Source of the DNA: Verrucomicrobiaceae bacterium | GTDB lineage: Bacteria > Verrucomicrobiota > Verrucomicrobiia > Verrucomicrobiales > Verrucomicrobiaceae | Length of the DNA stretch: 64,000 bases | Direction of reading: 5' to 3' | Assembly: GCA_016795365.1 (NCBI GenBank) | Contig: JAEUHN010000047.1 | Span: 62,001 to 126,000, forward strand | Shown: in pieces, positions 1-64,000 of the stretch | Position numbering within the stretch: position 1 is the first letter of the stretch | How the letters are laid out: each line of letters opens with the position of its first letter | Position numbers and translations under genes: made by a program | Notes under the pieces: model-generated | The model's database searches: none | What the model was told of the DNA's origin: nothing | What the model saw: the letters and a program-made list of their open reading frames with translations, nothing else

Positions 1-2686
1 TCATCGCTTTCCAGTGTGCGAGGCAGGCTTTGGTTTCATCGGCACTCGGATCACGGCCATAGACGAGGGCAAAGCAACGCTGAAGAGCCTTCGCGTCGTC
101 GCTGGTCTCTTTGGTAACACGCACGGCGAGCGCCAGTGCGCGCCCAGCGCTCGCCTTGCTGTTGAAGAGGCTGAAGACCTGCGGCGTGACGGTCGAGGCA
201 TCGCGGCGCTCGCAGGAGAAGTCGGGTGCCGGGGCGTTGAAGACCTCCTGCATCGGATCGACGAGACCGCGCAGCTTCAGCGCGTAGATGGAGCGCCGGT
301 TGCGCTGCGCGGACAGGGGATTCGGCGTCCAGGCGGAAGCAAAGGTGCCCATGACCTGACGTGGTTGCAGCGCAGCTTCGAGATTGATCTCAGGCCGGTT
401 CGGAATGCCGCCGAGCGTGGGATTCAATTCACCGCTCGCCGCGAGCATCGAGTCGCGCAGTTCCTCCGCCGTGAGACGACGCGGCTTGAAGACCGCGTAG
501 CACTTCTCGAGCTCTTCGCGGGACATAGGAGCGCGAGCACTCTTGCCCGCTTGAGCGTCTCCTGACTCCGTTGACGCACTCGAACGCTCGTTGCGGACAG
601 GAGTGTCCGCGCTCCCGTCAATGCTTGCGCTGCGACGATACGCCTCGCTCATCATGATCACGCGGTGCAGCTCTTTGAAGCTCCAGCCGTTCTCCACGAA
701 CGTCGCCGCGAGCCAGTCGAGCAACTCAGGATGCGTCGGCCTCTTGCCGGTGCTGCCGAAGTTGTTCGGGTTGCCCGCGATCGGTTGACCGAAGTGCCAC
801 ATCCAGATGCGGTTCACGATCGCGCGAGTGGTGAGTGGATTGTTCTTGTCGGCCACCCAGCTGGCGAAGGTTTTGCGACGGCCTTCGATCTCCAATGGAT
901 ACTCAATGCTTGCCGTTTTATTGAAGGCCGCGAGCACGCTGAGCGCACCGGGCGAAACCTTCGCGCCTTCCGCAAAAGGATCGCCACCGGGATGGATGCA
1001 GGTCTCTTCCAGTTCACCATTCGTCATGCGATCGGGAGCCATGCGCAAGGGTGCGAGCACAGCTTTCATCTCCACGGTGCGACCACTGTAAACGGACAGC
1101 GCATAAGGCTCGTAGCGATCCATCTCCCATTTCAATCGCTCCAAGCCTTTGCGTGCGACACGTTCGTTGCCGAACTGTTCAGGCGTGAAGCCAACGAGTT
1201 TGGGCGGATATTGATCTTCTCCGAGCCCTTGCTTTTCCATCGCTGAGCGTGCGATCTCGAAGACACCCACGAAGTTTCGATTCTTCTTCCCGCTCTTGCC
1301 GCCTGACTCGATGAACTTGCGAGCATTCACGACGGCTTTGTTCCATGCGGTGCGGTCCAGCTTCTTCTCGGCGAACCAAGTGTCCGCGTTCTTCAGCATC
1401 GCGGCGTCGAGCTGCTTCAGCATCACCATGTGCTCATTCCAGCGCATCTCGAGATACTTCTTCTCTTCAAAACCCTGCGTGTTCTCCTGCTTTAGGAACG
1501 GCGCGGCACGCTCACAGAGCTGCGTGGTGCCGAACACGGCCTGGATCGAATAGTAGTCGTGCGTGGGCACGGGATCGAACTTGTGATCGTGGCAGCGAGC
1601 GCATTGCAGCGAATGCGCGAGGAAGGTCTCGCCAACGCTGTTGGTCACATCGTCCAGGAAACGCTGACGCGCGATCTTTGCGACTTCCATGCCGGTGAGT
1701 TCCCACGGCCCCATGCGCAGGAAGCCGGTGGCGACGAGCATCTCGGGATCATTCGCGTCGATCTCATCGCCAGCGATCTGCTCCTTGATGAACTGGTCAT
1801 AGGGCTTGTCGCTGTTGAAGGCACGGATCACGTAGTCTCGGTAGCGCCAGGCATTGCCGCGCTCGTAGTCATTGGCGAAGCCGCTGCTGTCAGCGTAGCG
1901 CGTCACGTCCAGCCAGTGCTGTGCCATGCGCTCGCCGTATTGCGGAGAGTCGAGCAGCTTGTTGATGAGAGTCTGGATGCTAGCCGCTGAATCCTTGATG
2001 CTGGATTGCACAAAGGCTTCCACATCTTCTGGCGTTGGTGGCAAGCCGGTCAGATCGAACGTCGCACGACGGATGAAGGTCTGAGCATCCGCTGGGGGCG
2101 CAGGTTTCACGCCTTCGGGCAAGTGCATCGCAATGAGTTCATCAATACCCTTCGCTGTCGGCTTCTTCACCGGCTGATAGGCCCACAGTCCTTCTGGTTT
2201 GTATTTGCGAGTCGCCCACGCTTCCGAAAGCGCGCCGATGGTCTTCACCACGATGCCGTCTTCCGCTGACCACTTCTCGGCATTGGTCTTCGTGATCGCA
2301 TCGAACTTGGCCTTTTCCGGCCAAGGCGCACCACCAGCGATCCATTGCTTGATCCACTCGATCTGGTCTGCGTAAAGCTTGTCCGCTTCCTTGGGCGGCA
2401 TCGGCTCCCAGTCATCTTCATGCTGGCGCGTGACGGCGAGATACAAGGGCGACTCCTCCGGCTTGCCAGCAACGATGCCGGGCTTCTCGCTTTCACCTCC
2501 TTTGAGCACAGCCTCCCGCGAGCGCATGTCGAAGTCGCCTTTGATCTTCTTTGCGTCGTTGCCATGGCACGACAGGCACTTCTCCGAGAACAAAGGCGCG
2601 ATGCGGCGCACGAACAACAGCTCTGCATCCTCAGCTTGGAGCGAGGTCGCGAGGGCAAGAGCGATCAGCGGGGCTTTTCCGATCAT
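1..2686 (-). CDS. PSCyt1/DUF1549/DUF1553 (PSD1-type) cytochrome protein, 3' truncated by window edge
   Basis: This is an exported multi-domain protein of the planctomycete/verrucomicrobial PSD1 type; the exact reaction is not established for the family. It starts at the ATG at 2686 with a short hydrophobic leader (MIGKAPLIALALATSLQA). A PSCyt1 haem-type motif CLSCH follows at residues 37-41. The DUF1549 block shows YGERMAQHWLDVTRYAD, WRYRDYVI and a second cysteine motif CARCHDHKFDP. The DUF1553 block shows NRIWMWHFGQPI and IMMSEAYRRS. The frame is still open at base 1, after about 895 codons; relatives are usually 900-1100 residues, so little is missing. An unusual Ser/Ala/Gly-rich stretch interrupts DUF1553 at about 520-640, where a dispersed palindrome lies inside the gene. 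Family members are often paired with a DUF1501 gene, which is not visible here. The family call is firm; the function is unknown. Confidence 0.9.
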   Translation of the reverse strand, partial: MIGKAPLIALALATSLQAEDAELLFVRRIAPLFSEKCLSCHGNDAKKIKGDFDMRSREAVLKGGESEKPGIVAGKPEESPLYLAVTRQHEDDWEPMPPKEADKLYADQIEWIKQWIAGGAPWPEKAKFDAITKTNAEKWSAEDGIVVKTIGALSEAWATRKYKPEGLWAYQPVKKPTAKGIDELIAMHLPEGVKPAPPADAQTFIRRATFDLTGLPPTPEDVEAFVQSSIKDSAASIQTLINKLLDSPQYGERMAQHWLDVTRYADSSGFANDYERGNAWRYRDYVIRAFNSDKPYDQFIKEQIAGDEIDANDPEMLVATGFLRMGPWELTGMEVAKIARQRFLDDVTNSVGETFLAHSLQCARCHDHKFDPVPTHDYYSIQAVFGTTQLCERAAPFLKQENTQGFEEKKYLEMRWNEHMVMLKQLDAAMLKNADTWFAEKKLDRTAWNKAVVNARKFIESGGKSGKKNRNFVGVFEIARSAMEKQGLGEDQYPPKLVGFTPEQFGNERVARKGLERLKWEMDRYEPYALSVYSGRTVEMKAVLAPLRMAPDRMTNGELEETCIHPGGDPFAEGAKVSPGALSVLAAFNKTASIEYPLEIEGRRKTFASWVADKNNPLTTRAIVNRIWMWHFGQPIAGNPNNFGSTGKRPTHPELLDWLAATFVENGWSFKELHRVIMMSEAYRRSASIDGSADTPVRNERSSASTESGDAQAGKSARAPMSREELEKCYAVFKPRRLTAEELRDSMLAASGELNPTLGGIPNRPEINLEAALQPRQVMGTFASAWTPNPLSAQRNRRSIYALKLRGLVDPMQEVFNAPAPDFSCERRDASTVTPQVFSLFNSKASAGRALALAVRVTKETSDDAKALQRCFALVYGRDPSADETKACLAHWKAM
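593..612. repeat. Dispersed palindromic repeat, copy 1, inside a coding gene
   Basis: A perfect 7-bp inverted repeat GCGGACA/TGTCCGC with a four-base loop (GGAG) lies within the DUF1553 part of the first gene. An almost identical element (loop AGAG) is found at 20036-20055, and both are followed by GCT. In the minus-strand reading frame it encodes SADTPVR. That is part of a low-complexity stretch absent from the usual family consensus as I remember it. Confidence 0.6.
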
Positions 2687-2725
2687 GCCTGGGTAACGCG
2701 CTAAACGCCCCCGCATTTCGCCGAG

Positions 2726-3781
2726 CTACTTGGCGCGCGTCTGAAATTCGCGACGATGCTTTTGCGATGGCACCTCGATCACGTAGGTCTTTGCATCGGC
2801 AGCAACGGCGCAGTGGATGTGATGCGCGGCGCATTGCTCGGCGAGGTCGCCGTGGTTGGCGATCAAGTCAGGTGACGTGTTGTTCTCGCGGTCATCGCGC
2901 ACGTTTTCGTGCACCTGATACATCGCCTGGATTGTCGGCGTGGATTTGAGCGCTTCGATCGCGACTCCGCTTGTGCCTTTGCGCGGACCGTTGTTCATCA
3001 CGGAGACGGTGGGCTTCAGCGAATGGATGAGCATGGGATTGTTACTCACATCGAGACCGTGGTGATTGACTTGGTAGAGATCAATCTCCCCCGCGAGGTT
3101 CACCGGTGTGGCGAGCTTCTCCTCGGCATTCCACGTCAAGTCACCGCCATCGAAGAAGCGGAAGTCGCCGAATTGTAGCAGCATCACGACGCTGTTCGCG
3201 TTGTCGGAAGGATCGGCCGCCTTGGCGGGCACGGTGCCGGTGAGCGGATTGCGCGCCGCGTTCGCAGGTGCGGCGATGAACTTCTGGTTCGCACCCAGGC
3301 AGTGCAGCGAGAGCATCGGGCCGCTGCCGGACTTGAGAGCAATGCTGTCGCCCGCCGCGATGACGTGACGCTTCTCCACCTTCGCATCGCGATACGGACG
3401 ACTCAGCAAGGTCCAGCTGATGTCCTTGCCTTTGCCGTCAGGACTTTCATCGGGAATGCCTTTGTCATGCAGTGTGCCGATCGGCATCAACTCAGCGAGT
3501 TCGGCCAAACCACCGAAGTGATCGACGTGAAAGTGCGTGATGACGACGTGATCGATGCGCTTCAGGCCTGAGGTCTCCGTCGCCAGCTTGTGGATGCGCT
3601 TCGCGTCGCGACCGCCGGGATTGCCCGTGTCGATGAGCACCGATTCACCAGCGGGCGTGACGATCAGCGTCGCACCACCGCCTTCGACGTCGATCCAGAA
3701 GATGTCGAGCTTGCCATCGCGTTCGCTGGCTGTGGCGATGGTAGTGACGAGTGTAAGAAGGGCGAAGCAAAGGATACGCAT
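2726..3781 (-). CDS. Secreted metallo-beta-lactamase-fold hydrolase (ComEC/Rec2-like hydrolase domain)
   Basis: This 351-residue protein has a metallo-beta-lactamase fold and is predicted to be exported. The start at 3781 was preferred over an upstream in-frame ATG at 3880 because it gives a clean signal peptide ([18 protein letters not shown], cleavage before SERDG). The metal-binding signature [10 protein letters not shown] is at residues 82-91, with H83, H85, D87 and H88. [11 protein letters not shown] upstream and [12 protein letters not shown] downstream are typical of the ComEC/Rec2 C-terminal hydrolase group. There are no membrane segments apart from the signal peptide, so it is not a DNA-uptake channel. 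The substrate cannot be read from the sequence. It lies 39 bp upstream of the truncated PSD1-type gene on the same strand and may be co-transcribed with it. Confidence 0.88.
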
Positions 3782-3899
3782 GGATGAGGATATGGTGATT
3801 CGTGATTCAACCACGAAGGAGCACGCATGGTCACGAATTGATTTTCGTTTAGGCTTCGATTGTTTCCTGCAACGCACCATAGCCGTCGCCCGTCGGACG

Positions 3900-4092
3900 A
3901 ACCGCGAAGCGGTTTTCCACGATTAGCCGTAGGTGATCCGAGCGAAGCGGTTGTCTGATGGACAGCGCACATACCATAGCCACGAGATGGGCCTACCGCT
4001 TCGCGGTAGAACGCATCTGACCGCCGACCGTAGGTTTGCCCCGTGAGACTCGGCTTCACCTACGGCTACCCATGGATCACCGCTTCGCGGTG
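3900..4092. repeat. Cluster of GC-rich palindromes with CCGC-TTC/GAA-GCGG core
   Basis: The 323-bp gap between two genes holds no convincing ORF but contains three perfect small hairpins. They have 6-bp stems and 3-base loops, at 3900-3914 (loop GAA), 3994-4008 (TTC) and 4078-4092 (TTC). A half copy lies near 3941-3952. A perfect 12-bp inverted repeat, AGCCGTAGGTGA at 3925-3936 against TCACCTACGGCT at 4056-4067, frames the group. The shared core in alternating orientation points to a REP-like repeat cluster. It also lies just after the stop of the 1705-residue gene, so it could act in mRNA 3' processing or termination. Confidence 0.65.
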
Positions 4093-4104
4093 CAGACTTG
4101 GACG

Positions 4105-7100
4105 CTAATGATTGAACAGAAACGCCGGCGAATTGATCAGCGCCCAGGCGAGGTCCTGAGCGGCAGTGAGACGCTGGCTGCCGAGCTGGGACTGGCTGAG
4201 CTGCGCATCGCGGCGGAGTTGCAGGAGCTTGGGATCAATCGAGATCGGCTTCTCGGCATTGGCGAGTTTCTGTTCGAGATCGACGAGCTGCGGATCGACC
4301 GGCAGTGGTTTCTTCGCGGCGGCGAGGATGCGCTTCTGGCCTTGATAGTCTTTGTATTGAGCAAGGAAGTGCTCACGCAGCGCGGCGGCCTGTTCCTTGC
4401 TGCGCTTCATCGCGGGAGACTTCAAAGCATCGGCGATGACCTTGCTGGTGCCGAAGCGAACTGCGGGGCTCGTGGTCGCGTAGAGGCGGAACTTGCCGAG
4501 GTTGTATTTCCCGTTCTGGAAGGTCTGGCTGAGCGTGAAGGTGAGAGTCGTGCCACCATCGAAACCGACGGCGTCCTTCGCTTCGAAGATCGCCTCGTGA
4601 CGATAGCCGGTGTCAGGTGCAAGCGCCCAGCCGCGGTCGCGGTTGCCGACCTTGAGAGCTTCAGCGACGTCGAAGTTTTTCTGCGAGAAGTCGGCGCGCG
4701 GATTCACGAGTGCGACCTGTCCCTCCTTCTTCTTGCCCTTGGCGCGTTTCGCATCGGCGGGATTGGCCTGCACGGTGAACTGCGTGAGCACGAAGTTGCC
4801 ATCGGGCGCGAGGCCGGGGCCGTTGCTCGGCAGACGGTCATCGGGCAGCGCTTCGATCTTGAAGGCGGTGATGCCCGTGAGGTTGGTCTTCACGTTGATG
4901 ACGTAGTTGCCAGGGACCTGACGGCCATCGGCATACGGTGTGGCAAGGAGCGAGCCATCGGGCTGCTGCTCCAGCTTCTCGATGCCGTTGACCTTGTTGT
5001 TCACCATGCCCAGAGGCACCCACTCGGTGCTGAGATCCACGCGATCCTCCCACGCAGCCTGGAAGGGCGCTGCGGCATCGGCCACGCTCTTGACGGTGGC
5101 TTCAGCTTTCTTGATCGCGGCATCGCGCGCGGCGTTGGCCTTGGCGACTTCGGGGGCTTTGGCTGCCTTGTGGTCGTTGAGCGATTTCTTAGCGGTGGCG
5201 ATGGCGGTCAGGCGATCGGCTTCGGCCTTGGTGATGAGCGGCTTCTGCTCGGTCTCCTTCGCGGTGAGTTCAGCGGCGATGGTTTTGTTCTCGCCGTCCA
5301 TGCTCTTCATCGACTCCAGTGCGGCGGTGATTTCCTTCTCCGTGGCGGGACGATTGAGGATGCGCATGAAGATCTCATCGACCAGCTTGCGGTCGTCTTT
5401 GATGTCGGTCGCCAGCTTGGCGATGGCGTTCTGAGGATTGCTGATCGCATCGCCCACGGTGGGGCCGGACATCAGTGCCATGACGGGGCCAAGGTTCACA
5501 TCGTTGCTGCGCTCGCACTCGCACACACTCTCGCGCACGGGGCGACCGAAATTGCCGAGGAAGCCATCAGCGAGCTTCACCTGCGCATCGGCGATCTGTG
5601 CAGCACGAGTGCCAGCGGGCAGACCTGGGATGTTTAGTGTGGAGCCGGTGACGGCATGAACGGAATCAAAGAGCACCTCGGCAGGCAGACGACGCGCCTT
5701 GGCGTGCGAGTAGTTGGTCTTGTCGTCTTCGTTCCATTTGTTCGTGCTCAGTGCGAGCTGGTAGGTGCGGCTCTGGCAGATCATGCGCATGAGGCTGCGC
5801 ACGTTGAAGCCGCTCTGCACGAATTCGCTCGTGAGGTAGTTGAGCAGCTCAGGATTCGATGGCGGATTGCCCGCGCGGATGTCGTCGAGCGGTTCGATGA
5901 CGCCGGTGCCGGTGAGGTAGCCCCAGACGCGGTTCGCATAGCTTAGCGCGAAGTAGTCGTTCTGCGGCGAGGTCAGCCAGGTGGCGAATTGCTCGCGGCG
6001 TGTTTTGGCGACAGGTGAGGCGATGTCTTTGTGGAAGGGCAGTGTGGCGGGCGCGACCTTGTTGGTGCGAAGGTGAATCATCTCGCCGTCCTTCTTGTCA
6101 CCGATGATCTCAAACAGCGGCTTCGCGCCTTCGACCGCCGTGCCACCGATGGTCTTGCCAGCGCTGGCCGGATCGTTCTTCAATTCGGTCTGCGAGAAGA
6201 AGGCAGCGGTCTGGTAGTATTGATCCTGTGTCCAGCGCTCGAAGGGATGGTCGTGGCACTTGTTGCAGTTGAAGCGCGTGGCCAGCCACAGGTGCGTGGT
6301 GTTCTCCATGATTGCATCGGGATCGCGCAGCACCTTGAAGTAGCTCGCGGCGGGATTGTCCTTGTTCGATCCGCTGGCGGTCATGATGCGGTAGGCGAAG
6401 CGATCGTAAGGCGTGTTGTTCTTCACCTGATCGCGAATCCACGCACGCAGTGCGGTCGCGCCTTCGGTGCCGAGGAACTTGGAGTTCACCTGGAGCATGT
6501 CGGCCCACTTGTTGGTCCAGTGATCGACGAAAGCATCGCTGCCGATCAGCTTGTCGATCAACTCGTTGCGCTTCACCCGCAGGTCGCGCTTGTCGGCCAT
6601 GAAGGCGCGCACATCGTCCGCGCTCGGAGGCAGACCGGTGAGGTCGATGGTGAGGCGGCGGATGAAGGTGGCGTCATCGCACACGCCGCTCGGTTCGATC
6701 TTCATGCGCTGCCACTTCGCGGCCACGAACTCGTCGATCTTGTTCCACTTCTCCGGCTCCTTCCAGGCAAAGCCGGTGCGGTCGCCCATCACGGTCACCG
6801 TCGTTGCGGCGTAGTTGCCTTCGAAGCGCGCGAGCACGGGTGCTTCACCACGACGCACCGTGGTGCCGAGGCCCTTCTTGTCGGCCTCCAGGACTTCGGT
6901 GTTGCCGCTTTCCAGGAAAGCCTCGGCAGTCACATCGCGCGTATAGCCATCGGCGTAGTAGGCGATCACGCGCATCTGCTGACGGGCACCGACTTTTTCG
7001 ATGACGGGGTTCTTCGGGAAGACCTCGATGCGAGTCACTCTCGGGGTCGCCATGTCCAGCGTTGCCCCATTGCGAATCCATGCCTTCAGCGTCTCGTAGT

Positions 7101-9222
7101 AAAGCTCGCCGGGCACGGTTAGCTGGCCGCCTTCGTGGGGCACGGCTCCGCTAGCCTTGAGCAACATCAGCGAGTGCTCGGGTGATGCGACGTTCGCGCG
7201 ACGGCTGCTGAGTTCATCGGTGAAAGCGAGCACATCATAGATCGGATCGTAGCCGCGCAGGCTGAGCTTGAAGCCGTTCTTGCCTTCCTTCGAGCCGTGG
7301 CAGGTGCCTTGGTTGCAGCCGAGCTTGGACAAGATGGGCATCACGTCGCGCACGTAGTTCGGGTGGAAGGCGGCGTTCATGCCGCTGACCTCCACAGGCA
7401 CGTTCGCGGTCTTGCCGTTGAAGGCGATCTGCACGCTGGCCTTGCCGTCCTTCTCTGGGCGGACCATGCCGCGCTTGTCGAGGTTCGCGATGTCGCCTTT
7501 GAGTTCGAGCTTCGCCATGCGCGTGACGTCGGCGTGTGTGCCGTCGGTCATCGTCGCAGTGATGAGCAACTGCGCATACTCGGTCGCCTTGGTGATCTTC
7601 ACGCTGGAAGGCTGAACGTCGAGCGAGGCGACGACTGCGCCCTTCGGCAGCTCTTCGATGAAGTCGTCCTTCTTCGCTTCGATGCGCACCGTGTCGTCCA
7701 CGATCACATCGCTGGCGGCGAGTTCTTCTTTCTTCGCCAGCGGCACGCTGAGGAACTCCTTGGTGATCTTGCCCGTGGCGGCGTCGATGAGGCGGAGCTT
7801 TCCATCCGCTCCGGCGCTGGCGATGGACTTGCCATCGGGGCTGAAGCTGACGGCATAAACGCCACTGCCAGGGATCTCGGTGCTCGTGAGCAGCTTCACG
7901 TCCTTGGTCACCCAGTCATCGAGTTCCTTGCCCTTGCCGTTCACGGTCTCGACGATCTTCTTCACCTCAGCTGGCATGGTGCTGTCGTAGTCGGACGCGA
8001 AGACGTTCACGGTGCCATTGAAGTCGTGGCTCGCGCCGCAGACGATGCGTTTGCCATCGGGCGAGAAATCGACGCTGAAGATGCGGCCCTGCATCGCGGG
8101 GAACTTGCGGATGAGGTTCGCGTTGTCGCCGATCACGCGCTTCGTCTGGCGCTCCATGCGATAGATCTGCGGCAGGCCGTCTGCACCGCCGATGAGCACT
8201 TCATTGCGCTGCGGATGACGAGCGAGCGCATGAACGCCGCCCTTGAGCGCGCCGGGCGTGATGGAGGTGATGTTATCGATGAAGCGCTGCGTGCTGACTT
8301 CGGTGAGCTTCACCGCCATGTCGCGACCGCACGACACAACGTGCTTGCCTTCCAGGCCCCACACCGTGTCGAGCACCCAGTCGCTGTGCGCGCCAAGAAA
8401 GAGCACTTGCTTGCCGGTCGAAGCATCGACCGCGCGCATCGTGTTGTCCGCGCAGCCGAAGGCGATGAACTTGCCATCGGGCGACCAGCTCGCGCCGTAG
8501 AGCGTATCGAACGTGGCGGGCACAGACAGTTCGAGCTTCTTCTTTTCCAGGTCCCAAACCTGCAGCTCGCCCATGCGTGCGGGGCTGCCACCAGCGATCG
8601 CGAGCTTCTTGCCATCGGGTGAGAAGGCCACCTTGTTCACGCGCTCGGACAAGCCGACGAGGCGCGCCGCGATGCCGCTGCCATCGGCCTTGTGAATGAT
8701 CGCTTCATGATAACCGGCGACCGCGATGAGCTTGCCATCGGGCGAGTAATCAACGGAGGTGATCAGCGGTGCGGTGACATAAACCGGCGGCTTCTCCATG
8801 CTGTATTCCTGCTTCGCACTCGCAGGCGTGTCGTCTTTCGCGCCTTCGGCGATCCAGCGTTTCACCAGCGCGATCTGGGACTCGTGCAAAGGATCGGCCT
8901 TCTGTGGCATCTCAGCTTTGCCCTTCGCATCGGGCGTGATGAGCTTCAGCAGGTTGGAAGCCTCCGGCTTGCCCGCGACGATCGCGCTGCCTTCCTCGCC
9001 GCCCTTCAGCATCGCGGTGAAGTCGGTCATGATGTAGTCGCCCTTCGCTTTCGCGGGCTGATGGCAGCCGTGGCACTGGGCCTGGAAGATCGGGCGAATC
9101 TGCTTGTAGAAACTGACCGGCGCGTTCGGATCGATGACTTCGGCTTTCTTCGGCGGCGCAGCGACGACGAGTCCGGTCATCGCGAGGGACGCAACGAGAG
9201 CATGCTGGAGGCTTGATTTCAT
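4105..9222 (-). CDS. Giant PSCyt1-WD40-Ig-like-DUF1549-DUF1553 fusion protein
   Basis: This 1705-residue exported protein has a signal peptide (about residues 1-22, ending VVAAP). A PSCyt1 domain follows with CHGCH at 50-54. Residues ~150-510 form a WD40-like propeller with many SPDGK strand ends. A bacterial Ig-like domain lies at ~540-635, and a second cytochrome-like motif (CNQGTCHGSKEGKNGF) near 640. DUF1549 spans ~820-1000 and includes CNKCHDHPFERW near 984. DUF1553 begins around 1080 (SYANRVWGYLTGTGVIEPLDD). An Ala/Lys-rich probable coiled coil lies at ~1330-1410, then a beta-rich insert at ~1410-1560. The C-terminus (DLAWALINSPAFLFNH) completes DUF1553. Three CxxCH motifs suggest covalent haem and periplasmic or outer-surface redox work, but the substrate is unknown. 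It is larger than most relatives because propeller and Ig modules are fused in one chain. Confidence 0.93.
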   Translation of the reverse strand: MKSSLQHALVASLAMTGLVVAAPPKKAEVIDPNAPVSFYKQIRPIFQAQCHGCHQPAKAKGDYIMTDFTAMLKGGEEGSAIVAGKPEASNLLKLITPDAKGKAEMPQKADPLHESQIALVKRWIAEGAKDDTPASAKQEYSMEKPPVYVTAPLITSVDYSPDGKLIAVAGYHEAIIHKADGSGIAARLVGLSERVNKVAFSPDGKKLAIAGGSPARMGELQVWDLEKKKLELSVPATFDTLYGASWSPDGKFIAFGCADNTMRAVDASTGKQVLFLGAHSDWVLDTVWGLEGKHVVSCGRDMAVKLTEVSTQRFIDNITSITPGALKGGVHALARHPQRNEVLIGGADGLPQIYRMERQTKRVIGDNANLIRKFPAMQGRIFSVDFSPDGKRIVCGASHDFNGTVNVFASDYDSTMPAEVKKIVETVNGKGKELDDWVTKDVKLLTSTEIPGSGVYAVSFSPDGKSIASAGADGKLRLIDAATGKITKEFLSVPLAKKEELAASDVIVDDTVRIEAKKDDFIEELPKGAVVASLDVQPSSVKITKATEYAQLLITATMTDGTHADVTRMAKLELKGDIANLDKRGMVRPEKDGKASVQIAFNGKTANVPVEVSGMNAAFHPNYVRDVMPILSKLGCNQGTCHGSKEGKNGFKLSLRGYDPIYDVLAFTDELSSRRANVASPEHSLMLLKASGAVPHEGGQLTVPGELYYETLKAWIRNGATLDMATPRVTRIEVFPKNPVIEKVGARQQMRVIAYYADGYTRDVTAEAFLESGNTEVLEADKKGLGTTVRRGEAPVLARFEGNYAATTVTVMGDRTGFAWKEPEKWNKIDEFVAAKWQRMKIEPSGVCDDATFIRRLTIDLTGLPPSADDVRAFMADKRDLRVKRNELIDKLIGSDAFVDHWTNKWADMLQVNSKFLGTEGATALRAWIRDQVKNNTPYDRFAYRIMTASGSNKDNPAASYFKVLRDPDAIMENTTHLWLATRFNCNKCHDHPFERWTQDQYYQTAAFFSQTELKNDPASAGKTIGGTAVEGAKPLFEIIGDKKDGEMIHLRTNKVAPATLPFHKDIASPVAKTRREQFATWLTSPQNDYFALSYANRVWGYLTGTGVIEPLDDIRAGNPPSNPELLNYLTSEFVQSGFNVRSLMRMICQSRTYQLALSTNKWNEDDKTNYSHAKARRLPAEVLFDSVHAVTGSTLNIPGLPAGTRAAQIADAQVKLADGFLGNFGRPVRESVCECERSNDVNLGPVMALMSGPTVGDAISNPQNAIAKLATDIKDDRKLVDEIFMRILNRPATEKEITAALESMKSMDGENKTIAAELTAKETEQKPLITKAEADRLTAIATAKKSLNDHKAAKAPEVAKANAARDAAIKKAEATVKSVADAAAPFQAAWEDRVDLSTEWVPLGMVNNKVNGIEKLEQQPDGSLLATPYADGRQVPGNYVINVKTNLTGITAFKIEALPDDRLPSNGPGLAPDGNFVLTQFTVQANPADAKRAKGKKKEGQVALVNPRADFSQKNFDVAEALKVGNRDRGWALAPDTGYRHEAIFEAKDAVGFDGGTTLTFTLSQTFQNGKYNLGKFRLYATTSPAVRFGTSKVIADALKSPAMKRSKEQAAALREHFLAQYKDYQGQKRILAAAKKPLPVDPQLVDLEQKLANAEKPISIDPKLLQLRRDAQLSQSQLGSQRLTAAQDLAWALINSPAFLFNH

Positions 9223-9308
9223 AAGGCTTCGGCGGGTTTTGAGAGCCTCGTCTCAGGCGCGCAGATCGAGCGTCCTGGCGGGGGCAGGATGCCTATACGA
9301 GAAGGCGA

Positions 9309-9324
9309 GGGGGAACTTTCCCCC
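9309..9324. other. Perfect GGGGGA-ACTT-TCCCCC inverted repeat between two genes
   Basis: A 16-nt inverted repeat lies in the 133-bp gap between the end of dnaJ and the start of the 1705-residue gene. On the dnaJ transcript it would form a strong GC hairpin about 32 bases after the stop. No good T-run follows, so it could be a weak terminator or an operator for the downstream gene. Confidence 0.4.
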
Positions 9325-9355
9325 AGCCAAGCGTGATGGTCAGCGGCCAGGCAGG

Positions 9356-10522
9356 CTAGCTGAAGAACTTCTTCGCCTTCGCAAAGAAGCTCTCGTGCAG
9401 CGGCGAGTTGTTTTCGCCGAGGGCCTTAGCGAACTCCTGGAGCTTCTCGCGTTGCTCGGTGGTTAGCTTGTTGGGCACGGCGATCTGGACGTGGACGTAG
9501 AGGTCGCCGAACTGATCGCGGCCGAGCACTTTCATGCCTTTACCACGCAGGCGGAAGGTGGTGCCGTTCTGCGTGCCAGCGGGGATTTTCACCGTGGCCT
9601 TGCCTACGAGGGTGGGGACTTCGAGTTCGCCGCCGAGCGCTGCGGTGGCGAAGGAGATCGGCATATCGCAGTGCAGGTCATGGCCGTCGCGCTCGAAGAC
9701 ATCGTGCGGACGCAGGTGAATGAGCACGTAGAGGTCGCCTGCGGGGCCGCCTTTCATGCCAAGGTCACCGTTCCCGGTGCTGCGCAGCTGCGTGCCTTCC
9801 TCGATGCCCGCAGGCACCTTGAGACGGATGCGATGGCGCTCCTTCTGACGACCGGAGCCACGGCAGGACTTGCACGGATCGGCCACGGTTTCGCCCGCGC
9901 CGTCGCAGTCCGGGCAGGTCTGCTGAATCTGGAAGAAGCCCCGCGAGCTGATCACCTGGCCCACGCCGCCGCAGGTGCGGCATTGCTTCTTGCCCGCGCC
10001 GCTGGCGGAGCCGCTGCCGGAGCAGGTCTTGCAAGGCGCGAGGCGCTCGATTTCGATGTCTTTCTCGACGCCGGCGGCTGCTTCTTCGAGCGTGATTTCC
10101 AAAGGATAGCGCAGGTCGCTGCCGCGCTGGGGGCCGCTCGCGGACTTGCGACGACCGCCGCCACCGCCACCGCCGAAGAACTGCTCAAAGATGCCACCGC
10201 CGCCGCCACCACCACCGCCGAAGACTTCGCGGAAGATGTCGAACGGATCATGGAAGCCGCCACCACCGCCTCCTCCGCTGCCGGGCATACCGCCCTGGAA
10301 GGCGGCGTGACCGTAGCGGTCGTAGGCAGCGCGTTTGTCGGCGTCGTTGAGAATGTCGTAGGCTTCGCCGACTTCCTTGAACTTGTCCTCCGCCGTCTTG
10401 TCGCCCGGGTTCTTGTCCGGATGATACTGCACCGCAAGCTTGCGGTAGGCTTTCTTGAGTTCGTCAGCAGTCGCAGTCTTGCTGACGCCGAGGACCTCGT
10501 AGTAATCGCGTTTGGCAGCCAT
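9356..10522 (-). CDS. dnaJ: Chaperone protein DnaJ
   Basis: DnaJ is the Hsp40 co-chaperone that stimulates DnaK ATPase and delivers unfolded clients in the cytoplasm. This 388-residue protein has the full type I layout. The J domain starts at residue 1 with HPD at 34-36. A Gly/Phe-rich linker (about 76-125) carries unusually long runs of glycine. The four zinc-binding CxxCxGxG repeats have Cys pairs at 164/167, 181/184, 203/206 and 217/220, and the C-terminal substrate domains follow. Its length matches the family. It lies 102 bp downstream of grpE on the same strand, so a grpE-dnaJ operon is likely; dnaK is not in this window. Confidence 0.98.
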
Positions 10523-10624
10523 GGTGGGGGTGAGTGGAGAGTCTTGAGTTGAGGATTGTGAGCCGGGAGGAAGAAGGAATAACGACCGACCCGGGAGCGA
10601 GGGCTATTTTCTATCGCTCAACGC

Positions 10625-11194
10625 TTAGCCTTCGGTCTTCGCGGCACCGCTGGAGACCACGACGTTCGCGGCACGCAGCAGGCGGTCCTTCAGTTTGTAG
10701 CCACGGCGCATTACGCGCAGGATCGTGCCCTCGGCCACGGAGTCGCTGGCTTCCTGGGAGACGGCTTCGTGGACATTCGGGTCAAAGGCTTTGCCCTGGG
10801 ACTCGACTTCCTGCACACCCATCTCGCGGAGGAAATCTTCCATCTGCTTCTGCACCATGCTCATGCCCATGAAGACGATGGACTTCTCTGACTCGGCGCG
10901 GGCGGCATCCATGCCCATCGCGAAGGTGTCGAGGATCGGAATCAGGCTGCGCAACAGGTCAGCGTTCGCATAAGCGCGGGTCTCTTGCTGCTCGCGGGCG
11001 ACGCGCTTGCGGAAGTTGTCCAGCTCCGCCTGACTGCGGTAGGCCAGGTCGCGCCAGCGTTCCATCTCGGCCTGCAGGGCGGTCAGGGGATCGACGGGAG
11101 CTTCGGGTTGAGCGGTTTCTTCGGCGACGGAAGCGGCAGCAGGCTGAGCTTCCGGCGGAAGCGTGGTGTCGTCTTGAGGGGGTGGGTTTTCCAT
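10625..11194 (-). CDS. grpE: Nucleotide exchange factor GrpE
   Basis: GrpE releases ADP from DnaK in the DnaK-DnaJ-GrpE chaperone cycle. From the ATG at 11194 it is 189 residues; an upstream ATG at 11236 would add 14 residues with no homology value. A disordered acidic/proline-rich N-terminus comes first. The long dimerisation helix follows with RSQAELDNFRKRVARE. The C-terminal beta domain ends with the signature region FDPNVHEAVSQ, VMRRGYKLKDRLLRAANVVVS. It heads a probable grpE-dnaJ operon. No CIRCE-type (TTAGCACTC) operator was found upstream. Confidence 0.96.
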   Translation of the reverse strand: MENPPPQDDTTLPPEAQPAAASVAEETAQPEAPVDPLTALQAEMERWRDLAYRSQAELDNFRKRVAREQQETRAYANADLLRSLIPILDTFAMGMDAARAESEKSIVFMGMSMVQKQMEDFLREMGVQEVESQGKAFDPNVHEAVSQEASDSVAEGTILRVMRRGYKLKDRLLRAANVVVSSGAAKTEG

Positions 11195-11386
11195 GTCGTG
11201 AAGAATAGATTCGGGAAGGGGGCGCGGAATATGCACGGGGTGTCCAGGGTTTCAAACGCTGCCACGAGTTTTGCGGGAAGCGGCGGACCACCTTTTCAAA
11301 TCGTAACGATTCGAGGCGAGACGGCTGGTTCACTTCGTGCTAAAACTTTCGCTAAATACCGCACAGGAGGGCGGCTTCTCTGAATC
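11195..11386. promoter_or_regulatory. Divergent intergenic region with AATCGT-A-ACGATT palindrome
   Basis: This 192-bp stretch separates grpE (minus) from the VirD4-like gene (plus), so promoters for both are expected here. It contains a 13-nt palindrome AATCGTAACGATT at 11299-11311, a possible operator. A Shine-Dalgarno-like AGGAGG is at 11365-11370, 16 bases before the plus-strand ATG. No clear -35/-10 pair could be assigned. Confidence 0.4.
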
Positions 11387-12727
11387 ATGAAAAAAACCGG
11401 AGCTAGCAAATCAACCAACGCCACCGACACGCACCTCGCTCAAGGGCACCTCCTGATGGGATGGGAGCATGAGCCCGCTTCGAAGCAGATCGGCTTCGTC
11501 TCTGACAAAGCCGGTCCCGCACGTGGCAAGACGCCGCCGGTGTGGCTGGAGAACGGCGAAGCCCATGGCCTCACCATTGCTCCCACCGGAGCGGGCAAGG
11601 GGCGAGCGAACCTGATCCCGATGCTGCTCACGCATCGCGGCTCGTGTGTGGTCGTCGATCCCAAAGGCGAGGCCGCGCTGGTGACCGCGCAGAGGCGCCG
11701 CGAAATGGGCCAGCGCGTCGTGATGCTCGACCCCTTCCACCTTGCCTCGGAGAAAACGGACGCGCTCAATCCGATGGAGGCGATCCAGTTCACCGGCGAC
11801 AGCGTGGAGGAGTTCGCGCTCACGGTGCCGTCGCTGTTGCACCCGGAAAACAGTGGCTCACTCAAGGAACCGTTCTGGGACATCCAGGGCGACTCGTTGC
11901 TCAGCGGCGTCGCCTGCCACCTGCTCTCCACCGGCGAGCCCGAGGAGCGCAACTTCATGGGCCTGCGCAAGGTCTTGATGAGCGATGATGTGGTCTATAA
12001 CCTCGCCGTGCTGCTCGACACCGTGGGCAAGACGATGCCGAAGATGGCCAAGCAGCAGATCGGCTCCTTCCTGCAAACCACTGACGTCACGCGCTCCGGT
12101 ATCCTGAGCACCGCACAGCAGCACCTGCGCATCCTCGCCGATCCGGCCGTGGAGGCCGCACTGGGGCCCACGAGCTTTTCGTTGGCCGACTTCAAAAGCG
12201 GCGAGCCGATGACCATCTACCTCATCCTGCCCAGCACGAAGCTGCCCTCGCACGGCCTGCTGCTGCGCAACTGGCTCAGCACGCTTTTCGCCGTCGCAAT
12301 GTCGCGCAAAGAACTGCCGCTCACGCAGACCATGTTCGCCGTCGATGAGGTCGCGGCGCTCGGCACCATGAGCCAGCTCCGCGTCGCCATGACGCTGATG
12401 CGCGGCTACGGCGTGCGCTGCTGGCTTTACATCCAGGACCTCAGCCAGCTCAAGCACCTCTACCCGCTCGACTGGGAGACGCTGACGAACAACGCCGGCG
12501 TCGTGCAGACCTTCGGCCTCACCAATCACCTCATGGCCAAGCAGGTCGCCGAGATCTTCGACGTGCGTCCTAGCGAACTCCTCGCGCTCAAGCCCGACGA
12601 GCAGATGCTGCTCTTCGCCGGCGGTATCGTGAAGCGCGCCCGCAAGCTCGACTACCTCCAGGACAAAATCTTCGACGGCCTGTTCTCGCCTAACCCGCGG
12701 TATGCAGTGCGGGGACTGGGGAGGTAA
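11387..12727 (+). CDS. Orphan VirD4/TraG-like coupling-protein ATPase without membrane anchor
   Basis: This 446-residue protein belongs to the type IV secretion coupling-protein (VirD4/TraG/TraD) ATPase family. Walker A is APTGAGKG at 65-72 (Lys71). Walker B is MFAVDEVAALG with Asp320-Glu321. SGILSTAQQHLRILADP and the C-terminal WETLTNNAGVVQTFG/NHLMAKQVAEIFD blocks match the motor-domain core. Classical members have two N-terminal membrane helices and feed DNA or protein into a mating channel. This one has none, starting directly with a polar segment. No relaxase or other T4SS gene is nearby, since its neighbours are grpE and gatB. It may therefore be a soluble DNA- or protein-translocating motor with a different role. 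Confidence 0.85.
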   Translation: MKKTGASKSTNATDTHLAQGHLLMGWEHEPASKQIGFVSDKAGPARGKTPPVWLENGEAHGLTIAPTGAGKGRANLIPMLLTHRGSCVVVDPKGEAALVTAQRRREMGQRVVMLDPFHLASEKTDALNPMEAIQFTGDSVEEFALTVPSLLHPENSGSLKEPFWDIQGDSLLSGVACHLLSTGEPEERNFMGLRKVLMSDDVVYNLAVLLDTVGKTMPKMAKQQIGSFLQTTDVTRSGILSTAQQHLRILADPAVEAALGPTSFSLADFKSGEPMTIYLILPSTKLPSHGLLLRNWLSTLFAVAMSRKELPLTQTMFAVDEVAALGTMSQLRVAMTLMRGYGVRCWLYIQDLSQLKHLYPLDWETLTNNAGVVQTFGLTNHLMAKQVAEIFDVRPSELLALKPDEQMLLFAGGIVKRARKLDYLQDKIFDGLFSPNPRYAVRGLGR

Positions 12728-12785
12728 ACAGAGCACTGGCAAACTTCGCAGCCTGCTCTAGCATCCGCGCTCCTCAGCCCGCGCC

Positions 12786-14261
12786 ATGCCCAAATACATC
12801 GTCACCATCGGCCTCGAAGTTCACGCTCAGCTCAACACGAAGAGCAAAATGTTCTGCACCTGCGCGGTGGGTTACGGTGGCGAGCCGAACACGCAGACCT
12901 GCCCTGTTTGCCTCGGCCTTCCGGGTGCCCTGCCGGTGCTAAATCTCGGTGCGATCGAGAAGACCGTCCTCACTGGCTTGATGCTGAATTGCCGCACACC
13001 GGAGATATCGAAGTGGGATCGCAAAAACTACTTCTACCCCGACATGCCGAAGAACTACCAGACCACGCAGATGGACCTGCCGTTGTGCCTCGGTGGCGGC
13101 GTGCCGCTCTATGATTTCGCGTATCCGAAGGACGCGCAGAAGAGCATCGCGAATCCCGGCAAGGTCGTGAACCTCACGCGCATCCACCTTGAGGAAGACG
13201 TGGGCAAGAGCACGCACCACGACAAGTTCACCACGCTCGACTTCAACCGCGCGGGCACACCGCTGATGGAAATCGTCAGCGAGCCGGAACTCGATTCCGC
13301 CGAGGAAGTCGTGGCCTATCTCAACAGCCTCCGCCAGATCCTCATCTACGGCGGCGTGGGCGATGCGGACATGGAGAAAGGCCAGATGCGCGCCGACGTG
13401 AACATCTCCGTGCGTCCCGAAGGCCAGAAGGAACTCGGCACCAAGATCGAGCTGAAGAACATCAACTCGATGAGCGCCATCCGCCGCGCGATCAAAGCCG
13501 AGACCGAGCGCCAGATCGACGTCCTCGAAGGTCGCCATCCGACCGATCGAGTGCTGATCCAAAGCACGCGCCGCTGGGACGATGATCTGGGCGAAACCAC
13601 CCTCATGCGCAGCAAGGAAGACGCGCACGATTATCGCTACTTCCCGTGCCCCGACCTCATCCCGGTGCAGACTGCGCCGATCATCGAGCGCATGAAGCCG
13701 CTGCGTCCCGAACTGCCGCACGAGAAGTGCGCGCGCTTCGAGGCTGACTTCGGTCTTACCCCTTACGACGCCAACGTGCTCGCCAGCGAACAAGCCCTGG
13801 CCTCCTACTTCGAGCAAGCCGTCAGCGCTGCGCCCCATGTCACAGGCAAGAAGCTGGCGAACTGGATCATCAACGAGTTGCTTGGTCGCTTGAACGAAGC
13901 CGGTCACGGCATCGCCGATTGCACCCTGCCCGCAGGCTCTCTGGGTGAACTGGTGGAGCTGGTGGAAACCGGAAAGATCAGCAACAACCAGGGCAAGGAA
14001 GTCTTTGCCGAGATGTATACGAACGGTGGCAAGGCAGCCGACATCGTGAAGGCGAAGGGCTTTGAGCAAGTCAGCGACACGGGTGCGCTCGAAGCCATCG
14101 TGGACCAGATCATCGCCGGAGCCGCCGAGAAGGTGGCCGAGGTGAAAGGCGGCAACGAGAAGGCGCTCAACTGGTTCACCGGCCAGGCCATGAAGCTGAG
14201 CGGTGGCAAGGCGAACCCCAAGCTCGTCACCGAGATCGTGCGCAAGAAGGTGCTTGGATAG
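12786..14261 (+). CDS. gatB: Asp-tRNA(Asn)/Glu-tRNA(Gln) amidotransferase subunit B
   Basis: GatB is the tRNA-binding kinase subunit of GatCAB, which converts mischarged Glu-tRNA(Gln) or Asp-tRNA(Asn) to the correct amide in the cytoplasm. The 491-residue length matches the family. Hallmarks are the N-terminal IGLEVHAQLNTKSKMFC, the cysteine-rich segment with CPVCLGLPGALPVLN, the DFNRAGTPLMEIVSEP block, MRADVNISVRP, and the YRYFPCPDL motif. The C-terminal GatB/YqeY tail domain (about 390-490) is complete. The gatA and gatC genes are not adjacent. The gene lies 58 bp after the VirD4-like gene, so read-through is possible. Confidence 0.98.
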   Translation: MPKYIVTIGLEVHAQLNTKSKMFCTCAVGYGGEPNTQTCPVCLGLPGALPVLNLGAIEKTVLTGLMLNCRTPEISKWDRKNYFYPDMPKNYQTTQMDLPLCLGGGVPLYDFAYPKDAQKSIANPGKVVNLTRIHLEEDVGKSTHHDKFTTLDFNRAGTPLMEIVSEPELDSAEEVVAYLNSLRQILIYGGVGDADMEKGQMRADVNISVRPEGQKELGTKIELKNINSMSAIRRAIKAETERQIDVLEGRHPTDRVLIQSTRRWDDDLGETTLMRSKEDAHDYRYFPCPDLIPVQTAPIIERMKPLRPELPHEKCARFEADFGLTPYDANVLASEQALASYFEQAVSAAPHVTGKKLANWIINELLGRLNEAGHGIADCTLPAGSLGELVELVETGKISNNQGKEVFAEMYTNGGKAADIVKAKGFEQVSDTGALEAIVDQIIAGAAEKVAEVKGGNEKALNWFTGQAMKLSGGKANPKLVTEIVRKKVLG

Positions 14262-14352
14262 CGAGCGTTGGGTCGTTCGTGGTGAGTGCACGTGCGGGTG
14301 ATTCTGAGCACTCCCGCTGTCTCCCATACTAGCCAAAGAGAATTGTCACCTC

Positions 14353-14835
14353 ATGATCCACGAGTCGGAGCACGGCCTTCATCACATTCTGCTGGATGCG
14401 GCAGAAGCGTGTGATTTGCGCTACCTGTTGCTCCCGGATGCCGATTACGTCTGGATCCATTCCCATCTCCCCGATCCGGCCATTCGATGGTGGACCGCCG
14501 ATGTGCCCATCTCGCCGGGCGTAGTCTGGCCTTCGGCCAAGGTTCGTTTGATGGAGTATGATCTCATGATGACACGGCATGAGTTTCTTGATCGGATCGA
14601 GTTGTTCAATCCCCATGGCCTCCGTCTCACACAGCTCACCAGGGCGGTTCCTGACTCCTTGTGGCTCCACTCGCTTCCCGAGGAGCAGGCCACGCGCATC
14701 CTTGTGCAGAATGGGATGAAGGCGCGGTTCTTTTTGCCTCATCGAGTCGAGACGGCAGAGTTTGTCTGCACGGATCGTGCCCATCTTGAGCACGTCATCA
14801 CACTGCCTCAGATTAAAGCCAAACTTCGCTCCTAA
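14353..14835 (+). CDS. Unknown small protein (160 aa)
   Basis: I do not recognise this protein. It is soluble, acidic to neutral and rich in His, Trp and Leu, with no signal peptide, membrane segment or cysteine cluster. Codon use along the frame looks like that of a true gene, and the frame fills the space between gatB and the GNAT-fusion gene. An antisense frame of similar length (14329-14793) exists but fits the neighbours less well. There is no clear Shine-Dalgarno site. Its position suggests it may be read together with the following gene. Confidence 0.6.
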   Translation: MIHESEHGLHHILLDAAEACDLRYLLLPDADYVWIHSHLPDPAIRWWTADVPISPGVVWPSAKVRLMEYDLMMTRHEFLDRIELFNPHGLRLTQLTRAVPDSLWLHSLPEEQATRILVQNGMKARFFLPHRVETAEFVCTDRAHLEHVITLPQIKAKLRS

Positions 14836-14885
14836 CCTCGAATCAACCAGCGGTGGCAGGAATGAAGCTAACGCAACCTCACGCC

Positions 14886-15941
14886 ATGAATGAACCTTGC
14901 CCGCTGCTTCCTTCGATTGATCGACCCATCGTGGCGTCTGAAGTCAATGCGTTGGGCAAGGATCGGGGGCCGGCGTTTTATGAGCTGTCGTTGAAGTATG
15001 CGCAGTCGCAGTGGTGTGCGGGGGTGCCGGCGCAGGCCATGTTGCAGGTGAACCGCGCGTTGGCTTGTGCCTTGCCAGGGAGCGAGCCGGTTCTGGAACG
15101 TCTGCCATTGCCTTACCGGGTGATGGCCTGGCTGATGATGCATCGGCAGGAGGGGCAGTTCATCGGCAATCCCCGACGGCACTTCCAGCATCTGGCGACA
15201 CGCATGGTCGAGCCTAACAAGGAGCTGCGAACCTGGCGTGCCTGGGCCTGTTGGTATTTGGCGAAGGGTTTGCTGCCCGAGGATGAGTTTCCTCCCGACA
15301 TGAAGCAGATCCGCGAAGAGGGTGTCGTCGAGCCGACGTTTGCGATGATCGCGACGAAGCTCCTCGAACTCTCGCCCGCCGACGATGAACTGCGGTGGCG
15401 TGAAGCGATCCAGGAAGCGGGGATCAAGATTCCTGTGAGCCCGGAGGTGAGGATCGAAGTCGCTGCTGACGATGATTTGCTTATTGTGCGCGACCTTGCA
15501 CATGCGATCTGGCCGCGTGTCTATCCCGCCATCATCAGCGTGGCGCAGATCGATTACATGCTGCGCCAGCGCTACGAGCTGCCGGTGCTGCGCGAGGATG
15601 TGGCACGAGGCGTGGTCTATGCCTTGATCCGACGCGGTGAGGATGCCGTGGGCTACATCGGCATCGAGCCGCGTGCTGAGGATGTCTTCCTCCACAAGCT
15701 CTACCTGGTGCCCGAGGTGGCAGGGCAGGGACTGGGGGCTTCAGCACTGCAATGGGTGGAGGGGCAAGCGCTGAGCCGTGGGCTTGGAGCGATCCGCCTC
15801 GTGGTGAACAAGCGCAATGTCCAGGCGATCCGTGCCTATCGACGCGCAAGGTTCGAGTTCGAGCGCGATGTGGTGACAGACATCGGCGAAGGCTTCGTGA
15901 TGGATGACTTTGCGATGGTGCGGCGGCTGGACCGTGAGTGA
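14886..15941 (+). CDS. GNAT-family N-acetyltransferase with unknown N-terminal helical domain
   Basis: This protein (351 residues from the ATG at 14886) has two parts. The N-terminal ~200 residues look helical and have no domain I can name (YELSLKYAQSQW, FIGNPRRHFQHLATRM). The C-terminal ~145 residues are a GNAT acetyltransferase. Its acetyl-CoA loop is VAGQGLGA near residue 279, followed by ALQWVEGQALSRGLGAI and VNKRNVQAIRAYRRARFEFE, typical of motifs A and B. The start is uncertain: GTG at 14853 and ATG at 14862 are in frame, and GGCAGGA lies right in front of 14862. It converges on the isomerase-like gene with a 16-bp gap. The acceptor substrate is unknown. Confidence 0.85.
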   Translation: MNEPCPLLPSIDRPIVASEVNALGKDRGPAFYELSLKYAQSQWCAGVPAQAMLQVNRALACALPGSEPVLERLPLPYRVMAWLMMHRQEGQFIGNPRRHFQHLATRMVEPNKELRTWRAWACWYLAKGLLPEDEFPPDMKQIREEGVVEPTFAMIATKLLELSPADDELRWREAIQEAGIKIPVSPEVRIEVAADDDLLIVRDLAHAIWPRVYPAIISVAQIDYMLRQRYELPVLREDVARGVVYALIRRGEDAVGYIGIEPRAEDVFLHKLYLVPEVAGQGLGASALQWVEGQALSRGLGAIRLVVNKRNVQAIRAYRRARFEFERDVVTDIGEGFVMDDFAMVRRLDRE

Positions 15942-15957
15942 GGTCGGAGAGTTGTTC

Positions 15958-16875
15958 TCACCGGCCAAACTTGTCCTGCCACTTGCCCAAGCCTTCGATC
16001 ACATGGGCGCGGCGCTGGCTGGGGCTGAGTTCCCAGACGAGGGGGATGCCTTGGGGGACGAGCGGTAGGAGTTGATCAAAATTCACGCCGCCGGTGCTGA
16101 GGGGCACGCGGTGGTCGCGGGCAGGCCATTCGACGTCGTGGACGTGGCAGCCGAGCAACTTGGGGGCGATGGCGGCAAGGAGCTGGGCGTGGTCGAGGAG
16201 GCCGAGGTTGGCCTTGCGCTGGATGTGGCCGAAGTCGTGCCAGGCACCGATCCAGGGGCAGTCCTTGAACTCGGTGAGCAGGGTGAGCATCTCGCGTTCG
16301 TTGGGCACCTGCTCGAAGTGGCTGCGCGTCTCGATGGCGAGGGCAACTCTGGCTTTCTCGGCGACGGGCAGGAGCGCATTCAAGGCAGCGCGGGCGCGAT
16401 CGAGGTAGAAGGCGCTGAGTTTTTCGCGGGCGGTGACGAACTTCAATTTCAGGTCGATGTAGGCCCGGCTGTAGATTTCGCCGGCCTGGGCCATGGCTTC
16501 CAGCTTGGTCGTGAAGCTCTTCATTGGGACGCTGCCCATGTGCATGACCACGCGGTTCACGCCGAAGCGTAGGGCAGTCTGGAGGGTCTGGTGGGTGAGC
16601 TTGATGGCTCGCTCGCGGTCAAAGAGGCGGTGGGAGGTGAACTCGTAGGCGTCTGGGGCGTCGATGAGCACCTCGACAGGCGAGGGGCAGAAGTTGTGGA
16701 CGCTGGACACGCGAATGACGCCGGCATCGAAGGCCTGCATCAAGCCGGGAATCAGCGAGACCTTGGTGCCGTGGCTGATCTCGATGAACTCAAAGCCGAG
16801 AGCCCGGGCTTCGTCCGCAAGTTCGCGGCCGTCGTGGTAGCGGTGGCTGTTCCAGCAGGTGGAGAGCGAAAGCAT
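15958..16875 (-). CDS. Sugar phosphate isomerase/epimerase-like TIM barrel
   Basis: This 305-residue protein belongs to the xylose-isomerase-like TIM-barrel (AP_endonuc_2) superfamily, which isomerises or epimerises sugars and related compounds using bound metal. Supporting segments are GFEFIEISHG near the start (strand 2), VVMHMGSV in the middle, ALAIETRSHFEQVP with the likely metal-binding Glu, WIGAWHDFGHI, and the late LLGCHVHDVEW with candidate metal-binding His residues. There is no signal peptide, so it acts in the cytoplasm. Six bases separate its start from the stop of the upstream secreted unknown, so the two form an operon. The substrate cannot be assigned. Confidence 0.85.
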   Translation of the reverse strand: MLSLSTCWNSHRYHDGRELADEARALGFEFIEISHGTKVSLIPGLMQAFDAGVIRVSSVHNFCPSPVEVLIDAPDAYEFTSHRLFDRERAIKLTHQTLQTALRFGVNRVVMHMGSVPMKSFTTKLEAMAQAGEIYSRAYIDLKLKFVTAREKLSAFYLDRARAALNALLPVAEKARVALAIETRSHFEQVPNEREMLTLLTEFKDCPWIGAWHDFGHIQRKANLGLLDHAQLLAAIAPKLLGCHVHDVEWPARDHRVPLSTGGVNFDQLLPLVPQGIPLVWELSPSQRRAHVIEGLGKWQDKFGR

Positions 16876-16881
16876 GGCGGC

Positions 16882-17781
16882 CTAGATGCCTTTGAGGGTG
16901 CCGTTGGTGATGTTGATGGTGAGGTCCACCACGGGCGGGACGGGCAGGGTCTTGGGCACCCAGTCGAAGACCCGCACGGAGGGCCGCTTGTCCTCGCCAG
17001 TGAGGTGAACGGCCTCCACTTCAAGGTAGCGGTCCTCGCCCTGGGGCACGGGGATCTCTTTGACCTGAAGCCTGAGCGTGTTCTCGCCTCGGTTCAGCCC
17101 GCCAATGATGAGCTGCTGTTCAGCCGTATCGACGATGGGCACGCCTTCGTAGCCATTGACCGTGGCGACCACCTCGTAGCCGATCGCCTGGACGCGCAGG
17201 GCGGCAACTTTCTCGGGCTGCTTGCAGATCTTGGGCACGGCAGGGGCGGTGCCGGGTGGGTTGAAGGGCGGATGCTTCACGAACTCCGGGTTCCCGTTTT
17301 TGCACGCCTCGCGCATATCGGGGTTGTCGGCGAGGTTGATGAACTTGGTGGAGTCGAACTTCCAGCCGGACTTCTCTTTGAAGAACTTCAGCACGATGAG
17401 GTTCTCGGGAATGTCCTTCACATCGCCTTCCGCGAGGCCGAGGTCGATCTTGCCGAAGTAGATGAGGTGGGCCGTGTCGCCAACGGCTTCGACTTCGATC
17501 AACTTCAGCCGCAGGGTCTCTGGCGGAGTCACAGGCAGGACGAAGATGGCGTCCGGGTAGCGCAGGCGCTGGCTGACGATGGTGTTGTGGGTGACGATCT
17601 GGCGATAGGTGGTGGTGCAGGTCTGCCAGGCTTGCAGGTTCTGAGCCAGCAGGGCGCTGCGCCACTCGGAGTAGATCTTGTCGAGGGTGACACGCAGTTC
17701 GGAGAAATCCTCCGCCTTCGAGACGGCGGGGCAAAGGAGCAGGCTGGCAGCGCAGCAGAGGAAAAGGGGAAGTCGGTGCAT
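16882..17781 (-). CDS. Secreted protein of unknown function (299 aa)
   Basis: I do not recognise the family. The start at 17781 gives a good signal peptide (MHRLPLFLCCAASLLLCPAVSKA); an in-frame ATG at 17871 would place 30 polar residues before it and was rejected. The mature part has an N-terminal helical region (LDKIYSEWRSALLAQNLQAWQ), resembling proteins that average a DUF-type ~100-residue alpha/beta domain. A beta-rich C-terminal half follows with GGLNRGENTLRLQVKEIPVP, suggesting an Ig-like or fibronectin-like fold. It is the first gene of a two-gene operon with the TIM-barrel protein and is divergent from the alpha/beta hydrolase. Confidence 0.7.
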   Translation of the reverse strand: MHRLPLFLCCAASLLLCPAVSKAEDFSELRVTLDKIYSEWRSALLAQNLQAWQTCTTTYRQIVTHNTIVSQRLRYPDAIFVLPVTPPETLRLKLIEVEAVGDTAHLIYFGKIDLGLAEGDVKDIPENLIVLKFFKEKSGWKFDSTKFINLADNPDMREACKNGNPEFVKHPPFNPPGTAPAVPKICKQPEKVAALRVQAIGYEVVATVNGYEGVPIVDTAEQQLIIGGLNRGENTLRLQVKEIPVPQGEDRYLEVEAVHLTGEDKRPSVRVFDWVPKTLPVPPVVDLTINITNGTLKGI

Positions 17782-17840
17782 GGCAACAGGGTGCCCATCA
17801 TGCCGAAGGGACCCGCCTTGTGCATCCCAAACCTTTAGAG

Positions 17841-17855
17841 ATACTGGAAAAGTAT
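17841..17855. promoter_or_regulatory. Small dyad ATACT-N5-AGTAT in divergent promoter region
   Basis: The 145-bp gap between two divergent genes (17782-17926) must hold their promoters. The only dyad noticed is ATACT/AGTAT, 15 nt long and centred at 17848. It could be an operator, but the arms are short and it may be chance. Confidence 0.2.
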
Positions 17856-17926
17856 TTGCCGCTCCCCCCATTCTGCGGAACGTCTGCCCACTTTTGACCT
17901 ACCCGCACCCTGCCCACACCTGATCA

Positions 17927-18805
17927 ATGTCGCTGCCGACGGACAGTTCCCCCAGATCCTTGCCCATCGACCGCAATCGCGAGTTGCTCAAAACTGCGCG
18001 CGAGGAGGTTTACAAGACTTCCAACGGTGCGGACCTAAACGTTTACATCTGGGGTCCAGATGAACAGCGTGCTCCCGTGGCACCAAAGTCGGTGGCTGCG
18101 TTCTTCTTCAGCAGCGGCTGGGACAACGGCCAGATCAGCCAGTTTGCGCCGCACTGTGTTTACTTCGCCTCGCGTGGCATGCTCACGCTGGCCTTTGATT
18201 ATCGTGTGAGCGTCCGCCACGGCACCGGCCCGATCGAAGCGATGGCCGATGCGCGCAGCGCGATGCGCTGGATCCGCATGAACGCCGTGGAGCTGGGCAT
18301 CAATCCTGGCAAGATCGTCGGCATCGGTGGCTCCGGTGGTGCGCACGCGATTGCTTCCGCCGCTATCCTGCCCGGCTTTGACGAGCCAGGCGAAGACACC
18401 AGCATCAGTGCCGCGCCGAACGCACTCATCCTTTTCAATCCGGTGCTCGACACCTCGAAGAGCGGCTTCGGTCTTGATCGCTTCCCGAATCCCAACTTGG
18501 CCAAGGACGCGCACCTCATCCGTGCGATCCAGCCCGGCTTCCCACCGATGCTGATCCTGCATGGCACCGGCGACCGCGTGGTGCCTTTCGATGGCTCTTA
18601 CGAGTTCTCGAAGAAGTCGTCGAAGAAGAAAAACTTCTGCCGCCTGCTCGCCTTCGAGGGCCAGGGCCACGGCTTCTTCAACTTCAACCTGTCCTTCGAA
18701 ATGTATGAGCAGACGCTCATGGCGATGGACGACTTCCTGGTGGAACTCGGATTCATCGAGCCTGATCCGAACGCTGGTCTCGGCGAAGAAGGCGTCATTG
18801 TTTGA
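17927..18805 (+). CDS. Alpha/beta hydrolase (BD-FAE/esterase-lipase type)
   Basis: This 292-residue cytoplasmic serine hydrolase probably acts on ester bonds. The nucleophile elbow is GIGGSGGAHA with Ser136. Asp216 lies in LHGTGDRVVPFDGS and His249 in EGQGHGFFNF, giving a complete catalytic triad. AMRWIRMNAVELGINPGKI before the elbow is typical of the BD-FAE/carbohydrate esterase group. There is no signal peptide. A Lys-rich patch (KKSSKKKNF, about 229-237) stands out. It is followed after 30 bp by the EboE-type gene in the same direction, so co-transcription is likely. The substrate is unknown. Confidence 0.88.
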   Translation: MSLPTDSSPRSLPIDRNRELLKTAREEVYKTSNGADLNVYIWGPDEQRAPVAPKSVAAFFFSSGWDNGQISQFAPHCVYFASRGMLTLAFDYRVSVRHGTGPIEAMADARSAMRWIRMNAVELGINPGKIVGIGGSGGAHAIASAAILPGFDEPGEDTSISAAPNALILFNPVLDTSKSGFGLDRFPNPNLAKDAHLIRAIQPGFPPMLILHGTGDRVVPFDGSYEFSKKSSKKKNFCRLLAFEGQGHGFFNFNLSFEMYEQTLMAMDDFLVELGFIEPDPNAGLGEEGVIV

Positions 18806-18835
18806 TCGCGGCGAGGTCCTCGCTAGCCTGCGCCG

Positions 18836-20011
18836 ATGGAATTGAACCACGGCATCCACCTCGGCTACTGCACCAACATTCATCGCGGAGAAAGCTGGGA
18901 GCAAACCTGGCGCGGACTGCGTGATCACACGCTCGAGGTGCGGCGTCGCGTCGCTCACGGCAAGCCGTATGGCATTGGGCTCCGCCTCAGCGCCCAGGCC
19001 GCGCAGGAACTGAACACGCCGTGCATGATCGCCGAGTTCCAGGAATGGCTGGAAGCGAACAACTGCTACGTCTTCACCATCAACGGCTTCCCGTATGGCG
19101 CCTTCCACGGCACGCGTGTGAAAGAGCAAGTTTTCAAGCCCGACTGGACCACGCAGGCGCGCGTCGATTACACGAACCTGCTCTTCGACATCCTGGCCAA
19201 GCTGCTGCCCAAAGGCATGGCCGGCTCCATCAGCACGCTGCCTGGCTCGCACAAGACCTTCGGCATCGACGCCGACGGCATTGAGCAAATCTTCAAGAAC
19301 CTGCGCGCTACGCGCCAGCACATCGAGAAGGTCAGCGAGGCGACCGGCCACGACCTTCACCTCGGCCTGGAACCTGAGCCGCTCGGCCTGTTCGAGACCA
19401 GCGGCGAGACACTGAAGTTCTTCGGCCTCTACCTCGACGCCTTTCCTGGTGACCGCGACTTCTTCAAGTTCGTCGGCATGAACTACGACACGTGCCACCT
19501 CGCGATCGAGTTCGAGGAGGCGAAGGAAGCGCTCGACCGCATCACCGGTGCTGGCATTCGCCTGAGCAAGCTGCACTTCAGCAACGCCCTGCGCCTCCAG
19601 CCCACGCCGGAGAACCTCGAGCGCCTCGCGAACTTCGTGGAGCCCGTCTATTTCCACCAAGTCATCGCCCGCGATGGTGAGATGCCGTTGCGTCGGTTCA
19701 AAGACCTCGACGTCGCTCTGCAAGCCGCCCGCGAGAACCCGCGCGCCGTCGGCGACGAATGGCGTGTGCACTTCCACATCCCTCTGCACGCACGTCCCAC
19801 CGGCACCTTCCTCGACACCAGCGATCACGTCCTCGGTGCTATCGACTGGCTGTCCGCGAACCCCACCAAGTGCAGCCACATCGAGATGGAAACCTACACC
19901 TGGGAAGTCCTCCCCGAGAACCTCCGCACCGACAGCGTGGAAGACCAGCTCGTGAAGGAATACGACTGGACTCTCGCCGAGATGGCGAAGCGTGGGCTGA
20001 CGGTGGTCTGA
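18836..20011 (+). CDS. eboE: Metabolite traffic protein EboE (xylose-isomerase-like TIM barrel)
   Basis: This 391-residue TIM-barrel protein matches the EboE family by its opening LGYCTNIHRGESWEQTW, the LGLEPEPLGLFETSGETL segment, VGMNYDTCHLAIEFEEAKEA, and HFHIPLHARPTGTFLDTSD. EboE belongs to the six-gene ebo cluster, known for moving the scytonemin precursor towards the periplasm in cyanobacteria and found in scattered other bacteria. None of the partner genes (eboA-D, eboF) lies in this window. The only linked gene is the alpha/beta hydrolase 30 bp upstream. The rest of the cluster may be elsewhere, or this copy may work alone. A good terminator-like hairpin follows. Confidence 0.82.
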   Translation: MELNHGIHLGYCTNIHRGESWEQTWRGLRDHTLEVRRRVAHGKPYGIGLRLSAQAAQELNTPCMIAEFQEWLEANNCYVFTINGFPYGAFHGTRVKEQVFKPDWTTQARVDYTNLLFDILAKLLPKGMAGSISTLPGSHKTFGIDADGIEQIFKNLRATRQHIEKVSEATGHDLHLGLEPEPLGLFETSGETLKFFGLYLDAFPGDRDFFKFVGMNYDTCHLAIEFEEAKEALDRITGAGIRLSKLHFSNALRLQPTPENLERLANFVEPVYFHQVIARDGEMPLRRFKDLDVALQAARENPRAVGDEWRVHFHIPLHARPTGTFLDTSDHVLGAIDWLSANPTKCSHIEMETYTWEVLPENLRTDSVEDQLVKEYDWTLAEMAKRGLTVV

Positions 20012-20035
20012 TCGAGCGCTCTGGGGAGAAGGCAG

Positions 20036-20064
20036 GCGGACAAGAGTGTCCGCGCTTCGTTTTT
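20036..20064 (+). terminator. Terminator-like hairpin, also copy 2 of a dispersed palindrome
   Basis: GCGGACA/TGTCCGC forms a perfect 7-bp stem with loop AGAG, 25 bases after the eboE stop. A run of five T follows at 20060-20064, as in Rho-independent terminators. The same palindrome occurs at 593-612 inside a coding gene with one loop base changed. This copy may therefore be a mobile repeat that has been put to use as a terminator. Confidence 0.6.
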
Positions 20065-20091
20065 GATTACTGACACCCCAGCATCAACGCA

Positions 20092-22827
20092 TCAGGACTT
20101 CTCATCTAGGCCACGGCGAATGCGATAGAGCAGGTGGTCGCGGTGAGCGGGCGTGAGATTGAAGGCGGGCCAGTCTTTCTGGATGGCCTTCTGGATTCGA
20201 TGCAGTTCGTGCAGGGCCACACCCTGGATCGTGGGCAGGTAAGTGCTGTTGTTGAGCATGTTCAGCAAGCGGAAGACATACTCCGTCTGGAGGTTGCTGC
20301 GCACGGCGGGAATCGTGGCTCCCGCAGGCTCTCCGGTCATGATGGCGAGCGTGAGGCTCTCCATCATGTTGTGCAGAGAGTAGGTATTGCCATAGAGCGA
20401 GGAATCGAGCAGCCGCTGCTGCACGGAGGCGTGTAGCAGGTGATTGAGCAGGGATTGCTGGATGCCAAACACTCGGCTGTGCATCTTGGGGTCCTCCGTT
20501 TCCTTGCCGAGTTCAAAGCCGCGCCGTTGTTGCTGGAGGTGGGCGATGAGGGTGGGTGATGTCTTCCAGGCTTCCGGGCCGAAGGCATAGCGGGCGAGGA
20601 CCGACATGGCTTTGGCCTGCTGAGCTGCCGGCACTGGGGTCAGCGGATCACGTTTGGCACCCTGGCCCTTGAGCGCACGCTCGACGTGCACGCCGCCGAT
20701 GTAGCGTGAGGTGGCGGTCAGGGCGTCCGTCATGTCGCGTGTGAGCACAGCATAAGCCTGGACGAGTTCCTGGTAGCTCTCGCCATTGGCGGGGAAGGTT
20801 TCGAGCAGCTTGGAGAGTTCCTTCTCGTCGAGAGCAAGGCGTTGTTCGCTGTAGGTCACCGGGTCGCTGCTCAAATCGTAGATCATCGCATCGGGATCGA
20901 TGCCGCTGCCGACGGAGCGCATGTCGTCCGCATCGTTACCGAAGGCGAGCTGCGGCTCGTGCGAGCGGGAGGCGATGGCGTTGAGGCGCTTGGCTTCTTC
21001 ATCAGGATCGGCAAGCCCTTCGCTGTAACCGAACTCGATGGCCCAGGCATCATACGGGCCCGTGCAGGACATGAAGTATTCGCCCTGTGCTTTGCCTTCG
21101 GGAGCGATGTTGATCGTGGGGTAGTCCATCACGCTGCCGTAGAGGCCGACCTTCGAGGTGAGGTCGCGGTTGTGAATGGCGACGGGGTCGTGCAGGTGGC
21201 TGGCCTTGAAGTTGTGATTGAGCCCGAGCGTGTGACCGATCTCATGGAGCACGAGCTTGGTGAGGGACTCCTTGATCATGCGATCCATGTCCATCTTGTC
21301 TGCCGCACGAAGGCGCAGGGCGGTGTTGCCGCGAAGGATGCCAAGCTGGGAGGCCATGCCCATGTCGCAACGCTTTGGATCAAAGGTGGTGGATGTCGGT
21401 GCAACGATGTCCTCAATACCCATCTCGGCGAAGACACGACGATAGATGAGGCGCTTCGAGAGATAGCTGAACTCGAGCATGATGTCCGCTCCCAGAATCT
21501 CGCCAGTGCGAGGATTGACAAAGCTGGGTCCGTAGCCGCCGAACGGAGGCTTGGGCGAGGAGGTCCAGCGCAGGACGTTGTAATTGATGTCGCCTGCGTT
21601 CCACTTGGCATCATCGGGCTGCTGCTGAATGACGAGCGCGTCTTTGAACCCGGCTTTTTCAAAGGCCACGTTCCACTTGAGGGCCGCCTGCTTGATGGTG
21701 TCGCGGAACTCGATGGGTGTGGTGTTCTCGATCCAGAAAGTGATGGGCTTGACCGGCTCGCTGAGGGCGGTGCCGGGCTTTTGTTTCACCAATCTCCAGC
21801 GGTGGATGAAGTCGCGCCAGGGAGTGGTCTCCGTGCTGGTCAAGTCGGTCACCTGAGTGGTGAAGTAGCCGATGCGTGGATCTTCGAAACGCGGCTGGTA
21901 GTCCGTGTCCGGCATGCGGATGAGGTTGTGCTGCACCTGGACTGTCACGTAGCGGACGTCGGCGATGTCATCGAAGTCGTTGTGCTTGTCGCTGGCGGGC
22001 AGCGAGCCGCCTTCGAACACGTAGCGCACGCCGAACATGGTGTTGTCCGGGTAGCCCAGAGCGTCGGTGAAGACAGTCTTGCCCTCGTTGAGCTTGCCCA
22101 GCACAGCGGTGCCGTTGGGCTTCACCTGGAGCATGGACTCTTTGAGGAACAAAGGCTCTGCGGCGATGAGATAGCCTCCGGCATCCTCGGCCAGGATGGT
22201 TTCGCGGGCCATGACCGCATCAGTGATATTGGCCTTCGATGCACGGGCGAGGGGATGCTGCGGATCGAAGTAAAAGGCGGTGTTCTGCTTGATGAACTCG
22301 AGCTTGTCGAAGGACTTGGCGACCTTGATGATGCTCTCGTCGCCAAATCGACCAACGTTGTGGCCCGCAGCGGCCACGCCATTCATGGTGTGGGTGAAGT
22401 AGATGAACTCAGGGCCCAGCTGCTCCTTGCGGATGTAGAGGAAGATGTTGCCCTTCTGCTGATTGAGATGGATGCGGAACAAGCCGTCGCGGAGCTGGCA
22501 GTCCTTGGTGAACTCCTCGACGCTTTTCTTGGTGTCCTTCGGTGTTTCCGCTTTGGGTGCAGCAGCAGGTGCAGCAACGGGCGCAGGCACCGCAGGCGGT
22601 TGTGAGTTGGGTTGTTGGGCAGGTGTTGGCCCCGGGGACGGTGGCGTGGGTTTGGGCTCAGGCTTGGCGGGAGCAGGCTGGGGCTTGGGTTCAGGCCTGG
22701 CAGGAGCCGGTTGCGGCTTGGGCCCTGGTTTGGCGGGCGCGGGAGTGGGTTGTGGCTTCGATGGAGCATCGGCCGCGTGAATGGAGCCCAGCATCAGGGT
22801 GGCGAGAGACAGGCGCAGGAAGTGCAT
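20092..22827 (-). CDS. Exported zinc-dependent metalloprotease (DUF5117/DUF4953 type)
   Basis: This 911-residue exported protease is of the gluzincin/metzincin-like group often annotated with DUF5117 and DUF4953. The start at 22827 gives a signal peptide (MHFLRLSLATLMLGSIHA), whereas an upstream ATG at 22863 would bury it. A Pro/Lys/Ala-rich linker with repeated KPxPxPAPAKP units covers about residues 22-95, perhaps a periplasmic or cell-wall spacer. The zinc site is HEIGHTLGLNHNF with His528, Glu529, His532 and His538, the extended HExxHxxGxxH form. GSVMDYP downstream resembles a Met-turn. The linker coding region at 22620-22760 is tandemly repetitive DNA. It is divergent from galM, and its target proteins are unknown. 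Confidence 0.9.
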   Translation of the reverse strand: MHFLRLSLATLMLGSIHAADAPSKPQPTPAPAKPGPKPQPAPARPEPKPQPAPAKPEPKPTPPSPGPTPAQQPNSQPPAVPAPVAAPAAAPKAETPKDTKKSVEEFTKDCQLRDGLFRIHLNQQKGNIFLYIRKEQLGPEFIYFTHTMNGVAAAGHNVGRFGDESIIKVAKSFDKLEFIKQNTAFYFDPQHPLARASKANITDAVMARETILAEDAGGYLIAAEPLFLKESMLQVKPNGTAVLGKLNEGKTVFTDALGYPDNTMFGVRYVFEGGSLPASDKHNDFDDIADVRYVTVQVQHNLIRMPDTDYQPRFEDPRIGYFTTQVTDLTSTETTPWRDFIHRWRLVKQKPGTALSEPVKPITFWIENTTPIEFRDTIKQAALKWNVAFEKAGFKDALVIQQQPDDAKWNAGDINYNVLRWTSSPKPPFGGYGPSFVNPRTGEILGADIMLEFSYLSKRLIYRRVFAEMGIEDIVAPTSTTFDPKRCDMGMASQLGILRGNTALRLRAADKMDMDRMIKESLTKLVLHEIGHTLGLNHNFKASHLHDPVAIHNRDLTSKVGLYGSVMDYPTINIAPEGKAQGEYFMSCTGPYDAWAIEFGYSEGLADPDEEAKRLNAIASRSHEPQLAFGNDADDMRSVGSGIDPDAMIYDLSSDPVTYSEQRLALDEKELSKLLETFPANGESYQELVQAYAVLTRDMTDALTATSRYIGGVHVERALKGQGAKRDPLTPVPAAQQAKAMSVLARYAFGPEAWKTSPTLIAHLQQQRRGFELGKETEDPKMHSRVFGIQQSLLNHLLHASVQQRLLDSSLYGNTYSLHNMMESLTLAIMTGEPAGATIPAVRSNLQTEYVFRLLNMLNNSTYLPTIQGVALHELHRIQKAIQKDWPAFNLTPAHRDHLLYRIRRGLDEKS

Positions 22828-22978
22828 CCCGCTAATGAACTCGCGAATGGGGACCTGCGACAAGCCGAAAGTGATCCTGGCTGCTTTCGGTGCGAAACAC
22901 CTTTCACCTTGTCGCCTTCTGCCAATGACCTTAGCTTTTCGGACCCCGCCGTCGTGGGTTCATGAATCTACTCCCGCC

Positions 22979-24097
22979 ATGAAAACCATCGCTCGCTCCA
23001 TCGCCCTCAGCCTTGCCGTTGTCTCCGCTTCCATGTCTGCCGAACATTCCGTCACCTCCGCCCCCTGGGGCACTGCCAAAGATGGCTCCGCCGTGGAGCT
23101 GTGGACTCTGAAGAACAAAGCCGGGATGGAAGCCCGGATTGCCACCTATGGCGGCATCATCGTCTCGCTCACGGCTCCCGATCGTGCAGGAAAGTTCGCC
23201 GATGTTGTGCTGGGCAAATCCTCGCTGGCCGAGTATGAGGCCGGGCATCCGTTCTTCGGCTGCATCACGGGGCGTTATGCGAACCGCATTGGAGGCGCGA
23301 AGTTCACCCTTGATGGCCAGGAGGTGAAAGTGACTCCTACCGGCGGGGCGAAGCACTCCCTCCATGGTGGCAAGGTAGGCTTTGATAAGAAGGTGTGGAG
23401 CGCCCAGAAGATCGAGAAGCCCGATGCGGTCGGTGTGGCGATGTATTATGTGAGCGCCGATGGCGAGGAGGGGTATCCGGGCGAGCTGGCCTGTGTGGTG
23501 ACTTATCTGCTCAGCGATTCCAATGAGTTGAGCATCGACTACGCCGCGACGACGACCAAGCCGACAGTGGTAAACCTCACGAATCACAGTTACTTCAACC
23601 TCGCAGGTGAAGGCAGCGGCACAGCACTCGATCATGAGCTGACGCTTTATGCTGACGGCTTCACGGCTACGGACGCTGATCTTATTCCGACGGGTGCAAT
23701 CACACCGGTCAAGGGAACCCCACTCGACTTCACGACCGCCCACCAGATTGGCGAACGCATCAATGCGGACTACGAGCCGCTGAAGCAAGGCATGGGCTAT
23801 GACCACAACTTTGTCATCAATGGCTCCGGCCTGAAGAAGGCGGCGCTGGTGCATGAACCGAAGAGCGGACGCGTCATGGAGGTGCTGACCACGGAGGTGG
23901 GTGTGCAGCTTTACACGGCCAATCATCTCAAGGGTGTCGCAGGCAAGAATGGCCACAAATATGAAGCGCGTGATGCCTTCTGCCTGGAGACGCAGCGCTT
24001 CCCCGACAGTCCCAACAAGCCAGCCTTCTCTTCGGCCACCCTGCGCCCGGGAGAGACCTATCATCACCAAACCCTCTTCCGCTTCAGTGCCCGATAA
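22979..24097 (+). CDS. galM: Aldose 1-epimerase (mutarotase), exported
   Basis: GalM interconverts the alpha and beta anomers of aldoses such as galactose and glucose. The 372-residue protein has a signal peptide (MKTIARSIALSLAVVSASMSA), so it probably acts in the periplasm. The catalytic pair is visible: His203 in TNHSYFNLAGEG and Glu337 in LETQRFPDSPNKPAF. GRYANRIGGAKF, HSLHGGKVGFDKKVW and YDHNFVIN are further family blocks. An open frame extends upstream to 22781, but the start at 22979 fits both family and leader. The PP2C gene begins 7 bp after its stop. Confidence 0.96.
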   Translation: MKTIARSIALSLAVVSASMSAEHSVTSAPWGTAKDGSAVELWTLKNKAGMEARIATYGGIIVSLTAPDRAGKFADVVLGKSSLAEYEAGHPFFGCITGRYANRIGGAKFTLDGQEVKVTPTGGAKHSLHGGKVGFDKKVWSAQKIEKPDAVGVAMYYVSADGEEGYPGELACVVTYLLSDSNELSIDYAATTTKPTVVNLTNHSYFNLAGEGSGTALDHELTLYADGFTATDADLIPTGAITPVKGTPLDFTTAHQIGERINADYEPLKQGMGYDHNFVINGSGLKKAALVHEPKSGRVMEVLTTEVGVQLYTANHLKGVAGKNGHKYEARDAFCLETQRFPDSPNKPAFSSATLRPGETYHHQTLFRFSAR

Positions 24098-24104
24098 GAC
24101 CCGC

Positions 24105-24938
24105 ATGGCTTCCAAACCCAAATCCCAGCCCGTGACTCTCCCGGTCACCAAGCCCGTCCCCTTGGCCTTCGTTCAGGAGCAGGACTTCGCGGCGCGCCAG
24201 TATCGGGGCCGTCGCGAGAACCAGGAGGACTACTATGCCTTTGCTGATGCCACGGCACCTGAGGAGGAGCCATTGAGCCGCATTCTGCTGGTGCTGGGCG
24301 ATGGTCTGGGGGCACACGCTGGTGGCAATGTGGCGAGCTACTTGGCGGTGGGATCGTTCATCAAGACTTTCCACGAGCAGGACATCGCTCCCGCGTGGCG
24401 TCTGCGAGTCGCTCTCGAAGCGGCGAATGAAACGTTGGGCATCATGTTGCATCGCCTGCCGATGGTGGGGAATACGATGGGCACCACGCTGCTGGCGGTG
24501 CTCGCGACTCCCACATCGCTGCAATGGATCAGCGTGGGTGATTCACCGCTGTTTTTATATCGTGAAGGCAAGGTGCAGCGAATTAATGCAGACCATTCGC
24601 TGGCCCCTATCCTGGAGGAACGCGTGAAGAATGGTGAGCTGACCGAGGAAGAGGCAGCCCACCACCCTGATCGTCACACGCTGCAATCCGCGCTGCTTGG
24701 TTACCCCCTCACCATGGTGGATGCACTGATGGAGCCGATGACGTTGCAGAAAGGCGACATCGTGGTCGGTGCGTCGGACGGGATCAATACACTCAGCGAT
24801 CGTCAGTTGGAGGATTTGCTCAGCTTTGGTAGGCACACCACGGCGGACAAGATCGCTGATGCCATCATCTTCGCGATTCGTCGGGCCAATCTCGAGCGCC
24901 AAGACAATGCTACCGTTGGCGTCGTGAAGATTTCTTGA
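24105..24938 (+). CDS. PP2C-family serine/threonine protein phosphatase
   Basis: This 277-residue cytoplasmic phosphatase removes phosphate from Ser/Thr using two metal ions. The PP2C motifs appear in order: RGRRENQEDYY (~33), GDGLGAHAGGNVAS (~64), GNTMGTTLLAVLA (~125), ISVGDSPLFLYREG (~145), GASDGINTLSD (~225), and the terminal RQDNATVGVVKIS. The start at 24105 was chosen because upstream extension overlaps galM. The 7-bp spacing suggests co-transcription with galM, though no functional link is obvious. No cognate Hanks-type kinase is in the window. Confidence 0.92.
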   Translation: MASKPKSQPVTLPVTKPVPLAFVQEQDFAARQYRGRRENQEDYYAFADATAPEEEPLSRILLVLGDGLGAHAGGNVASYLAVGSFIKTFHEQDIAPAWRLRVALEAANETLGIMLHRLPMVGNTMGTTLLAVLATPTSLQWISVGDSPLFLYREGKVQRINADHSLAPILEERVKNGELTEEEAAHHPDRHTLQSALLGYPLTMVDALMEPMTLQKGDIVVGASDGINTLSDRQLEDLLSFGRHTTADKIADAIIFAIRRANLERQDNATVGVVKIS

Positions 24939-25030
24939 AGCAGGGCGCGGTGACTGCCTTTGAATTTGCCTCGTCTTCAAGCGGAGCCTAGGTTTCCCGT
25001 TTCTCCGTCTTTCCCAACCTCCTCCGATCC

Positions 25031-26035
25031 ATGCTTATCACACAGAAAGCCTACGCACGTGCCGGACTCGTCGGCAACCCTTCGGACGGCTACTTCGGTA
25101 AAACGATCTCCTTCATTATTCGCGACTTTCACGCCCAGGTGGTGCTGTTTGAATCGCCAGAACTGCATTTGGAAATGAACGAGCGCGATGAGGCGACGTT
25201 CGAGAGCATCGACGAGCTGGCGCGCAAGGTGCGGCAGTTCGGTTACTATGGCGGCATCCGTCTGCTCAAGGCATGCTGCAAGCGCTTCTTCGAATACTGC
25301 ACGAAACACAGCATTGAGCTGCACGGGCGCAATTTCACTCTTCGTTACTCCAGCAATGTGCCACCCCAGGTGGGCATGGCTGGGTCGAGTGCGATCATCA
25401 CAGCTTGTTGGCGTGCTTTGACCCAGTTCTACGGTGTCGAGATTCCCAAGCATCTCGTGCCCAGCCTTGTGCTCAGCGTTGAAAACGATGAACTCGGCAT
25501 TCCGGCTGGGCTGCAAGATCGCGTGATTCAGACCTACGAGGGTGTGGTCTTCATGGATTTCAATCGCGGCCACGTCGAGAAGATGGGCTACGGCATTTAC
25601 GAGGAGCTTGATCCGGCTTTGCTGCCGCCAGTGTATGTGGCCTACACGACCAATCTCAGCGAGGGCACCGAGGTGTTTCACAATGACATCCGTGGCAGGT
25701 GGAACCGGGGCGAGCGGGATGTCGTCAGTGCCATGTATCACTGGGCCGGCCTGGCTCAGCGCGTGCGCGATATGATCGTGGCTGGTGACGGTGCGAAGAT
25801 TGGTCCCTTGCTGAACGAGAACTTCGATCTCCGTCGCCGTCTCTACAAAATCAGTGCCGGCAATATCGACATGGTGGAGACTGCCCGCAGCGTGGGCGCG
25901 AGCGCGAAGTTCACCGGCAGCGGCGGAGCGATTGTGGGCACCTATGAGGGCGAGGACATGTTCCAGGCGCTCAAGGCTGCACTGGAACCCAAGGGCTACG
26001 CTGTGCTCAAGCCGCAGATCCTCCCGGTCGAGTAG
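25031..26035 (+). CDS. GHMP kinase, glucuronokinase-like
   Basis: This 334-residue cytoplasmic sugar kinase belongs to the GHMP superfamily. The N-terminal [19 protein letters not shown] strongly resembles plant glucuronokinase, which makes glucuronic acid 1-phosphate. The phosphate-binding loop is [12 protein letters not shown] at ~111-122. The C-terminal [15 protein letters not shown] is GHMP motif 3. The substrate is an inference: other sugars are possible in this group. It lies 92 bp after the PP2C gene, so galM, PP2C and this kinase may form one transcript. Confidence 0.88.
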
Positions 26036-26063
26036 TCGAAGTGGTGGTGATGAAACTTCCCGC

Positions 26064-26099
26064 TTCGCACGCGGGACGGGGCGTGCTATAAACCTAAAA
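26064..26099 (+). promoter_or_regulatory. Candidate promoter placing +1 on the ATG (leaderless)
   Basis: TTCGCA at 26064-26069, a 17-bp spacer and TATAAA at 26087-26092 make a fair sigma70-type promoter. The next gene's ATG starts at 26099, seven bases after the -10 box, where transcription would be expected to begin. A GC hairpin (TCCCGC/GCGGGA, 26058-26076) overlaps the -35 region. The resulting mRNA could be leaderless. Confidence 0.4.
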
Positions 26100-26989
26100 T
26101 GAAAATCCCTTTCCTGTGCCTCGCCCTTGTTTTGGTGCCGCTCTTCGCAGCCCAGGCGCAATATGAAGTCGCCCTCCAGCTGGATCGAACCGTGCCCTAC
26201 ATGTCTCAGGAGCCGATGACAGCCATCGTTACCGTCACGAATCGCTCAGGGTCGGACGTGGTGCTTGGAGGTCCCAAGGGCAAAGCGTGGATGATTTTCA
26301 ACGTAAAGGATTCCCTGGACCGCTCCATTTCGCCGCTTCAGGCCACCTCAGACGAGGCCATTCCATTTCCCGCTGGGGAACGCATTTCGCGCAAAATCCG
26401 AATCACCGACACCCATTCGATCACTGAACTGGGAACCTATTCGATCACGGTCTCGATTTATCATCCACCTTCAGGGGAGTATTACGGCTCGAACCGTGTC
26501 AGGTTCGTGGTGACCGATGAGAAGCCGCATCCGCCCACTCCGATCACGTTCGGTGTGCCCGAGGGATTCGATGGGGCGGGAAGGAAGCGTCAGTATGTTC
26601 TCATGGTCCACCGCGACCTTGAGCGCAGCTACCTTTACTTCCGACTGGTGGATGAGCGGTCCAAGCAAAAGCTGGTCACTTTCTCACTGGGTCCCGTGAC
26701 CGTTGTGAGGCAACCTCAGGCCACCCTTGATCGGGCGAACAATTTTCACGTTCTCTTCCAGGCTCGTCCAGACCAATCCACCTACTGCGTGATCAGTCCC
26801 GACGGCAAACTGAAGAGCGTCGAATATTTTCGGGACCTCGAAGGGAGCAGACCTCAGCTTTTCCTGACCCGTGAAAATCATGTGGTGGCGAGTGGAGGTC
26901 TCAAGTTTGATCCTGACCAGGAGCGAGCTGCCGCCGAAGCCGCAGGTAGTCGTGTGCGCTCCGTCAGCGAACGCCCCCCCGGACTCTGA
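26099..26989 (+). CDS. Secreted protein of unknown function (296 aa)
   Basis: No family is recognised. A clear signal peptide (MKIPFLCLALVLVPLFAAQAQ) indicates export. The first half of the mature protein (~22-140) is beta-rich with MTAIVTVTNRSGSDVVLGG and GTYSITVSIY. This recalls Ig-like domains of the intracellular-proteinase-inhibitor or CARDB kind. The second half contains paired strands such as YVLMVHRDLERSYLYFRLVD. The coding end, with a run of seven C, is built into a terminator hairpin. It may be transcribed from its own promoter just upstream. There are no cysteines in the mature part except one near residue 225. Confidence 0.72.
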   Translation: MKIPFLCLALVLVPLFAAQAQYEVALQLDRTVPYMSQEPMTAIVTVTNRSGSDVVLGGPKGKAWMIFNVKDSLDRSISPLQATSDEAIPFPAGERISRKIRITDTHSITELGTYSITVSIYHPPSGEYYGSNRVRFVVTDEKPHPPTPITFGVPEGFDGAGRKRQYVLMVHRDLERSYLYFRLVDERSKQKLVTFSLGPVTVVRQPQATLDRANNFHVLFQARPDQSTYCVISPDGKLKSVEYFRDLEGSRPQLFLTRENHVVASGGLKFDPDQERAAAEAAGSRVRSVSERPPGL

Positions 26990-27007
26990 TCAGGAGGGGT
27001 GTTTTCT
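26972..27007 (+). terminator. Rho-independent terminator overlapping the stop codon
   Basis: A C-rich arm (26972-26980) pairs with GGAGGGGTG (26993-27001), with one mismatch and one wobble pair, and TTTTCTT follows. The stop codon of the secreted unknown lies in the loop. This separates it from the giant gene. Confidence 0.6.
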
Positions 27008-27023
27008 TGAATACGTCCAAGGT

Positions 27024-27039
27024 CTCTCATTAATGAGAG
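27024..27039. promoter_or_regulatory. Perfect 16-bp palindrome, candidate operator
   Basis: CTCTCATTAATGAGAG reads identically on both strands, with no loop. An uninterrupted palindrome of this length is more typical of a dimeric-regulator site than of a terminator. It is about 380 bp upstream of the giant gene and beyond the previous gene's terminator. Confidence 0.45.
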
Positions 27040-27223
27040 CTTGTGGTCGTGTGGTGACAGCCTCTCATGCATCCAGGGCCGACGAGTTCGAACGTTCCTG
27101 ACAACGCGTGGTCTGAGATTCCACTATGACTGCCTCTGCTCTGCACTCTCGCCATCGGGGAACATTCCCCAGGATGGCTCGATACCCTTCTGAAGTCTTG
27201 GTGGGACAAGGCGGAGCGTCTTC

Positions 27224-27260
27224 ATTGCCTCGCTGTAACGTTTTTTGGATTGCCTCGCTG
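27224..27260 (+). repeat. Direct repeat ATTGCCTCGCTG x2, 25-bp period
   Basis: The 12-bp word occurs at 27224-27235 and again at 27249-27260, separated by 13 bp that include a T-run. Two and a half helical turns separate the copies. They might bind a regulator upstream of the giant gene. Confidence 0.4.
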
Positions 27261-27416
27261 ACATGCAATGTGTTTACATCGGCAATCAAATTCCAAAATC
27301 CGGGATTGGCTTCCTGCTAGCGCCTTCAGAACCCCCTTCACAGAAGCGATCCTGCCAGTTTTCCCGCTCCTTTTAAGTCAAAAAGTCTGCGTCTCAGCCC
27401 TCCTCCTCAAACCGCT

Positions 27417-30400
27417 ATGACTACTCTTCGTCCATTCCATCAAGCCCGGCAGAAAGTCGTGCCGCTCATGATTGTGGCTCTGGCATTCTCCCAGATGCGG
27501 TCATCGGGTATTGATGTCTATCTCAACGGACGCAGTGATGGCTTCACTGGCCCCGGCAGCTTCTCCAACTGGAGCTATCCAACCGCCCAGGACCGCATTA
27601 TGTGGGGTGGTGGACTCGCGGCTGGGGCCATGACCGCGAATGCGACTACACCTCTCGGTTCGAACCTCTTGTCAGTGAAGGGCATCAAGGTGCTGGACGA
27701 TGCCACAGGTGCCCTGACCATTCAGGCCCACGGAAGTGGCAATACCACGCAGACGCTCCTTCTCGGTGATCAAGGCATTGACCTTGGGTTCGCCAGCCAA
27801 AACCTCACCATCAACAAGTCCAATGCCGGACGCACCCTGGGAGTGACCCTCGGCACGGCACAGACGTGGATCGCTGGTAATGGGCGCACGCTGGCTGTTA
27901 ACGCCGATGTCACGGCCAACAACAACCAGCTCACGCTCGCCACCCGTGGCTCGGGGGCCATCACTCTTGGTGGTGCGACGAACATGGGGACTGGAGTGCT
28001 CACGATCGACAAGCAAGGGACCGGTGCGATCAACGTTACGGGAGCGCTCACGGCTGGCACCATCAGTGCGGTCAATGCTAACAGTGGCACTGTGACATTC
28101 GGGACGACGGGCACCGCTGCGGTCAATGTCCCCGTCCTCAATCTGACAGCTTCGAGCACGGGTGGTTACACCTTCGCTGGGGCGACAACGGCGAACGGAG
28201 GCATTACCTTCAATGGTCTCGGCTCCAACACGCTGCAGTTTAGCAGCACGCTGTCCACCTCTGGTGGCAATGGCAACCTTACCGCTACGACGACCAACGC
28301 TGGCGCGCTGACGTTTGTGGGCGCCGTGAATCTTGGGACTGGAACCTCGACTCTCAATCTCCACACGAGTGGTGCTACTCAATTCCAGTCCAGCCTCAAC
28401 GCAGGCTCGCTTATCGTGAACTCCACCAAGGGCGGTGCCATGACCTTCACTGGGGCGCTCACAGCCCCGACGGTGACGATCAACACCAAGGGGACAGGGG
28501 CTTTGACATTTGGCAATGCCAACAGTGTCGGCACGACTGGCTTGAGCGCCTCCTCAGCCTTCACGATGAACAACATTGGTGCGGCCAACGCCACCTTCAA
28601 CAGCACCGTCACATCGCCAACCATCAACATTAACACGGCTGGTGCCCTGACGATGTCGAGAGCCGTCTCGGGCACCACGTTGAACTTTACCACCTGGGGC
28701 GGTGGCGCGGCGAGCTTCGGTGAGACCGTGAGCGCAACGTCCGTGCTGAACTTCACTGCCAATAACAACAGTGCCACGACTTTCACAGGCACGGTCACAG
28801 CACCCACATTCAACCTCATCAACCGTGGCACGTCCGCTGTTACGACCAACGGGATTAGCGCCACAACAGCGATCAATATTACCAATGACAGCACTGGTGC
28901 CATCAACCTGAACGGACCCATCTCGGGTGCCGGAGCGCTTACGATCGTCAACAACAGCACCTCTAGCGGCACGGTGGTGAAGCTGGCTGGCAATAACACC
29001 TTCACCGGAGCTACTTCAGTCACAGGGGGCACTCTTCAACTTGACCTTGCCACTGCGAACAACAACAAGCTCGCCGACGCGGCTGCGCTGAAGCTCAATC
29101 GCGCCATCGTGAACATTACGGGTCCGACCAGTGGCGGCGTCCAGGAGTTGATCGGAAGTCTTGCTCTCGATGGCGGTTTCAATCGAATCACCCGCAGTGC
29201 TGGAACTGGGACGATGAGGGTCAATCAGATTACTCGTAGCGCTGGTGCCGTGCTCGACATGGGGGCGGCAGGTCTTGCCGACACAGACCGCCTCAATACT
29301 TTTGGAATTTTGGGCGGTTGGGCCACCATCAACGGCACAGACTGGGCGATCAATGCGACGGGTGCAGGCGATGGCTTGATCAACGCACTGGCGACTTATA
29401 CCACGCAGAACACTGTGACCTCGTGGACCACACCATCCCAGAATATTCTTGTAAACCTCACCTCTGGAAACACGACGGGCACGCTTTCAGGAACCACAAC
29501 GATCAACTCGCTGAAGATCGACAATGGCGCTGGCACCACTAACATCAACGTAGCAGCCCAGGCGTCTGGCTCCACATTGGTCATTGATAGCGGCGGTATC
29601 ATTGTCCGCGGCACGGGCACGGGTGGAACGAAGACCATTGGCTCTGCTGGTGGCAATATCACTGCTGGAACCCTTGCCAACGCGACCGCTTATCGTGCAG
29701 GCGCAGCCACGAGCGATCTCTTCTTCCACGTTGGATCGACTCCCGACACCATCCTTAACTCCAACATCATCGACAATGCGGCGTTAACGGGATCCACCTC
29801 CGTCGGCTTGGTCAAAACGCAAGCGGGCAAGCTCATTCTCCTTGGCAACAATACCTACACCGGAAAGACGACCATTGGTGGCGGCACCCTTCAGGTGGGC
29901 AACAATACGGCCACAGGGACGCTGGGAAGCGGCCCGATCGAGATTGGCCCTGGAGCCACCCTCGCTTACACCCGCACTGATGCGGTGACTCTCGGTAGCA
30001 GCATTTCAGGCGGTGGTGGGCTTACCCAGAACAATGCGACCGGTGCGCTGACTCTCTCCGGCAACAACACTTACTTCGGCAGCACAACCATCTCGCTCGG
30101 TGCCATCAAAGCGGGTTCTGCCAATGGGTTGTCCCTGAACTCGCTGTTTAGCCTGGCGAATGTTGCCAGCGCGTCACTTCAATTGAATGGATTTGATTCT
30201 TCAATCGGAAACCTGGCTGGGGGCGGCACCACTGGTGGGAATATCGCTCTGGGCGGCAACAAGCTGACGATCGCTGCTGGCAATGCTTCTCAAACTTATG
30301 CGGGCATCATTTCGGGAACGGATGCCAGTTCTCTCGTCAAACTGGGAACGGCAGTCCTCACGTTGTCTGGTGCCAATACCTTCACGGGCACCGTCACCGT

Positions 30401-33400
30401 TGGGGCCGTGGATGGAGCCAATGTGGGAGGCCTTACCATATCGGGTGCCACGGCCATCAAGGGTGCTACAGTGAATGCGGGAACACTGACCGTGACTCAT
30501 GCGACTGCAACGACGAACATGACGATCGGTGGGGCCGTGAATGTCACAGGTGGGTCGTTTGTCATGGGCGGAACGGGCACCAACACGATTTCCGGGGCTC
30601 TGAATGTGAGCAACGCGGGAGCTGCGAGCTTCTCGGGTGCAAGCCCCTCGATAAACACCATCACGGGCGCAGTGACCGTTGGAAACGCGGGGTCGGTGTC
30701 GTTCACGAATGTGGCGAACATCACCGGCAAGGTATCGGTTAACGATCAGGCCAGCTTTGCGCTCAATGGTGCCGCCGCGAATAACACGTTGACGGGCGGA
30801 CTTGAGGTGGCCCCTGGTGCTTCGGTTGCATTGAGCGGCAATACCACGTTCAACGGAGCGGGATTGCTGCTGAACAACGGGGGTGCTCTCACAATGGCTG
30901 GTGCCAATGTATTTAATGGTCCGTTGGTGATTGGAGGCCCATTGGCGCTCACACTTTCCAACACGACCACTGCCAACGTCTTCAATGGCCAGGTGACGGT
31001 GAACGCCGGGAGTTTGGCAGTCAGCCATGCGACTAACACTTTCAATGGACTGGTTACGATGGCCAGTCCTAACACCCTCAACGTGACAGGCACTGGCGTG
31101 ACGACTTTTGGGGCTGGGGCCAGTGTTACCAACGGAACACTATCCGTGGCTGGCAGCGCTAACGTCTCAGCCGGGGGCATCTCGACGAGCAACGTGGGAT
31201 CGGTGTCCGTCACGGGTCTCACCACCGTTGCCGCGGGTGGACTTAACCTCGCTGGCTCAGGGAACATGACTTTCACTGGTGGGGTGAATGTCACCGGGAC
31301 GAGCAGCTTCAATAACACAGGCCTGCTCACGATTGGTGGGAGCAACACCTTCAACGGCAATGTGATTTTTAGCAATCCGCGCCCGGTGACTCTCACAGCT
31401 CCGGTGGTAAACGGTGCTATCACGGTGAATAGCGGTTCCATCACGGTCTTGGGACCCACCTCGGGACTTACCGGCTTGACAGCCAATAACGGTGGCGGCT
31501 TGATCGTCACCGCAGCTCCATCGGTGACGGCCCTTCCTATCAACCTGTCCGGCGGGCCTTCGAACGCTGCATCGAGCCTGACGATCAACGGCACACTGAC
31601 GGCCCAGGTGGGGACTCTTCCCCTCAACACCAGTGCTTTTCTTGGTTCAGGAGTCACGGCCGAACTCGCCCCCTCCAGTGCCACCACTTACGCGGGTGTG
31701 ATCGCTGGCTCGGGCGGCGTAGCCAAGAATGGATCGGGTGATGCAACCATTTCCGGCGGCAACAGCTTCACTGGCACCTTGGCCGTGAACTCGGGAACAC
31801 TTTTTGCAGCTCCCTCCACCAGCAATCCTGGGATCTCGGGCGTTATTGGTGACCGTGCTTCGGTCGTGGTAGCCTCCGGTGCCACACTCGACATCTCGGG
31901 GCGCTCGGAAACTGTTGGCTCCCTTGCTGGTGCAGGATCGGTGCAGCTTGGGCAGAATGGAGAACTAGTGGCCGGGCGCAACAACAGCAGCACCGTGTTC
32001 TCTGGCTCCTTGCTCGGCTCTGGCTCATCGTCATTGACCAAGCAAGGCAATGGCACGCTCACGCTCTCTGGGTCAAGCACGGGTGCCAATTCGAAAGTAA
32101 CCGTGGAAGGCGGTTCCCTTGTTCTTGCCAGCCCTGGCAATTCGGCGTTGCCAGATACGACAGATGTGGACCTCGCCCGATTGGGAACCAGCTTGGTCGT
32201 CAATACATCGGAAAGCGTTCGTATCCTCTCAGGGGCACCGGGCACGTCCGTTCAGATCAATGGCGGTGCCACGCTTACCGCGTCATATTTTGATACTGCG
32301 TTTACAAGTATTGGAGGGACGCTCACTGGCGGATCGCGCGTGGTCACTGGCATGGATTCTCCAGGCACGCGTTTCTTGACCGCTGGTATGTATATTAGCG
32401 AGTCCAATTTCATCGACAATGGGACGTGGGTCACCCAAGTGGTTGGCACGGGTCTCACGGGCTCGCAGGGGCTCTTGCTGGGGAGTAATATCCTTTCACC
32501 TGGCGGCGTGGGGACCATCAACTTCTACAAAGTGGGAGTCTTGAACAGTGCGCTTACAGGTGCAGGCAACTTCGTGAAGACTGGTCCGGGAACCCTGATG
32601 ATGGCGGGACGCAATACAAACACCGGTGATACGGTGGTGAACCAGGGCACCGTGGTCTTGGGGGGCATCGAATCGGGTGGGCGATACATTTTCCAAAACA
32701 TCCTCAGTGATCAGTCGGCAGTCGTGTTGGGCACCTCGGCACGAGTCGAGATGCCGTTGAATGCAAGCAATCTGCTTCCATTTGAGCGCGTCGGGAGTGT
32801 GTCCGGCGGAGGTGGATCGGCTGCCTTCAGCCTTGTGAGTGCCTTCTCATCGTCGGAGAAAAGTGTGGGAGCTCTTGCCTTTGGCGGTGACAACTCTGAT
32901 CGGACCTTCGTCGGAGTCATTGAGGGACAGGATACCGCTGCAAGAGTCTTCGTGATGAAAGAAGGATCGGGCACTTTTGTCTATCGCGCGAACAATCTCG
33001 GCTATGACGGTATTACCCGCGTGGATGGTGGCACGTGGGTGATCCCTGCTCCGACTGCCTTTAATTCCTTCTCCAGCGGACTGAATGGATCTGCTGCCCA
33101 GTCGAGACTTGAATTGTCAAACCGTGCAGGGGTGGTTTTTCGCACCGAGATCACTCAGCCGATGCCGTTCTTGGTGGGTGGTGTGGGTGTGACAAAGACG
33201 TTCCGCACGGGCACTCTGGGCGCGCTGGCAGGTAACTACATCAATCAAACTGGTGGTGAGCTACAGGTGGGAGTCGGTGCGGCCTTTGCGGTTAATGGCA
33301 CAGGTGGTGAAACATGGTTCAGCGGTGCTGTTACAGGTGCTGGCGGCTTCTCCAAGTCTGGAACTGTTGCGATGGTCCTGGCAGGAGCGAACACTTACAC

Positions 33401-36400
33401 TGGCGACACGGTTGTTGCTGGAGGCGATCTGCACCTTGGCTACTTGAGTGCCGGTGCTGGTGTTGGTGATCTACGTCCCGGAGGGCAGTCCGGTAGTTTC
33501 TCCGCTTCCACCTTGGTGAACCTGAGTGGAGGAGGAAGCGTTCACCTCAATGGCCTCAACACCAGTGTCCGCACATTGGCATCGTCAAATGGCAGCGCGG
33601 TGGTGACCCTTGGCAATGGAACAATCACGCTGGAAGATGGGTCTGGAGAAACGTTTCAGGGTGCCATTCGGTCAGGAGGCGGATTTAGTTCGTCCGGGAA
33701 TGGATTGGTGAACATCGGGCAGGTCGTGCTCAAAACTGGAAGCTGGACCGTCAAAGGTGATCAGACGATCGATGGCCCGTCCGTGGCCGTGCAGTCTGGC
33801 GGTGTCCTGAATATCAACAGCTCGACCAACAATGCATTGAGGGATAGCACCAGAGTGTTCGTGGGGACTGGTGGTAGCGTGGTCGTAGGCGGCGATTCGG
33901 GCAACTCCGCAGAGACGATTGGTTCGCTGCATGGCACTGGAACTGTCAACCTGGGGACAGGTCGGACGTTGGTTCTCACGCAAGCCGGAGGTTCATCTCA
34001 TGGCATCTTTGGGGGGCAGATTACCGGATCAGGTAGTTCGCTGGTTCTTGATGGTATCGGGAGACTCGACCTTCAGGGCACAAACACATACTCAGGAGAA
34101 ACGGCAGTCAAAGGAGCTGCCACGTTGTCCTTCAGTGTGGGGACGGGCACTTCCTCCACTCGCTTGAGTGATTCCAGTGTTCTGAGGTTGGGGCAGGGTA
34201 ACATTCTGTTGAGAGACGGGCGGGATACGAATGGATCGACACTCGCTAACCCAATTGCACCGACGATTGAAACGGTCGCCGGACTGACTCTCGACAGAGG
34301 TGCAAATACAATTCGCCAAGAGCCAGGTTCGCTGGGTGCGATGAATGTGGGCAATATTACAGTTAACCAGGGAGCAGCCCTGAATGTGAGCAAGAATGCA
34401 GTGCTGACGACAGCCTCCAACCTTGAGACACATCCGGGAGGAGCCCTGGCTGCGCCCTATCTGGGAGGCTGGGCAACCTTCGATGGGCGGTCTTGGGCCA
34501 AGGTGTCAGAACTGGATGGCGGTGAAACGGTGATTTCAGGTCTCGAAGAGGGTGCGTATGTGTCCGGGTGGTTTCCGGGCTCTCACACGCTACTGACGGG
34601 CAGCTTTTCTGTGACCCCCAGCGGATCAAACACATCGATCACCACAGAGACATTGGCTATCGGGGCAATTACGGGTCTCGCCGCTGATCTGGTTATCAAT
34701 CGCACGGGAGTCATCAATTCAGGGGGCATCCTGGTTACACCTGAATTGGGTGGTGCAGAGTTTAACATTCTGCCTGGTGCCAACAGTCCGGCCCTCAGGC
34801 CCGGGGGCAATCAGTTCTTCGTCCATCAATACAATGCACAGGGAGTTACGAAAATTGCAGTGCCGTTGGAAGATGGCACCAGTGCTACGTCACTCACCAA
34901 GACTGGCCAAGGCACCCTTGTCCTTACGGCCCGAAACACCTTCAGTGGACCGGTGACGATTGGGGGTGGAACACTACAGTTGGGAGATGGCACCTCCACC
35001 GAGACCCAGCTTCTGTCGTTCTCGACCGGCGACATGATCAACCACGGTATCCTCTCGGGAAATGCAAGTTCGGGCGATGTGATCGATGTGAGCAACAACG
35101 TGGTAGGGTCAGGGGGAGTGCGCCAGATCGGGGAGGGGGGACTTTCTCTGAGTGGGGCGCAGAACACCTACACGGGAAGAACCTCCGTAGTGAGAGGTCA
35201 GCTAGATGCTACGACCCCGACTGCACTGGGCTCAACTGACAACCTCACAGCTGTAGAACTAGGCGCTACACTCTCGGTGCTCGACAACATTCTGGAGCCA
35301 GTCGCTCTCAAGGGAGGCACGATCAACACGATCGCCAACCTTGGCGGCACCTTGATCGTCGCGGGCGACAGCAACGTCAATGTAACCTCCGGGCAGGTAA
35401 GTTTGAATGCTCCCGTTTTGGCTCCGCTCAATCACGTGCCAACTTTTTCGGTCAGTGGGGATGTGTTGAATCTGACGCAGCCCATGGCTGTCCGAAGTGT
35501 TGTGTTCGCTGGGGGCAACGTTAACGTTCAGGCGGGAGCCACACTAGGTGCAGGGACGATCGTCAACGACGGAGCGCTCTCCTTTGTAACTGGCAACACT
35601 CATCGTGCTATTGCGCAACAGATCTCCGGAACTGGCGGGCTTACGTTCAACAGCGGAGAATGGTTCATCGGAGAAAACAACACATATACAGGGAGAACTG
35701 AGATCGGATTTGCACCAGAGGTCGGCGGCGCGACCCCTTCCACAGTGCGCACGGTAGTGCATGTGGGTTTGGATGGTTTTTCCGGCAGCTTGGGAACCGG
35801 GGACATTGAAGTCACTTCCCCCACTGACAACAACAGTGCTATCAGGTTCCACCGAATGGATACTTTGACCGTTCCGAATCAGATACTCCTGAATCCTAAC
35901 ACTAACGGTTCAACCGCCGCAAGAAATGTGGATTTCGTCAAGGAAGGCCTTGGCAACTTGGTCTTCACAGGCACGCTGATCTCTGGCCGAACCGATCTTG
36001 CCCCGGCGACTCAACGTGCGCTGGTGACCGTCAATGGAGGCGGTCGTATGATCTTCCAAGGCGGTGGTGCCACTCATCACAATTTTGACAACAGCAATTC
36101 AAGGCTCATAGCCATCAACAACAATGGACATATCGAGTTTCGGAGTAACGATCCGTCGCACACCGATACTATTTACGGAGCACTGGGAGGCGGAGGAACC
36201 TGGGTTTTCAATGGAGGAACGATTCAGCTCGCCAACCAGGGATTGAATTCGGGTGGTTGGAACGGAAATGCTTTTGTCAACAAGGGTGTGCTTGAGACGT
36301 CTATCGACGATCAGCTCGGAGCTGACCTGGATATCATTGTGACCAACGGCGGCACTCTCCGTGTTGGTGGCATCGATTCGTCGGGCAATTTGTTCTCTCA

Positions 36401-39400
36401 GAAAGGTGGTGTCGTGGAGATCAATAGCAGCCGTCTCACTTTCGATGACGGTGATGAGAAGAGCGTGAATGGCCGCATTATTGGCAGCGGCGATCTGAAT
36501 ATTCAGGGCGGGACCATGAACCTCTATGCCACGGATAATTCGTTTACTGGCACTCTGATGGTGACCAATGGAACTGCGCGGGTTCGCACCTTGGCAAACA
36601 ACAACGTCCCCAGTTCGGCTGGATCAGGTGCTGACATCCAGTTGGGATGGCATGACGCGAGCGTTACTCCAGTGTCGCTCGGGACGGGAACGCTAGAATA
36701 CATCGGACTTGGCTCGACCACCAACCGGAACATCATTCTCGGCTCTCCATCGGCGGAAGCTTTGGATGTGGCCAGAACATCCTTCACGGTTTCGTCGAAT
36801 GGTCTTGGTGCACTCGTTCTTAACGGCAATGTTGTGACAACAAGTGTCTCCGGTGTTGATGTGGTGGGACGCAAAGCATTCGTGCTCACAGGTGAGAATA
36901 GAGGTGACAACATCTTCTCAGGAAACATCACTCCGACATCCATTGCTGCCTCCGATGAAATCGACTTGGTGAAAAATGGGAATGGGACTTGGCACCTGAC
37001 GGGAGGGAACCGCAGTTCCTTCCGGGGCGATGTGGATATCAATGGTGGCATTTTGGTGGTCGATAGCCTTTCCGAGCTTGGAAATCTTGCGGTGGCTAGA
37101 GATTTTAATATCGGTGCAGGCACTCTTCAGGTGCAGACTGCGGCGGCGATCACCGAGACCCTGGCCGCAAACATTCGGATCGGCAGCACAGCCACAGGAG
37201 GCATCTCGAATATCGGAAACAGCACGCTCGTTATTAACTCAACGATCTACTCAGCAACGATCAATGACGACCCTGCAAATCCACTTAGCGGGGCTGGATC
37301 GCACAACCTTGTCCTTGATGGCACAAACACGACCGCCAATACCATTAACGGCGTCATCGGAGGCGTTGGCAATAACATGGGCATCACCAAGAACGGTTCG
37401 GGCCGTTGGGTGATCGCCAATTCGGCCAACTTGCTGACAGGTGGAACAACCATCAATGCTGGCACGCTCGAGATCACAGGGGGCAACGCTCTGGCTGACG
37501 CAGGAACGGTGAACCTCTCGAATGCGGCTGTGAATGGCTTTGCTACGGGCAACTCACGTTTGAACATCGGGCAAAGCGAAACCATCGGCGCACTGCAGGG
37601 AGCGATTGGCACAACGGTGGCTTTGGCTGCTGGCCAGACCCTGAGCCTTGTCGGTGGCTCAGCTACCTTCCAGGGCGTGATTCAGGAAGACGGACCAGGT
37701 GCTGGGCTAACCGTCACCAGCAACACCAACGATTCCGCACGCATTGCAACTTTCTCAAACATCAACACCTTCAGCGGACCCGTTTCAATCTTGGGCGGAA
37801 CTCTCCCAGATCGAAGCGCGGCAAATCGAATCGATGTTTACTATCTCGCCAATGGGGGCACGGGCTCGGGTATTGGCAGCTCGTCAAATGCGGCCTCCAA
37901 TTTGACCATCAACACCAATGGCAAAGGCGGCGGTCTTCGTTACATCGGTTTCAATACTGTAAACACAGATCGCTTGTTAACGCTGGGCGTGGGCAATGGT
38001 GCGACAATCGGAGAGAGTGCGGCTTCCATCTGGGCTGACGGTCAGATCTCTGGCAACAAGGTTCCGGTGCTCAATTTCACCAACACGGGCGCTCTGGCTT
38101 ACACAGGATCGGGGAATCGAAAGCTGACATTCCGCGGCGGCAATCGTGGTGATGGCGTGAACTTGAATACCTTCAGCCCGGCCATTGCCGATGGGCCTGG
38201 GGGAGTAACTTCGATTGGCAAGACTGATGACTCGGTCTGGCTGATCAATGGCAACAACACCTTCACTGGTTCAGTAGCGGTTGAGCGCGGCACGATTGCG
38301 TTTGCCGGTTCTGGATTGGGCACGGGAACAGGCACAGTGACTGTGACCCAGCCCTCCAATGACATACGGTCATTCTTCGATCTCAAAGGAGGCGTGGTGA
38401 GTAACCGCAATGTGGTGCTGGTTGGTGGTGCCAATAACACAGGCAATGGTTGGGGAGCCAGTGCCGGAGTGAACGTGTGGAATGGTTCAGTCGCAAATGA
38501 TGGCGGTAACGGCATCTGGGGAGTGCTGGGTGCCTCCACAGTGCTGACCATTAACGGTGTCGTTACAGGGGGTAACACCATCAACAAAGTGGGTAACGGA
38601 AGGCTGGAATTGGCCGGGGCTAACACCGCGTCGGGCGCGATCAATGTGATGGGCGGAACTCTGAAGCTCAACTACGCCACCCAGAACAACAGCAAGCTAG
38701 CAGACTTTGCTGGTCTTACATTGGGTGGCACTGGCGCGACTGCAGTGCAGGGTGGCGGCAATCGAGGCGGCACAAGCACCGCTTTTCAGCGGGGCAGCAT
38801 CATTGAGATTGGTGGCGGCAGTCACACGGAAGTCGTTTCTGGAACCAATCTCAATGCGGGCGCGTCTTCCATCACAAGGTCCATCGGTGACACGGGCAAC
38901 TCGAAGCTGAACCTTGCAGGTATCACTTCTAATGTGGGAGGCACTCTCGATGTGGTTCTTCCTGACTTCTTGGTCACGAATGCAACGACGACGGCCAGTT
39001 CAACGACAGTAACCTGCGACAGCACTGGTTTGATTGCGCCGGGCATGATCATCAGTGGCCCGAACATTCCAATGGGCACTACGGTTTTGAGTATCACAGG
39101 CCCCCAGACTTTTGTTCTGAGCCGTCCTGCGAATGGAGCGGGTTCTGGACAAACCCTTCGCGGACTGGCTTCCAGCACCGTGACGTTGACCCGCGTCTTC
39201 ACCAACAATGGCAATACCACCATTACCTGCGCCAGCACGGCCGGTCTCTCCCCTGGCATGGTAGTGCTGGGTGCAAGTATTCCAGCCGGCTCGAACGTTA
39301 GCGCAGTGGATAGTGCCACCACATTCAGAGTAACCACAGCACCAACGCAGACTTCGGTGAACATCACTGTCAACAGTGTGTCCTTCCCGGCCAATTATGT

Positions 39401-42400
39401 CAGCGGCAGTAAGGTGGTTACTTGCGCGAGCACGTCTGGCATTGCAGTCGGTCAAGCCGTGAGTGGAACGAATGTGCCCGCGTCAACGACGGTCGCCGCT
39501 GTGACGGGGCCGACTACTTTTGTATTGAGCAATGCTGTGACGGCAACGGTGGCTGTTCCTCTGATTCTCTTTACAGTGCCCGGTGGAGCTACGCTGGCCA
39601 ACGGCTCGACCAATGGAACCAACACAATCACTGTGACATCCACTGCGGGTCTTGTTCCAGGAATGATCGTCTCTGGAACGAATATTCCCGTCGGAGCGAA
39701 GGTCGCTTCGGTGAATACTAATGGAACAGAGTTTACGATTGATGTTCCAACCACAGGCAATGGAAGTGGAATTGCCATCGCGGCTGCAACACAGTCAGTT
39801 GCCCTCACCAGCACTCTCAACAACACAACGGTTACGGGTGTTTTGGGTGGTTATGTGACCGTCAATAAGACGTTCTGGGCACAAAGTGGAACAACTGGCA
39901 CCGGGTTGGCGATCGTTCCGGCAACCAACTATTTCTCATCACTTCAGAACTCCACGCTCCCAGGTTTGTGGAGCAACCAACCCGCGTTCGTCAATGCGAA
40001 CTTGGATATTGCTGCCAGCATGAATGCGAGTGGGACGATCGGTCTGGTGACATTCAACACTCCCACCAGCGTGAACGTCACAGTCCAAGGAAAAGCCAAC
40101 GTTTCTACCGGTGGGGTCCTCATCACACCCAACGTGGGTGCCAACACGATTTCGTTCAATGTTGCATCGACCAACACCTACAACCTGACTAACTGCGTCA
40201 CGACAGCAGCAAACGTCAAAGTCGTGTGCGATTCGACGGCAGGTCTCGTGGCTGGCATGGCGGTTACGGGCCCAAACATCCCGGCGAATTCGACAATCGC
40301 TGCCATCAATGATGCGACGAGCTTCAATCTCGGCAGCGCCACGGGCGTCACCGCAGGCACCGGACTGTCGCTTACGGCTTCCTACCTCACCTCGGTGACC
40401 AATTGCTCGTTTACGACCGCAAGCAGGAACGTGACGTGTGATTCGACGGTGGGCCTGTTAACGAACTCGTTGATCAGCGGTCCTGGCTTCCCTTCTGGGG
40501 CCTCGGTGGAGTCGATCACGAACGCCACAACATTCGTTGTCAATGTGACGCCGTCCGCAGCCAGCACCCCTGGCACCACTCTGACGGTTAAGCCCGCCAT
40601 CACGGGTGGTAATACCGGTGGTGCAGCCCAGCTTGCTATCCACCAGCACAACACCGCTGCACCTGTGATCCTCAATACTCCGATCGTCAACAGCGGCACT
40701 ACTGCGATCGCCCTGACCAAGTCCGGTCTTGGTGAGTTGGTCTTGATGGGTAACAACACGCAAACCGGCGGCACCTTCATCAACGAAGGAACGGTTCGAG
40801 TCGGCCAGGGTGGGACCGCTGAAGCCACGCTGGGCGGCAATGCCGCCACCCAGGTGAACGGAACCCTTATCCTTGATGCAGCGGGCGCTGAAACTCGTCT
40901 TGCCAGCAACGGCAACTTCCGCGGTGACGGCACGGTGACGCTGGCTGCTACCAATACCCGTGCCTGGGTAGTGGGAGGTAGCAGTGGTGCGTTTAACGGG
41001 ACCATTAACGTGCTCGGCGGCAAACTCGTGATGGCTCCGAGCCTCGATAACGACGATGTGGGTTTTGGCTCCAGCAATTCGACCATGATTGTGGGCCCGC
41101 TCGGCACGATCGAATTCCGTGGCAACACCCGCACAGACGAGCAGTATGGCATGGCTAACAATCTTACCCTTTACGGCACGGTTCGCGCAGATTTCCAGGA
41201 TGTGGTGACAGGCGTTGTTCCTCGTATTCAAAGTGCGATCACGATACCGACGATGGTGCCCGCTGAGCTGGCTCCAGGGGGAATCAGCGTCGCCAATAAC
41301 CCGGTATTCGACATCGTCACGGCAGCACAACTCAACCTCAACAATCTGATCTACTCCAGCATTGGGATCACCAAGATGGGCCAGGGGCGTTTGGTTCTGA
41401 ATGCGCAACAGACCTCAGATGCTCTACTGGGTGACACCGGTCGCTCAGCTAGCTACACGTTGTCTGGACAGATTCGCGTAAATCAAGGTGAGTTGTGGCT
41501 GTCGGGCGGCAATCGTGCTAGCGGCGCGCCTGGCGTGGGCAATGAAATTGTCGTGGCCAGCGGAGCCACTCTCGACCTGCGTGGTCAGTCGATGAACTAT
41601 GCGGACGATGCCTCCCCGCTTCGCAAGATCATACAAATCCAGGGCGCTGGATTCAGCCAACCCTTCGGTGCTGGAACGATTTCTACCGGAGCCCTTCGCA
41701 ATACGACAGGCACTGCAACCATTTCCCACCTTGAGCTTCTTGGTAATGCCACGGTAGGCAGTGGCGGCGTGGCCAACAACGGACGTATTGACCTCCAGCC
41801 CTATGACATCAATCCGAACACGGGTGCTGCAGTGGGCTCTTTGGTGAACTTCCAGCCTGCAACCCTCACATCCGTGGGTGGTAACTATAACCTGACCAAG
41901 ATAGGCACCGTGGACTTCGTGATCCATGACGCACTAGTGACCGGCCTGAACCAGTTCAAAGTGGCCGAGGGTGAGCTTCGCTGGGAAATCAACAACGCGC
42001 CCAACGCCGGAAACGGCAACATCACGGCTGCTGGCATCCAGAACTTGTTGATCGCCTACAGCAATCAGTCACCGCTGGATGCCACGCTGGGAACCCCCTC
42101 GGGTGGACCGTTGGTGCAGGGGCCTGTGGTCGGATCACGTGTCGAGTTCTACCGCAACTACAACCAGCACCACACCATGCCGATCAGTATGGATGGCGCG
42201 ACCGCCGCGGCGAACAAAGGCACCAACTACCTTGAGGCCAACAGTGACGGAGCCTCTGGTTCCTCAGTCCCCGCATCACGTGTGTATCTGGATGGAGGAA
42301 TCTCGGTCTCCGGTCCGGCTACGAGCAATATGTTCAACATTGATGGTGGTCTGGGTAACAACGTCCTTGCAAGTCAAGGCAACCAATCCCAGGACGTGCT

Positions 42401-45400
42401 GCTCAAGATGATCGTCGGCGCTCCGATCTCAGGTTTGGGCGGCATCTCTAAAATTGGCTTCCGTGAACTGCGCCTGACAGCCAACAACACCTACACGGGA
42501 GACACAATCATCGCCCGGTCAGGCAATATGGCTTTGCCGGGGCGCTCCGACACTGTTTCACTGAACGGCGTCGATTACACCACGCTCGGTGCTGCCGAGT
42601 CATGGGGTGAGTTTGGTCTCACGTTGAATGGTGGCGGTCGTATCTCCGGCACTGCCAACGTGATCATGGAGCGCACGGGAATGCTCACGCTCGACAATTC
42701 TACCCGTCTCGATGCTTCGTCGGCAGCGGTGACGACCAACCTTTCCGATCGTGTGAACAACGCAGCGAATGTCATCATGCGTCAGGGCTGGTTGAGACTG
42801 ATCGGAGCCGACACTGGCAATACCTCAGAGGCGATCGCCACGGTGGGCGGCGCAAAGCTTCAGGCTCAGTCGGGCACTAACCTGATCGATCTCTGGCCGA
42901 AGGAAGGCAGCAATCAGACGCTGACGCTCACGATCGGTGAAATCACCCGCTCGCCTGGTGCAGTTCTTCGTTTCCGCAATCTGGATGCCACCTCTGGCTT
43001 CAGTTCGACTGCAGTGGGAAGCCATGAGAATGTCCAAGTAGCGCTTACTTCGCTGGGTTCATTGCCAGAAGTGGGCAGTGGAGCATCAGCCACGTCACGC
43101 AAGATTATTCCTGGCTTGCTCGGAGGTTCTGCGCCGAACGGCATCTATGAGGACACGCGTTTGACCTCGGATCTTTTCAGCCAAGGACGCAACCTTCAGA
43201 ATGCTACCGGCAGCCATTTCATGACTTGGGACGGCGGGTTCCTGCGCCCCTTGGATGATTCGGAGTATGCGTCCACCTCCAATGGTGTGATCAGCAGCGC
43301 TCTCAATGGCCAGAATGTCAACGTGACGGACTTCAACCACTTTGTTCGTGAGAGTGTGTCTCTGAACTCCCTGCGTTTTGGTCCTACCATGGACAGCAAT
43401 GCCTCCGGTTCCGCACTCCATGACGGTTCGCAGATCACTAGCTATACCGACAACTGGCAACCAACGATTTATATCGATAGCAGCGCTGTGCTTTCAGTAG
43501 CCTCGGGGATGATCTCCTCCGCCGCCTTCGGTGTGGTAGGAACGGGAATCGATGAAACCACGCGCATTCGTGGAGGTGCCATCGACTTTGGCAGTCGCGA
43601 AGGCATCATCAATAACCAGAACTACTGGCTGCGCCTCACGGACGGCACTTACCAGACCAACAACTTCGAGCTTCAGACCGCAATTCGGGGTTCAGGGGGT
43701 CTCACTAAGGTGGGCAATGCCTCCGTCGTTCTCGATGGCCTCAACACCTACACAGGCACAACGACGATCAATGATGGTGTCTTGTTCGCTCGCAATGGGC
43801 GCAGCGCTTTGGGTGCTAATGGAAGAGCAAATGGAGTTATCAACACAGGGAATAACATAGTCGTCCAGGGTTCAGGTGACTTCCGTCTGACCAATGGGGT
43901 GATGATTGGCGCTCCTGGCGCACCCAAAGATTTGCTGGTCAAGATTCTGTCGGGTGAGAGTCAGATTCTGCGTTCGGAGAACGGAAACAATGCCTTCTAC
44001 GGCAACATCACGCTCGACAACGTTGATGCCAATGGCCATACCTCTCAACTCGGTCGTCCGCGCATGAGCGCCAACACCAACCAGTCGCTTGTGATCAACG
44101 GCGATATTGCAGGAGGCAACACCGCCCTCACGGACGACATCTACTATACCGACTCACGGATGCTCTCCCTCAATGGAGCTGGTTATATCTGGCTTCGCGG
44201 CCAAGTGGGTGACAAATTTGATTCTAATGGCTTGCCGGTGCCTGTTTCAGGTGTGGTTACCAGCCTGCCATCCAGTGCCACGGTCACCAATGAAAACCAA
44301 GTCTTCCGTCTTCAGATCACGGCTAACGATGATTTGAACGTGGCCTTCGACAAGCAATACAACGCGGCAGGTCGTCTCTCAATGGATCGTGGTGTTATGC
44401 TGGTCAATTATGACCCAGCTGCCTTGGGCCTTGGAGAAACTGGCTTCTGGACTCAGGCGGCACTTTCCCGACTGACCGGTGATCCAGCCCTCGGAGGTAG
44501 CACTACCACGATCACGTCCAACAGCACTAATGCCAATGGACTGACTTCACAGCATGGTTTCCTTCTCGCCAACAACCTGGGTGACGGTGGTGGAACGGCT
44601 GCGGTGTTCCTCACCAAGGCTAACCAAGTCTTCAACATGCCTGAGTGGCGTGTGAGCAACAACCACGGTGGTGCGGCCTGGATTGGTGGCACGAACGAGA
44701 CCGGCACCGTAACGTTTGGTGGTTTGTCTGGTGTTTACACCAGTGGTCTTGGCACCCTTAGCCTGGACAAGACGGCGCGTTTCTATGCGATGTCCGGTGG
44801 CAATGTGGTGATCAATCATCGTCTCAATGGCGGCAGCTTCATCAAAGTTGGTCGAGGGAAAGTCACTCTCCAGAACTCGGTCGTTAAGACCGGCAGCGAT
44901 ACGCAGTCATTCGAGTTGAGCGGCGGCGAACTAGTGCTCGACATGAATGGACAGTTTACCACCAGTGGCACGACCAACACGCCTGTGGCGTTGGTGGGCA
45001 ATGTGGGGACGTTCACCAGCACAGGTGGCATCCTTCGAGTTCAGGGCGTTTCCAAAGACTGGGGAGGTTTGCTCGGTGGTGCCGATCCTGCCAGCGGCAA
45101 CAACGTAACGGTCTCTATCTCCACCAACAACGATGCAGCTGGTCGCCTTGTTCGCTTCAACAGCGGTTTGACGCAAATCATCGCGGATGCGCGTGATGGC
45201 AAGAACGTCACCCTGTCCATGGGAAGCACGGTCACACAGAACAACGGCGTGGGGTCGGTCCAGCGCACCCTTGGTGCCACGGCCTCCTTTGTGGCCTACA
45301 ACAGCACGGGTCCGACCGCTTACAGTCAGACAGCTAACATGGCTGCGAGTATCACAACCGCTCAAAACACTACCATCAGCGGAGTAACAGTGGTGAATGG

Positions 45401-48400
45401 TTCCGTGTCTGTCACGGACGGCACCTTCACCTGGAGCCAGGCAAGCGGGTCGTCCTCCAGCCTCTGGACCGTGAGCTATAATGCGAGCACGCAGGTTGTC
45501 AGCGTGACATATAACCCTGCGCTCGGCGCAGCACGCACTCTGACAATCAACTGCTTGGTCCAAGGAACCAGCCGCATCAACCTGAACATCAGTGCGGATA
45601 ACACTGCTGCCCTCGCCAATGGTATCATTCCTTGGGCAGTAACGGGCACGGGGCCGAATCTTGCTCACGAATTTGCGTTGATCGACGCTACGGATGGCAA
45701 CCGGGTGAAGGGTTTTGGACGTTCGCCTGACGAGTTCAAGAACGACATCACTTTGTGGTCTCGTGGCGAGGATGTTTCGGAAGATACCGCCGACTCCCGC
45801 ACGGGCGGTGCAGGCTTCTATGGCACGCTGGCTGCGGGAGGAACGGTGAACACGCTGCGCTTCGATGCTGCTGCCGATAGCGCGATCAACGTAGCTTCCG
45901 GACAGTCTTTGTTCGTTGCCAATTCGGGCCTGCTGGTGACCTCGAACACCGGAGTTGCCAACAAGACGATCAATGGAGGTCGTTTGGTGGCATCACTCAT
46001 CATGTCCGGGCGAGTTACGAAAGACCAGAACATCGTCACGGGTCTGGATAGCACCTCGGAACTCTACATCGGCATGCCTGTCAGTGGCACAGGCATTCCT
46101 GCAGGCACGTTTGTGCAGGAGATTGTCTCGGCTACTTCGGTCAAGCTCACGACTCTGGCCACGATCACCACGGTGAGGCCCACCCAGGGAATTCAGTTCG
46201 GCACAGCCGAGTTGATCGTCCATCAGTATGGCCAGGGAGATCTGACCATCAATTCGGGCATGGGCAATGGCACAACCTCGCTGGCCAATGGAGTGACCAC
46301 CTTGGGATCGAATGTGGTGACTGTTCCATCGACGGTTGGGATTGTCCCTGGCATAATCCTCATCGGCAATAATATCCGTGCTGGTGCCACGGTGGTTTCG
46401 GTTACCAGTGCCACTACCTTCACCATGAGTCTGCCAGCGTTTGCCGGGGGCAATACTGGAAGCATCCTGCTGGTGGCACCGAGGACCATGCCCGCAACTG
46501 TGGCAGGGGCAAATGCCAGCTCTGGCAGTGCCGTTGTCACTGTGGCAACGACTGAGCCAGTGGTGGAAGGTATGGTCGTCACAGGCCCTGGCATCCCCAA
46601 TGGAACCTTGGTCCTGACTAAAGACTCGGCGACGCAGATCACTCTGACGAACAAAGTCACGTCGGCACTGAACAATGACGTGCTCTATGTGACGATGCCC
46701 AATGACGTTCCCTCGGCAGCGGTGGTATTCACGGGTGGTGTGACGCGTTTGGATTCTACCCTGGCATCGGTGTCCAGCACCGCACCAATGTTTGAAGGCA
46801 TGGGAATCGTTGGCACCAACATCCCCGCTAACACTGTGGTGCGCACGCTGGCATCAAGTGCAGATCCAAACAACCTGACGGACTTCCAGCTCAGCCAGAA
46901 TGCAACCGCAGCGGCCAGTGGACTGACGTTCACCGCCATCAAAGGAGCAGTCGTGCTGAACAATGCTTCTGTAACTGCCAACTCGAATGTGGTGAATGTC
47001 ACTTCGACGACCGGCCTGTTCCCCGGAATGCCTGTGCTTCTTCCTCATGTTCCTGCCGGTGCAGTCGTCCAGACGGTGCCCAGCTCGACATCCTTCACCA
47101 TCAGCATCCCGGTCCCAGCGGTGATCAGCGGGGCCACCACAGGGCTGACTGGGTTTGTCCAGTATCCAGGTTCAATGCCTTCACTCCTTACCGGCGGCCA
47201 GACCTTCAGCACCCCAGGCAACGAGCGCAAGTTGGTGGTGAGCACCACAGCAGGCATCACGGTGGGTCTCCCCATCATCGGGCCCAATCTTCCGAGCGGG
47301 ACGGTGGTTGAGCAGGTGTTCAATGCGACGACGCTCATTGTGAGCAAGAACGTTACAGGCGCTGGCACAGGCAATTATCTGATCGGCACCAAGAGCTACC
47401 TGCCGCTGACATTGTTGAATGCCATCATTACGAACGGCTCGAATGTCATTCATGTAGCCAGCACGGCTGGACTTGGAGAAGGGCTGGTCGTCATTGCCCC
47501 AGGCATCCCAGGCGGTGCAACTGTGGTGGAAGTGAACAGCTCGAATGCGTTCACTGTGAGCAGCAACGCCAATGCCAGCTCGAGTGGCAACACGATAACC
47601 GTGGTGTCACCGATGAGTCTTGTGGTAAGCGGTCCTACCACGACCACCGGGGGAACGGTGAATACCGGAGCGGTTGTGTTGACCAACACAGATAACAACT
47701 ACGGAGGCAAAACCTACATCAATGGCGGCATCCTCAGCATTGACGATGAAGCGGTCCTCGGGCCCGAACCTGCGAACGAAATCACCGATCAGATCACGAT
47801 CAACGGTGGCACCTTGCGCTGGACCGGTCCGAATGGACTGCTCTCACAAACCCGTGGTATCACGCTGGCAGCCTCAGGTGGTGTCATCGATGTGGTGAAT
47901 CCATCGACGAACCTCATGATTCAGAAGGGTATCGTCAGCCAGGAATTGTATCGTGGAGATCTTATCAAGACGGGTGCCGGGACCCTCACCTTTGAGGGCG
48001 ATAACGGCAATATGGGCAGCTTCCAGGGTTTGATTGATGTCAAACAGGGCACCTTGCGTGTCGCAGGCGACAATCCAGGTGCTGGTGCTGGCACTTCGTC
48101 CATCTTTGGTTCGAACATCAGCTGGGCCGACGGAACGGTCATGCGTTCGGGCACCAACCTGATGCTGCAGATGGGTAACGCGAACGGCGGTGGCGATTGG
48201 AACTTCGAGGAGTTCATCACCTTTGAAGGCAATAACTTCGTCACAGTCGGCACTTTGGGTGCTGCGGTGCGACCGATGAACTGGAATGGTCCGATCGCCA
48301 TGAATGGCACCACCACCTTCGAGATCGTGCCCGGCCAGATATTCCGCTTCAATACCGGTGGCGGCTTCATTCAGGGCAACGGAGACATCGTCAAAGATGG

Positions 48401-51400
48401 CCAGGGCACTCTGGAGTTCCGCGAGAACATCCCTGATTGGAAGGGGGGGCTGTCCATTCTCCAGGGACGCACGCTGTTGGTGAACCAGGGCGACGCGATG
48501 GGAAGCGGAAATAGGATTGCCTTTACCCCGACGCTCCAGAATCCTGCGCCTGCCGCTGGCACTGGTTCGTTCATCGACGGAAACGTCTTTACCAACACGA
48601 AGTTCATCACGCTCGGCAGCAATCAGAGCCAGGGTGTTGCAGAGTTGCTCATCCAGCCTGATTTGGGCACGGCCGGAAGTGTGTGGGAAGTTAATCACCC
48701 GATCAATGTGGTCTATGGCCCAGCCCAGACGAAGCGGCTTGGGGCAGCATTCATCCCCAATGTCAATGGGTCCATCCAGCGCTTTAACGGTGACATCACA
48801 CTCAATGACAACCTCATTCTCTACTATGAGGACAACAACGCCAGCACCGCAGCTGGTGGTGAGTTTGTGAATGTGGAATACAACGGGCGGTTCTTCGACG
48901 GCTCGCTGACCAGCGGCAATCTGGTGATCGACACGAACGAGGGGGCCAACGGCGGCACTCGTGTGGACAACACGAATGGACGCACCTTTGTGACGCATTC
49001 GTTCAATGCAGACAATTCAGGCTGGACGGGCGACCTCGTCATCAGCAACAACACCACCTACGGTCCAGACCAGACTTCCATCGCTCGCCTCGGCCACAGT
49101 TTGGCTCTGACAGCCAAGAACGACGTCACGATGAACTACAACTCCATCCTGCAAGCGGGTGGTAATTCGGTGACGATTGGCTCGTTACAGACGAAGGGGG
49201 GCACTGGAGCGTTCCTTGGCAATGTTGGAACCGTTAGTGCCAACGTGAACGCCAGCACCGAGATCATCGAGAACGCTGCCCTCACTCCGGGCACGCTGCG
49301 CATTGCTCAAGCAACTCCTTCAAACGTTGAGGTGAAATGGGATGCTCACTTCCGTGATGGCACACCTGCCAGCACAGTTACTGCCCCTGGCTCTTCGATA
49401 GGTGGAGCAAGCCTGAGCATCGTCAAAGCGGGAGAAGGATGGGCGTCGCTCACGTTGCAGAATCAATACACGGGAACGACTGTCGTTGAGCAGGGAATCT
49501 TGCAGGTGGGTGTCAATGGTATTGGCGACACTGGCGCGGTTCGAAATGCCAACATCGCGGGCCTCACTTTGAACGCAGGCGCTACACTCGCGGGCTCTGG
49601 CACTGTGCAGGGGGCTGCGCTTCTCAATGGCTTGATCAAGCCTGGTGATGTGGGTGGCGCTGCGATGGGGACTCTCTCCATCACCGGCAACGTCGTTTTT
49701 GGAGCTGGATCTGAGACGTTCTTCCAGATTTCGCGTCCTAGCTTCACAATGCCTGAGCTGCTCAATGCTACGGCTGCCGTCGTTGCCGATCCTGTTTATC
49801 AGAGTCAGCGAGACAATCTATTGCTCTATGACACCACCAAATACGTGAACGAGCTGAACACACCGGTTCTGAGTTCGCAGCACGACAGCTTGACCATTGG
49901 TGGCACAGTGCAGGTGACACCGGGGGCTAAGTTTACTGTGTTGCTCAATGGCTATTCACCCACTGCGGGAGACGTGTTCCGTCTGCTCAACCTTGATAGC
50001 AATAATACGCTTGATGCCACCGGAGCGCCCGGCCTCTTGGCGATCTCGACTGGCAACGCTCTGCAAAGCGTGTCATCAGGTATCGAAGACTTGATCCTGC
50101 CTTCACTTGGAGACGCCTTCCTCTGGGACACGAGCATGTTCACTTCCCATGGCTTGCTGCTTGTCGTTGGCTCTGGCCCCGTGCCAGACAACCTAACGCC
50201 AACCACTTGGCCGCTGAACCGCCTGGTCCCGCTTAATTCTTCGTGGACGATGAACGTCGCGGCCGCAGGTCAACAACCCATCTCCTATATATGGAAAAAG
50301 AATGGTGCGCCAATCGTTGGTGCAACTGGAGGAAGCTACACAATTCCATCGGTGAACGCTTCCACTGTCGGCAAATATTCGGCATCGGCGACGAACTCAA
50401 GCGGCTCGGTCGAACGGCCCGCTGCCGTGATCGCCGCGGTTGATACGACGACGACTTCGACCACGCTTCTGAAGACAAATGGGACGACGACGCTAAAGGT
50501 GGTGACGGCTATTCCGACCGCCGTGCCGGCTGGTTACTTTGGTTATCAGTGGATGCGGAATGGAGTGCCGATCAATGACACAGACACAGCTGCTTCGTCT
50601 GCCTCGATCAAACCCTATGTAGGCACAACGACCGCGACTCTGACGATCAAGTCTTTTGCCGCTGAATTCGAAGGTGTTTATACATGCCGGGTGACGATGT
50701 CGAAATCGATTCCCAATACGAGCAATCCAACCACTGCTCCATCGCTGGTCACTGGTGCAAACACAGTATTGCTGGCGTCCATTCCGGAGATTGGTCCAGT
50801 GGCACTGCCTTCTGGCAAGGTCGGTAGCACCTATGGTCCGCCTTCGGGTTATCAGGTGCCTCATACCACCACGCCGGCGAACAAGAAACCCACGAGTTGG
50901 AGTGCAACCGGCCTGCCGACTGGCTTGACTATCAATCCTTTGACAGGGGTGATCAGCGGAACGCCGACGCAGTCCACGACCTCCACCATTAAGTTCGAGA
51001 ACATTCGTATTACGGCAACGAATGCCGCTGGCAGCGTCACCGCAGGGCCCTTTGCCATTGTGGTGGCACCGCTGAGCACCAACGTGGTTGGCACTTTTGT
51101 TGCCCTGGCTGATCGCACGGGAACTGACACCACGGGCACACTGGGACTTGGGGCTCGCCTTGATGTTACGGTCGGCGCCAACGCTCAGTGGACAGGCAAG
51201 CTCATCATTGGAGCCGTCAGTTATCCCATCTCTGGAAGCCTGAATTCATCGGGCCTCAATCCGACGGCAACCAAGGCAATCACCCGTTCGGGTGAGAAGC
51301 CTGCGAAGAGCAACTTGAACTTGTTCCTTGAGTTTGATGCATCAAACGGAGGTCTGGTTTCGGGCACCATTACTGACGCTGGGGCCAGCCCCACAACCGC

Positions 51401-53792
51401 AACGCTGAGCGGCTGGAGGGGTGCGTTCAGTGCAACGATCCCAGCTACAGCTCGTGCTGGCATCCACAACTTCAAGGCATCGATTCCGGCGCTCCTACAG
51501 GGCGACGAAGCGAACTATCCGCAGGGTGACAGTTACGCCACGGCGAATGTTTCGACAGCTGGTTCTGTCGCCGTTGCTGGCAAGGCCGCTGATGGCTCTG
51601 CTGTGACCACCACCGCACCATTGGGTGCGTCAGGCCAGTTCTTGATTTACCAGTTCCTTTACACGGCTGCCAAGCCTGGTTCGTTGGTCGGAACAGCGAC
51701 CATTGACGACGTTCCCAATGTGCATGCAGTGACTGGCGCTCTCACTTGGAGCCGCACGGGCGGACAGCTGGCCACGACTCCATATCCTAATGGCTGGGCA
51801 GCTCCGATCCCGCTCACTGTTATGGGTGGTCTTTATGTGCCGCCGGTGACTCCGTATGTGGTCATGGCTGCCAATCCTTCGGCCGCTACTAACGCGAAGA
51901 TCACCTTCTTCGACAGCACAGGCATTGATACTTCAGAGTCGGCGCAGGCGGTTGACGCCAATCTCGCGGCCTTTAAGATCAAGAGTCCAGCCGTTTACAC
52001 TGCGCCCGCATCAAATCCGGCGTCTGTGACGATGAGCATTACCGCTGCAACGGGAGCAATGACTGGAACCTTCAAACTGAACGACGCTGGAAAGACTCGC
52101 AGCGTAAGCTACTTCGCTTTGATTGTGCCTGATACCACTACGGCAAGCACTATCGACCAAGTCGGCGCAGGCTACTTCACCTTGCCTGGACAGCTTGCTG
52201 CCACGGGAATCAGGTCGGGACGCGTGAATATGGTTGCCGACCCGGCACCTGCTCCAGCTTACGCGCCAGTATTGTTGCCTCCGACGTTCCCAACGGTGGC
52301 GGTTTCCGCAGCATTCAATTATGCCTTCCCATACGACCTCGATCCCGCGAAGGCTCCCACAGTGTGGACAGCCACAGGTCTTCCAAAGGGCCTGAGCATC
52401 AACTCTTCAACGGGTGTGATCAGTGGAACGCCTGTTGCGACCAGCACCGGACCAGTCACGTATAACGCCATTTATGTGACCGCCAAGGGACGTGGCGGTG
52501 TGACGGTTCTCGGACCGTTCACGATGGTTGTTGCTCCGATCCATCCCAATGCCATCGGCACCTTTGTGGCCTTGGCTGAGAGAAGTGGCGGCACGGCTAC
52601 TGGAAAGGGTGCGACCAATGGCACATTGGGCATTGGAGCTCGCGTGGACATCACTACCACCTACACAGGAACTTACACCGGCAAGCTTGTTGTTGGTGCC
52701 ACATCCTACGCTTTGACTGGCAATCTCGACAATTCGGGAGCTAACCCAAGAATTGTGAAGATAGTGACCAGAGCGGCTCCGCTCACACCGCTGACCGTCA
52801 CATTCGACATCCTGACAACCGGCTCACGCCTGGTGACAGGCACGATAACAGACACCGCAGCAACTACTGCGAATATCAGCGGTTGGGGCTTGGTATGGAA
52901 CACAAACAAAGTGGGTGGTAATCCTGCTACGGCGCGTGCGGGACTCCATAACTCGATGATCTCAATTCCGGCACTGCTGGAAGGTGACACCGCGAACCCG
53001 GATGTTCCTCAGGGTGATGGCTACATGTCCGCCAATGCAAGTTTGGCGGGTTCCGTTGTGGTGGCCGGCAAGACGGCCGAAGGCGCGGCCATCACTTCCA
53101 CTGCTCCAATGGGGCCCAACGGCGAATTCCTCGTTTACCAATTCCTCTACACCGCGACCAACCCCGGATCCATTTCCGGCGCACCCGTCATCAGTAGTGC
53201 CAACCATGGTGTCTCAGGCACCTTGGCTTGGGTTAAAGCGCAGCAAGATACTGGCACGCTTTACAAGGCGGGATGGCCGGCCGCAGCCCTCAATCTTGAA
53301 GTTTCAGGTGGGCTCTATGTAGTGCCCGTGAAACCAAACAACATTTTGGGTGCCCGCAGCGCTGATTCTCCGGTGGGAGTGGCTGTGAACTTCAACGATT
53401 ACATCAACGCGACCGTCACTTTCTTTGGTGACAACGGATTGTCCGCCAGCTATTCAGCCACGAATCCCAATCACGACCTGAACAACGACGGTGCGACGAA
53501 GCAGCAAGGAGTGCGAATTCTTAGCCCGGCGACGCTGGGAACCACAACTACGCGGGAGAACCCTGGTGCAATGACGATGACATTTACCGCAGCGACGGGG
53601 CTGTTTACCGGCTCCATCACGCTTAAAGATGGGGCGACCACGCGAGTTGTCCCATATTTGGGGATGATTGTTCCAGACGCGACAACCGCAACGGCGAACG
53701 ATGCGATCGGCGCAGGCTATTTTGTTCTGCCGCCGCTGAGTCCCGCCACTGCGTCCAAGTCGGGGCGGGTTTCATTGCTCCCGATCTTCTGA
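27417..53792 (+). CDS. Giant autotransporter-associated beta-strand repeat protein (8791 aa)
   Basis: This single open frame of 26.4 kb encodes a predicted surface or secreted beta-helix protein. A signal-like N-terminus (residues 1-31, MIVALAFSQMRSSG) comes first. Short TINTKGTGALTF-like beta repeats follow to about residue 550. At least 18 autotransporter-associated beta-strand repeats are then spread over ~560-7400; examples are VKTQAGKLILLGNNTYTG (nt ~29810), FVKTGPGTLMMAGRNTNTG (~32570) and LTKVGNASVVLDGLNTYTG (~43710). Two blocks of GMxVxGxxIPxGT repeats are embedded. The C-terminus has two Ig-like domains (~7590-7765) and a duplicated module of putative-Ig (He_PIG) plus an unknown domain. 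No autotransporter barrel, PEP-CTERM, Por sorting or LPXTG signal was found. It is followed 178 bp later by Verru_Chthon cassette genes A-D, whose products look like minor pseudopilins. Export through a T2SS-like route is therefore the best guess. Charged residues are scarce; Gly, Thr, Ser, Asn and Val dominate. Confidence 0.93.
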   Translation: MTTLRPFHQARQKVVPLMIVALAFSQMRSSGIDVYLNGRSDGFTGPGSFSNWSYPTAQDRIMWGGGLAAGAMTANATTPLGSNLLSVKGIKVLDDATGALTIQAHGSGNTTQTLLLGDQGIDLGFASQNLTINKSNAGRTLGVTLGTAQTWIAGNGRTLAVNADVTANNNQLTLATRGSGAITLGGATNMGTGVLTIDKQGTGAINVTGALTAGTISAVNANSGTVTFGTTGTAAVNVPVLNLTASSTGGYTFAGATTANGGITFNGLGSNTLQFSSTLSTSGGNGNLTATTTNAGALTFVGAVNLGTGTSTLNLHTSGATQFQSSLNAGSLIVNSTKGGAMTFTGALTAPTVTINTKGTGALTFGNANSVGTTGLSASSAFTMNNIGAANATFNSTVTSPTININTAGALTMSRAVSGTTLNFTTWGGGAASFGETVSATSVLNFTANNNSATTFTGTVTAPTFNLINRGTSAVTTNGISATTAINITNDSTGAINLNGPISGAGALTIVNNSTSSGTVVKLAGNNTFTGATSVTGGTLQLDLATANNNKLADAAALKLNRAIVNITGPTSGGVQELIGSLALDGGFNRITRSAGTGTMRVNQITRSAGAVLDMGAAGLADTDRLNTFGILGGWATINGTDWAINATGAGDGLINALATYTTQNTVTSWTTPSQNILVNLTSGNTTGTLSGTTTINSLKIDNGAGTTNINVAAQASGSTLVIDSGGIIVRGTGTGGTKTIGSAGGNITAGTLANATAYRAGAATSDLFFHVGSTPDTILNSNIIDNAALTGSTSVGLVKTQAGKLILLGNNTYTGKTTIGGGTLQVGNNTATGTLGSGPIEIGPGATLAYTRTDAVTLGSSISGGGGLTQNNATGALTLSGNNTYFGSTTISLGAIKAGSANGLSLNSLFSLANVASASLQLNGFDSSIGNLAGGGTTGGNIALGGNKLTIAAGNASQTYAGIISGTDASSLVKLGTAVLTLSGANTFTGTVTVGAVDGANVGGLTISGATAIKGATVNAGTLTVTHATATTNMTIGGAVNVTGGSFVMGGTGTNTISGALNVSNAGAASFSGASPSINTITGAVTVGNAGSVSFTNVANITGKVSVNDQASFALNGAAANNTLTGGLEVAPGASVALSGNTTFNGAGLLLNNGGALTMAGANVFNGPLVIGGPLALTLSNTTTANVFNGQVTVNAGSLAVSHATNTFNGLVTMASPNTLNVTGTGVTTFGAGASVTNGTLSVAGSANVSAGGISTSNVGSVSVTGLTTVAAGGLNLAGSGNMTFTGGVNVTGTSSFNNTGLLTIGGSNTFNGNVIFSNPRPVTLTAPVVNGAITVNSGSITVLGPTSGLTGLTANNGGGLIVTAAPSVTALPINLSGGPSNAASSLTINGTLTAQVGTLPLNTSAFLGSGVTAELAPSSATTYAGVIAGSGGVAKNGSGDATISGGNSFTGTLAVNSGTLFAAPSTSNPGISGVIGDRASVVVASGATLDISGRSETVGSLAGAGSVQLGQNGELVAGRNNSSTVFSGSLLGSGSSSLTKQGNGTLTLSGSSTGANSKVTVEGGSLVLASPGNSALPDTTDVDLARLGTSLVVNTSESVRILSGAPGTSVQINGGATLTASYFDTAFTSIGGTLTGGSRVVTGMDSPGTRFLTAGMYISESNFIDNGTWVTQVVGTGLTGSQGLLLGSNILSPGGVGTINFYKVGVLNSALTGAGNFVKTGPGTLMMAGRNTNTGDTVVNQGTVVLGGIESGGRYIFQNILSDQSAVVLGTSARVEMPLNASNLLPFERVGSVSGGGGSAAFSLVSAFSSSEKSVGALAFGGDNSDRTFVGVIEGQDTAARVFVMKEGSGTFVYRANNLGYDGITRVDGGTWVIPAPTAFNSFSSGLNGSAAQSRLELSNRAGVVFRTEITQPMPFLVGGVGVTKTFRTGTLGALAGNYINQTGGELQVGVGAAFAVNGTGGETWFSGAVTGAGGFSKSGTVAMVLAGANTYTGDTVVAGGDLHLGYLSAGAGVGDLRPGGQSGSFSASTLVNLSGGGSVHLNGLNTSVRTLASSNGSAVVTLGNGTITLEDGSGETFQGAIRSGGGFSSSGNGLVNIGQVVLKTGSWTVKGDQTIDGPSVAVQSGGVLNINSSTNNALRDSTRVFVGTGGSVVVGGDSGNSAETIGSLHGTGTVNLGTGRTLVLTQAGGSSHGIFGGQITGSGSSLVLDGIGRLDLQGTNTYSGETAVKGAATLSFSVGTGTSSTRLSDSSVLRLGQGNILLRDGRDTNGSTLANPIAPTIETVAGLTLDRGANTIRQEPGSLGAMNVGNITVNQGAALNVSKNAVLTTASNLETHPGGALAAPYLGGWATFDGRSWAKVSELDGGETVISGLEEGAYVSGWFPGSHTLLTGSFSVTPSGSNTSITTETLAIGAITGLAADLVINRTGVINSGGILVTPELGGAEFNILPGANSPALRPGGNQFFVHQYNAQGVTKIAVPLEDGTSATSLTKTGQGTLVLTARNTFSGPVTIGGGTLQLGDGTSTETQLLSFSTGDMINHGILSGNASSGDVIDVSNNVVGSGGVRQIGEGGLSLSGAQNTYTGRTSVVRGQLDATTPTALGSTDNLTAVELGATLSVLDNILEPVALKGGTINTIANLGGTLIVAGDSNVNVTSGQVSLNAPVLAPLNHVPTFSVSGDVLNLTQPMAVRSVVFAGGNVNVQAGATLGAGTIVNDGALSFVTGNTHRAIAQQISGTGGLTFNSGEWFIGENNTYTGRTEIGFAPEVGGATPSTVRTVVHVGLDGFSGSLGTGDIEVTSPTDNNSAIRFHRMDTLTVPNQILLNPNTNGSTAARNVDFVKEGLGNLVFTGTLISGRTDLAPATQRALVTVNGGGRMIFQGGGATHHNFDNSNSRLIAINNNGHIEFRSNDPSHTDTIYGALGGGGTWVFNGGTIQLANQGLNSGGWNGNAFVNKGVLETSIDDQLGADLDIIVTNGGTLRVGGIDSSGNLFSQKGGVVEINSSRLTFDDGDEKSVNGRIIGSGDLNIQGGTMNLYATDNSFTGTLMVTNGTARVRTLANNNVPSSAGSGADIQLGWHDASVTPVSLGTGTLEYIGLGSTTNRNIILGSPSAEALDVARTSFTVSSNGLGALVLNGNVVTTSVSGVDVVGRKAFVLTGENRGDNIFSGNITPTSIAASDEIDLVKNGNGTWHLTGGNRSSFRGDVDINGGILVVDSLSELGNLAVARDFNIGAGTLQVQTAAAITETLAANIRIGSTATGGISNIGNSTLVINSTIYSATINDDPANPLSGAGSHNLVLDGTNTTANTINGVIGGVGNNMGITKNGSGRWVIANSANLLTGGTTINAGTLEITGGNALADAGTVNLSNAAVNGFATGNSRLNIGQSETIGALQGAIGTTVALAAGQTLSLVGGSATFQGVIQEDGPGAGLTVTSNTNDSARIATFSNINTFSGPVSILGGTLPDRSAANRIDVYYLANGGTGSGIGSSSNAASNLTINTNGKGGGLRYIGFNTVNTDRLLTLGVGNGATIGESAASIWADGQISGNKVPVLNFTNTGALAYTGSGNRKLTFRGGNRGDGVNLNTFSPAIADGPGGVTSIGKTDDSVWLINGNNTFTGSVAVERGTIAFAGSGLGTGTGTVTVTQPSNDIRSFFDLKGGVVSNRNVVLVGGANNTGNGWGASAGVNVWNGSVANDGGNGIWGVLGASTVLTINGVVTGGNTINKVGNGRLELAGANTASGAINVMGGTLKLNYATQNNSKLADFAGLTLGGTGATAVQGGGNRGGTSTAFQRGSIIEIGGGSHTEVVSGTNLNAGASSITRSIGDTGNSKLNLAGITSNVGGTLDVVLPDFLVTNATTTASSTTVTCDSTGLIAPGMIISGPNIPMGTTVLSITGPQTFVLSRPANGAGSGQTLRGLASSTVTLTRVFTNNGNTTITCASTAGLSPGMVVLGASIPAGSNVSAVDSATTFRVTTAPTQTSVNITVNSVSFPANYVSGSKVVTCASTSGIAVGQAVSGTNVPASTTVAAVTGPTTFVLSNAVTATVAVPLILFTVPGGATLANGSTNGTNTITVTSTAGLVPGMIVSGTNIPVGAKVASVNTNGTEFTIDVPTTGNGSGIAIAAATQSVALTSTLNNTTVTGVLGGYVTVNKTFWAQSGTTGTGLAIVPATNYFSSLQNSTLPGLWSNQPAFVNANLDIAASMNASGTIGLVTFNTPTSVNVTVQGKANVSTGGVLITPNVGANTISFNVASTNTYNLTNCVTTAANVKVVCDSTAGLVAGMAVTGPNIPANSTIAAINDATSFNLGSATGVTAGTGLSLTASYLTSVTNCSFTTASRNVTCDSTVGLLTNSLISGPGFPSGASVESITNATTFVVNVTPSAASTPGTTLTVKPAITGGNTGGAAQLAIHQHNTAAPVILNTPIVNSGTTAIALTKSGLGELVLMGNNTQTGGTFINEGTVRVGQGGTAEATLGGNAATQVNGTLILDAAGAETRLASNGNFRGDGTVTLAATNTRAWVVGGSSGAFNGTINVLGGKLVMAPSLDNDDVGFGSSNSTMIVGPLGTIEFRGNTRTDEQYGMANNLTLYGTVRADFQDVVTGVVPRIQSAITIPTMVPAELAPGGISVANNPVFDIVTAAQLNLNNLIYSSIGITKMGQGRLVLNAQQTSDALLGDTGRSASYTLSGQIRVNQGELWLSGGNRASGAPGVGNEIVVASGATLDLRGQSMNYADDASPLRKIIQIQGAGFSQPFGAGTISTGALRNTTGTATISHLELLGNATVGSGGVANNGRIDLQPYDINPNTGAAVGSLVNFQPATLTSVGGNYNLTKIGTVDFVIHDALVTGLNQFKVAEGELRWEINNAPNAGNGNITAAGIQNLLIAYSNQSPLDATLGTPSGGPLVQGPVVGSRVEFYRNYNQHHTMPISMDGATAAANKGTNYLEANSDGASGSSVPASRVYLDGGISVSGPATSNMFNIDGGLGNNVLASQGNQSQDVLLKMIVGAPISGLGGISKIGFRELRLTANNTYTGDTIIARSGNMALPGRSDTVSLNGVDYTTLGAAESWGEFGLTLNGGGRISGTANVIMERTGMLTLDNSTRLDASSAAVTTNLSDRVNNAANVIMRQGWLRLIGADTGNTSEAIATVGGAKLQAQSGTNLIDLWPKEGSNQTLTLTIGEITRSPGAVLRFRNLDATSGFSSTAVGSHENVQVALTSLGSLPEVGSGASATSRKIIPGLLGGSAPNGIYEDTRLTSDLFSQGRNLQNATGSHFMTWDGGFLRPLDDSEYASTSNGVISSALNGQNVNVTDFNHFVRESVSLNSLRFGPTMDSNASGSALHDGSQITSYTDNWQPTIYIDSSAVLSVASGMISSAAFGVVGTGIDETTRIRGGAIDFGSREGIINNQNYWLRLTDGTYQTNNFELQTAIRGSGGLTKVGNASVVLDGLNTYTGTTTINDGVLFARNGRSALGANGRANGVINTGNNIVVQGSGDFRLTNGVMIGAPGAPKDLLVKILSGESQILRSENGNNAFYGNITLDNVDANGHTSQLGRPRMSANTNQSLVINGDIAGGNTALTDDIYYTDSRMLSLNGAGYIWLRGQVGDKFDSNGLPVPVSGVVTSLPSSATVTNENQVFRLQITANDDLNVAFDKQYNAAGRLSMDRGVMLVNYDPAALGLGETGFWTQAALSRLTGDPALGGSTTTITSNSTNANGLTSQHGFLLANNLGDGGGTAAVFLTKANQVFNMPEWRVSNNHGGAAWIGGTNETGTVTFGGLSGVYTSGLGTLSLDKTARFYAMSGGNVVINHRLNGGSFIKVGRGKVTLQNSVVKTGSDTQSFELSGGELVLDMNGQFTTSGTTNTPVALVGNVGTFTSTGGILRVQGVSKDWGGLLGGADPASGNNVTVSISTNNDAAGRLVRFNSGLTQIIADARDGKNVTLSMGSTVTQNNGVGSVQRTLGATASFVAYNSTGPTAYSQTANMAASITTAQNTTISGVTVVNGSVSVTDGTFTWSQASGSSSSLWTVSYNASTQVVSVTYNPALGAARTLTINCLVQGTSRINLNISADNTAALANGIIPWAVTGTGPNLAHEFALIDATDGNRVKGFGRSPDEFKNDITLWSRGEDVSEDTADSRTGGAGFYGTLAAGGTVNTLRFDAAADSAINVASGQSLFVANSGLLVTSNTGVANKTINGGRLVASLIMSGRVTKDQNIVTGLDSTSELYIGMPVSGTGIPAGTFVQEIVSATSVKLTTLATITTVRPTQGIQFGTAELIVHQYGQGDLTINSGMGNGTTSLANGVTTLGSNVVTVPSTVGIVPGIILIGNNIRAGATVVSVTSATTFTMSLPAFAGGNTGSILLVAPRTMPATVAGANASSGSAVVTVATTEPVVEGMVVTGPGIPNGTLVLTKDSATQITLTNKVTSALNNDVLYVTMPNDVPSAAVVFTGGVTRLDSTLASVSSTAPMFEGMGIVGTNIPANTVVRTLASSADPNNLTDFQLSQNATAAASGLTFTAIKGAVVLNNASVTANSNVVNVTSTTGLFPGMPVLLPHVPAGAVVQTVPSSTSFTISIPVPAVISGATTGLTGFVQYPGSMPSLLTGGQTFSTPGNERKLVVSTTAGITVGLPIIGPNLPSGTVVEQVFNATTLIVSKNVTGAGTGNYLIGTKSYLPLTLLNAIITNGSNVIHVASTAGLGEGLVVIAPGIPGGATVVEVNSSNAFTVSSNANASSSGNTITVVSPMSLVVSGPTTTTGGTVNTGAVVLTNTDNNYGGKTYINGGILSIDDEAVLGPEPANEITDQITINGGTLRWTGPNGLLSQTRGITLAASGGVIDVVNPSTNLMIQKGIVSQELYRGDLIKTGAGTLTFEGDNGNMGSFQGLIDVKQGTLRVAGDNPGAGAGTSSIFGSNISWADGTVMRSGTNLMLQMGNANGGGDWNFEEFITFEGNNFVTVGTLGAAVRPMNWNGPIAMNGTTTFEIVPGQIFRFNTGGGFIQGNGDIVKDGQGTLEFRENIPDWKGGLSILQGRTLLVNQGDAMGSGNRIAFTPTLQNPAPAAGTGSFIDGNVFTNTKFITLGSNQSQGVAELLIQPDLGTAGSVWEVNHPINVVYGPAQTKRLGAAFIPNVNGSIQRFNGDITLNDNLILYYEDNNASTAAGGEFVNVEYNGRFFDGSLTSGNLVIDTNEGANGGTRVDNTNGRTFVTHSFNADNSGWTGDLVISNNTTYGPDQTSIARLGHSLALTAKNDVTMNYNSILQAGGNSVTIGSLQTKGGTGAFLGNVGTVSANVNASTEIIENAALTPGTLRIAQATPSNVEVKWDAHFRDGTPASTVTAPGSSIGGASLSIVKAGEGWASLTLQNQYTGTTVVEQGILQVGVNGIGDTGAVRNANIAGLTLNAGATLAGSGTVQGAALLNGLIKPGDVGGAAMGTLSITGNVVFGAGSETFFQISRPSFTMPELLNATAAVVADPVYQSQRDNLLLYDTTKYVNELNTPVLSSQHDSLTIGGTVQVTPGAKFTVLLNGYSPTAGDVFRLLNLDSNNTLDATGAPGLLAISTGNALQSVSSGIEDLILPSLGDAFLWDTSMFTSHGLLLVVGSGPVPDNLTPTTWPLNRLVPLNSSWTMNVAAAGQQPISYIWKKNGAPIVGATGGSYTIPSVNASTVGKYSASATNSSGSVERPAAVIAAVDTTTTSTTLLKTNGTTTLKVVTAIPTAVPAGYFGYQWMRNGVPINDTDTAASSASIKPYVGTTTATLTIKSFAAEFEGVYTCRVTMSKSIPNTSNPTTAPSLVTGANTVLLASIPEIGPVALPSGKVGSTYGPPSGYQVPHTTTPANKKPTSWSATGLPTGLTINPLTGVISGTPTQSTTSTIKFENIRITATNAAGSVTAGPFAIVVAPLSTNVVGTFVALADRTGTDTTGTLGLGARLDVTVGANAQWTGKLIIGAVSYPISGSLNSSGLNPTATKAITRSGEKPAKSNLNLFLEFDASNGGLVSGTITDAGASPTTATLSGWRGAFSATIPATARAGIHNFKASIPALLQGDEANYPQGDSYATANVSTAGSVAVAGKAADGSAVTTTAPLGASGQFLIYQFLYTAAKPGSLVGTATIDDVPNVHAVTGALTWSRTGGQLATTPYPNGWAAPIPLTVMGGLYVPPVTPYVVMAANPSAATNAKITFFDSTGIDTSESAQAVDANLAAFKIKSPAVYTAPASNPASVTMSITAATGAMTGTFKLNDAGKTRSVSYFALIVPDTTTASTIDQVGAGYFTLPGQLAATGIRSGRVNMVADPAPAPAYAPVLLPPTFPTVAVSAAFNYAFPYDLDPAKAPTVWTATGLPKGLSINSSTGVISGTPVATSTGPVTYNAIYVTAKGRGGVTVLGPFTMVVAPIHPNAIGTFVALAERSGGTATGKGATNGTLGIGARVDITTTYTGTYTGKLVVGATSYALTGNLDNSGANPRIVKIVTRAAPLTPLTVTFDILTTGSRLVTGTITDTAATTANISGWGLVWNTNKVGGNPATARAGLHNSMISIPALLEGDTANPDVPQGDGYMSANASLAGSVVVAGKTAEGAAITSTAPMGPNGEFLVYQFLYTATNPGSISGAPVISSANHGVSGTLAWVKAQQDTGTLYKAGWPAAALNLEVSGGLYVVPVKPNNILGARSADSPVGVAVNFNDYINATVTFFGDNGLSASYSATNPNHDLNNDGATKQQGVRILSPATLGTTTTRENPGAMTMTFTAATGLFTGSITLKDGATTRVVPYLGMIVPDATTATANDAIGAGYFVLPPLSPATASKSGRVSLLPIF
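38971..40600 (+). repeat. Six GMxVxGxxIPxGT repeats inside the giant protein (block 1)
   Basis: Four units lie at about 38971-39795 and two at 40183-40600. Each reads roughly CxSTxGLxxGMxVxGxxIPxGTxVxxVxxxTxFxxS over 45-60 residues, for example STAGLVPGMIVSGTNIPVG. Most units in this block carry a Cys at the TCDST/TCAST position, in a protein otherwise almost free of cysteine. Similar units are known from large surface and phage fibre-like proteins. Their role here is unknown. Confidence 0.75.
45997..47614 (+). repeat. Seven GMxVxGxxIPxGT repeats inside the giant protein (block 2)
   Basis: This second block holds about seven more diverged units of the same motif, for example STVGIVPGIILIGNNIRAG and STAGLGEGLVVIAPGIPGG. 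Unlike block 1 the units carry no Cys. A further weak unit may lie near 32290-32460. The two blocks are some 5.4 kb apart, suggesting duplication and divergence within the gene. Confidence 0.7.
50781..53789 (+). repeat. Tandem duplication of a ~500-residue C-terminal module
   Basis: Module 1 (about 50781-52239) and module 2 (52260-53789) share the same order. A He_PIG domain (SATGLPTGLTINPLTGVISG / TATGLPKGLSINSSTGVISG) is followed by a ~400-residue domain with GTFVALA, PATARAG(I/L)HN, SIPALL, YQFLYTA, GGLYV, GAGYF and SGRV. The second copy ends at the protein C-terminus. I infer a surface-attachment or secretion role; nothing in it names an enzyme. Confidence 0.8.
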
Positions 53793-53906
53793 TCGATAGG
53801 AACACTCAAAGGGCGCTTCGAATTCGGATTTGGGGCACCTAAACAATCATTACCTCATTTTAAGCCGCCATTGCACCCTCGCTCATGTAATTGCATTGTA
53901 ATTCCA

Positions 53907-53935
53907 TTGACTTGGCGCAGTCATTCTGGTCAAAT
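53907..53935 (+). promoter_or_regulatory. Weak candidate promoter before cassette gene A
   Basis: TTGACT at 53907-53912, a 17-bp spacer and TCAAAT at 53930-53935 lie in the 178-bp gap between the giant gene and cassette gene A. The -35 box is good and the -10 box poor. The gap is A/T-rich with no other notable structure, so the cassette may be transcribed on its own or by read-through. Confidence 0.3.
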
Positions 53936-53970
53936 CTCGAATAAGATCAAAAATCAAACAGGTCTCGGTT

Positions 53971-56900
53971 ATGAAAAAACAACTTTTTGGCTTCTTGAAG
54001 ACCAACCGAAAGGGGTTGGCTCTGATCTCAGTTTTGGGCGTCGTTACCTTGGCAACGATTCTCATTCTGGCTCTTTTTTCTGTTAGTGATGCAGAGTTCA
54101 AGGCGGCCAAAAACTACTCGGATGGAGCCACGGCTCGGCATTTGGCTGACACCGCCACGAATTTGGTGATTTCGCAGATACAAGCCGGTGCGACTGGGGC
54201 TGCGATTGCGGGCTCACAGTCTGTGGCTGGTAGAACAACATGGGCATCCCAACCCGGCGCAATTAGAGTATATCGAACAGATGGTGAGTTCATTGAAGGG
54301 CGTCGCTTGTATTCCTCGGACTCAATGGTCATTACCCAATCGGGACCGGGCGGAGAACTCAAGATGGCAACAGACGCCCCAGGCTCCGAATGGGATACCA
54401 ACAAGGCTGAGTGGGTAGACCTTAACGAGCCGGTGATACGCGCTTCGGCAGTGGGAGGCAACACAAGAACCATTTTCCCAATCGTGGATCCTCGTGCAGC
54501 GAAAGTTTATAATGGCTTGCAGCCGGTGGAGGGCTTTTCGTTTTCCAGGAAGCTTCTTTCTGGTGACCTCCCTGGAGTCGTCGATAACGGCGAACCTGAC
54601 GACCTGAGGGTCCCCATGCCAGTAAGGTGGCTGTATGTCCTCAAGGATGGATCCATGGGGACAGTTAACTCGACCTCCAGCACTACGGCCACTTGGGTCA
54701 ATACCAATGGAGCGGGCCAGCCGTCAGCCGCCAATCCCATCATCGGTCGCGTCGCTTTCTGGACAGACGATGAGTCGTGCCGAATAAACATCAACACTGC
54801 CGGTGAACCCGGGCAATTTGCAACACCCACGGTCTTTCATAATCGTGATGCGGCCTGGGCCAATTACCAGCCCGTTTGGGGCGAGTATCAGCGTTATCCA
54901 GGGCACCCGGCCACTGTAGCACTTAGCAGCGTTTTGTCCCCCAATCCAACCCATAACCCGTCACAGTATGACGGTGATGGATATCTTGGCGGGACGTCGA
55001 TTCATCCAAAGCAAGTAATCAACCTCAAGAGCTCGATTTCACTCCTCGTGCCAAAACTGGGCCACGGCGCTTCTGCTGACGGCACCATCCCCTACGCCCC
55101 CGACGATTTCAACAACACCAACTCGCCTGAAATTAGTGCGTTGATAAGAGAGCACGAGCAAGTTTCTCAGAAGCACCTCTTTGCCTCTGTGGACGAGTGG
55201 ATCTTTGCTAACAGGCAGACGAGCAACAAGGACAGAGAGATTGTAGTGGCAACTGGGCCTACAGGTTCACAACTAGTCAGCCCGGATATTCTCGAGCGAG
55301 GGAGGTTCTTTTTGACAGCCAGTGCGCGGTCTTCAGAGCTTAATATGTTCGGATTGCCACGAGTGGCTATTTGGCCGGTTCCCGATGCTGATTTGGGTCC
55401 GAAGTTCAGAACTGGCTATGATGCGACCATAGCATATGCGTCTTCCCTTGGCAGCACTCGGCGTGATGTCTCTGGCATTTCCACCAACAGCTATTACTTC
55501 AGCCGGCGAGACGCCAACAGTGCAATCGAGGATATGGGTGGCGGCACTCAGTCCCCTGGCCTCACCAGAAATGGCAAACTAATGACCTACCTGGATGCGT
55601 TGATCAGTGGAGCCAAGATGCCTGGCGGAGACACTTTCCGAGGTAAATACGGAATGGACGATTCTCGTCAGATTTTGGTGCAGATATTCGATTACATTCG
55701 AATCACCAACTTGTATGACGCGTTCCTTGATGACCTTTATGTAAAATCCCGAGGAAAAAGGGATTTTTGGGATGATGCGACACCTCCCGCTGCTGGTGCT
55801 ACGAAATTGAACCGGCAGCAAGACTTGTGGAATCAACGGCCTGAGGAATTTTCCTACTATACTTATACCGCACCTCGGTTTGACACCATCAGACGTGTGG
55901 GGGACCTTGGTGGCATTGTTCCCACTGAGTTCCGCGACCAGTATCAAGACAAAAGGATGACGACAGGGTCCTATCCTGGACATGGACAAGTTCGCCCCAT
56001 CCACTGGACTATCGGCGAAAAGACATACAAGGGTTTTGGGAGATTCCCCACAATATCAGAGGTGGCCCTCCAGTTTATATGCACTGGCGATGGAAAGAAT
56101 GGTCCCGGAAGCTATGCTATGCAGGGCACCAATGGGGAGCAGGTATTGAGCGGAGGAAAGACAGCGCAGCGAATCAACCCAGACGTGGAAGCTCCTGAGT
56201 TTGATCGGACGGGCCTCTCAAGAGGCAATGATGGCAATGGAAATCCAATCCCATTGTTCTGGTATTCCAACTTCCCGCCCTTCCCTTCAAAGCAGCTCTT
56301 TGAGAAGTGGGGTTGTGACTTTGCTCAGTGGGGCCAGGGAGGTCCTCGAGACCCACTTCGTCATCCCGCTATGGATCCCATGAATTGGAACTGCACGCTC
56401 GAACACAATCAAGCTGATGGTGGTATCGAATTGAAGGAGACCGAGAAGCGCATTCAAGTGGTGATGCAGATGGAGCTTTTTGTGCCAGCTGTCGGATACA
56501 CCAAATACGCTCCTGACTTCACCATTGTTTTGAATGGGAAGGAGCTCGGCAACTTCCAAATTGAACGAACCCTTCCATCGGGAGCGACAAGATTTGATTC
56601 GATTTTTAACACCACTACAGACCAGGTGGTCCAATCGACAACTGCCTACATGGGCAGTGCCCTTGGGGAGGCAGTAACGTCTGTCAATGTTACGCCCCTG
56701 GGAGGTAGCTACGGCACAACTCCGCTTATGAGCGGTCGCCAAGCAAAATCAATCGGCCTTATGCCGCAAGATCCCAACTATAACACTTCGGCAACGGGCG
56801 ATCCTCATAGTGCGATGTTGAACTTCCCGCTGGTGAGCAGTTACTTCACTGTTGATCGGACCAAGAATATTAAGTTCAAGGCTCCCAAGAGCCCGCTCCG

Positions 56901-58953
56901 CATTGATATTTATGCGTCGCATGACTGGCTGGGCAAGAACTCCAAGAAGAACACGACACCTGCCCAGACTGTGATGCTCCAGTTTGACGATGGCGAAGTT
57001 CCACCGCCATGGCTCGTTGTGTATTCAACTGAGAAATGGAAGGAGATCGATGGCAGCGGTAACTTGTATGAACGAAGGGCGATTCATGCTCCTCGCTGGT
57101 GGTCATTTAACGTCGGAGGTGCTCTTCAGCGGTATGAAGGGTCAGCCATCTATTCGGGGTCCAATCTCAGATGGAACACCAAAGAGCATGTTTTCAACGA
57201 ACAGCGAGATCTTGATACAAGAGGGCGGTTTGCAGGAACTGGCAACACCCTCACGAAGACGATGCTGCCAACTGGAGGAACGACCGATGTGCCGTCGCAA
57301 CTGCAGATTTATGGCTACTCGCCAATTGGAAACTTCAGAGGGGTGAAGTCAAACCCTGAGAAGGACTTGATCAATGAGAGCGTGTATCAGCCTGTGGTTC
57401 GCAACAGGGATGGCAAACCCGGGATGGGCCAGTATGGCTTTTGGGGCACTGACTCCATACGTAGTATGGTTCCGGCACATGGGGATTATCGGATATTAGC
57501 TGCCCGCCCGGTTGTTCCCGCGACGGTGTGGAAGAAACATCGAGTATGGCAAGAGCGTCCGAATGATTTGTTTGCTCACAGCTTAATGGGTGCGAGGTCT
57601 GATTTGGAAGTTGGTGTCGATATCGGCAGCGGCAAAAATGACCCTCTCACTGTCGTTTCTACCAACCGTCTGGTATCTGCATGGTATCCTGTCACTCAGG
57701 TTCCCGATACGCCCTTGACGCCCACTGCAAGAGCCGCCTCTACACTCAGGAGAGACTTTGATAACGGTATTGGGGACATTCGAGACGGGGCTTACATCAA
57801 CAAACCAGATGATGGAAATTTGAGTGTGGATCAGGAGTGGTATGGGACTTCCAAGCGCTTTTACACGACGAGAAACTCTTATTTCAAGAGCAGCTTTCTT
57901 CAGATTCCATCTACGGGGTCGTATTTCACGCCCAATCGTATGCTTTCTTCGCCTGTCATGTTTGGATCGCTACCCACTGGTGTGTATGGCTATGCTGGCT
58001 CCACGCCAGACGAGCAGACAAACGGTGTGCCATGGCGCACCCTCTTGTTCCGGTCTGACCCTGCGCTCACCCACTATGGTAATGGCATCAAATCACCAGC
58101 TGATCACAACATCCTTGATCTGTTTTGGATGCCGATTGTCGAGCCCTACGCGATTAGCGACAGCTTCTCTTCGGCAGGCAAAGTGAACATGAACTACCAG
58201 ATGGTTCCGTTCACACACATCAAACGCAAAACCGGAATGCACGCCGTGCTTAAGGGCGAACTTATGACTGCTTTCTCACAAAACGATGTGCGGACAGGAG
58301 TTCCCGGTGCGAACAGCACACTGATATATAAAACATTCAAGAATGGCAATGCTGCTCCACCAGAATTCTGGGGTGAGGGTGACAAAATGCAGTGGCACAG
58401 AAAGGTGGAGATTGATTCAACACTCGCACAGTTCGATGATCGGTTTGAGATGAAGACACCACGTTCAGGAACGAAAGCAGGATTGTTCAGGACGGCTTCG
58501 CAAATTTGTGAAATTGACCTGATACCCAAAACAGGGCGTCCAGGTGAGCCTACTGTCGGAAAACCAGCTAATGATGCTCAACGGCGAGCTGTTATGAACC
58601 TGTTCTGGAACTATAACCAGATCACAGGTGACAACACCCGTGAGAGACCCTACTCAAACATTTATCAGAAAGTTACCACGCGATCCAATACCTTCCGGGT
58701 ATATTTTATGGCTCAGGCCATCAGAAAGGCTAAATCAGTCTCACCTGATCAAATTGACTTGAGCAAGGACACAGTGACTGGCGAGTATCGTGGGTCGGCA
58801 TTGATCGAGCGTTTCCTAGATTTTTCGGCTGCGGAGCGAGGTTCAGCTCCTGTGGCATTCCCTGACTATGCAGATGCTTCTCCGCTCTCCAAGGCATCGC
58901 TTGAGACTTTCTATCACTTCAGAATTCTGGAGACTAAACAATTTACTCCTTAA
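53971..58953 (+). CDS. Verru_Chthon cassette protein A (GspK-like giant minor pseudopilin)
   Basis: This 1660-residue protein matches the Verru_Chthon cassette protein A family, found in Verrucomicrobia next to large beta-repeat proteins. The N-terminus MKKQLFGFLKTNRKG followed by LALISVLGVVTLATILILAL is a prepilin-type leader and hydrophobic helix. Cleavage is expected after Gly15. Residue +5 is Ser rather than Glu, as in GspK-type pseudopilins, which also lack Glu5. An early RHLADTATNLVISQIQ helix follows, like the GspK N-terminal region. The remaining ~1600 residues form a periplasmic or extracellular ectodomain with no domain I can name. Many Trp, Tyr and Pro residues and a middle region rich in short beta segments suggest several folded domains. 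Gene B starts 3 bp after its stop. Base composition is A/T-richer than the rest of the window. Confidence 0.88.
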   Translation: MKKQLFGFLKTNRKGLALISVLGVVTLATILILALFSVSDAEFKAAKNYSDGATARHLADTATNLVISQIQAGATGAAIAGSQSVAGRTTWASQPGAIRVYRTDGEFIEGRRLYSSDSMVITQSGPGGELKMATDAPGSEWDTNKAEWVDLNEPVIRASAVGGNTRTIFPIVDPRAAKVYNGLQPVEGFSFSRKLLSGDLPGVVDNGEPDDLRVPMPVRWLYVLKDGSMGTVNSTSSTTATWVNTNGAGQPSAANPIIGRVAFWTDDESCRININTAGEPGQFATPTVFHNRDAAWANYQPVWGEYQRYPGHPATVALSSVLSPNPTHNPSQYDGDGYLGGTSIHPKQVINLKSSISLLVPKLGHGASADGTIPYAPDDFNNTNSPEISALIREHEQVSQKHLFASVDEWIFANRQTSNKDREIVVATGPTGSQLVSPDILERGRFFLTASARSSELNMFGLPRVAIWPVPDADLGPKFRTGYDATIAYASSLGSTRRDVSGISTNSYYFSRRDANSAIEDMGGGTQSPGLTRNGKLMTYLDALISGAKMPGGDTFRGKYGMDDSRQILVQIFDYIRITNLYDAFLDDLYVKSRGKRDFWDDATPPAAGATKLNRQQDLWNQRPEEFSYYTYTAPRFDTIRRVGDLGGIVPTEFRDQYQDKRMTTGSYPGHGQVRPIHWTIGEKTYKGFGRFPTISEVALQFICTGDGKNGPGSYAMQGTNGEQVLSGGKTAQRINPDVEAPEFDRTGLSRGNDGNGNPIPLFWYSNFPPFPSKQLFEKWGCDFAQWGQGGPRDPLRHPAMDPMNWNCTLEHNQADGGIELKETEKRIQVVMQMELFVPAVGYTKYAPDFTIVLNGKELGNFQIERTLPSGATRFDSIFNTTTDQVVQSTTAYMGSALGEAVTSVNVTPLGGSYGTTPLMSGRQAKSIGLMPQDPNYNTSATGDPHSAMLNFPLVSSYFTVDRTKNIKFKAPKSPLRIDIYASHDWLGKNSKKNTTPAQTVMLQFDDGEVPPPWLVVYSTEKWKEIDGSGNLYERRAIHAPRWWSFNVGGALQRYEGSAIYSGSNLRWNTKEHVFNEQRDLDTRGRFAGTGNTLTKTMLPTGGTTDVPSQLQIYGYSPIGNFRGVKSNPEKDLINESVYQPVVRNRDGKPGMGQYGFWGTDSIRSMVPAHGDYRILAARPVVPATVWKKHRVWQERPNDLFAHSLMGARSDLEVGVDIGSGKNDPLTVVSTNRLVSAWYPVTQVPDTPLTPTARAASTLRRDFDNGIGDIRDGAYINKPDDGNLSVDQEWYGTSKRFYTTRNSYFKSSFLQIPSTGSYFTPNRMLSSPVMFGSLPTGVYGYAGSTPDEQTNGVPWRTLLFRSDPALTHYGNGIKSPADHNILDLFWMPIVEPYAISDSFSSAGKVNMNYQMVPFTHIKRKTGMHAVLKGELMTAFSQNDVRTGVPGANSTLIYKTFKNGNAAPPEFWGEGDKMQWHRKVEIDSTLAQFDDRFEMKTPRSGTKAGLFRTASQICEIDLIPKTGRPGEPTVGKPANDAQRRAVMNLFWNYNQITGDNTRERPYSNIYQKVTTRSNTFRVYFMAQAIRKAKSVSPDQIDLSKDTVTGEYRGSALIERFLDFSAAERGSAPVAFPDYADASPLSKASLETFYHFRILETKQFTP

Positions 58954-58956
58954 AGT

Positions 58957-59466
58957 ATGAGTCGAACAAATACTGGATCTGTCGCTCCTGTTTCTCGCTC
59001 AAATGGGACCTGTGGTTTTTCGCTTATCGAGACGGTTTTGGCTCTTGGAATCATGGGCTTGGCGATCACCGCTTTGCTCGGACTGCTTCCTCATGGAATT
59101 GAGATGTCCAGGAAGGCTGCCAATGTGAGTGCTATGAGTCGAATTGTTGATTCGATTCAGAGTCGTCTACTGATGAATAGTTTTGTGGCACTGAAGAATC
59201 TTGGTTCCACGACGCTTCATTTTGATGATCAAGGCGCTATCCTTGAAGATGGGGGGGACTTGACCATGAGCTCTTACGTCGTGCGTGTTCGACCTGCTAG
59301 AGGAACTGCCCTCGCGACTCTCCCTGGAGCTGCTCAGAACGAGGAAACACTACTTTGTTTCGCGGTGGATATTGCTGCGACAGCCAATCCAAATTTCAAC
59401 TTTGAGAACGCAGTGAAAAACTCGTTTGACTCGATTCCGCTGCACATCGCTCCGCTAGTTCCCTGA
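58957..59466 (+). CDS. Verru_Chthon cassette protein B (GspI-like prepilin)
   Basis: This 169-residue type IV prepilin-like protein is expected to be processed after Gly20: CG followed by FSLIETVLALGIMGLAITAL, with Glu at +5. A long leader (20 residues), the hydrophobic helix and SRKAANVSAMSRIVDSIQSRLL resemble minor pseudopilin GspI. Only three bases separate it from gene A, so translation is probably coupled. Near 59251-59257 a run of seven G lies in the coding sequence. It belongs to the cassette B family of Verrucomicrobia. It should sit in the inner membrane and be assembled into a pseudopilus tip; that role is inferred. Confidence 0.85.
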   Translation: MSRTNTGSVAPVSRSNGTCGFSLIETVLALGIMGLAITALLGLLPHGIEMSRKAANVSAMSRIVDSIQSRLLMNSFVALKNLGSTTLHFDDQGAILEDGGDLTMSSYVVRVRPARGTALATLPGAAQNEETLLCFAVDIAATANPNFNFENAVKNSFDSIPLHIAPLVP

Positions 59467-59499
59467 TTCGCTGTTCCAGCATTAATTTCACAACCTATT

Positions 59500-60585
59500 A
59501 TGACAACAACATTGGCAATGCTGAGGCCTTGCACTCATGAACGTCCAGGAGTGAAGGTGCGGGCTTTTACTCTTGTTGAGGTGCTTGTTTCCATGGTCAT
59601 TTTGGCCATGATGATGCTGATCATCACGACGGTGATCAGTCAGGCACAGCGGAGTTGGAAGGCTGCTTCCTCAAAGGTCAGTCAGTTTCGAGAGGCGCGT
59701 CTGGCGTTCGACACAATCACAAGAAATCTGCGGCAAGCTTCGATAGATACTCATCGAACTTTCTTGTGGGGAACGGCCACCTATTCGAGTGATCCACTAG
59801 CACCTCCAAGTGGGAGTGGACGAACGGCTCACTTGGGAATCAAGTTTGATGCGGCCAGCCGCTTGGTATCGGGTGGGGGGGGGGCGGCAGAGTTGCCTGG
59901 TCATGCAGTGATCTTTCAGGCCCCTCTTGGGAAGACAGCGATGGGTGAGGGCTCAAGTCTGGACATCTCAGGCCTCAAAAATTTGCTCTGCACGCGAGGC
60001 TACTTTGTCCAGTTTGGAACTGATGCGAGTTTCCTCCCTATTGGGCTAGCCTCCCGACTTCAGGCTAAATACAGGTATCGCTTGTATGAATACCAGCCCA
60101 ACACCGAGAACAACACGGTTTACAATGTTGCGGGTAATCAAGAGTGGGCAACGATAGAACTGAGTGACGCGCGAAACACGGTGCGTCCGTTGGCAGACAA
60201 TATCTTGATGCTCGGATTCGCAGTATCATTTGCTTCTCCTGCTGCCGATTCTGTGCCCAGACTTGCGGGTAACTCAGACGAGATGAGTCTGGAGTATGGG
60301 TTTAACTCTTATGAGGCACCCGAGGCGGCCAAAAGGTTTCGCCTTCCGCGGTATGCGCATATTTTCATGATAGCGATGGACGAAGAGTCTGCTGCTCGCC
60401 TTGCTCAAATCCACAACACAAGTCCTCCCGATAGCGTGCGCTCATCTGGAGCGACTTTCACGAGTCCTAACCAGCTCTTTGGACAAACGGGTGACTTGGC
60501 AAAAGTGAGGGCTTACATGGACAGTCAGCGACTGAATTACAGGATCTTTAACTCGGCAGTTCTGATCGTGGGCTCCGAGTCTTGA
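59500..60585 (+). CDS. Verru_Chthon cassette protein C (GspJ-like prepilin)
   Basis: This 361-residue prepilin-like protein has a leader of ~22 residues. Its cleavage region is VRA followed by FTLVEVLVSMVILAMMMLII, with Glu at +5 and Ala instead of the usual Gly before the cut. The following FREARLAFDTITRNLRQASI closely fits the GspJ/PulJ pattern, and the globular part is larger than in GspJ. A tract of ten G at 59875-59884 codes for part of a Gly stretch (residues ~126-128), a possible slippage site. It is the third gene of the cassette, 33 bp after gene B and 15 bp before gene D. Confidence 0.86.
   Translation: MTTTLAMLRPCTHERPGVKVRAFTLVEVLVSMVILAMMMLIITTVISQAQRSWKAASSKVSQFREARLAFDTITRNLRQASIDTHRTFLWGTATYSSDPLAPPSGSGRTAHLGIKFDAASRLVSGGGGAAELPGHAVIFQAPLGKTAMGEGSSLDISGLKNLLCTRGYFVQFGTDASFLPIGLASRLQAKYRYRLYEYQPNTENNTVYNVAGNQEWATIELSDARNTVRPLADNILMLGFAVSFASPAADSVPRLAGNSDEMSLEYGFNSYEAPEAAKRFRLPRYAHIFMIAMDEESAARLAQIHNTSPPDSVRSSGATFTSPNQLFGQTGDLAKVRAYMDSQRLNYRIFNSAVLIVGSES
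59875..59884 (+). repeat. Homopolymeric tract of ten G inside cassette gene C
   Basis: Ten consecutive G occur in frame and are read as Gly codons. It is the longest mononucleotide run noticed in the window. A gain or loss of one base would shift the frame for the remaining ~235 residues, so it could make the gene phase-variable. It could also be a place of sequencing error. Confidence 0.7.
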
Positions 60586-60600
60586 TTCGGGGGAGATTTT

Positions 60601-61272
60601 GTGAAGCAACTATTTACTGTTATGACTAAAGAATCATGGAGGTCTAAAGGTTTCACTCTGATTGAGATGATGGTCGTTGTGGCAATGATCGCTTTGATTG
60701 TTGCGGCTGTCGCTCCAATGGTTTTCGGCACGCTGATCTCGACTAGACTGTCGTCGGCTGGAGAGACCTTGGCCGGACAGATTTCGCTTGCCCACCAGAT
60801 CGCAGTTTCCAGGAACATGACCGTTGAAGTTCGCTTCTACGAGTATGACGATCCTGAGGCACCTGGGTCAGGTTCTGCTTTCCGGGCGGTCGCTATCATG
60901 CAGGCTTCAGAGACGGGCCAGACCAGTCAAATGGGCAAACAGTTAACTGATACCTACTATCTGCCCTCAGGCATAGCGGTTGGGAGTTCAACTAGCATGT
61001 CTCCATTGCTTGCGACTTCAGCAGTTCGGTCTGAAGCAGATCGAGAAAAGATCATCAAACGCTCCCCCAATGCGAGATACAAGGCTTTTCAGATCAGAGG
61101 AGATGGGTCAACGAATATTGAGCAGATCATGCGCAATGAATATATGCCCAACAAAAGCTACATCACTCTGGCTGAGGACCGAGCTATTGGAGACGGTCAA
61201 AACGTGCCCAAGAATTTCTATGCGGTGCAGATAGACCCTGTCACTGGCAGGACTACATCCTATCGCCCTTGA
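60601..61272 (+). CDS. Verru_Chthon cassette protein D (GspH-like prepilin)
   Basis: This 223-residue prepilin-like protein starts at a GTG preceded by a strong GGGGGAG site (60589-60595), which decided the start; an ATG at 60622 is a possible alternative. The processing site is SKG followed by FTLIEMMVVVAMIALIVAA, with Glu at +5. The segment RLSSAGETLAGQISLAHQIAVSRNMTVEVRFYEYD is the classical GspH/FimT pattern. A globular C-terminal domain of ~150 residues follows. It ends the cassette, converging on the MFS gene with a 16-bp gap. Confidence 0.88.
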   Translation: MKQLFTVMTKESWRSKGFTLIEMMVVVAMIALIVAAVAPMVFGTLISTRLSSAGETLAGQISLAHQIAVSRNMTVEVRFYEYDDPEAPGSGSAFRAVAIMQASETGQTSQMGKQLTDTYYLPSGIAVGSSTSMSPLLATSAVRSEADREKIIKRSPNARYKAFQIRGDGSTNIEQIMRNEYMPNKSYITLAEDRAIGDGQNVPKNFYAVQIDPVTGRTTSYRP

Positions 61273-61288
61273 CGATGGCTTCGTCGGT

Positions 61289-62584
61289 TTAGTCTTCCTG
61301 AACCACAGGGCGCCGAGCATCAATGCCAAATGCGAGCACGATGGACAGCATCAGCGATCCGGCGCAGAACAGCATCGCCTCCTGGTAGTCGTGGTTGGTG
61401 TCGTAACGGGCTAAGATCCAGCCGACGAGCACGGGTTGAAGGGCGGCACCGAAGTTGCCCCACATGTTGCCCCAGCCGAACAGTTGCGCTTGGTGCTTGC
61501 CGCTGATGTCTTGAATAACGGCCCACATGGCGGGCATACCCATATCGACGAACATCGCGAGGGCACCAAAGGCGAGTGCCATCTCCAGTGGCGTGTCTGC
61601 CGCCATGACGGCGAAGTAGGCAGCCACGGCGACGATGCGAGTGACCACCAAGGGCAGCATGCGGCCCATGCGGAGGCCGTATTTTTTTGACCAGTGGTCG
61701 GTGAGGAAGCCGCCAATCGGCAGACCAATAATGCCAAGTATGAGTGCCGTGCTAGAGACCATGCCATTGACGTGATCCGGCATGTGTTTAACATCCTTCA
61801 GATAGGTTGAAAGTGAGTTCAAAAGGAAGGCCCAGCCGATGTTAGTCGTCGTTTGGTAGAGGCTAGCGAACCAGAGGCTCTTGCTCGTAAGCACGGCTTT
61901 CCAAGGAAAGTTTTTCGGCACTACTTTGACGGCTGCGCCCTCACGCCCCTCTGCGAGCAATGCGCGCTCAGCGTCGTTAGTTCTGGGGTGAAGGGTCGGG
62001 TGATCGCGAAATACACTCCAGAAACCGAGGGCGACTAGAATCCCTGCCAAGCCATAGATCCAGCCTACCCAGCGCCAACTACTGAAAAGGGCGATGACCA
62101 CAGACGCGGTGAGCACTGGAGCTAACCCAAGGCCGAGGCGACCACCCATCGAAATGATGCTGCTCCCGAGACCACGCCATTTGGTGTGAGCCCAGCAGGT
62201 TAGAATACCACTGCTGGCCGGATAGGCACCGGCTTCTGTGAGCCCGCAACCGATGCGTGCGATAGCGAGCGTGGTGAAGCCCTGGGACAGGCTCGTGGCT
62301 ATGGTGAACAATGACCACAGCACGATGTAAATCGTCATCAAAATCCGCGCGCCGTAGCGATCACTCAACCAACCAGCAGGCACTTGAGCGAGAGCATAGG
62401 CCCAGAAGAATGCCCCCTTGATCCAAGCAAGCTGAGGCGGTGTCAGGTGAATGTCGCCCTTGAATGAGTCTGAATCGACGATCCATCCCAGGCAGGCACG
62501 ATCCAGATACATCATGAAGGCCACCATCGTGGCCATGCCGAGCACAGAGAATCGAACCTGGGTGGGAGCAGCGGTGGTGGTCAT
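61289..62584 (-). CDS. MFS transporter, anion:cation symporter type (hexuronate/sugar-acid-like)
   Basis: This 431-residue inner-membrane transporter should have twelve helices. The first helix pair carries DRACLGWIVDSDSF and the MFS motif A follows as GWLSDRYGARI. RIGCGLTEAGAYPASSG in the first half is characteristic of the ACS family (ExuT/GudP/NanT-related sugar-acid permeases). A second motif-A relic is GGFLTDHWSKKYGLRMGR in the C-terminal half. It is likely to import a hexuronate or similar anion by proton symport, but the true substrate is unknown. No catabolic gene lies next to it. Confidence 0.88.
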   Translation of the reverse strand: MTTTAAPTQVRFSVLGMATMVAFMMYLDRACLGWIVDSDSFKGDIHLTPPQLAWIKGAFFWAYALAQVPAGWLSDRYGARILMTIYIVLWSLFTIATSLSQGFTTLAIARIGCGLTEAGAYPASSGILTCWAHTKWRGLGSSIISMGGRLGLGLAPVLTASVVIALFSSWRWVGWIYGLAGILVALGFWSVFRDHPTLHPRTNDAERALLAEGREGAAVKVVPKNFPWKAVLTSKSLWFASLYQTTTNIGWAFLLNSLSTYLKDVKHMPDHVNGMVSSTALILGIIGLPIGGFLTDHWSKKYGLRMGRMLPLVVTRIVAVAAYFAVMAADTPLEMALAFGALAMFVDMGMPAMWAVIQDISGKHQAQLFGWGNMWGNFGAALQPVLVGWILARYDTNHDYQEAMLFCAGSLMLSIVLAFGIDARRPVVQED

Positions 62585-62641
62585 GCAGCGGAGTTAAAGT
62601 CGTCCGCCGTCGCACTGATGTTTCGTCGATTGCGAGCCAGA

Positions 62642-63169
62642 CTACATCAGCTTGAGCAGCAGCTCGCGCACCTGAGCCTGCCATTTGGCGAGGTAGGCAA
62701 AGCGAGCCTGCGCCGCGGCCAGGCCTTGCCAGTTACCTTCGATAGCAGCTAGCGACGACTCCAGCTCGCTGCGCTTGGCATCGAGCGCGGTCCCGATTTC
62801 CTCCAGCGTTTCGCGCGTGGCGAACGTCTGGCCTTCGAGCAACGCCTTGCTCAGAGCGGTCTGCGCCTTGCTTCGCCTCTCGATCAAAGCCTCCGCTTCA
62901 GGCCTCGCCTTGCCGAGATTCATGAACAGCGACATGAGATCATCGCTCATCGTCACGGTGCGCCATTGCTTGGCGTCCTCGGGTGCCGCGAGATCAATGA
63001 GGTGCCGCAGTCGCTTGTCGGGCGCGAGCAGCAGTTCGAAGGCCGCGTTCAGCGCCGCGCGATCCGCGTCTGCCGACTTCGACTTCTCGAAGTAAGCCAC
63101 GCGCACAGCTTCCTCGCTGAGTGCTGCTTGCTGAGGCAATCCGAGGACGTCGAACGCATTCATCGTCAT
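62642..63169 (-). CDS. HscB-like co-chaperone with degenerate J domain
   Basis: This 175-residue protein resembles the Fe-S cluster co-chaperone HscB. FDVLGLPQQAALSEEAVRVAYFEKS matches helices I-II of its J domain, and a C-terminal helical bundle (~85-175) matches its client-binding domain. The HPD tripeptide needed to stimulate an Hsp70 is missing: KSADADRAALN stands in its place. The start at 63169 was chosen because its ATG shares one base with the stop of the IscA-type gene (TGATG), a sign of coupled translation; an ATG at 63163 also fits. The partnership with an IscA-type protein supports an Fe-S assembly role. Confidence 0.72.
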   Translation of the reverse strand: MTMNAFDVLGLPQQAALSEEAVRVAYFEKSKSADADRAALNAAFELLLAPDKRLRHLIDLAAPEDAKQWRTVTMSDDLMSLFMNLGKARPEAEALIERRSKAQTALSKALLEGQTFATRETLEEIGTALDAKRSELESSLAAIEGNWQGLAAAQARFAYLAKWQAQVRELLLKLM

Positions 63170-63540
63170 CAGGCCGCGAAGCTCTCACCGCATGAACAGG
63201 TCACGACCGCGTTCGGGTTCTTCACCTTGAAGCCGCCCTGCTGGAGATCGTCGCTGAAGTCGAGTTCCGATCCGGTCACAAACAACGCGCTCTTCGGGTC
63301 GATGACCACACGCACTTCGTTGCTCAGCACCATGATGTCGCGGTTCGCCGGGCCATCCACGAGGTCCATCTTGTATTGCAGTCCCGAGCAGCCGCCGCCC
63401 ACCACGGCCACACGCAGCGCACCGTGCTCGGCGCGACCCTGCTTCTTGAGCAGGCTCGTGAGCTTGTTCGCGGCATTGGGAAGCACCTTGATGAGCTTCT
63501 CATTGCCGAGCTTGTAGTTGATCGCGGGGGCTTCGGTCAT
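63169..63540 (-). CDS. IscA/ErpA-family Fe-S cluster carrier (HesB-like)
   Basis: This 123-residue A-type carrier transfers Fe-S clusters to apo-proteins in the cytoplasm. The three conserved cysteines are visible: Cys51 (GGGCSGLQYKM), Cys115 and Cys117 (TCSCGESF at the C-terminus). The start at 63540 matches the family; a longer frame to 63723 reads through non-homologous residues. The gene overlaps the start of the HscB-like gene by one base. The sequence alone does not decide between IscA, ErpA and SufA. Confidence 0.93.
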   Translation of the reverse strand: MTEAPAINYKLGNEKLIKVLPNAANKLTSLLKKQGRAEHGALRVAVVGGGCSGLQYKMDLVDGPANRDIMVLSNEVRVVIDPKSALFVTGSELDFSDDLQQGGFKVKNPNAVVTCSCGESFAA

Positions 63541-63620
63541 GGGTGTCAGGTAAACACAATACGTCGCGGCGCAAGGACAGCGCACAAGCTGGCACGATTG
63601 CTGCAACTTCAGGAAGCCGA

Positions 63621-64000
63621 ATGTCCATCCACGTCGCCCTGCATCACCGCACCAGCTACCGTTATGACCGAGAAGTGAATCTCGGTCCGCAAGTCGTCCG
63701 TCTGCGCCCCGCGCCACACGCACGCACGCGCATCCTGGGCTACTCGATGAAGGTGCATCCGCAGCCGCACTTCCTGAACTGGCAGCAGGACCCGCAGTCG
63801 AACTACCTCGGCCGCCTCGTCTTCCCGGAGAAGACTCGCGAGCTGACCATCACGGTCGATCTCGTGGCGGAGATGGCGGTGTTCAATCCCTTCGATTTCT
63901 TCCTCGAGCCCGCCGCTGAAAAGTTCCCCTTCGCCTACGATCCTGCGCTGGATCACGAGCTGGAGCCCTTCCAGTTGAAGCAGCCAATGCAGCCCTACTT
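63621..64000 (+). CDS. Transglutaminase-like protein, N-terminal part (truncated by window edge)
   Basis: Starting at 63621 this frame runs off the end after 126 codons. MSIHVALHHRTSYRYDREV and LGPQVVRLRPAPHARTRI are the signature of the bacterial transglutaminase-like N-terminal domain, a beta domain preceding a Cys-His-Asp peptidase/transglutaminase core. NPFDFFLEP completes it. The catalytic part lies outside. Relatives are either ~290-residue proteins or large ones (over 1000 residues) with an added DUF2126 domain; the window does not say which. It is divergent from the IscA-type gene across an 80-bp gap. Confidence 0.9.
   Translation, partial: MSIHVALHHRTSYRYDREVNLGPQVVRLRPAPHARTRILGYSMKVHPQPHFLNWQQDPQSNYLGRLVFPEKTRELTITVDLVAEMAVFNPFDFFLEPAAEKFPFAYDPALDHELEPFQLKQPMQPY

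Follow-up and report, generated by a model that had tools for sequence, protein, structure and literature searches.

A candidate minor-pseudopilin tip cassette with an enlarged GspK-like protein, next to a giant repeat-protein gene in a Verrucomicrobiaceae bacterium

Results

The window, by which we mean the whole stretch of 64,000 nucleotides analysed here, carries on one strand the gene of a very large repeat protein, hereafter the giant, followed by four prepilin-type genes, hereafter cassette A, B, C and D (Table 1). This arrangement of an 8,791-aa protein and four prepilin-type genes had been described in the first-pass annotation and is confirmed by the open reading frames and their coordinates. 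The intergenic distances are 178 bp between the giant and A, 3 bp between A and B, 33 bp between B and C and 15 bp between C and D, and a search for a terminator in the 178-bp gap between the giant and A gave none that was convincing.

Table 1 Features of the window and their coordinates.
Feature	Position	Strand	Details
1,705-aa PSCyt1-WD40-DUF1549/DUF1553 protein, planctomycete type	4105-9222	-	
TraG/VirD4-type coupling-protein domain amid otherwise housekeeping genes	11387-12727	+	PF02534, 1.2e-58
Giant gene	27417-53792	+	8,791 aa, 26.4-kb open frame, ATG start
C-terminal ~400-aa domain of the giant	52557-53792	+	best copy, residues 8381-8791
Cassette A, GspK-like with large central insert	53971-58953	+	1,660 aa
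Cassette B, GspI/PilV-like minor pseudopilin	58957-59466	+	169 aa; prepilin site G↓FSLIE
Cassette C, GspJ-like minor pseudopilin	59500-60585	+	361 aa; prepilin site A↓FTLVE
Cassette D, GspH-like minor pseudopilin	60601-61272	+	223 aa, GTG start; prepilin site G↓FTLIE
Terminator-like hairpin just 3' of D	61269-61287	+	hairpin-T consensus match, 0.1 expected
MFS transporter gene, convergent, beyond the hairpin	61289-62584	-	

The giant contains 11 PATR repeats together with Ig-like/He_PIG domains (Pfam scan of both halves), and its C-terminal 3,274 residues are kept open in the related MAG KLAP44 at 82.7% identity, from which we conclude that the frame is a real gene and not a chance one. It starts with a signal-like stretch and ends with a duplicated domain of about 400 aa. 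An autotransporter translocator barrel was absent in the Pfam scan of both halves, which matched PATR and Ig-like domains only, and a PEP-CTERM signal (PEP motif, transmembrane segment and basic tail) is likewise absent, the C-terminus reading ...GRVSLLPIF; PEP-CTERM is present in the relatives L069, L079, L083 and L134. Having neither of these, the giant would need another outer-membrane route, which a type II secretion system (T2SS) fits. In the window's own genome 27 copies of its C-terminal domain were counted, most of them at a distance from cassettes, and six related genomes have 18-42 copies each, in proteins spanning ~540-8,800 aa; the domain was not found in G152 or G071, two relatives that do bear cassettes. 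This copy number and the absence from the two cassette-bearing relatives led us to reject the domain as a cassette-specific recognition signal; it may serve more widely as a surface or sorting module.

Three of the four cassette proteins score above the cut-offs of their Verru_Chthon families, namely A (TIGR02600 of NCBIfam, 950.6 bits, cut-off 332.3), B (TIGR02598, 73.7 bits, cut-off 51.4) and D (TIGR02596, 145.8 bits, cut-off 70), whereas C matches TIGR02599 over its full length (3.8e-67) with 227.1 bits, just below the curated cut-off of 256.5, and is thus assigned to its family by position and best match; the HMM check proposed in the first-pass annotation accordingly stands for A, B and D and falls short for C. 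Comparisons were extended to about 24 relatives, in which 100 regions yielded 104 A genes, and for each of the four proteins 34-57 members were scanned against the families. Scanned one by one, A members matched GspK in 26 of 34 cases and no other family, while B members (57) matched PilV 28 times, XpsI 24 times and GspI 8 times, C members (57) matched GspJ 31 times, GspI 14 times and GspH 4 times, and D members (55) matched GspH 51 times, GspJ 12 times and GspI 7 times. C and D also matched the competence pilin families ComGE/F and ComGD. Since the family matches of B, C and D sit mainly in the common N-terminal helix, independent tests of the assignment were added.

The first of these is the pattern of mature residue 5, which is Glu in 61/61 B, 79/80 C and 74/74 D proteins and in 0/103 A proteins, an absence that has been described for GspK and PilX (PMC7541494). 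The prepilin site of the window's A reads KG↓LALIS and is followed near residue 273 by the motif RININTA, the general form of which, xNxNTA, is present in 85 of the 103 A proteins. Moreover, hhalign comparisons with the GspI, GspJ and GspK proteins of core operons from the same genomes paired A with K at 84% and with I or J at no more than 3%, and B best with GspI at 97%. The pilin encoded at the H position of the core T2SS operon on contig C27 of the window's genome has matches to the cassette-D family and to no other.

Predicted structures agree with these assignments. The GspK fold test of A was carried out on the AlphaFold2 model of a short A from a relative (L068, 1,193 aa, pTM 0.85), for which VIA-align returned four GspK/XcpX entries with Z 10.0-10.4 over 216-263 residues, the next row having 4.0; because the alignments reach from the first to the last residues of this model, A is best described as a putative GspK core that a large insert interrupts. 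This insert comprises ~450-800 residues in the distal part of the protein and accounts for most of the surplus length of the window's A over an ordinary A (residues ~588-790 and 1054-1149). For the window's B, the AlphaFold2 model (pLDDT 88.5) gave GspI chains in all top five rows, with Z 6.7-7.9 and 5.5 for the next row; as Z values under 8 are only middling according to the notes of the tool, the fold case for B rests on the uniformity of those five rows. Foldseek alone found nothing significant for the A model, with GspK at rank 24, and neither a PDB sequence search with A and B profiles nor a BFVD search gave matches. The window's A also stays below the curated score of the GspK equivalog model NF037980 (22 bits against 130), as does the core GspK of its own genome (74.8 bits). 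Taken together, sequence and models give good support to A as a predicted GspK-like and B as a predicted GspI-like minor pseudopilin, and the sequence comparisons do the same for C as GspJ-like and D as GspH-like. The correspondence of A, B, C and D to K, I, J and H that had been suggested from the window is therefore upheld by family scans and the Glu5 pattern, and for A and B also by hhalign and the predicted folds.

The cassette behaves as a unit in relatives, with B, C and D lying within 3.5 kb and on the same strand in 83 of the 104 cases. Its gene order varies (ABCD 27, BCAD 24, BCDA 18, DBCA 10), and through these changes B and C remain adjacent, as expected of an I-J pair. Twelve of the 104 A genes are solitary, including a few located at the edge of a region. 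Such an A without B, C and D is seen in L112, where it adjoins one 1,204-aa protein with the giant's C-terminal domain, and in L118 and L119, where it adjoins tandem proteins of ~1,040 and ~1,207 aa with the same domain. In two MAGs (L189, L190), where A is long (1,571-1,686 aa) and no repeat giant accompanies it, the cassettes are flanked by genes that by eye are of EPSP-synthase/ExbBD-like and cytochrome type. The mostly N-terminal family matches of C and D would also suit prepilin-like surface proteins that use only the prepilin peptidase and form no tip, but the co-occurrence of the four kinds through several rearrangements, the distribution of the four assignments over the four tip positions and the matches of the A and B folds to K and I make this very improbable.

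The link between giant and cassette is narrower than first assumed. Of 100 cassette regions, 10 have a PATR giant of more than 2,000 aa immediately 5' of the cassette and in its orientation, and these 10 all belong to the window's family; the other 90 have no giant in this position. Within the window's own genome, the second cassette (C55) has no giant, and the other giants (9,708, 6,797, 5,097, 4,889 and 4,271 aa) lie outside cassettes. The suggestion that a cassette is dedicated to one giant substrate thus fails as a rule, and the frequent occurrence of cassettes lacking a giant, which the first-pass annotation had listed among the observations that would refute it, is indeed seen. At least six further PATR giants of 2,294-9,708 aa occur without a cassette on contigs C25, C27, C6, C12, C40 and C45 of this genome (G000), and the two checked, on C25 and C27, end in PEP-CTERM. 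Of the 14 giant-associated rows in a tree built from 105 A proteins, 13 group in a single clade, and the association label changes 5 times against 12.5 in shuffles, which indicates that the giant-A pairing is inherited and not accidental. The same clade also contains sister A proteins without a giant (L115, L116, L117, L070, L113 and L114).

Repeat proteins of any size were found within 7 kb of 40 of 100 cassettes, and in two distant genomes they exceed chance near A (p 0.005 and 0.03 at 15 kb, among the matches listed). Outside the window's family, many cassettes adjoin LacI regulators and GH16, GH26, AXE1, SASA, melibiase or CBM9 genes; a LacI-type regulator is close by in 20 of 100 cases, and loci of sugar-utilisation type host cassettes of other families (L055-L067 and others). 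These neighbourhoods leave room for a second account of the locus, in which the tip complex is real and the giant merely a neighbour, the cassette serving other clients, such as smaller repeat proteins with PEP-CTERM or carbohydrate-active enzymes, while giants exit otherwise. The rarity of adjacent giants, the C55 cassette, the cassette-free giants of the same genome and the many cassettes beside sugar genes speak for it; the clustering of giant partners in one A clade, a giant-A gap of 25-29 bp in two relatives and the enrichment of repeat proteins near A speak against it. We consider this account somewhat unlikely, and the pairing of giant and cassette at the window locus is old and probably meaningful.

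Secretin matches (at least 5-15 each) and T2SSE-type ATPases (at least 6-14) are present in 13 of 13 genomes tested, so the lack of a T2SS or type IV pilus core that would have contradicted the first-pass annotation is not seen. The supposed reuse of one core by several cassettes fares differently from genome to genome. It does not fit the window's own genome, where exactly two A genes stand beside no fewer than three T2SS-like operons that include a GspK (on C27, C41 and C1), and where PilB/PilT-type ATPases are also present. It does find support in several relatives. G152 carries at least about 20 A genes. In G136 their number is at least 16, and ATPase, secretin and GspK are united, among the matches listed, at one locus (C17, 74.5-81 kb). 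In G041 it is at least 7, the matches running up to 17, and among the matches listed there is again a single locus of this kind, near 2.09 Mb. The presence of up to about twenty sets per relative suggests interchangeable tips on few shared secretion machines. On contig C6 of the window's own genome, a secretin gene with PilM/N/O-like genes (L020:10041-16534) resembles by eye the Akkermansia locus Amuc_1098-1101.

Discussion

We favour, with slightly better than even confidence, the reading that the cassette encodes an enlarged, exchangeable minor-pseudopilin tip of T2SS type, for which the giant is the likeliest client at this locus. Since none of the cassette genes codes for an ATPase, a platform protein, a major pseudopilin or a secretin, the cassette would have to rely on a core encoded at another locus of the genome. 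A, B, C and D would form a tip on this borrowed pseudopilus and prime it, and the insert of A would contact the client protein. At the window locus, where adjacency points to the giant as cargo, the giant begins with a signal-like stretch and lacks an outer-membrane barrel, and the pseudopilus would push it through the secretin or present it there. Elsewhere, other cassettes that draw on these few cores may serve PEP-CTERM repeat proteins or the carbohydrate-active enzymes of sugar loci. In its widest form, with one or few T2SS cores and up to about twenty tips, each reading its own client through the enlarged GspK insert (giants in one lineage, polysaccharide-utilisation proteins in others), the proposal is a tentative one, which we hold at clearly less than even confidence.

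The known system nearest to this architecture is the T2SS tip GspH-I-J-K (XcpU-V-W-X; 3ci0, 5vtm, 9a1f), with which the cassette shares four prepilin-type proteins, an A that lacks Glu5 like GspK, folds of A and B that match GspK and GspI, and a C and a D that are closest to GspJ and GspH. It differs in the length of cassette A (1,190-1,800 aa with a long insert versus ~300 aa for GspK, the window's A being four to five times the usual GspK size), in forming a stand-alone set that lacks E, F, G, L, M and D, and in its many copies per genome in some relatives. PEP-CTERM repeat proteins (TIGR02595; PMC1569441) are often near cassettes, whereas the window's giant carries no PEP-CTERM. A literature search with the cassette names and accessions, in sources other than subscription journals, found no paper and no published GspK/I/J/H role. 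What sets these candidate tips apart from known ones of T2SS type is the strongly enlarged GspK-like protein and the organisation in cassettes that are stand-alone and multi-copy.

By analogy, the closest working precedent is found in Myxococcus xanthus, where three clusters of PilY1 and minor pilins (clusters 1-3) share one pilus machine and the authors propose tips with different properties (PMC7541494). As in the cassettes, several complete sets of tip genes, each with a large partner protein, are combined with one shared machine; in contrast, the M. xanthus machine is a type IV pilus and not of T2SS type, there are three clusters and not about twenty, and PilY1 is part of every cluster while the giant accompanies a minority of cassettes. 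This precedent also raises the question whether A-D could be minor pilins of a type IV pilus, with the giant as a PilY1-like adhesin at its tip. The common layout with several clusters per genome on one core, the lack of Glu5 in PilX as well, the PilV matches of about half the B members and the PilB/PilT-type ATPases in the genome are in line with this. Set against these are the matches of A to GspK and to no PilX family, its fold matches to GspK/XcpX, the widespread xNxNTA motif, the closeness of D to GspH and the giant's Pfam matches, which comprise PATR and Ig-like domains only, and we therefore regard a type IV pilus as distinctly unlikely.

How T2SSs recognise their substrates is a long-standing open question. 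If the tip reading is correct, many alternative GspK-type tips per cell, encoded beside candidate clients, would make substrate recognition testable cassette by cassette. It would furthermore give a concrete role to an abundant, unexplained verrucomicrobial gene set, and could explain the export of very large surface proteins or polysaccharide-degrading enzymes in these bacteria.

Follow-up and report, generated by a model that had tools for sequence, protein, structure and literature searches.

We identified, in the genome of a Verrucomicrobiaceae bacterium, a giant PATR-repeat protein whose gene is directly followed, on the same strand, by a complete Verru_Chthon cassette of four genes (A-B-C-D) with pseudopilin-like products. 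The giant ends in a C-terminal domain of about 400 amino acids that also terminates many other proteins of the same bacterium, and in related genomes the position immediately upstream of the cassette is recurrently taken by a large secreted protein. This arrangement has the same anatomy as the PilY1 system, a large non-pilin secreted protein beside four minor-pilin-like genes. On this basis we tentatively suggest that the giant may be a Sec-exported surface protein whose C-terminus sorts it and which a dedicated pseudopilus tip displays or drives out of the cell. The features are listed in Table 1, with positions counted from the first letter of the window, the whole stretch of 64,000 nucleotides that was analysed.

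The giant's open reading frame begins with ATG and runs for 8,791 codons, while the other five frames contain between 121 and 589 stops over the same stretch. No repeated word of 16 bases or more was found inside the ORF, and a TRF scan detected no tandem array within it, so that collapse of repeats is unlikely. An orthologue is present in an independent MAG, KLAP44 (L108), where its last 2,414 codons remain open and genes A and B again come next. Over the 2,407 codons shared the two proteins are 84% identical, and dN/dS is 0.106/2.43 (NG86) or 0.101/1.64 (YN00), with synonymous sites close to saturation. Given the open orthologue and a dN far below dS, the gene is genuine and constrained over the last 2,407 codons compared, and it is for this part that the purifying selection asserted in the original prediction is borne out. 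The genome is a draft of 55 contigs, which leaves some room for an artefact in which repeats were misassembled or the open frame is non-coding. However, the absence of repeated 16-mers and of tandem arrays, the orthologue and the low dN make this explanation extremely improbable, and the KLAP44 comparison already refutes it for the last 2,407 codons; misassembly, named beforehand as grounds for refutation, was therefore rejected. The frame had also been described as one of the larger bacterial ones. It is large, but it holds no record, as a PATR protein of 9,694 aa is encoded on contig C25 of the same genome.

Table 1. Features of the giant gene and the adjoining cassette (positions in the window)
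Feature	Position	Strand	Basis
Giant PATR-repeat protein, 8791 aa	27417..53792	+	ORF, repeat matches, dN/dS
Likely Sec signal peptide: basic start, hydrophobic core VVPLMIVALAFS	27417..27509	+	inferred by eye
20 PATR/TIGR02601 repeats, first to last row in frame	28977..49511	+	profile matches
Two Ig-like domains	50232..50696	+	Pfam
First copy of the new C-terminal domain, residues 7889-8271	51081..52229	+	phmmer/profile
He_PIG (putative Ig) domain	52263..52532	+	Pfam
Second, terminal copy of the new C-terminal domain, residues 8378-8791	52548..53789	+	phmmer/profile
Verru_Chthon cassette A, GspK-like N-terminus, 1660 aa	53971..58953	+	NCBIfam
Cassette B, prepilin-like, GspI position	58957..59466	+	NCBIfam
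Cassette C, prepilin-like, GspJ-like	59500..60585	+	NCBIfam, PDB profile match
Cassette D, prepilin-like, GspH-like	60601..61272	+	NCBIfam, PDB profile match
Terminator-like hairpin at the end of D	61269..61287	+	weak: the scanned region has 8 sites of this kind against 7.5 expected

The TIGR02601 model matches 20 stretches of the giant, a total taken from four of the five pieces scanned, and a genome-wide search, in which 150 of 254 candidates were scored, also places 20 rows in this frame. A Pfam scan of six pieces covering the whole protein gives PATR matches that agree with TIGR02601, so the scan with TIGR02601/PF12951 that had been proposed as a check confirms the repeats. The body that they build is probably a beta-solenoid. 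A second type of repeat, with a motif of approximately G-M-x-V-x-G-x-x-I-P-x-G-x-x-V, was found by regular expression in eight copies, at window positions 39042-39704 and 46071-47525 (giant residues 3876-4096 and 6219-6703); it has no match in Pfam or NCBIfam. Elsewhere in the window, positions 11387-12727 (+) match the T4SS coupling protein family PF02534 (E 1.2e-58), and positions 4105-9222 (-) encode a 1705-aa protein that combines a Planctomycete cytochrome (PSCyt1), WD40 repeats, PSCyt2 and PSD1.

The recognised exit signals are missing from the giant, as the original prediction had claimed. A Pfam scan in six pieces, together spanning the protein, finds no PF03797 autotransporter barrel, the NCBIfam sorting models (PEP-CTERM, sortase and T9SS, including the T9SS C-terminal domain) have no match in the five pieces scanned, and the tail lacks the PEP, the transmembrane helix and the basic tail of PEP-CTERM. 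A hidden autotransporter barrel was rejected on the same PF03797 result and on the finding that the giant's own genome is without a barrel over the cut-off; the giant thus shares its PATR repeats with classical autotransporters (T5aSS) but not their barrel. A search with SprA_N gave no match in any genome, and the control was also without a match. The same genome encodes four further giant PATR proteins, of 9694, 6796, 4861 and 4244 aa, with tails that are PEP-CTERM-like by eye (L065-L075; contigs C25, C40, C12 and C27 of genome G000). At least two giants end otherwise, the 8791-aa protein described here and a 5090-aa protein on contig C6. An exosortase is encoded in this genome and in all eight genomes that carry the cassette. 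The accompanying claim, that known systems do not explain the route out, is not supported in so far as it means that nothing points to one: the giant ends in a widespread domain and adjoins a four-gene pseudopilin-like cassette.

The last 414 residues of the giant are 44% identical to the upstream copy of the domain, and members of the family are about 340-430 aa long. When the last 791 aa of the giant were used to search its own genome, 46 places were found (loci were taken for 30), and a profile built from 22 sequences detects the domain at the C-terminus of at least 22 proteins with an intact end among the loci examined. In 20 of the 22 the match ends no more than five residues from the C-terminus, and in the other two it ends 20 and 52 residues before it, although the profile rows run up to each protein's stop and are biased toward a C-terminal end. 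With the two window copies alone as phmmer queries, most proteins likewise have no more than about 60 residues between the end of the match and the C-terminus. In eight further proteins from other genomes the domain match stops 1 to 25 residues before the C-terminus. Scans of five proteins or parts show that the passengers preceding the domain include Ig, Calx-beta, DUF5122 propeller, ASH and Big_9 domains. Based on its C-terminal position behind such unlike passengers, it looks like a sorting domain. Pfam and NCBIfam scans of the 22 domain rows revealed no common family, with chance matches in single rows only, and a PDB sequence search with the domain returned nothing convincing (best E 0.039). 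Scoring at most seven candidates per genome, we found the domain in 22 of 276 genomes of the phylum, including five of the seven genomes of the window's family; on the same basis G066 and G217 have no match. The domain also occurs in genomes without a TIGR02600 match over the cut-off, and thus does not require the cassette.

The four cassette genes are closely spaced, with 178 bp between the giant and A and then gaps of 3, 33 and 15 bp. The cassette families are covered by TIGR02600, TIGR02598, TIGR02599 and TIGR02596; A, B and D exceed the curated cut-offs, and C scores 227 bits against a cut-off of 256.5. Of the 14 A sequences scanned, 13 have an N-terminal match to GspK (best E 2.4e-10); for C the match is to gspJ and for D to gspH. 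All these scores lie below the curated cut-offs, so the cassette proteins are not filed as Gsp proteins. B, C and D each carry a prepilin motif with Glu at +5. The A-type proteins have a similar prepilin-like N-terminus without this Glu, which GspK also lacks. The profiles of C and D match N-terminal helices of pilins in the PDB; the profile of B gives weak matches only, with no confident pilin structure, and a PDB sequence search with A gave no convincing match. A promoter scan, with two sites found and six expected, is uninformative. The genome contains a second cassette without a giant neighbour. This standalone copy (L004:2-4276, on contig C55) lies beside a divergent gene that appears sigma-factor-like by eye.

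The accessions TIGR02598 to TIGR02601 run consecutively, from which we guess that the curators perhaps saw the cassette and the PATR repeat together. In the open-licence PMC literature, searches for the Verru_Chthon cassette by name or as TIGR02600 found no paper, nor did searches combining Verrucomicrobi with autotransporter and pseudopilin together, with the autotransporter-associated beta strand, or with PEP-CTERM and pseudopilin. The words 'cassette' and 'autotransporter' are absent from the main text of the PEP-CTERM paper (PMC1569441). The same literature yielded no paper that explains the passage of these PATR giants across the outer membrane in Verrucomicrobiota.

The genes described here agree with the Verru_Chthon cassette in comprising all four members, in the order A-B-C-D and on one strand. 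However, NCBIfam names these families without a function, C lies below its cut-off, and both the link to the giant and the role at a pseudopilus tip are drawn here. The cassette resembles GspH/I/J/K of the T2SS through the N-termini of A (GspK), C (GspJ) and D (GspH), but A is several times the length of the 307-position GspK model, and the cassette lies outside any T2SS gene cluster. With respect to the features expected of T2SS or T4P minor pseudopilins, the cassette provides prepilin-type N-termini, including one that is GspK-like, and T2SSE-family ATPases, secretins and prepilin peptidase are encoded in all eight cassette genomes. In P. aeruginosa, pilY1 lies in the same operon as fimU-pilV-pilW-pilX. 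In the review PMC7248040, GspH/I/J/K are the counterparts of the four core T4P minor pilins, and the PilY1 adhesin interacts with the minor-pilin complex at the pilus tip. The likeness lies in four clustered core minor pilins and one large non-pilin partner (PMC7248040). However, the giant is far larger than PilY1 and is built of PATR repeats, and cassette A has 1660 aa. Homology to PilY1 was rejected because none of the six scanned pieces of the giant contains a PilY1 Pfam domain.

TIGR02600 matches over the cut-off occur in 8 of 288 genomes, namely all seven of the window's family and one other of the class. Each of the eight holds two copies, giving 16 cassette neighbourhoods that were read. 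One of these (G078b) was dropped, as an antisense ORF hid the A gene, which leaves 15 scorable cassettes in eight genomes. At eight of the 15, a large secreted protein (823-8791 aa) with a PEP-CTERM or new-domain end, PEP-CTERM here being called by regular expression and not by a curated model, is encoded immediately upstream on the same strand. Five of these partners end in PEP-CTERM (G187a, 2817 aa; G190a, 2786 aa; G217a, 2473 aa; G217b, 1174 aa; G066a, 823 aa) and three in the new domain (G000a, 8791 aa; G199a, 5876 aa; G199b, 1207 aa). Of 268 other ORFs in the flanks that are 150 aa or longer, 6 have such an end (Fisher p 1.8e-8), a background drawn from the same flanks and not from a random genome sample. 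Four of the partners are separated from the cassette by 20-31 bp and the others by no more than 180 bp. The 5876-aa giant of G199 is preceded by a B-type pilin gene, giving the order B-giant-A-C-D with the giant inside the cassette, and the pairing of giant and cassette is kept in the KLAP44 MAG.

Such a partner is missing at the remaining 7 of the 15 scorable cassettes. On a tree of 17 A proteins the type of partner changes six times, and the labels cluster only weakly (17 of 200 shuffles were as low), so the tree does not establish a single origin of the pairing. Based on these changes, PEP-CTERM and the new domain seem to be exchanged for one another before the cassette, and partners seem to be gained and lost. 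The PATR giants with PEP-CTERM in related genomes have the same repeats and the same place before the cassette, but the window giant ends in the new domain instead. A further 150 of the 288 genomes contain weak, mostly N-terminal TIGR02600 matches, in proteins that are mostly about 700-1400 aa long. Weak matches of this kind are expected from pseudopilin-like N-termini, and these A-like proteins possibly represent a wider class of large GspK-like proteins.

The cassettes without a giant neighbour, and the frequent changes and weak clustering of partner types, would fit an explanation in which the cassette forms a type IV pilus that serves in motility, attachment or DNA uptake, while the giant, a matrix or coat protein under the same regulation, takes an ordinary and unlinked way out; on this view shared regulation alone accounts for the adjacency. 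However, given the recurrent immediate adjacency on the same strand, with the short gaps in four cassettes, and the position of the giant within the cassette in G199, we consider this unlikely. A less probable account than that of the pseudopilus tip, but one that we take seriously, is that the C-terminal domain alone crosses or reaches the outer membrane, in the manner of a T11SS barrel but with another outer-membrane partner, the cassette being merely co-regulated or building an unrelated pilus. Consistent with this are the attachment of the domain to unlike passengers and its presence without the cassette. The distribution of classical autotransporter barrels points the same way: barrel matches number six in G066 and seven in G217, the two family members with no domain match, and the window genome G000 has none over the cut-off, although the absence of the domain from G066 and G217 was judged from at most seven candidates per genome and is not proven. 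G234, which carries the domain, is also without a barrel over the cut-off, and the likewise domain-bearing G187, G190 and G199 have two to three matches. Across the seven genomes this hints, no more, at the new domain as a possible functional replacement of classical autotransporter barrels.

Structure prediction bears on the same question. For the whole domain (6 sequences) AlphaFold gave a pLDDT of 38; the first 119 residues are predicted as a meander of eight antiparallel strands (pLDDT 78, pTM 0.71). Comparison of the three lobes of the domain for internal repetition gave low probabilities, of 2.0, 5.4 and 0.4%. The top VIA match of the first lobe is the fHbp barrel (Z 8.9, 3.5 A, 104 residues aligned), and the other top matches, NHBA, HpuA and HphA, are likewise T11SS-type cargo barrels; in PMC12282271, T11SS cargo proteins are described as carrying an eight-stranded barrel at the C-terminus. 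The domain may, on the strength of this model, act like such a cargo barrel. However, Z scores of 7-9 are common for the barrel fold, avidins and designed barrels follow in the ranking at Z 7-8, where the tool warns that values below 8 may reflect merely a common arrangement, and Foldseek found no PDB match to the first-lobe model at E 0.001. The likeness concerns the first lobe and the C-terminal position, whereas the window domain is about three times longer and has no sequence relation to T11SS cargo that we could find. Slam/DUF560 (PF04575) has no match in G000, matches 5 of 35 genomes, three of them over the cut-off, and exceeds the cut-off in just 1 of the 18 domain-bearing genomes searched. 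Membership among T11SS cargo was rejected because the window genome lacks Slam. In addition, a route by the domain alone leaves the association with the cassette unexplained.

The reading that we prefer, display by a dedicated pseudopilus tip, would proceed as follows. The giant would leave the cytoplasm through Sec, using its predicted signal peptide, and its last 400 or so residues would serve as a sorting or translocation domain that is used by many proteins of the bacterium. A, B, C and D, presumably co-transcribed with the giant gene, would fill the roles of GspK, I, J and H as the giant's own minor-pseudopilin set, priming and capping a type IV pilus or a T2SS-type pseudopilus. Physical interaction with these pilin-like proteins would hold the giant in the periplasm, from where they would carry or push it out by way of a secretin. 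It would end as a tip-displayed or surface-held adhesin, much like PilY1 on FimU-PilV-PilW-PilX of P. aeruginosa. Several points count against this proposal: the cassettes without a partner, the occurrence of the domain without the cassette, the background taken from the same flanks, the Gsp scores below cut-off, the lack of a confident pilin structure for B and of a PDB match for A, the low-confidence model of the whole domain, and two more. The genome has only two cassettes, the second without such a neighbour, so the other domain-bearing proteins have no cassette of their own; and the PEP-CTERM partners are expected to be processed by exosortase, which follows a different logic.

The analysis names a large uncatalogued family of C-terminal domains. 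It is conceivable, although we hold it to be rather doubtful, that this domain acts as the address label for a secretion or sorting route in Verrucomicrobiota that has yet to be described, that it is evolutionarily interchangeable with PEP-CTERM, and that the cassette is a pseudopilus tip specialised in export, which hands repeat giants of up to almost 9,000 residues to the secretin. The Verru_Chthon families, so far named but without a function, would gain a likely role as a pseudopilus tip, and the pairing of giant and cassette offers a concrete, testable candidate for the export of giant PATR proteins.
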